Shown: positions 1 through 21,393 of the stretch, piece by piece
Position numbering within the stretch: position 1 is the stretch's first letter
Layout of the letters: every line of letters starts with the position of its first letter
Source of the DNA: a virus
Virus record (IMG/VR): IMGVR_UViG_3300027848_001467
Location: 1 to 21,393 of that record
Reading direction: 5' to 3' (one strand)
DNA: 21,393 nt
The notes under the pieces: model-generated
Databases searched by the model: none
The model's input: only the letters and a program-made list of their open reading frames with translations
What the model was told of the DNA's origin: nothing
Program-made: the position numbers and the translations under genes

Positions 1-393
1 GGTTATAAAGTCACAATCGGTGGGCAGGTCATGGCCGTGCCGAATGACCCGGAAAATGAGGATTACCAGCGGGTGCAAAAGGCGATTGCTGGCGGCATGG
101 AATTGACCGTGCCACCGGGGCCGACCGCTGCGCAATTGCGCGCGACAATGGACATAACACCCCTGCAAGGCATCCTTACCTTGGGCGAAGCACGGTGGGC
201 CGCCGTGCTGGCCTTCCGCGACGGCACAAACCCCGATCTGCCCCCCGCTTCGTGGGCGCAGAAAATCATCATCGACAGCGCCGAAAATTGGGAGCGCCTA
301 AGCGAAAACATGCAGTTCATAGGGTGGGTGTTGGGCTACGGCCCCGAAGAAATGGACGCCCTATTCATCGACGCGGCCAAGGTGACAGCGTGA
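1..393 (+). CDS. Small phage protein of the tail-region 3' end type (5' partial)
   Basis: The reading frame is open from base 1, and the residues before the first ATG (base 31) look like coding sequence: a VTIGGQV stretch runs into MAVPNDPEN. The gene therefore probably starts upstream of the window. If ATG 31 were used, the protein would have 120 residues, but AGG lies only about three bases before that ATG, which is poor Shine-Dalgarno spacing. The N-terminal D-P-x-N-x-x-Y-Q pattern, a central segment beginning ITPLQ, and a C-terminal ending in MDALFIDAAKV match a common layout of small phage proteins encoded just after tail or tail-fibre genes. The biochemical role of that group is not known to me. 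The TGA stop overlaps the GTG start of the next gene. The assignment rests on remembered family resemblance, not a search. Confidence 0.6.
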   Translation, partial: GYKVTIGGQVMAVPNDPENEDYQRVQKAIAGGMELTVPPGPTAAQLRATMDITPLQGILTLGEARWAAVLAFRDGTNPDLPPASWAQKIIIDSAENWERLSENMQFIGWVLGYGPEEMDALFIDAAKVTA

Positions 394-683
394 CAAACGG
401 CGTCGGACCCAAATGGTTTCCAAAGTTTACGCGGCGGGCGCTGACGCGCCTGTCGGCGTTGTTCTTCGATACCGCGTCTTGGGACCGGCACGACGAAGGC
501 TATCAGGCAGGCCGCCCCGCGCGTTCGGAGTGCGACCGCTTGTTTCTGGCCGCGATGCTGACGGACGGGTCGCAAGCCGGGCCTGTCTGGCGGATGCTAG
601 GGTGCAGCCTGCTTGCGTGGGGGTTCTGGCTGGCGGTGCGGTTTTTCGGCTGGACGGCGTATAAAAATAAAGGTGCAACATGA
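390..683 (+). CDS. DUF1353-like small membrane protein
   Basis: This 97-residue protein starts at GTG 390, which overlaps the preceding TGA. AAGGTGA at 379-385 is well placed as a ribosome binding site, and an ATG 195 bases further upstream would run through the previous gene, so GTG is preferred. Residues 34-56 carry H-D-x-x-Y (His34-Asp35, Tyr38), then R-x-E-x-D-R-L-F-x-x-A-M around Asp49. This is the pattern I associate with DUF1353 phage proteins. Residues about 69-86 are hydrophobic and aromatic, consistent with one membrane segment, followed by a short basic tail. It opens the lysis cassette and overlaps the holin candidate (ATGA at 680-683). Its role is unknown. The His-Asp pair resembles that of phospholipase A2-like folds, but this is only a suggestion. 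It is shorter than typical DUF1353 proteins at the N-terminus. Confidence 0.6.
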   Translation: MTNGVGPKWFPKFTRRALTRLSALFFDTASWDRHDEGYQAGRPARSECDRLFLAAMLTDGSQAGPVWRMLGCSLLAWGFWLAVRFFGWTAYKNKGAT

Positions 684-874
684 CCGAACCCGAAGCCATC
701 CTGGTCAAAGCCACCAACGTCGTCGCCCTCGGGGGCGTCGTGTCCCCGGTCTGGTTGCCGATGCTGGATACGGTAAGCCAGGTATCGGCCACGTTCATCC
801 CAATCCTGTCCGTCGTATGGTTGCTTCTGCAAATCTGGCGGTTTGTTTTCACCAAAAAGGGTCAACCCAAATGA
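680..874 (+). CDS. Putative holin
   Basis: This 64-residue protein starts at ATG 680, overlapping the previous stop as ATGA. It has two hydrophobic stretches, about residues 13-30 and 38-57, and a short basic C-terminus (FTKKGQPK). Small size, two likely transmembrane helices, a charged tail and a position directly before an endolysin gene are the usual marks of a class II type holin, which would permeabilise or depolarise the inner membrane at the time of lysis. Holins are too divergent for a family name from sequence alone. Because the endolysin appears to carry a SAR domain, this protein could act as a pinholin that depolarises the membrane instead of forming large holes. Its stop overlaps the endolysin start (ATGA at 871-874). 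Confidence 0.65.
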   Translation: MTEPEAILVKATNVVALGGVVSPVWLPMLDTVSQVSATFIPILSVVWLLLQIWRFVFTKKGQPK

Positions 875-1353
875 TAGGTTTTCGTCGCGCCACGTTCGGC
901 ACCGCGTCCGCGTTCGCGCTGGCGGCGGCAGTTTTTGTCGCCCCCCATGAAGGGCTGCGGACCCAAGCCTACCCGGACGCGCTGGCGAACAACCTGCCCA
1001 CGGTCTGCTACGGCGAAACACGCGGCGTCACCCTCACGGATACCTACACCAAACCGGAATGCGACGCCATGTTGGCCGTCGCCGTCCAAGACTTTCACGA
1101 CAAACTTGCGCGGTGTTTCCCTAAACTCCCCGACCAACCCCTTGGCGTCCGCGTCGCGCTGACCTCTTGGGTTTACAACGTCGGCCCCGGCGCAGCCTGC
1201 AAGTCCACGCTGGTCCGCCTCGCCAACCAAGGCAACCTCAAGGCGGCTTGCGACCAACTTCCGCGATGGAACCGCGCGTCCGGCTACGTCGTCCGGGGCC
1301 TGTCCAACCGCCGGGGCAAGGAGCGCGCCCTGTGTTTGGCCTCCCTCAAATGA
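871..1353 (+). CDS. SAR-type endolysin, GH24 lysozyme
   Basis: This 160-residue muramidase hydrolyses the glycan backbone of peptidoglycan. ATG 871 overlaps the holin stop; an upstream in-frame ATG would start inside the preceding genes and is rejected. Residues about 5-24 form a weakly hydrophobic Ala/Gly/Ser-rich segment after basic residues, typical of a signal-anchor-release domain exported by Sec and held inactive in the membrane. The catalytic pattern follows at once: Glu27, then Asp36 eight residues later, then Thr44 in the PTVCYG stretch. The Asp-Thr spacing is about two residues longer than in T4-type lysozymes (an NN insertion). The central W-x-Y-N-V-G-P-G motif and the C-terminal RRGKERALC region are also typical of GH24. 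Several cysteines may regulate activity through disulfide exchange. The spanin gene follows with another ATGA overlap. Confidence 0.9.
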   Translation: MIGFRRATFGTASAFALAAAVFVAPHEGLRTQAYPDALANNLPTVCYGETRGVTLTDTYTKPECDAMLAVAVQDFHDKLARCFPKLPDQPLGVRVALTSWVYNVGPGAACKSTLVRLANQGNLKAACDQLPRWNRASGYVVRGLSNRRGKERALCLASLK

Positions 1354-1613
1354 CCTACCTCGCCCCCCTCGCGCTGGCCTTTGCGCTTTGTGTTGGTTTT
1401 GTCTCTGGAACAGTATATGAAAGCAGACAAAGCACCCAAGCCGCGCTGGACGCGGCGGAAGCGGCGCGCAAATTAGACATGGCCCGGCAAGTCCTCCAAG
1501 CGCAGCGGGACCGGCTGGCAAAAGAGAATGAGGATTTGGCCCGTGCGGAACCCCCTAGCCACCCTAGTTGTCTTCCTGCTAACCGCTTGCGGCGGCTCAA
1601 CAAAATTCGCTGA
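1350..1613 (+). CDS. Inner-membrane spanin, Rz-like
   Basis: This 87-residue protein starts at ATG 1350, overlapping the endolysin TGA. Residues about 3-23 form one hydrophobic segment (APLALAFALCVGFVSG). A charged Ala/Gln/Arg/Glu-rich stretch from about residue 28 to 68 follows and is predicted to be helical or coiled-coil. This type II, N-in membrane topology with a periplasmic coiled coil is the i-spanin architecture. The outer spanin is encoded in another frame within its 3' end, the classic Rz/Rz1 arrangement. With its partner it would fuse inner and outer membranes in the last step of lysis. No family is recognisable by sequence; the call rests on topology, position and the nested lipoprotein gene. 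Confidence 0.8.
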   Translation: MTYLAPLALAFALCVGFVSGTVYESRQSTQAALDAAEAARKLDMARQVLQAQRDRLAKENEDLARAEPPSHPSCLPANRLRRLNKIR

Positions 1614-1758
1614 CGCACCGCCCTGCGAACGCCCGGTCCTGATCCCAGAGCGCCAGATTACAGACCAAGACATTGAAGTGTTTTGGGGCCGCGACCGGGC
1701 CGAACTCCTGGTCTGCGGCGACAAAGTGGAGGCCCTGTCCGGGCGGACGCCAAAATGA
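1528..1758 (+). CDS. Outer-membrane spanin lipoprotein, Rz1-like, nested in Rz
   Basis: This 76-residue protein starts at ATG 1528, inside the inner spanin gene in a different frame, and extends past it. Residues 1-20 are a signal peptide ending in a lipobox (LLTAC) with Cys21 as the lipidated residue, so the mature protein should be tethered to the inner leaflet of the outer membrane. The mature part carries a D-Q-D-I-x-x-F-W-x-x-D-R-x-x-L-x-x-C-G pattern, resembling LysC-type outer spanins of Gram-negative phages. It overlaps i-spanin over bases 1528-1613, and its TGA overlaps the terminase start (ATGA at 1755-1758). Translational coupling with the spanin gene is likely because its own ribosome binding site is weak. 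Confidence 0.85.
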   Translation: MRIWPVRNPLATLVVFLLTACGGSTKFADAPPCERPVLIPERQITDQDIEVFWGRDRAELLVCGDKVEALSGRTPK

Positions 1759-3344
1759 ACACCCAAACCAAAATCCTTGCACCCCAAGACCAGCGCCGCG
1801 CGGACGTGATCCGCAGGCTTTTGGCTGCGAAGGCGGCTGCAAATTCGATTTTGGAATACTCCCGCATAACCATGCCGGACCACTCCGACCCTTCCCCAAA
1901 CCCCAAGACCCGCTACCAGACGGGCCGCCACCACGAGTTGATCGCCCGAAAACTCCAAGACCTTGTGGACGGGCGCAGCCGCCGCGTGATCCTCAACCTT
2001 GGCCCTCGCCACGGTAAAACCCAGATCGCATCAAAGGACTTCATGGCATGGTTTTCAGCGAAGTTTCCCGAATTGTCGCTTATCTTTGGCACATACAACG
2101 AGACTTTTGCCGCCGACGTTGGCCGCGCAGTCCGCGACAAAATCCAATCCGCCGAACACCACCTGACCTTCCCCCTGCACAAACTCAAAGATGGTTCGGA
2201 AGCGGCGCAACGGTTGGAAACCACGCGCGGCGGGCAGCTTTCGTTTGTAGGGCGCGGGGGTACGATTACAGGCCGTGGAGGCCACGGCATCATCCTAGAC
2301 GACCCTATAAAAGACCGTAAGGAAGCGGATAGCAAACTGATCCGGGACCAACTGTGGTCGTGGTTCACGCAGGTTATCATGACCCGGCAAATGACCAGCG
2401 AAGCGTGGGTCATTTTGATCCAGACCCGTTGGCATGAAGACGATTTGGTGGGCCGCCTAACGGACCCCATGAACCCGTTTTACGATCCCGAAGAAGCCAA
2501 ACTTTGGGACGTGATCGACCTGCCCGCGCTAGCCTTTGACGACGGCACCCCTGACCCCCTCGGGCGCAAGCCCGGCGAAGCCCTATGGCCGGAACGCTTC
2601 CCGGTCCCGTTCCTTCTGGCCCAACAACGGCTGGACCCGCGCGGCTTCCAAGCCCTCTACCAAGGACGGCCAAGCGCCGGGGCCGGGAGTTTCTTTCTGG
2701 CCGAATGGCTGCAAACCTATCGGCCCGACGAACTGCCGAAGAACCTTCGCATTTACATCGCGTCCGACCACGCCGTGTCCACGCACCAAGCCCGCGACAA
2801 GACGGCGCTGGTCCCGGTGGGCGTGGACGAGAACGACAACATCTACATTCTGCCGGACGTATGGTGGCAGCAAGCCACGTCCGACGTTGTAACCGAAGCC
2901 ATGCTGAACCTGATGCGGGTCCACAAACCGATCTACTGGTGGGCCGAACGCGGCCACATTTCCAAGTCCATCGGCCCCTTCCTTCGCAAGCGGATGCAGG
3001 AAGAAAAGGTCTACGCCGCCATTATCGAAGTGACGCCGACCGCCGACAAGCAAACGCGCGCGCAGTCCATTCAGGGCCGCATGGCAATGGGGAAGGTTTT
3101 CTTCCCATCCTTTGCGACGTGGTGGCCGAACGCCCGCGACCAACTCCTGAAATTCCCCAACGCGACCCACGACGACTTTGTGGACGCGCTGGCATACATC
3201 GGCTTGGGCCTTGCGCACCAACTTTCCGCAGGCCCCACGTCGGCCAAATCCGCCCCCCGGACGGGAACTTTCCGGGCAATGTTTGAGCAAATTAGACAAC
3301 AAGAAGCCGCCGCGCGCCGTGCGCAGAACACTTCCGGTTGGTGA
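1755..3344 (+). CDS. terL: Terminase large subunit (TerL)
   Basis: This 529-residue DNA packaging motor has an ATPase and a nuclease domain. ATG 1755 overlaps the o-spanin stop; the frame is open further upstream but that part shadows the spanin gene. Walker A is GPRHGKT at residues 83-89. Walker B with its acidic pair is GIILDDPIKD at about 178-187. The coupling motif IQTRWHEDDL lies at 222-231. In the RNase H-like nuclease domain, Asp338 (YIASDHAVS), Glu398 (WWAERGHISKS) and Asp473/Asp474 with Asp477 (THDDFVDALAY) are the likely metal ligands. Length and motif order are normal for large terminases. It sits directly after the lysis cassette, as TerL does in T7-like phages. No small subunit gene is recognisable beside it. 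Confidence 0.95.
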   Translation: MNTQTKILAPQDQRRADVIRRLLAAKAAANSILEYSRITMPDHSDPSPNPKTRYQTGRHHELIARKLQDLVDGRSRRVILNLGPRHGKTQIASKDFMAWFSAKFPELSLIFGTYNETFAADVGRAVRDKIQSAEHHLTFPLHKLKDGSEAAQRLETTRGGQLSFVGRGGTITGRGGHGIILDDPIKDRKEADSKLIRDQLWSWFTQVIMTRQMTSEAWVILIQTRWHEDDLVGRLTDPMNPFYDPEEAKLWDVIDLPALAFDDGTPDPLGRKPGEALWPERFPVPFLLAQQRLDPRGFQALYQGRPSAGAGSFFLAEWLQTYRPDELPKNLRIYIASDHAVSTHQARDKTALVPVGVDENDNIYILPDVWWQQATSDVVTEAMLNLMRVHKPIYWWAERGHISKSIGPFLRKRMQEEKVYAAIIEVTPTADKQTRAQSIQGRMAMGKVFFPSFATWWPNARDQLLKFPNATHDDFVDALAYIGLGLAHQLSAGPTSAKSAPRTGTFRAMFEQIRQQEAAARRAQNTSGW

Positions 3345-3355
3345 GAGGATACCCC

Positions 3356-5551
3356 ATGGACGACCAAAACCTGATCGTGGACGGCACCCAAGACGAAGTG
3401 ATGGACCCCGCGTCCAACATCAAGCGCGGCACCCCATCCCCCAAAGAAGACCGCGCGGCCCTTGTCAAAGAGTGGTCCAGCCAAGTCACAAGCGCCCGTA
3501 AATTCTGGACGGACAAAGCCTTCACGCAGATGCGCCGGGACATGGCTTTCGTCGCCGGACGCCAGTGGCAAGACGGCGTTGGACTGCCGGGTGACGAAAA
3601 CTTCTTGGACGACACCGACAAACGCTACGTCGCCAACATCACGTTGCGCCACATTCAAACACGCACGGCGTCCATTTACGGCAAGAACCCGAAGATCATT
3701 TCCCGACGCAAGCCCCGGCTTTTGTCGAAGATTTGGGACGGGTCCAGCCAAACCCTCCAAGCCGCCATGCAAGCTATGTCCATGCCCTCGGTGGACCCGG
3801 CGACGGGTATGCCGGACCCAACGCCAGGCATGATTGTCGAAGACGCGCTGAAAACCATGGCGGAAAACCAACGGCTGACCACCATGGCGCGGACGCTGGA
3901 ACTGATGTTTGAACACGAGATTGACGAACAGCCGGTCCCGTTCAAGGTCCAAATGAAAAACGTCGTTCGGCGCGGGCTGACGACGGGCGTGGGTTACGTC
4001 AAATTGGGCTGGCAGCGCATCATGGCGTACCCCCCGGACGTGGACGCGCAGATCGACACATTCCAACGGCAACTTGCCACGGTCGAACGACTTTCCGCCG
4101 ACATGGAAGACGGGGAAATCCACGACCACGACGCCAAGGCTGAACAACTGCGGCTGACGCTGGACGCCCTGTCCAAGACCGACATGGTGACGGTCCGCGA
4201 AGGGCTGACCATGAACTTCCCGCACTCCACGGCGCTGATCCCCGATACAAACTGCCAACAGCTTCGGGGCTTTGTGGGCTGCGAATGGGCCGCAGAAGAA
4301 TACTTCATGACCTCCGACAAGATCAAGGAAATCTATTCGGTGGACGTGGGCGGCGGCGGCACCGGGGCCAACGGCGACACCGCGCCGCGACCATACGACC
4401 GGGGCAACACCGGGGCGTTCGCGCCGCGCGACCGGCACAACGGCGTCAAAGCCGAAACCTACCATTGCGTTTGGGAAATCTACAACCGCACGGACGGGAT
4501 GGTCTATGTGGTGTGTGATGGCTACCCCGACTTTCTGGTGGAGCCGTCGCCCCCGGACGTGAAGCTGGAACGGTTTTTCCCGTGGTTCCCGTTCGTGGTC
4601 AACGAAATCTACTCCGAAGACAACGTGTTCCCGCCCTCGGACGTGGTGTTGATGCGCGATCAGCAAATGGAAATCAACCGATCCCGGCAGGGTTTGCGGG
4701 AACACCGCCGCGCGGCCATGCCCAAAACCTATGTGCGCAAAGGGGTGTTGTCCCCGACGGACAAAGACGCCATTGCCTCGCCCACCCCTCATGCGGTCTA
4801 CGAACTCGACGGGCTTTTGCCCCAAGAGAAAATCGCGGACGTTCTGCAAGCGCACTCCGGCCCACCCATCGACCCCCGGCTTTACGACACAACTCCGGCT
4901 TACGAAGACTATTTGCGGGCGCTTGGGCAGCAAGAAGCAAACTTGGGCGGCACGTCTGGGGCCACGGCCACCGAAGCCTCCATCGCGGAAGGGTCGCGCG
5001 TGTCGTCCGTGTCCGCCGTGGTGGACGACCTGGACGAGTTTCTGACCGAACTGGCCCGCGCTGCGGGGCAAGTCTTGTTCATGGAATGTTCTCAAGAGCG
5101 CGTCATGGAAGTTGTCGGCCCCGGCGCGGTATGGCCGGAAGCCCGGCGGGAAGAAGTCTCCCGCGAAATCTATCTGGACGTGGAAGCCGCCAGCACGGGC
5201 CGCCCCAACAAAGCCCAAGAAGTCCAAGTGGCGCAGGCCATGTTCCCGATGCTGATGCAAATCCCCGGCGTTTCCCCGGAGTTTATGGGCAAGGAAATGC
5301 TGCGGCGCATGGACGACAAGCTGGACCTGACGGACGCTTTCGCCCCCGGTGTGCCGTCCATCATGATGATGAACAGCATGAAGGGTGGCGCAGGGCAGGG
5401 GGCAGGCCCCGGCGGCGTGTCCCCGCAAGACGATCCGGCAGCCCAAGGCGGACAGGGGCAAAACAACGCGCCGTCCACGCAGCCGCCCCAAGTGAACGCC
5501 GCCGCGCGTCCGCCCGGACGCCCACCGATGGTCCCACTTCCCGGTCTTTAA
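3356..5551 (+). CDS. Portal protein
   Basis: This 731-residue protein would form the dodecameric ring at one capsid vertex through which DNA is packaged and ejected. I chose ATG 3356 over the in-frame TTG at 3338 because GAGAGGA at 3343-3349 is a good ribosome binding site for it. Length is close to the P22 portal (725 residues). The region after residue 40 (WTDKAFTQMRRDMAFVAGRQW) and the middle part (GYVKLGW, then FFPWFPFVVNEIY and DVVLMRDQQMEINRSRQ) follow the usual portal order, ending in the long helical segment. From about residue 676 the protein becomes Gly/Gln/Pro-rich and probably disordered. It lies 11 bases after terL and is followed by a strong hairpin. The assignment rests on size, layout and position. 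Confidence 0.85.
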   Translation: MDDQNLIVDGTQDEVMDPASNIKRGTPSPKEDRAALVKEWSSQVTSARKFWTDKAFTQMRRDMAFVAGRQWQDGVGLPGDENFLDDTDKRYVANITLRHIQTRTASIYGKNPKIISRRKPRLLSKIWDGSSQTLQAAMQAMSMPSVDPATGMPDPTPGMIVEDALKTMAENQRLTTMARTLELMFEHEIDEQPVPFKVQMKNVVRRGLTTGVGYVKLGWQRIMAYPPDVDAQIDTFQRQLATVERLSADMEDGEIHDHDAKAEQLRLTLDALSKTDMVTVREGLTMNFPHSTALIPDTNCQQLRGFVGCEWAAEEYFMTSDKIKEIYSVDVGGGGTGANGDTAPRPYDRGNTGAFAPRDRHNGVKAETYHCVWEIYNRTDGMVYVVCDGYPDFLVEPSPPDVKLERFFPWFPFVVNEIYSEDNVFPPSDVVLMRDQQMEINRSRQGLREHRRAAMPKTYVRKGVLSPTDKDAIASPTPHAVYELDGLLPQEKIADVLQAHSGPPIDPRLYDTTPAYEDYLRALGQQEANLGGTSGATATEASIAEGSRVSSVSAVVDDLDEFLTELARAAGQVLFMECSQERVMEVVGPGAVWPEARREEVSREIYLDVEAASTGRPNKAQEVQVAQAMFPMLMQIPGVSPEFMGKEMLRRMDDKLDLTDAFAPGVPSIMMMNSMKGGAGQGAGPGGVSPQDDPAAQGGQGQNNAPSTQPPQVNAAARPPGRPPMVPLPGL

Positions 5552-5570
5552 GCCTAACTTATTGACAACA

Positions 5571-5619
5571 CAGACAAAGAAACCGTCCCCGTCCACGTCC
5601 GGGGGCGGTTTTTTGTCTG
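5571..5619 (+). terminator. Strong hairpin terminator after portal
   Basis: AAACCGTCCCCG at 5580-5591 pairs with CGGGGGCGGTTT at 5600-5611 (12 pairs, one G-U) around an eight-base loop. Past a single bulged G at 5579 the stem continues, with CAGACAAA (5571-5578) pairing with TTTGTCTG (5612-5619), giving about 20 pairs. The 3' arm contains six consecutive T, so the lower stem can melt into a terminating U-tract; the A-rich 5' arm means it could also terminate in the opposite direction. It separates terminase/portal from scaffold/capsid. Confidence 0.85.
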
Positions 5620-5620
5620 T

Positions 5621-5690
5621 TTTGTGGAACCTACGCTTGCCAAAGCCAACACAGGTCCGTAACTTCCGGGTGAGTTTGGCTTCCACAAGC
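5621..5690 (+). promoter_or_regulatory. Inverted repeat in leader of scaffold-capsid genes
   Basis: TTGTGGAA at 5622-5629 is complementary to TTCCACAA at 5681-5688, and directly inside it GCCAAA (5640-5645) is complementary to TTTGGC (5675-5680), giving a long-range stem with a ten-base internal loop on the 5' side. An alternative pairing also exists (GCTTG 5635-5639 with CAAGC 5686-5690). The structure ends just before the scaffold ribosome binding site AAGGA (5691-5695), so it could affect initiation or protect a processed transcript end. I see no convincing sigma-70 promoter in this gap; a TTGACA at 5562-5567 lacks a -10 partner at proper spacing. Confidence 0.45.
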
Positions 5691-5700
5691 AAGGAACAAA

Positions 5701-6810
5701 ATGCCCAACGATCCAAACGGCGAAATTGAAGTCGTAGCCTCGCCAGCTACAGCCTCGGACGAAACGACCACCGCCTCGTCCAGCGGAACGGACGAACCCT
5801 CCACCGCCCCGTCCAGCGGACCGGAAGACGCCCAGACCGACGACCAACCGAAATCAATGGCCGACGCAATCGCGCAGGCTTTTGACGCGACGACGAAGCC
5901 CGAAGCGAAAGCCGAAGGCGACGAAACTGTCAGCGAAGACCTTTCGGGAACGTCCGACGACACGGCAGACGCCAAAGCCACCGGGGAACAGCCCGGTTCT
6001 GATGCGCCCAAAACCGAAGACACGGAAGCCGACCCCTCCAAAGAGGAACTGGCGGCCATGACGCCAAGCGCGCGAAATCGCGTCGGGCAACTTCTGACAC
6101 AGCGCAAAGGTCTTCGTGACGAAGTTACTGCTTTGCAACCTGACGCCACAAACTTCCGCGCTTTGCAGGGGTATATGGCGAAGAACCAAATCTCGGAACC
6201 AAACCTGATCGAACTCCTAGAGTTTGGCGGGGACTTGGCTTCCGGCGACCCCGCGCGATTGCAGCGTGTGGCCGACCGGATCATCCCTATTCTGCGCATG
6301 GCCCAAGAGGCCAATGGGCAGATCGTCCCACAAGACCTTCTCGGGCGCGTGGACAGCGGGGAAATGACCGAAGAAGTGGCACGGGACACCGCCCGCTTGC
6401 GTCACGAACGCAACCTGGCAACCCAACAGGCAGCACAAGCAACGGCCCAAGTGCAAACGAACGTGACGGCGCAAGCCCAAGCGTCCATGCACCAAGCCGT
6501 CGTGAACTGGCACACGCAGGCCGCCCAATCAGACCCGGACATGGACCTCAAAGTGGACGCTATGCGACGGACGGCGCAAGCCATCGTTGCCGAACGCGGA
6601 CAGCCGAAGACGCCTCAACAAGCCGTGGAGTATGCGAAAGCCGCATACGACGAAGCCACAGCCATGTTGCGTCGGATGCAGCCGCAGAAAGCCGCGACTA
6701 GGCCCACTCCGAACGGTCAAGCGTCCGTAAATCGCTCCGGCGTGAAGCCCGCCCCCACCAGTTTGCAGGATGCAATCGGACGGGCCTTCGACAACGCAAC
6801 ACGGGGCTAA
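5701..6810 (+). CDS. Capsid scaffolding protein
   Basis: This 369-residue protein starts at ATG 5701, preceded by AAGGA at 5691-5695. Residues 1-110 are acidic and Ser/Thr/Ala/Pro-rich and probably disordered. The middle is helical, with an Ala/Gln-rich segment after about residue 230 (RHERNLATQQAAQATAQ). The C-terminus turns basic (RPTPNGQASVNRSGVKPAP) and ends in a short amphipathic helix. This polarity, with a position between portal and major capsid genes, is typical of P22- and T7-type scaffolds, which bind the inner face of the coat through a basic C-terminal helical element and then leave the procapsid. A helix very similar to the last one occurs at residues 52-64. No protease domain is seen. 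The capsid gene follows after 15 bases. Confidence 0.85.
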   Translation: MPNDPNGEIEVVASPATASDETTTASSSGTDEPSTAPSSGPEDAQTDDQPKSMADAIAQAFDATTKPEAKAEGDETVSEDLSGTSDDTADAKATGEQPGSDAPKTEDTEADPSKEELAAMTPSARNRVGQLLTQRKGLRDEVTALQPDATNFRALQGYMAKNQISEPNLIELLEFGGDLASGDPARLQRVADRIIPILRMAQEANGQIVPQDLLGRVDSGEMTEEVARDTARLRHERNLATQQAAQATAQVQTNVTAQAQASMHQAVVNWHTQAAQSDPDMDLKVDAMRRTAQAIVAERGQPKTPQQAVEYAKAAYDEATAMLRRMQPQKAATRPTPNGQASVNRSGVKPAPTSLQDAIGRAFDNATRG

Positions 6811-6825
6811 GGACAGGGGTTTCCC

Positions 6826-7938
6826 ATGCCACTTTCGGCCAACCAAATCCAATTCATCGCGGACGCCGCGCTTGATTTTTACCTCAACAAAGACCCTGCC
6901 TTCAAGCAGACGGTCCAAGAACGCCCGCTTGTGGCGCTGATGGAGGGTAAAGCCAAGTCCTTCCCCGGCGGCAAAGGCAACATCGAAGTCCGGGTGAAAC
7001 CAGCCTTCGGCGCGGCAGGCATGAACGACGGCCTTAAAGGCTTCGATTACGACGACACCGTGAACTTCTACAACCCGGCAAACCTTGCGGTTCTCGCCTT
7101 CAAATGGCGTGAAATGCACTTGGGTATTTCGCTGACCCTGACCGAACTCAAGCACGACGGTATCTCGGTATCCGACAGCTTGAACTCGGCGTCCACGTCC
7201 AACCATGCCGGGCGCGACAAGACCGCGCTTATCAACATGTTTGAAGACAAACTGTCGGACATGGGTGAGCAATACGGTCGTTCGTCCAACTCCCTTTATT
7301 GGGGCGACGGCACGGCGGACGCCAAAGGCTTCCATGGTTTGCGGCACTTCCTTGTCCCGGACCCGTCCATCGGCACCATCGGCGGGAAAAACCGCGCCAC
7401 GGCGGACAACGCCTATCTGCGCAACCGCGCACGGACGGCGGCCTTTGGAACCCAAGTCGGCACGACCCCGGCCTTGGCCGCCCACGGCGGCGGCGCGATC
7501 ACGTCCAACCCGGCAAACGGCGGGACGTTGTGGCAGGTCTTGCAGGCCGAACAGCGCCAACTCCGGCGCTACGGAAGCCGCCCGGATACGTTCATGGCGG
7601 GGTCGGACTTCATTGGCGCGCTGGAAATCGAAATGCGGGCCAACGGGCACTATTCCGACAAGGGCTTCAAAGGTTCGCAAGACGGCGCTATCGGCCCAAT
7701 GTTGTTTGACGGGACGACTGTGCAGTATGACCCGACGTTGGACGACCTGGGGTTGTCGAAGCGCGGCTACTGGTTTGACTGCCGCGACATTTTCTTGATG
7801 AAAATGGAAGGTGAGTGGAAGAAGACCCATTCGCCCGCGCGCCCGGCAAACCAATTCGTGATGTATCGCTCGATCACCAACACCGGACAGGTGGTGGCGA
7901 AGAAGCTGAACGGCGGCTTGGTTATCGACATTAGCTAA
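6826..7938 (+). CDS. Major capsid protein, HK97-like fold
   Basis: This 370-residue protein starts at ATG 6826, with AGGGG at 6815-6819 as ribosome binding site. It lies directly after the scaffold gene. Its length suits an HK97-fold coat protein without a covalent scaffold domain. Features seen in such coats include an N-terminal helix (NQIQFIADAALDFYL), an extended loop-like strand region (GNIEVRVKPAFGAAGMNDG), a central long helix (RDKTALINMFEDKLSDMGEQYGRSSNSLYWGDG), the GLRHFLV segment, and a late P-domain part with RYGSRPDTFMAG. I do not recognise a narrower family. A perfect 12-base-pair hairpin follows the stop codon closely. Coat genes are usually the most highly expressed in the cluster, and the two hairpins bracket the scaffold-coat pair. 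Confidence 0.88.
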   Translation: MPLSANQIQFIADAALDFYLNKDPAFKQTVQERPLVALMEGKAKSFPGGKGNIEVRVKPAFGAAGMNDGLKGFDYDDTVNFYNPANLAVLAFKWREMHLGISLTLTELKHDGISVSDSLNSASTSNHAGRDKTALINMFEDKLSDMGEQYGRSSNSLYWGDGTADAKGFHGLRHFLVPDPSIGTIGGKNRATADNAYLRNRARTAAFGTQVGTTPALAAHGGGAITSNPANGGTLWQVLQAEQRQLRRYGSRPDTFMAGSDFIGALEIEMRANGHYSDKGFKGSQDGAIGPMLFDGTTVQYDPTLDDLGLSKRGYWFDCRDIFLMKMEGEWKKTHSPARPANQFVMYRSITNTGQVVAKKLNGGLVIDIS

Positions 7939-7941
7939 CCC

Positions 7942-7970
7942 TTTGCGCCCCGGTCCTGCCGGGGCGCAAA
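7942..7970 (+). terminator. Perfect hairpin after capsid gene
   Basis: TTTGCGCCCCGG at 7942-7953 pairs perfectly with CCGGGGCGCAAA at 7959-7970 around the five-base loop TCCTG. It starts four bases after the capsid stop codon. The bases that follow (CCTTTCTCCCC) are only a weak U-tract, so the element may terminate partially or protect the 3' end of capsid mRNA while letting some polymerase continue downstream. Confidence 0.75.
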
Positions 7971-7999
7971 CCTTTCTCCCCCACAAAAGGATCAACCCT

Positions 8000-8443
8000 G
8001 TGGCAAAAATACAACTGGTTTCCGCCTACATCAATTTGTCCGGCTCCAACGAAAACGTCGTTTTCCGGGGAGGGGCCGAAGCGATCACCTTCCCTGAAAG
8101 CCTTGTCCTCGCGGCGATCCATGGCGGCGCGGAAAACGTCCACGACGTTGTGGTCCAAGGCTTCACGGACCGCAGCATTGCCGAAGAACACCGCCGCCTC
8201 ACCGAAATTTACGGCGACGTTGTGTCGAAGGTTTTCCCGACCGTTGGCGGCACAGCCATGATGCAGCTTACGGACGACCAACTGCCGACCCAAGAAGAAG
8301 TGGAAGCGGGCGCGGCTGCGCAAGCCGAAGCCACGGCCAAGGTCCGCAAGGCCCGCACCGCGAAGGCCACGCCCACGCCCACGCCCGCCGCTGCGGCCCC
8401 GGTGAACGAAGACATGCCGTCGCTGGACGACATGCCCCAATAA
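8000..8443 (+). CDS. Unknown head-region protein
   Basis: This 147-residue protein starts at GTG 8000 with AAAAGGA at 7985-7991; the upstream open frame runs through the hairpin and is rejected. The first 90 residues look globular, with strand-like segments (KIQLVSAYINLSG, ENVVFRG) and a helix (ESLVLAAIHGGAENV). The last 55 residues are an Ala/Lys/Thr/Pro-rich linker ending in an acidic stretch, EDMPSLDDMPQ, where D-M-P occurs twice. I do not recognise a family. Its place between the coat and adaptor genes suggests a head-completion, decoration or connector-associated role, but that is only positional inference. Confidence 0.75.
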   Translation: MAKIQLVSAYINLSGSNENVVFRGGAEAITFPESLVLAAIHGGAENVHDVVVQGFTDRSIAEEHRRLTEIYGDVVSKVFPTVGGTAMMQLTDDQLPTQEEVEAGAAAQAEATAKVRKARTAKATPTPTPAAAAPVNEDMPSLDDMPQ

Positions 8444-8455
8444 AAGGAGACTGCC

Positions 8456-9163
8456 GTGCGTCTAATGTCCCTGTCCGAAATGCTGACCGAACTTCGCCAA
8501 GAGGCGGGTCTTAGCGCGGACGTGTCGCACGGCAGCCACCTTCAACCCAAGCACATCGCCTTGCTTCGGCGCATCCAAGAAGACGTATACCACGCCTACG
8601 ACTGGCCCACGTTGAACTTCACGGCGACCAAAACCTTGGACCCCGCGCAGCGGTATGCGGAATATCCGACCGCCTTCGACTTTGAAGGCATCCGCACAAT
8701 CTACCAAGAAGACGCCTCGGGGGATTGGCAACCCCTCGGCTACGGCATTGGCGCGCGGGAACTCAACGACGTGGACAGTGACGCCAACCAGACCCGCGAA
8801 AACATTGCGCGGTGGCAAAACTACCTGTCCCCGGACGCCGAACAAATCCACGGGAACATGATGGAGGTTTGGCCCCTGTCCGAACGCACGGTCCGGTTGC
8901 GGTTTGAGGGCAAACGCAAGATCATGCCTTTGGCGGACCCGGCGTTGCACTTCTCGACCGTGGACGGCCCGATTATCATCCTACACGCCGCCGCCGAGTT
9001 GTTGGCCCGCCAGAAGGCCGAAGACGCGGCGCTGAAATTGCAAAAGGCTCAAGCGCGGTTCGACAGCCTCAAGCAACGCACAGCCAACCCTGACCGGACC
9101 TTGATTATCCCCAACGGGGGCCGGTACTCCGCGCCAAACTCGCACCGCTTCCGCGTCCGCTAA
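8456..9163 (+). CDS. Putative head-tail adaptor protein
   Basis: This 235-residue protein starts at GTG 8456, with AAAGGAG at 8444-8450 as ribosome binding site. The N-terminus (LSEMLTELRQEAGLS, then HIALLRRIQEDVYHAYDWPTL) has the pattern of adaptor proteins that dock below the portal in podoviruses and some siphoviruses: a helix, a short loop, and a helical segment marking residues that end in W-P-x-L. A beta-rich middle follows (FDFEGIRTIYQED, WQPLGYGI), and the C-terminal 50 residues are helical (AAAELLARQKAEDAALKLQKAQARFDSLKQR) and then end in a basic tail. Position between capsid and tail nozzle genes fits. It could be compared with SU10-type adaptors or P22 gp4; I cannot tell which family is nearer. 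Confidence 0.6.
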   Translation: MRLMSLSEMLTELRQEAGLSADVSHGSHLQPKHIALLRRIQEDVYHAYDWPTLNFTATKTLDPAQRYAEYPTAFDFEGIRTIYQEDASGDWQPLGYGIGARELNDVDSDANQTRENIARWQNYLSPDAEQIHGNMMEVWPLSERTVRLRFEGKRKIMPLADPALHFSTVDGPIIILHAAAELLARQKAEDAALKLQKAQARFDSLKQRTANPDRTLIIPNGGRYSAPNSHRFRVR

Positions 9164-9174
9164 AGGAGGCCCCC

Positions 9175-10623
9175 GTGCCGTATCTCCAAATCACCGACTT
9201 CGCCGCCGGGATCGACTTGCGCAAATCCCGCAACACCGCCCCGGCGGGAACGCTGCGGGCGTTGAAGAACGCCGTAATCACCGCCGGGGGTGAAGTCGAA
9301 AAGCGCAAAACCCTGACGACCATCGGGGCGTTGCCCGCCGGGCTGACACACGGCCTGTCATTCCTGAACAAACAGTTGGTGGTTTTCGGGCTATCTGACG
9401 CCGCCGCAGTAACGCACCTTCTTCCGCTGCACGTCACCTATCAAAAACTGGTCCCCGTCGCGGGAACGGCGATCTACCGCATTTTGAAAGCCGAAGTCTT
9501 CGCGGGTAAAATCTACGCCGTTGTCCAATTCACGGACGACAGTGTTGAACACTTCTACGATGGGGTGGCCGTGTCCGGCGTGGCCGGGGAAACCGTGCGG
9601 GCGCACAAGTCCAAACTCTTTGCCGCCGAAGGGGTCAACCTTCGGTTTTCGGCCATCCGGGACGCGGCGGACTGGACCGTGGGTGCGGGCAACGGCATCA
9701 TCGACGTGACGACCGAAGACACGGGCGAAACCGAACTGGTCGGGCTGGAAGAATACTTCGGCGCGCTGGCCGTCTTCGGGCGCACGTCCGTCCAAATCTG
9801 GAACATGGACCCGGACCCGGCACTGTCCCAGATCGGGCAAGTCTTGGGCAACACCGGATTGGTATCGCGCAACGCCGTGGCGCGCTTCGGGTCCGGGGAC
9901 GTTTTGTTTCTGGCGGACACGGGCGTCCGGTCTTTGCGGGCGCGGGACATCCAATCCGCCGCCGCAGTCAACGACGTGGGCGCACCTGTGGACAACCTGA
10001 TCGTGGCAAAGCGCGCGATCCTGACGGCTGCGGAAGCGGACAAGCTGACGGCGCTGGTGGACCCGCTGACGGGCCGGTTCTGGCTGGTCTGGGGAACCGA
10101 AGTCTTTGTTTTGACGGTCTTTCCAAACTCCAAAATCTCGGCGTGGTCGGTCTTCGACTTCGGCCTCCCCTTGGATTACGTCACGCGCGCGGGCAGCCGC
10201 GTCGCGGTCCGGTCCGGGGACGAACTGTTTGTTTACGGGTCCATTGCCGACCCGCTGCAAAACCCGTTCGACCCAAACACCCCCATCGGGATTGCCGCCG
10301 AAGTGTACGACGCAACGCCTGTGGAGTTTGTGACCCCCTTCATGGACGCCGGACGCCCTGGCACAGTGAAGGTTTGGTCGGGGCTGGACGTGTCTTGCAC
10401 CGGGACATGGGAAGTCTATGTCTGTCCGTCGCCGCCGCGCGACCTAGACGCGGAACCTATCTGGACCAAAATCGCGGTCGTGGACCAAGCAACTTGGGGC
10501 CTTGACACAATCCCGGTGGACATGGAGGGCAACCACATTGCCGTCCGCATGGTGTCTGTGGGGGCCACGTCCGCCACCATCGCGTCCATCGCGCTACATC
10601 ACAACTTGGGGGCTGACGGATAA
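9175..10623 (+). CDS. Tail nozzle / packaged DNA stabilisation protein, P22 gp10-like
   Basis: This 482-residue protein starts at GTG 9175, preceded by AAAGGAGG at 9162-9169. Its length is close to P22 gp10 (472 residues). The sequence is almost entirely beta-rich with repeated blade-like segments such as YGAL-type turns, LVVFGLSD, KIYAVVQFTDD, LAVFGRTSVQIWNMD, DVLFLADTGVRSL, RFWLVWGTEVFVL and RVAVRSGDELFVYG, which suggest a propeller. The FLADTGVRSL segment is one I associate with gp10-like or nozzle proteins that close the portal channel after packaging. The stop codon TAA shares one base with the next start. No enzymatic motif is visible. The main alternative is a general tubular tail protein of T7 gp12 type, which has an equivalent role. 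Confidence 0.65.
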   Translation: MPYLQITDFAAGIDLRKSRNTAPAGTLRALKNAVITAGGEVEKRKTLTTIGALPAGLTHGLSFLNKQLVVFGLSDAAAVTHLLPLHVTYQKLVPVAGTAIYRILKAEVFAGKIYAVVQFTDDSVEHFYDGVAVSGVAGETVRAHKSKLFAAEGVNLRFSAIRDAADWTVGAGNGIIDVTTEDTGETELVGLEEYFGALAVFGRTSVQIWNMDPDPALSQIGQVLGNTGLVSRNAVARFGSGDVLFLADTGVRSLRARDIQSAAAVNDVGAPVDNLIVAKRAILTAAEADKLTALVDPLTGRFWLVWGTEVFVLTVFPNSKISAWSVFDFGLPLDYVTRAGSRVAVRSGDELFVYGSIADPLQNPFDPNTPIGIAAEVYDATPVEFVTPFMDAGRPGTVKVWSGLDVSCTGTWEVYVCPSPPRDLDAEPIWTKIAVVDQATWGLDTIPVDMEGNHIAVRMVSVGATSATIASIALHHNLGADG

Positions 10624-11120
10624 TGCCACGCATCGACCTTCGGGCGGAACCGTCCTACGCGGACATGCTGCACATTGCGCAGAACTTACGCGAACGTGAC
10701 CGGGAAGAAATCTTCGCCACCCGCTACGGCGAAAACCCCGCCGACGTGGCGCGGGACGCAACCATGACTGGCGCGTTCCGTTGGGGCGCGTATCTGGACG
10801 GCGAACCTGTGGCCGCCCTCGGCGCTTTCCCCCGTTGGCCGAATGTCTGGACGCTGTGGGCTTACGGGACCGACGATTGGGACAAAGCGGTCCTGACCGT
10901 CACCAAACACGTCAAGCGGTTCATGCTCCCGGCGCTCTACAATGCCGGGGCAATCCGCGCGGACGCCATGTCTTTGGCCTCGCACACGGACGCGCGCAGG
11001 TGGTTGGGGTTGCTCGGGGGTGTTCCCGAAAAACGACTGGACAATTACGGCAAAAACGGGCAAACCTTTGTCAACTATGTCTGGACGCGCAAAACTGCAA
11101 AAGAGGCAATGGACCTCTGA
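10623..11120 (+). CDS. T7 gp13-like protein with GNAT-like fold
   Basis: This 165-residue protein starts at ATG 10623, sharing one base with the preceding stop. Its layout follows the T7 gp13-type family (DUF2833-like): an early helix with REEIFATRYGENP, a strand with GAYLDGEPVAALGAFPRWPNVWTLWAYGTDDW, a helix with VTKHVKRFMLPALYNAGAIRADAMSLASHTDARRWLGLLGGV, and a C-terminal strand with QTFVNYVWTR. The fold is like GNAT acetyltransferases, but I do not see the clear acetyl-CoA pyrophosphate loop (R/Q-x-x-G-x-G/A), so catalysis is doubtful. In T7, gp13 is required for formation of infectious particles and internal virion assembly. Position just before internal virion protein genes agrees with this. 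Confidence 0.75.
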   Translation: MPRIDLRAEPSYADMLHIAQNLRERDREEIFATRYGENPADVARDATMTGAFRWGAYLDGEPVAALGAFPRWPNVWTLWAYGTDDWDKAVLTVTKHVKRFMLPALYNAGAIRADAMSLASHTDARRWLGLLGGVPEKRLDNYGKNGQTFVNYVWTRKTAKEAMDL

Positions 11121-11129
11121 ACGCTGACC

Positions 11130-11153
11130 GTGGGGCCGTCGCGCCAACCCCAC
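11130..11153 (+). other. Weak hairpin in 61-base gap
   Basis: GTGGGG at 11130-11135 is complementary to CCCCAC at 11148-11153 with a 12-base loop. There is no T-tract. It may be a minor RNA structure before the first internal virion protein gene, or chance in GC-rich DNA. Confidence 0.25.
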
Positions 11154-11181
11154 TCCCGCAGCGAAACCAAGTGAGGCCCAC

Positions 11182-11820
11182 ATGTGCGGCGGCAAACCCA
11201 AGATTGACACGTCCTACCAAAAGCAAATGCAGGCGGACGCAGTGCGCGCCCGCGCGGAAGAAGAAGCCCGCAAAGCCCGGATCAAGGACGGCAACACCAA
11301 AATCGACACGCAATTCAAGCAGTTTGACGACAGCTTTTTTGGGGGTTTTGAAAAGAACTATCTGGACTTCTACAAGCCGGACATTGAAAACAAATTCAGT
11401 GACGCCAAAGACCAACTGACGTTCGGTTTGGCGCGCGCGGGGACGCTCAATTCCTCCATGGCAGGCGACCGTCAAGGCCGCCTTTTGTCGGATTACAACA
11501 TGCAGACCGCCGCCAACTTGTCGCAAGCGCAGGACGCCACGGCCACTTTGCGCGGCAACGTGAACCAAGAGAAATCCAGCCTTATCTCCTTGTTGAACGC
11601 CACGGGCGACAGCGAAATGGCAGGCAATCAAGCCTTGTCCCGGTCGGCGCAACTGTTCAAGGCGCAGCCCACCTACAACCCTCTGGGGGATATTTTTGGC
11701 GGCGCGGCCAACGGGATCGGGAACTACTACGCCGGGAAGAACGACCGCGCGGCTTCCGACGCATACTTCAACCCCGGAAAGTCTGCCAGCAAAGCAGGCT
11801 CGTCCAAAGTAATTTATTAA
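11182..11820 (+). CDS. Putative internal virion protein
   Basis: This 212-residue protein starts at ATG 11182; GTGAGG at 11171-11176 is the ribosome binding site. The N-terminal 40 residues are highly charged and helical (MQADAVRARAEEEARKARIKDG). A motif FDDSFFGGFEKNYLDFYKPDIENKFSDAKDQLTFGLARAG with aromatic pairs and a conserved-looking LTFGLARAGTLNSSMA segment follows. The C-terminus is Gly/Ala/Ser-rich and may insert into a membrane weakly. It begins MC and ends in IY, as does the next protein. Together with size and position downstream of a gp13-like gene, this suggests an ejection protein stored in the capsid, perhaps a counterpart of T7 gp14 or P22 gp7. No family is certain. Confidence 0.6.
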   Translation: MCGGKPKIDTSYQKQMQADAVRARAEEEARKARIKDGNTKIDTQFKQFDDSFFGGFEKNYLDFYKPDIENKFSDAKDQLTFGLARAGTLNSSMAGDRQGRLLSDYNMQTAANLSQAQDATATLRGNVNQEKSSLISLLNATGDSEMAGNQALSRSAQLFKAQPTYNPLGDIFGGAANGIGNYYAGKNDRAASDAYFNPGKSASKAGSSKVIY

Positions 11821-11829
11821 GAGGCCCCC

Positions 11830-12537
11830 ATGTGCGATCCAATCTCTCTTATCGGAATGGCCGCCACCACCATCGGCGGGGCCATGAAAGGCCAACAGGA
11901 AAAGCAGTATGCCGAAGCGGTAAACGCTGCGAACAAACAGGCTTTTGAAGTGTCCCGCAAGGCGCGGGAAGACGAACGCGCCCGGCAAGGGGACATGGAA
12001 CAGAAAATGTTTGCGTCCTATGACGCTGCGGAAGGCGACCTGTCCCGCGACAACTATGACGCCAAAAAAGACGGGGCGGCCACCAGCTTCGTGGAGAAGC
12101 TGGACAGCATGTCCCCGGAAATCGGAACCGAAAGCCGTTTGGCCGGACAGGACGGCGCGTCCGTGGCGGTCAAAAGCAGCATCAACTCCCAAATCAACAA
12201 GGCCGCAGGGGACGCGCGCGAACGGGTCAAGGCTTTGGCGAACCTTCAAGGCTACGGACGCGCGGGCGAAAGCCGCGCCGCGTCCATGTCGGACGCCAGC
12301 AACTCCATGTCCACCATCGGCGGGCTGCGTCGCGGCTCCTTGGCGGCAAGCCAGCAAGAGCAAAACATTCCGGCGGCGGACGTGTCGCGCGGCAGCAGCA
12401 CTTTTGCAGACGTTCTCTCGGGTGTTGGCGGGGCAATGAGTTTCGCAGGACCAAACGCTTTCAAAGGCGTCGGGGGAAAACTGTTCCCTGGCAAAAGCAT
12501 CGTATCCAGCGGCGTCGCAGGGCAGGGGATTTATTAA
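11830..12537 (+). CDS. Putative internal virion protein, T7 gp14-like
   Basis: This 235-residue protein starts at ATG 11830 directly after GAGGCCCCC (11821-11829). The N-terminus is MCDPISLIGMAATTIGGAMKG, a hydrophobic Gly/Ala helix after a Met-Cys start, followed by a long charged helix (EKQYAEAVNAANKQAFEVSRKAREDERA). Internal virion protein B of T7-like phages (gp14) has the same order: short membrane-like N-terminal helix, then long amphipathic helices. The remainder is Ala/Ser/Gly-rich and ends GQGIY. In T7, gp14 is ejected first and forms a pore in the outer membrane. The gene is nine bases after its neighbour and one base before the next. Confidence 0.6.
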   Translation: MCDPISLIGMAATTIGGAMKGQQEKQYAEAVNAANKQAFEVSRKAREDERARQGDMEQKMFASYDAAEGDLSRDNYDAKKDGAATSFVEKLDSMSPEIGTESRLAGQDGASVAVKSSINSQINKAAGDARERVKALANLQGYGRAGESRAASMSDASNSMSTIGGLRRGSLAASQQEQNIPAADVSRGSSTFADVLSGVGGAMSFAGPNAFKGVGGKLFPGKSIVSSGVAGQGIY

Positions 12538-12538
12538 A

Positions 12539-13966
12539 GTGACCACGAAAAACATCAACTCCGACGGCATCGCGCAGTTTTTCCAAGCCATCCTCGGCGG
12601 GGGCAAAGGCAACACGTCCGCACTGATCGAAGCCGACTTGGCCCGCCGCAAAGGCTTGGGGCTGGACGCCGCCGCAGCGAACACCGCAGCGGACACCGCG
12701 TTCACGACCGGCCCCAAAACCGAAAACATGAACGCCCAGACGGCGAGTGAAGTGGCCCGCGCCCTCGGACTTAACGCGGACGCGGCGTTCACCGCCGGTC
12801 CTAAAACCGAAAACATGGACGCCCAGACGGCAAGCGAACTGGCCCGCCGCCTCGGCATCGACGCGGACACCGCGTACACCGCCGGTCCTCAAACCAATCT
12901 GACCAACGCCCAAACCGGGGCGGAAACCGCTTTGGCGGGCAGCCGGAACGCGGACACGCGCCAGACAGACACCGAAACGAGTGTGATCGCGGCAGAGCAA
13001 GAGGCCCAACTGGCGATTGCGGAAATCATGGCATCGCCGGAGTTTAACTCCCCGGACCCCACGGTGTATGGCCCCGCGCGGCAGAAGATCGCGGCAATCG
13101 CCAACCTATACGCGGGAGGCTCGACCCGTGAGAATATCGGGGGCGTTCTCGCAGGGGACGCCTACGGCAACGCCGACCGGGGCGACGCCCAAGGCTTTTC
13201 GTCCGCCCTTCTGGGGACCGGGACCGTTGCGAACTCCGGGGCCACGCCGCAGGGAACTTATGTCCAACAAATGCACGAAGCCATTGGGGGCGACGTAACG
13301 GCGAAAGCCGAAGCCGACCGGCTTGCCATGACCATCGCCGGGAACAAAGCCAACAACACCGCAAACAACGACGCGGCATTGGCGCGGGAAATGCTGAACT
13401 TCACCCAACCCATCCAGCCCGGCACCCGATACGACCAACCCGGCGGCGGACGCCAACCCTTGTCCGTGTCCACAGCCACCGTCAACGGTTTTGCCAAAGA
13501 CATTCAAAAGCGCATCGAAGCCCAATACCCCGGCGCGGTTTTGCCCCCGGAATTGCTTTCCAGCTTGGCCGACGAAGCGGCGCTGGAATACTCCACCACG
13601 CGCAATTCCAGCTTGGCAATCGACAAAGTGATGAAAAGCCTTTCCACAGAAACGGAAGACCTAAGCTGGTTGCCCACCGGGGACACCACCACCATCACGC
13701 AGCCCCTTCCCGGAATGGGGGGCGCAGGCGCACCGGCACCCGCACAGGCACCCGCCGCGTCCAGCGGGGCCAACGCGGTCGCGGGGGCTATCGCAGGCGC
13801 ACCGCCAGCACCGGCTCCGGCGCAGGCACCCGCCCCCATTCCGCAAGTCGCGCCCACAGTCGCCAACGCCAACTCCAAAATCCCCGCAGGCGCGGTGATG
13901 GGCAAAGACGTGAACGGTGTGGAAATCTACCAAGACCCGACGACAGGCAAGTGGTTCTATCCATGA
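12539..13966 (+). CDS. Putative internal virion protein with 29-residue repeats
   Basis: This 475-residue protein starts at GTG 12539, one base after the previous stop; AGGGG near 12524 is a distant ribosome binding site. The first 50 residues are helical and Ala-rich. Three consecutive 29-residue repeats follow (residues 52-138; see repeat entry). The middle (about 140-350) contains helical parts such as EQEAQLAIAEIMASPEF and NNDAALAREMLNF, and residues 395-445 are an Ala/Pro-rich linker. The protein ends with a compact aromatic stretch, GVEIYQDPTTGKWFYP. I do not recognise a family. Size and location between ejection-like proteins and a virion peptidase suggest an internal virion component equivalent in place to P22 gp16/gp20 or T7 gp15. 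The stop overlaps the next start (ATGA). Confidence 0.6.
   Translation: MTTKNINSDGIAQFFQAILGGGKGNTSALIEADLARRKGLGLDAAAANTAADTAFTTGPKTENMNAQTASEVARALGLNADAAFTAGPKTENMDAQTASELARRLGIDADTAYTAGPQTNLTNAQTGAETALAGSRNADTRQTDTETSVIAAEQEAQLAIAEIMASPEFNSPDPTVYGPARQKIAAIANLYAGGSTRENIGGVLAGDAYGNADRGDAQGFSSALLGTGTVANSGATPQGTYVQQMHEAIGGDVTAKAEADRLAMTIAGNKANNTANNDAALAREMLNFTQPIQPGTRYDQPGGGRQPLSVSTATVNGFAKDIQKRIEAQYPGAVLPPELLSSLADEAALEYSTTRNSSLAIDKVMKSLSTETEDLSWLPTGDTTTITQPLPGMGGAGAPAPAQAPAASSGANAVAGAIAGAPPAPAPAQAPAPIPQVAPTVANANSKIPAGAVMGKDVNGVEIYQDPTTGKWFYP
12692..12952 (+). repeat. Three tandem 87-base (29-residue) repeats
   Basis: Units are 12692-12778, 12779-12865 and 12866-12952. At protein level each begins D-[T/A]-A-[F/Y]-T-x-G-P-[K/Q]-T, then N-A-Q-T or D-A-Q-T at positions 14-17. 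Units 1 and 2 are nearly identical (differences mainly M-N/M-D, V/L, A/R and L-N/I-D), including A-x-x-L-G at the end. Unit 3 keeps only the first half well. The units look like stacked helix-turn elements; a weaker LGLDAAAANTAA segment just before may be a degenerate fourth. Confidence 0.8.
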
Positions 13967-14598
13967 GTGTTTTGCTCCAATACCTCGCCGGGGGGAAAGA
14001 CCCAAGCCACGTCAACAATCTGCAAGAGGATTTTGCCGGGCGGCTGAACCAGATGATCGCGGCGTCCGAAGGGCGGATCACGATCAATTCCGGCTATCGG
14101 TCGGAAGAACGCCAAGCAGAATTGTTTGCGGCAGCGGTCCAGAAGTACGGGTCCGAAGCCGCCGCCCGCAAATGGGTCGCCCCTCCCGGCAAGTCCAACC
14201 ACAACCACGGGCTTGCGGCGGACCTCGGGTACTCCGGCGACGGCGAACAATGGGCGCACAAAAACGCGGCAAACTTCGGCCTCAACTTTCGCATGTCGCA
14301 TGAACCCTGGCACATCGAAATGCTCAACGGCCAACCAACTGCCGTCGCGGACGCCACCGGGCAGCCCTTGGACGCGGCAGGCGCTCCGTCGGACCGGGGG
14401 CCGCCTCCACCACCCGCGTCCTTCGCGGAAGCCCTCTTTGGCGGGCAGAGTGGCGGAAACGCACAAACCGCCACTCCTATGCAGGCCGCGCCACGCCCGG
14501 ACCTCCCCGGCAACATGAGGGGACAAGACCCTTCCAAGATGGCGGCGCTCCTAGAACAACTCCAATCGGCTACGTCGAAGGCCAACATTTTTGGGTGA
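13963..14598 (+). CDS. M15-family zinc D,D-carboxypeptidase-like peptidoglycan hydrolase
   Basis: This 211-residue protein starts at ATG 13963 (ATGA overlap with the previous gene). It carries all M15 (VanY/VanX-type) marks: INSGYRS at 41-47, then S-x-H-x-x-G-x-A-x-D at 78-87 giving zinc ligands His80 and Asp87, and HEPWHIE at 113-119 with Glu114 as catalytic base and His117 as third ligand. The enzymatic domain ends near residue 125. The remaining 85 residues are a Pro/Gly/Ala-rich linker and a short terminal helix (DPSKMAALLEQLQSATSKANIFG). A DLPGNM at 180-185 resembles the motif repeated in the next protein. Because the lysis endolysin is encoded elsewhere and this gene lies among ejection proteins, it is probably carried in the virion to cut peptide bridges during DNA entry. 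A second lysis enzyme is the alternative. Confidence 0.85.
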   Translation: MSVLLQYLAGGKDPSHVNNLQEDFAGRLNQMIAASEGRITINSGYRSEERQAELFAAAVQKYGSEAAARKWVAPPGKSNHNHGLAADLGYSGDGEQWAHKNAANFGLNFRMSHEPWHIEMLNGQPTAVADATGQPLDAAGAPSDRGPPPPPASFAEALFGGQSGGNAQTATPMQAAPRPDLPGNMRGQDPSKMAALLEQLQSATSKANIFG

Positions 14599-14601
14599 TA
14601 T

Positions 14602-17600
14602 ATGAACTTTTACGACCAACTGATGTTGCGCAAAAACCTTGGCCTCGCCCCTGCACAACCCGCGCCGCCCGCCCCCGTGTCCGGCGGCGAAGTCCCCACG
14701 AACATGGTCGCGCCACGGGAAGTCCCCGCCAATATGCTCCCGGACATGTCCAGCCTCGGCGGGGATTTGCGCGCCGGGGGTTTCCAACTCGCCAACGCGC
14801 TGGAAATGGGTAAGTTGGGCGCGACCTATGCGCGCGGGAACCTCAACTCCGCGCAGGCCACCGGCCCCATGGACATGGCGGCCCGGATTGACGAAAACTT
14901 GGCCGAACTGCAAAACCGTTGGGAAACTTCGCTGGACCCCGCAGAGCAAGCCCTGCTTGCGCAGGACATGGCCGGGCTACAACAAGAGCGCGACGGGTAT
15001 CTCGCCATTGGGCAGACCCAAGAGTTTCAGGACAGCGCGACGGCGAACCGCCAAGTCGCCTCGGACATGCAAACCCGCATCGCCATGGAGCATATCCCGG
15101 CGATGATCGCCAACGCGCAAGCCGCAAACCGCATCCCAATGAACCCCGCCGCCGAAGCCGCCGGACGGGAAACTGGCGACGGCGGGTGGGCCGATACCAA
15201 AAACTTCGCAAGCCAACTAGCCGAAGACCCGTGGGGGGTTTCCCGCAACGCAGTCGCGCGCAGCATCCCGACCATGCTCCCCGGTGTTGCCGCAGCCGTC
15301 GGCGGCCAGTTTCTTGGCGGACCGCTCGCAGCGGGCGCGGCCTCTGGTGTTGTCAGTGGCGCGACGGACGCAATGGCCGAAGCCTCTGGCGACCTCGCCA
15401 ACGCACTTATCGAAGCGGGCGTGGACGCCAACAGCCCCGACAGCATCAAACAGTTTTTTGCGCAAAACCCGGACGTGTTGGCGGACGCCTACGCCGACGG
15501 TGCGCGCCACGGGGGGATCGTCGGCACCATCAACGCCCTAACCGCAGGCATTGGGGGTAAGATCGTTGCCGGAAGCCTCGGCAAATCTCTTGGCACGAAA
15601 GTCGCGGCTATCGGCGGGGCCACCGCCTTGAACACCGCCGGGGACGGAACGGGGGAAGCCTTGGCGGGCCTCGCCAACGACGGCAAAGTCTCCATGCCCG
15701 AAGTCCTGAACGAAATGCTTGGTGGTTTGGCGATGGGAGGCCCCCAAGCGGCGGGCCAGATGGGCGCGGAAGCCCTCCGCACCCTCCCGAAGAACCCCGG
15801 CAAGACGTTTGCGCGGGAACTGGACCAAGCCTCGCGCGACGCGCCCGCGACCGAACGCGCCTTCCGGGGCGGCGGCGGCATCATGGAACCCGGCTCCGAA
15901 GTCCCCGCCGACATGCTCCCCCCGGCACTGGCCCCGGCCCCTGTTGCGCAGGCGGCACCCGTGCGGCCTCCGGCTCCGGTCGCACCCCCCGTGCCAGTCA
16001 CGGCTCAAGACGACGAAGAAATCGCGCCCACGTCCGGGCAGGAAGTCCCGGCGGAAATGCTCCCGCCCACACAGGCCCCGGCGTCCGTGCCGGAACCTGT
16101 CGCGTCCACGTCCACGTCCACGCCCGCGCCCACGCCGGTCCCGGCGGAAATGCTGCCTGAACCGCTGGACGCGGACGAAGCGGACGTGGAAGTCGCAACC
16201 CCGACTGCACAAGTCGCAACCCCGACTGCACAAGTCGCAACCCCGGCGGACCCTGCCCGGCGCTCCAAGATTTACACGCCCGAGAACGAAGAAGTCGAAG
16301 TGGACACGCTGGTTATGGAAGCGGACGACCTCGTGTCCTCCGACAACCCGGCCTACCCCCAAGAATTGCAGCCCCGCGACCGCAACCGTGCGTCTTCGGA
16401 AATCCAGATCGAAGGCATCGCAAACAAACCCACCCCCTCCCGGCTGGACCAATCCAACGAAACGGACCGGGGGTCGCCCATTATCGGCTCCGACAGCAAC
16501 GTCGTGGAAAGCGGGAACGGTCGCGTCATGGGTCTGCGCCGGGCGTACCAGCGCGGCACCGCGAACGAATACCGGACCTATGTGGAAGGGAAATACCCCG
16601 AAGCCGTCGGCATGAAGAACCCGGTGATCGTGCGCCGCCGCGTGACCGCCGTGAACGGGCAGGACTTCACGTCCGCGTCCAACGTGTCGGCCACCATGGA
16701 AATGTCGCCCACCGAAAACGCCAAGAACGACGCCCGCCAGATAGACGAAAGCGTCATGGGCTTGTACCGTGGCGGCGATCTTGCCAGCGCCCCGAACCGG
16801 GATATGGTCCGGGCGATCATCGGCAAACTGCCGAAGTCCGCGCAAAACGCCCTCCTGACAAAAGACGGCGGGTTCAGCATTGAAGGCCAGCGCCGCGTCG
16901 GGGCCGCGATGTTCACCCGCGCCTATGGGGAAAGCAACCTCCTGACCCGCCTGACGGAAAACCCCGACGACGATATTCGGTCCGTGACCAACGCCCTCGC
17001 AGAAGCCGCCCCGGCCATGGCAGGGCTGCGGCTGGAAATCGAAGGCAAAAGGGTTTCCTCGGACGTGGACTTGTCGGCGGACCTCTTGGCCGCAACGCGG
17101 ATTTTGGCGGACATGCGCCAGCGCGGGCAGAACCTCAACGACTATCGCGCCCAAACGGACGCCTTCGCGGACCCTAACTCGGAAACCACCGAAGCGATTT
17201 TGGACGCCTTCTATAACGAAACCGGGACGCGCATGGTTTCCAAGAAAGCCATGACAGACTTCTTGAACGGCTACGCCGAACGTGCCAAACAGCAACGGAC
17301 GGACCAAGCGACCCTGCCGGGCGTGGCCCCCGTACCCCTCAAATCGGCAAAGGAACTCATAAATGACACCCGTGAAGCCAACCGAAAAGACGACAACGAC
17401 AGCCAACCCGCCCTCTTTGAAAGCGCGTCTGATGGGCGAAGCAATGGTGGAGGCCGGAGAGAAAAACAACGAACCGTCGATGGTCAAAGCCGGGAAGAAA
17501 CTTCTCGGGCAGACCAGCTAAAAGACGAAGGCACCCGCGCGCCGAAGGGGGGTTTCACGCCCACCATTCGGGAAGCGTCTTTCACGTCCGGGGCTTCGCC

Positions 17601-20600
17601 CTTCGAGCAGGCATGGCGCGACGCAGGCCACGACCCGGACGCGGCCAACCTGAAAAACCCCAGGGAACAGGTCAACATTCTGACCCGGCTGATGGAAAAG
17701 ACCTTCGGCCTCAAAACCACACGCAACCCCCTGAACCCCGGCAAGGCTATCGACGCCAAAAATCAAATGCTGGACGCCTACCGGAACGTGCGGCACATGC
17801 TGGCAACCCTTGGCCTGCCCTTGCAGGGGCTTTCCTTGAACGGCACCCTGTCCATGTCCTTGGAAGGATATAAGGGCCGCTACCTCGGAATGTATGACCC
17901 GAACACCACCACGATCCACATGCCGGGGCGGTCCAACTCCTTCGCCCACGAATGGGGCCATGCGCTTGACCACTTCTTGCGGAACACCCTGACGCCGCAA
18001 GCGGAAGCGCACCTCCTGTCCAAAGTTGCGCGGCGTGAGGGCATCGACCCCAACGAAAACATTCAAGCCGCCTACGTCAGCCTGATCCAGCGCATGTTCT
18101 TTGATGATACGGCTTTGGCCGTCCGCATGATGGCTTTGGAAGTGGACGCGGCAAAGGTGGACAAGAACGGCAGCCCGACAAAGGGCGCGCTGAACGCGAC
18201 CGAACAACTCAAGAAGCTGGCCGCAGGCAACACCCAACTGCGGATCGCCCCCTCGGCCTACCGCACAGACAGCGCGAACTACTCCCCCGCGCAAGCCGGG
18301 TACTACGCATCTGTTCACGAAATGTTCGCCCGCGCCTTTGAGGCTTATGTCGGACACAAGATGGAACAGTCCGGGGCCGGGTCCAACGCCTTCGTGACCA
18401 AGGGTGACGAAGCCTATCTGTCGGACGCGGACGCGCGCCTTGCCATGACTTTCCCGAAGGCCGACGAACGCTTGGCGATCTTCATGGCCTTTGACGACGT
18501 GTTCCACCACCTCCGCGTCAGTGGGATTTTGGGGATCGACCCGGCGACCGCCCCCGGCCCGGATACGGACGTTATGGCCCCGGCCCATTGGCACAAGTTG
18601 GGGTTGCAACAGGCTTTGGCTGCGGACGACGGCTTCATGGCCGGGATGAAACGCGAACTGACGGCGCACAAGAACAACCTGTCCAAACTTGTCCTGTCCC
18701 CGATTGCGACCCTCAAATCCTCGGTGGCCGCCTTCGGGGCGGAAACCGGACTGGCGAACGCCGACCCCATGGCGGCGCTCTCGCGGGTTTGGGATTACAC
18801 GCGCGGCATCGTGAACTCCACACGCGGCACGTCCAAACTTATCATCGCCCGCGCCCCGAAGGACGCACGGGGCTTTTTGCAGTACCTCTTGGACGGCATC
18901 GCCACGGACCCCGGCACTGGCCGGGAAAGTGCGTCCGTCGTGGAGGAAATCTCCGAACGCCGCACCCTGTCCGTGGGGGCTGAAATAACCGCCATGTTGA
19001 AAGCCACGGGGCTGGACCTGAACCCTCTGACCCGTGGGGGTTTGCTCAAGAAGTCCTCGGAAAATATCCTCAAGCTGTTGTACGACGAAGCCTCCGTCCC
19101 GAACGCCACACCGGGGGAGCGCAAGGTCGCGTCCGGGCTGCGCCGCATCATGGACACGCAGTATCTTAGCGCGGTCGAAGCCGGGCTGGAAATCGGTTAT
19201 GTCGAAAACAAAGGCTATCTGCCGCGCATCTTGGACCGGACAGCCGTGAACCTCAACCCGCAGACGTTCCGCGAACGGGCGGCCAAGCTGTACGAAATCC
19301 ATTTCGACAACGAAACGGACGGCATGTCCGCGCAAGACCTTATCAACCTGGCAGGGGCTATCTCCGCGCGCGTCGCGCCGGGGACCAACGCCAACAACGG
19401 GGCGTATTCCGCGCAAGTCAAAGCCTATCGCGCTGCGATCAAAGCCTACAACGAAGTTTTGGCGGACCCGAACGCCACTCGGGCGGACAAAGCCCAAGCA
19501 AAAGCCGACATGACCGACGCGCGGAAAGAACTTTCGGAAGTGGTGCGCCCAGACTACGGCACGACCTCGGCGGAAAACTGGTTGCGCCGGACGCAGACCG
19601 GCGGCGGCGTGTCTTTTGACAGCTTGGCCCCGGACGCGGACTTCAAAGCCAAGCGGTCGTTGCCGCCCGAAGCCGAAGAAATCATGGGGGATATGTATCT
19701 GGACGACCCGCTGGACTTGGTTATGGGCTACGTCCGGGACACTACGTCGCGGACCGCCTTCCAAGACCACTTCGGCGTGGAGAAAAAAGACACGGACAGC
19801 CTCGACAAAATCTTGGGCCGCGAAGCGATCAAGGACGCGATCCGGGCGAACCCCCGGAAGTATGACCCAAAGACGCCCGCCGGGCGTTTGGCGATCATGC
19901 GCGACCTTGCGGACCCGGCGAAAGACAATATCCGGGCGATTGCCTTGGAAGAAGCCCGTTTGGCGGGGGCGAACCCGGACGACCTCTTGAACATGAACAA
20001 CCAAATCGCCAACATCATGGGGACTTCCCCCTTCGCCAAGGTGTCGCGCGCCACGTCCGCGATCACGGGCGCGGTTGTCGTTTACGGGGCGGGGTCTTTG
20101 CTGCCGCGCGCCGCGTGGACTTCCCTCGCAGAACCTATGACGTTCTACCTCAAGACCGGCGACTTCGCGGCCACGTCGAAAATGCTTGGGGCCTACATGC
20201 GCGAAGCGATCCGCAGCGCCAAGTCCACCAAAGAACTGTCGGCAATCGCGGACATGGTGGGGATCGTGTCGTCGCCCTTGCACGACATTATCATGATGAA
20301 CCGGGTGACGGACGGCGGCGACGGGCGCGGCGTCGGGGCCGTTCTCATGCAGCGGTTCTTCCGGGCAAACCTCCTGACGCAACTCACCAACGGTCAGCGC
20401 CGGGCGACGTTTTACGGGTCGTTCTTCATGATGCAGGGCCTCGCCAATACGATCAGCGCCAACGCGACCACCCCGAAGGAACGGGCGCGGCAGGAAATCG
20501 CGCGCGGCGACCTCCGGGACGCGGGCGTGTCCAACGCCCAAATGGACGCCTTCGTGACGTGGCTGAACGCCCAAGACGGCTTCCCGGACATGGCGACCAT

Positions 20601-21393
20601 GTTGACCAAAGAAGGCAAACTGTTTGCGCAGACGGGCGCGCGCCTGGTGGATCAGATTATCCAGAACCCGCGTCGGGCAGACAAGTCGGCGGCGGCCATG
20701 CACCCCGTAGGGCGGCTGGTGTTCGGCCTCTTGTCGTTCATCTGGGCCTTCACCCGGAACGTAATCACCGCCAACATCAACCGGGGCAAGCGGGTCTATG
20801 CCGCGAACGTGGACGCCGGGGTCGGCAAAACGGGCGCAGCCCTTGAAGCCTCCGGGGTGTTGGCGAACCGTTTGGCCGTGGGCTTTGCGGGCGTGGTCAC
20901 GGCGCAGGCGATTGTCGGCGTGTTCCGCGCCATGATCCTTGACAACGCCCAATGGCAGAAGCACGGCCCCGAAGAAGACGACGACCGCAAGAAGTGGCTG
21001 TTTTGGCTGGCCGTGTCGCGGTCCGGGATTTGGGGGGCCACCGATCCGGTCATTCAGGCCATGACAGGGCTGCGGTACGAGCGCGATCTTTCAAACCTCG
21101 GGGTCGGCCCGGCCATTGGGTCCGCGCTCTCGCACACCGCCAATATGTATTACGGTTCCCCGTTTGGGCCGCGCAACTCCCCGAACAACGACAACGCCGA
21201 ACACACCGCTGTAAAGTCGGCTTACCGAATGTTCGGTGCGCCCCTCTTGGCTGCGGGCTTGGCGTTCGTTCCGGCGGGGACGCGGGTAGGGGCTGCGGTC
21301 CGCGCTGGCGCGCTAATGGCTGGCACGTCCAATTCGGCGGCGGCCACCGTGGCGGACCAATTCTTTACGAAGACTTCAAAGGGGGTCCAGTGA
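14602..21393 (+). CDS. Giant polyvalent virion protein (ddrB-ParB and zincin domains)
   Basis: This 2263-residue protein ends exactly at the window end with TGA. Start ATG 14602 is three bases after the M15 gene. Order of parts: residues 14-50 Pro-rich linker with two VPxNM motifs; 75-200 charged helices; 222-254 and 306-345 Gly/Ala-rich hydrophobic segments; 425-550 low-complexity linker with three more VPAxM motifs; about 553-905 a ddrB-like ParB-superfamily domain (NPAYPQELQPRDRNR at 582-596, VESGNGRV at 635-642); about 985-1310 a large polyvalent protein-associated, zincin-like domain with HEWGH at 1116-1120 and a second HEMFARAFE at 1239-1247 that can give the third ligand; then about 950 mostly helical residues, with hydrophobic segments near 2034-2055, 2091-2113 and 2131-2150. 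Such polyvalent proteins are known from phages and conjugative elements and are thought to be injected with the DNA. It takes the genomic place of the T7 gp15/gp16 ejection proteins. Confidence 0.85.
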   Translation: MNFYDQLMLRKNLGLAPAQPAPPAPVSGGEVPTNMVAPREVPANMLPDMSSLGGDLRAGGFQLANALEMGKLGATYARGNLNSAQATGPMDMAARIDENLAELQNRWETSLDPAEQALLAQDMAGLQQERDGYLAIGQTQEFQDSATANRQVASDMQTRIAMEHIPAMIANAQAANRIPMNPAAEAAGRETGDGGWADTKNFASQLAEDPWGVSRNAVARSIPTMLPGVAAAVGGQFLGGPLAAGAASGVVSGATDAMAEASGDLANALIEAGVDANSPDSIKQFFAQNPDVLADAYADGARHGGIVGTINALTAGIGGKIVAGSLGKSLGTKVAAIGGATALNTAGDGTGEALAGLANDGKVSMPEVLNEMLGGLAMGGPQAAGQMGAEALRTLPKNPGKTFARELDQASRDAPATERAFRGGGGIMEPGSEVPADMLPPALAPAPVAQAAPVRPPAPVAPPVPVTAQDDEEIAPTSGQEVPAEMLPPTQAPASVPEPVASTSTSTPAPTPVPAEMLPEPLDADEADVEVATPTAQVATPTAQVATPADPARRSKIYTPENEEVEVDTLVMEADDLVSSDNPAYPQELQPRDRNRASSEIQIEGIANKPTPSRLDQSNETDRGSPIIGSDSNVVESGNGRVMGLRRAYQRGTANEYRTYVEGKYPEAVGMKNPVIVRRRVTAVNGQDFTSASNVSATMEMSPTENAKNDARQIDESVMGLYRGGDLASAPNRDMVRAIIGKLPKSAQNALLTKDGGFSIEGQRRVGAAMFTRAYGESNLLTRLTENPDDDIRSVTNALAEAAPAMAGLRLEIEGKRVSSDVDLSADLLAATRILADMRQRGQNLNDYRAQTDAFADPNSETTEAILDAFYNETGTRMVSKKAMTDFLNGYAERAKQQRTDQATLPGVAPVPLKSAKELINDTREANRKDDNDSQPALFESASDGRSNGGGRREKQRTVDGQSREETSRADQLKDEGTRAPKGGFTPTIREASFTSGASPFEQAWRDAGHDPDAANLKNPREQVNILTRLMEKTFGLKTTRNPLNPGKAIDAKNQMLDAYRNVRHMLATLGLPLQGLSLNGTLSMSLEGYKGRYLGMYDPNTTTIHMPGRSNSFAHEWGHALDHFLRNTLTPQAEAHLLSKVARREGIDPNENIQAAYVSLIQRMFFDDTALAVRMMALEVDAAKVDKNGSPTKGALNATEQLKKLAAGNTQLRIAPSAYRTDSANYSPAQAGYYASVHEMFARAFEAYVGHKMEQSGAGSNAFVTKGDEAYLSDADARLAMTFPKADERLAIFMAFDDVFHHLRVSGILGIDPATAPGPDTDVMAPAHWHKLGLQQALAADDGFMAGMKRELTAHKNNLSKLVLSPIATLKSSVAAFGAETGLANADPMAALSRVWDYTRGIVNSTRGTSKLIIARAPKDARGFLQYLLDGIATDPGTGRESASVVEEISERRTLSVGAEITAMLKATGLDLNPLTRGGLLKKSSENILKLLYDEASVPNATPGERKVASGLRRIMDTQYLSAVEAGLEIGYVENKGYLPRILDRTAVNLNPQTFRERAAKLYEIHFDNETDGMSAQDLINLAGAISARVAPGTNANNGAYSAQVKAYRAAIKAYNEVLADPNATRADKAQAKADMTDARKELSEVVRPDYGTTSAENWLRRTQTGGGVSFDSLAPDADFKAKRSLPPEAEEIMGDMYLDDPLDLVMGYVRDTTSRTAFQDHFGVEKKDTDSLDKILGREAIKDAIRANPRKYDPKTPAGRLAIMRDLADPAKDNIRAIALEEARLAGANPDDLLNMNNQIANIMGTSPFAKVSRATSAITGAVVVYGAGSLLPRAAWTSLAEPMTFYLKTGDFAATSKMLGAYMREAIRSAKSTKELSAIADMVGIVSSPLHDIIMMNRVTDGGDGRGVGAVLMQRFFRANLLTQLTNGQRRATFYGSFFMMQGLANTISANATTPKERARQEIARGDLRDAGVSNAQMDAFVTWLNAQDGFPDMATMLTKEGKLFAQTGARLVDQIIQNPRRADKSAAAMHPVGRLVFGLLSFIWAFTRNVITANINRGKRVYAANVDAGVGKTGAALEASGVLANRLAVGFAGVVTAQAIVGVFRAMILDNAQWQKHGPEEDDDRKKWLFWLAVSRSGIWGATDPVIQAMTGLRYERDLSNLGVGPAIGSALSHTANMYYGSPFGPRNSPNNDNAEHTAVKSAYRMFGAPLLAAGLAFVPAGTRVGAAVRAGALMAGTSNSAAATVADQFFTKTSKGVQ
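14689..16155 (+). repeat. Dispersed V-P-[A/T]-[N/D/E]-M motif, five copies
   Basis: Seven-residue copies lie at 14689-14709 (EVPTNMV), 14719-14739 (EVPANML), 15898-15918 (EVPADML), 16042-16062 (EVPAEML) and 16135-16155 (PVPAEML), residues 30-36, 40-46, 433-439, 481-487 and 512-518 of the giant protein. Four are followed by Pro. All sit in Pro/Ala-rich linkers, and codon choice is similar (GAAGTCCC start in four), so they probably share descent. Confidence 0.8.
16192..16245 (+). repeat. 21-base tandem repeat, about 2.6 copies
   Basis: Two identical 21-base units occupy 16192-16212 and 16213-16233, and the first 12 bases of a third follow at 16234-16245. They encode V-A-T-P-T-A-Q repeated in the linker just before the ParB-like domain. 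Exact identity of the units suggests recent slippage; a short ACGTCC run (STSTST) lies about 80 bases upstream. Confidence 0.9.

Follow-up and report, generated by a model that had tools for sequence, protein, structure and literature searches.

Gene content of the window

The stretch of DNA analyzed here, which we call the window, is the complete IMG/VR record IMGVR_UViG_3300027848_001467 (21,393 bp), yet it is a linear 21.4-kb genome fragment. It is almost wholly coding, and its predicted products mark it as a fragment of a podovirus-like genome, with the following features:

880..1353, + strand: phage lysozyme (endolysin); PF00959, 1.2e-33; phrog_7
1755..3344, + strand: terminase large subunit; phrog_38, 3e-99; PF03237/PF17289
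3353..5551, + strand: portal protein (start codon unsure); phrog_12082
5701..6810, + strand: scaffold-like acidic protein, assigned from its location between the portal and capsid genes
6826..7938, + strand: major capsid protein; phrog_9953, 3.5e-30
10623..11120, + strand: internal virion protein/acetyltransferase-like; phrog_308, 9.5e-13
13951..14598, + strand: VanY-type D,D-carboxypeptidase; PF02557, 1e-13
14602..21393, + strand: giant polyvalent protein with ddrB-ParB and LPD1 domains, at the record end; PF18763, 3.9e-31; PF18796, 1.4e-13

Profile searches with the scaffold-like protein returned no family match. The gene at 10623..11120 is syntenic with the annotated acetyltransferases of phages Mae-Yong1326-1 and RHph_N65, and the VanY-type carboxypeptidase is probably a virion lysin. 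The portal protein, which served as the query behind the family tree discussed below, is 84-85% identical to its counterparts in two related loci (L001 and L002) and 40% identical to that of Rhizobium phage RHph_N65.

Loss of GANTC and of other restriction sites in the window

The first-pass annotation of this DNA had claimed, from the letters alone, that GANTC is wholly absent, and an exact search of both strands indeed found none. Dinucleotide-preserving shuffles (n = 100) contain a mean of 67.96 sites (standard deviation, 8.86). The protein-preserving nulls, run over 17 mechanically called open reading frames of which a few have unsure start codons, are more demanding: codon shuffles with the proteins fixed gave a mean of 35.9 and a minimum of 20 (n = 1,000), with 35.5 and 22 in a second run (n = 200), and synonymous shuffling that left the codon-junction dinucleotides intact as well gave 31.8 and 21 (n = 200). 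Thus, 32 to 36 sites are expected from the encoded proteins, and an artifact of codon bias is rejected by both kinds of protein-preserving null. The count of GATC, previously estimated at 60 to 70, is 67, which is normal against 73.5 in the codon shuffle and 64.8 in the codon-junction shuffle.

The route by which GANTC was removed is synonymous. There are 240 dipeptide positions able to encode the site, none of which forces it, and it is missing in every codon phase where the null generates it. The effect is most readily seen at serine codons, as had also been pointed out from the sequence: serine following aspartate or glutamate is encoded by AGC 22 times, by AGT 3 times, and never by TCN (AGY, 25/25), while at other positions TCN predominates (317 TCN and 65 AGY; AGY, 65/382 or 17%; Fisher P = 2e-18). 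TCN cannot be converted to AGY by a single synonymous step, and the pattern hence appears to fit selection over a long period. Selection, the cause proposed at the outset, is the only reasonable one.

The idea that GANTC stands alone, on the other hand, was not borne out, since the window lacks most hexamer restriction sites just as completely. Fifty-one of the 64 hexamer palindromes are missing from the coding sequence (50 from the full sequence), as against about 13 to 14 expected by chance, and altogether the hexamer palindromes occur 119 times where 388 occurrences would be expected, with the survivors chiefly being CGCGCG, GCGCGC, TGCGCA, CCATGG, and TCATGA. When the palindromes are divided using the list of REBASE enzymes in Biopython, those with a known enzyme are at 0.19 of expectation (70 observed, 360 expected), whereas those without one, a small group dominated by CGCGCG, are at 0.90 (53 observed, 59 expected). 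The same division holds for palindromes with a three-base gap (1 observed and 17 expected with a known enzyme; 395 and 377 without). Of the 113 palindromic REBASE sites expected five or more times, 27 are absent, and some asymmetric sites, such as GAGACC, CGTCTC, and CTGAAG, are also missing. The four-base sites GATC, CCGG, CGCG, and GCGC are not avoided in the window. Because palindromes lacking an enzyme are near expectation while those with a known enzyme are depleted, this is a signature of restriction rather than of palindromes generally; avoidance of all palindromes is rejected, with the enzyme-less and most of the gapped ones at expectation. The window-wide pattern is therefore restriction site avoidance, a known phenomenon, of which GANTC is only the largest item. 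A separate observation concerns TCGNCGA, which occurs 0 times against 7.8 expected and has no enzyme in the same list; it is a candidate for an uncharacterized specificity or for a chance absence among many words.

GANTC in related loci and in other phages

Searches with the portal protein recovered 91 related loci, among them one Rhizobium phage, one phage reported from Microcystis, and contigs from assemblies of Devosia, Nitratireductor, Bosea, and Pseudovibrio. The nearest prophage host is Devosia, with a portal only 53% identical to that of the window. Expectations for these relatives come from a Markov formula rather than from codon shuffles, and the two agree for GANTC in the window (35.9 and 35.5). 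On the portal tree of 90 tips, a quick tree with several long branches, GANTC loss is clade-structured and takes only six changes. In the clade of the window, GANTC is below 0.3 of expectation in 29 of 31 representatives, a prevalence taken from phylogenetic grouping only (one other depleted group was picked by its GANTC state). Near-full-length relatives of 47.5, 44.0, 43.5, 45.5, and 43.4 kb have 0, 1, 0, 0, and 3 sites against 85, 75, 58, 72, and 74 expected, respectively. GATC is not avoided in the GANTC-depleted relatives. A tyrosine integrase is encoded by 16 of the 24 long viral relatives, and strong site avoidance coexists here with what appears to be a temperate lifestyle.

Three sets of relatives merit separate mention. 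Microcystis phage Mae-Yong1326-1 (L009; OP028995.1; 72% GC) has a portal within the clade of the window and a single GANTC against 45 expected. The cyanobacterial host reported for it is doubtful, and its true host could plausibly be an Alphaproteobacterium present in that culture; the word “axenic” is missing from the text of the paper on this phage. In the loci L077 to L085 (41-44% GC), GANTC is normal, CGCG occurs once against 50 expected, and many hexamers are avoided, and their host range is probably different. In L068, GGCGCC alone stands out as missing (0 observed, 19 expected) with the remaining hexamers near normal, which looks like the footprint of one single system.

Given the wider purge in the window, GANTC could be one of many orthodox type II restriction-modification (R-M) targets, read by a HinfI-type enzyme with its own methyltransferase, with CcrM being irrelevant. 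R-M avoidance by phages is established (PMC6286503), and across the 31 clade representatives, AGGCCT, CTCGAG, CTGCAG, and GGATCC are avoided alongside GANTC, the first three matching GANTC itself in both the strength and the breadth of avoidance. The clade-wide values for these three (the StuI, XhoI, and PstI sites) are 0.04 to 0.08 of expectation, which suggests that they point to the commonest R-M systems in the hosts. However, over 56 relatives, GANTC loss and hexamer avoidance show no correlation (rho = 0.13, P = 0.34; descriptive, as the rows are related), and the two dissociate in both directions. GANTC is nearly lost from RHph_N65 (4 observed, 107 expected), the Bosea prophage locus (3 and 41), and the Nitratireductor prophage locus (6 and 48, with all six sites confined to the initial 6.2 kb of this 22-kb locus), where hexamers stand at 0.75 to 0.91 of expectation; RHph_N65 even retains its PstI (20 observed, 21 expected) and XhoI (26 and 18) sites. 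In the opposite case, L044 and L064 keep GANTC at 0.98 of expectation, and their hexamers are down to 0.22 to 0.28. The absence of correlation together with these dissociations indicates that GANTC answers to a selective factor of its own, and the 29 of 31 prevalence suggests that this factor is host lineage-wide. HinfI originates from Haemophilus, and the gammaproteobacterial phages tested show no GANTC loss. Hence, while orthodox R-M is a possible explanation of the GANTC loss, we consider it a fairly unlikely one.

Among named phages, GANTC is lost from Caulobacter phage Cd1 (GU393987; 0 observed, 66 expected), in which hexamer sites are at 0.20 of expectation, from Rhodobacter phage RcTitan (1 and 90), and from Pelagibacter phage HTVC019P (6 and 67). 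Cd1 resembles the window in combining zero GANTC with depleted hexamers but is a T7-like Autographivirus and, thus, belongs to another phage lineage. In HTVC019P (L115; KC465901.1), GATC is also absent, with 0 sites against 95 expected. GANTC is normal in T7, N4, LUZ24, and PRD1 and not strongly depleted in the Alphaproteobacterial phages SIO1 (0.48), 7-7-1 (0.65), and phiCbK (0.76), with 50 kb each of phiCbK, N4, and 7-7-1 having been read. As the latter three Alphaproteobacterial phages keep 0.48 to 0.76 of their sites, a CcrM-positive host is not enough by itself to bring about the loss.

Some Alphaproteobacterial phages encode their own GANTC methyltransferase (PMC7139368, PMC5537653), which is an alternative way out for a phage. 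Such mimicry of CcrM gained no support in the family studied here: none of 31 records from relatives and comparators has a PF01555 domain, and none of 17 records has a PF02086 domain, although divergent versions could be missed and the window is a fragment.

Host CcrM and the proposed cost of a GANTC site

The Alphaproteobacteria with CcrM invoked by the first-pass annotation turned out to be the known hosts of the window's family. It had further suggested looking for a CcrM homolog in both host and phage; the host side of this held, with a RAMA-type CcrM and GcrA in all six Alphaproteobacterial host assemblies, and the phage side did not, as described above. GANTC as the target of these CcrM proteins is taken from the known family. 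In the three hosts whose CcrM loci were inspected, a MutY-like gene adjoins, and no restriction gene was recognized beside CcrM in these loci, where some neighbors matched no family. The sole non-Alphaproteobacterial bin, a Phycisphaerae metagenome-assembled genome, has neither CcrM nor GcrA, and GANTC is near normal in its phage contig (L087; 28 observed, 35 expected). It is the only negative case, and the contig may be misbinned or the bin mixed.

The host chromosomes themselves are mildly poor in GANTC, at 0.61 to 0.71 of expectation in Bosea, Devosia, and Nitratireductor and 0.35 in Pseudovibrio, which is what might be said for codon bias, base composition, or amelioration to the host as the source of its absence from the window. 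Yet the phages lie far below their hosts, and the depletion in prophages far exceeds that in the host chromosomes. These values reject amelioration, and with no protein-preserving shuffle falling below 20 sites, we see next to no chance that any of the three yields the absence.

Another parallel is offered by Dam, whose GATC site is avoided in phiX174, T7, and N4 (McClelland 1984; Deschavanne and Radman 1991; both as cited in PMC5014478). We likewise find only six GATC sites in T7 and one each in N4 and PRD1, all of which grow in Dam-positive hosts, and cleavage by MutH is the cause proposed in the literature. By analogy, a MutH-like mismatch repair nuclease could nick unmethylated GANTC. As in the Dam case, the site lost belongs to an orphan regulatory methyltransferase of the host; the difference is that here the site is GANTC, the enzyme is CcrM, and the hosts lack MutH. 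The MutH family is absent from all six host assemblies, and among the control genomes, only Escherichia coli has it. The MutH explanation is therefore not transferable from the Dam case, and we regard it as very improbable.

Alternatively, the cost of GANTC might be regulatory and involve no cleavage: GcrA bound at methylated sites could misdirect RNA polymerase, or the timing of phage replication could be upset by hemimethylation. The hosts carry both CcrM and GcrA, and GcrA is known from the literature to read methylated GANTC at promoters. Effects at promoters, however, are not expected to remove the site from throughout the coding sequence and from every codon phase, and the host chromosomes of three genera tolerate 0.61 to 0.71 of the expected sites. 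We accordingly consider this account quite unlikely. The coding-wide removal to zero, alongside restriction sites, argues instead for a per-site cost such as cutting, and restriction is a better explanation than regulation because the genome has purged restriction sites as a class. Of the two mechanisms put forward in the first-pass annotation, it is thus restriction that gained support, from the class-wide purge, and regulation that lost it, from the even removal across coding sequence.

Taking these findings together, we favor, with modest confidence, the proposal that each GANTC is costly in CcrM-positive hosts, most likely via the cutting of unmethylated copies. The family of the window phage infects Alphaproteobacteria in which the orphan CcrM would methylate the GANTC sites of the host, and we infer that the window phage's own host is likewise a CcrM-positive Alphaproteobacterium. 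Incoming or newly replicated phage DNA would be un- or half-methylated at GANTC, with fast-replicating phage DNA presumably being undermethylated. If the cost per site were large enough, synonymous mutation could have purged every GANTC. That cost would most likely be cleavage by GANTC-specific restriction endonucleases: a CcrM-positive cell might tolerate such a nuclease without a partner methyltransferase, with CcrM protecting the chromosome, and the CcrM marks would be what spares the host. The GANTC purge would then come on top of the broader removal of type II sites from this genome. It is conceivable, if unlikely, that the agent is an undescribed defense, common in CcrM-positive Alphaproteobacteria, that cuts or blocks GANTC-unmethylated DNA with the CcrM mark as the self-label. 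If this were true, the cell cycle methyltransferase CcrM would also serve as the modifying partner in a split R-M system, which would explain why GANTC loss tracks the host lineage and not the ordinary load of R-M sites.

GANTC depletion has been published for pelagiphages (Seong et al. 2022, PMC9516812), which, like the present family, are Alphaproteobacterial phages with a clade-structured loss and a host group that methylates with CcrM. The window's phage family differs from them, and its known hosts are mostly Rhizobiales; further, the loss is complete in the 21 kb of the window and near complete in its 43- to 47-kb relatives, and it is shown here to be independent of hexamer avoidance. 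R-M site avoidance has been described both in phages (Rusinov et al. 2018, PMC6286503) and in plasmids (Shaw et al. 2023, PMC10359461), and the window conforms in having orthodox type II palindromes removed and most ungapped 4-bp sites kept. What sets it apart is the breadth of the hexamer purge (51 of 64) and that many of its relatives encode an integrase, whereas Rusinov et al. found near-complete elimination mainly in nontemperate phages. GANTC depletion, R-M avoidance, and Dam site avoidance are thus already known; what is added is that avoiding GANTC proves to be a trait distinct from the avoidance of ordinary R-M sites.

The sites that a phage avoids record, much as fossils do, the defenses encountered in its past. 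In this record, GANTC separates cleanly from the other sites and seems to go with the host lineage; the old question of why phages lose the recognition sites of Dam, CcrM, and other orphan methyltransferases thereby becomes testable. A GANTC-free contig might also serve as a marker of a CcrM-positive Alphaproteobacterial host.
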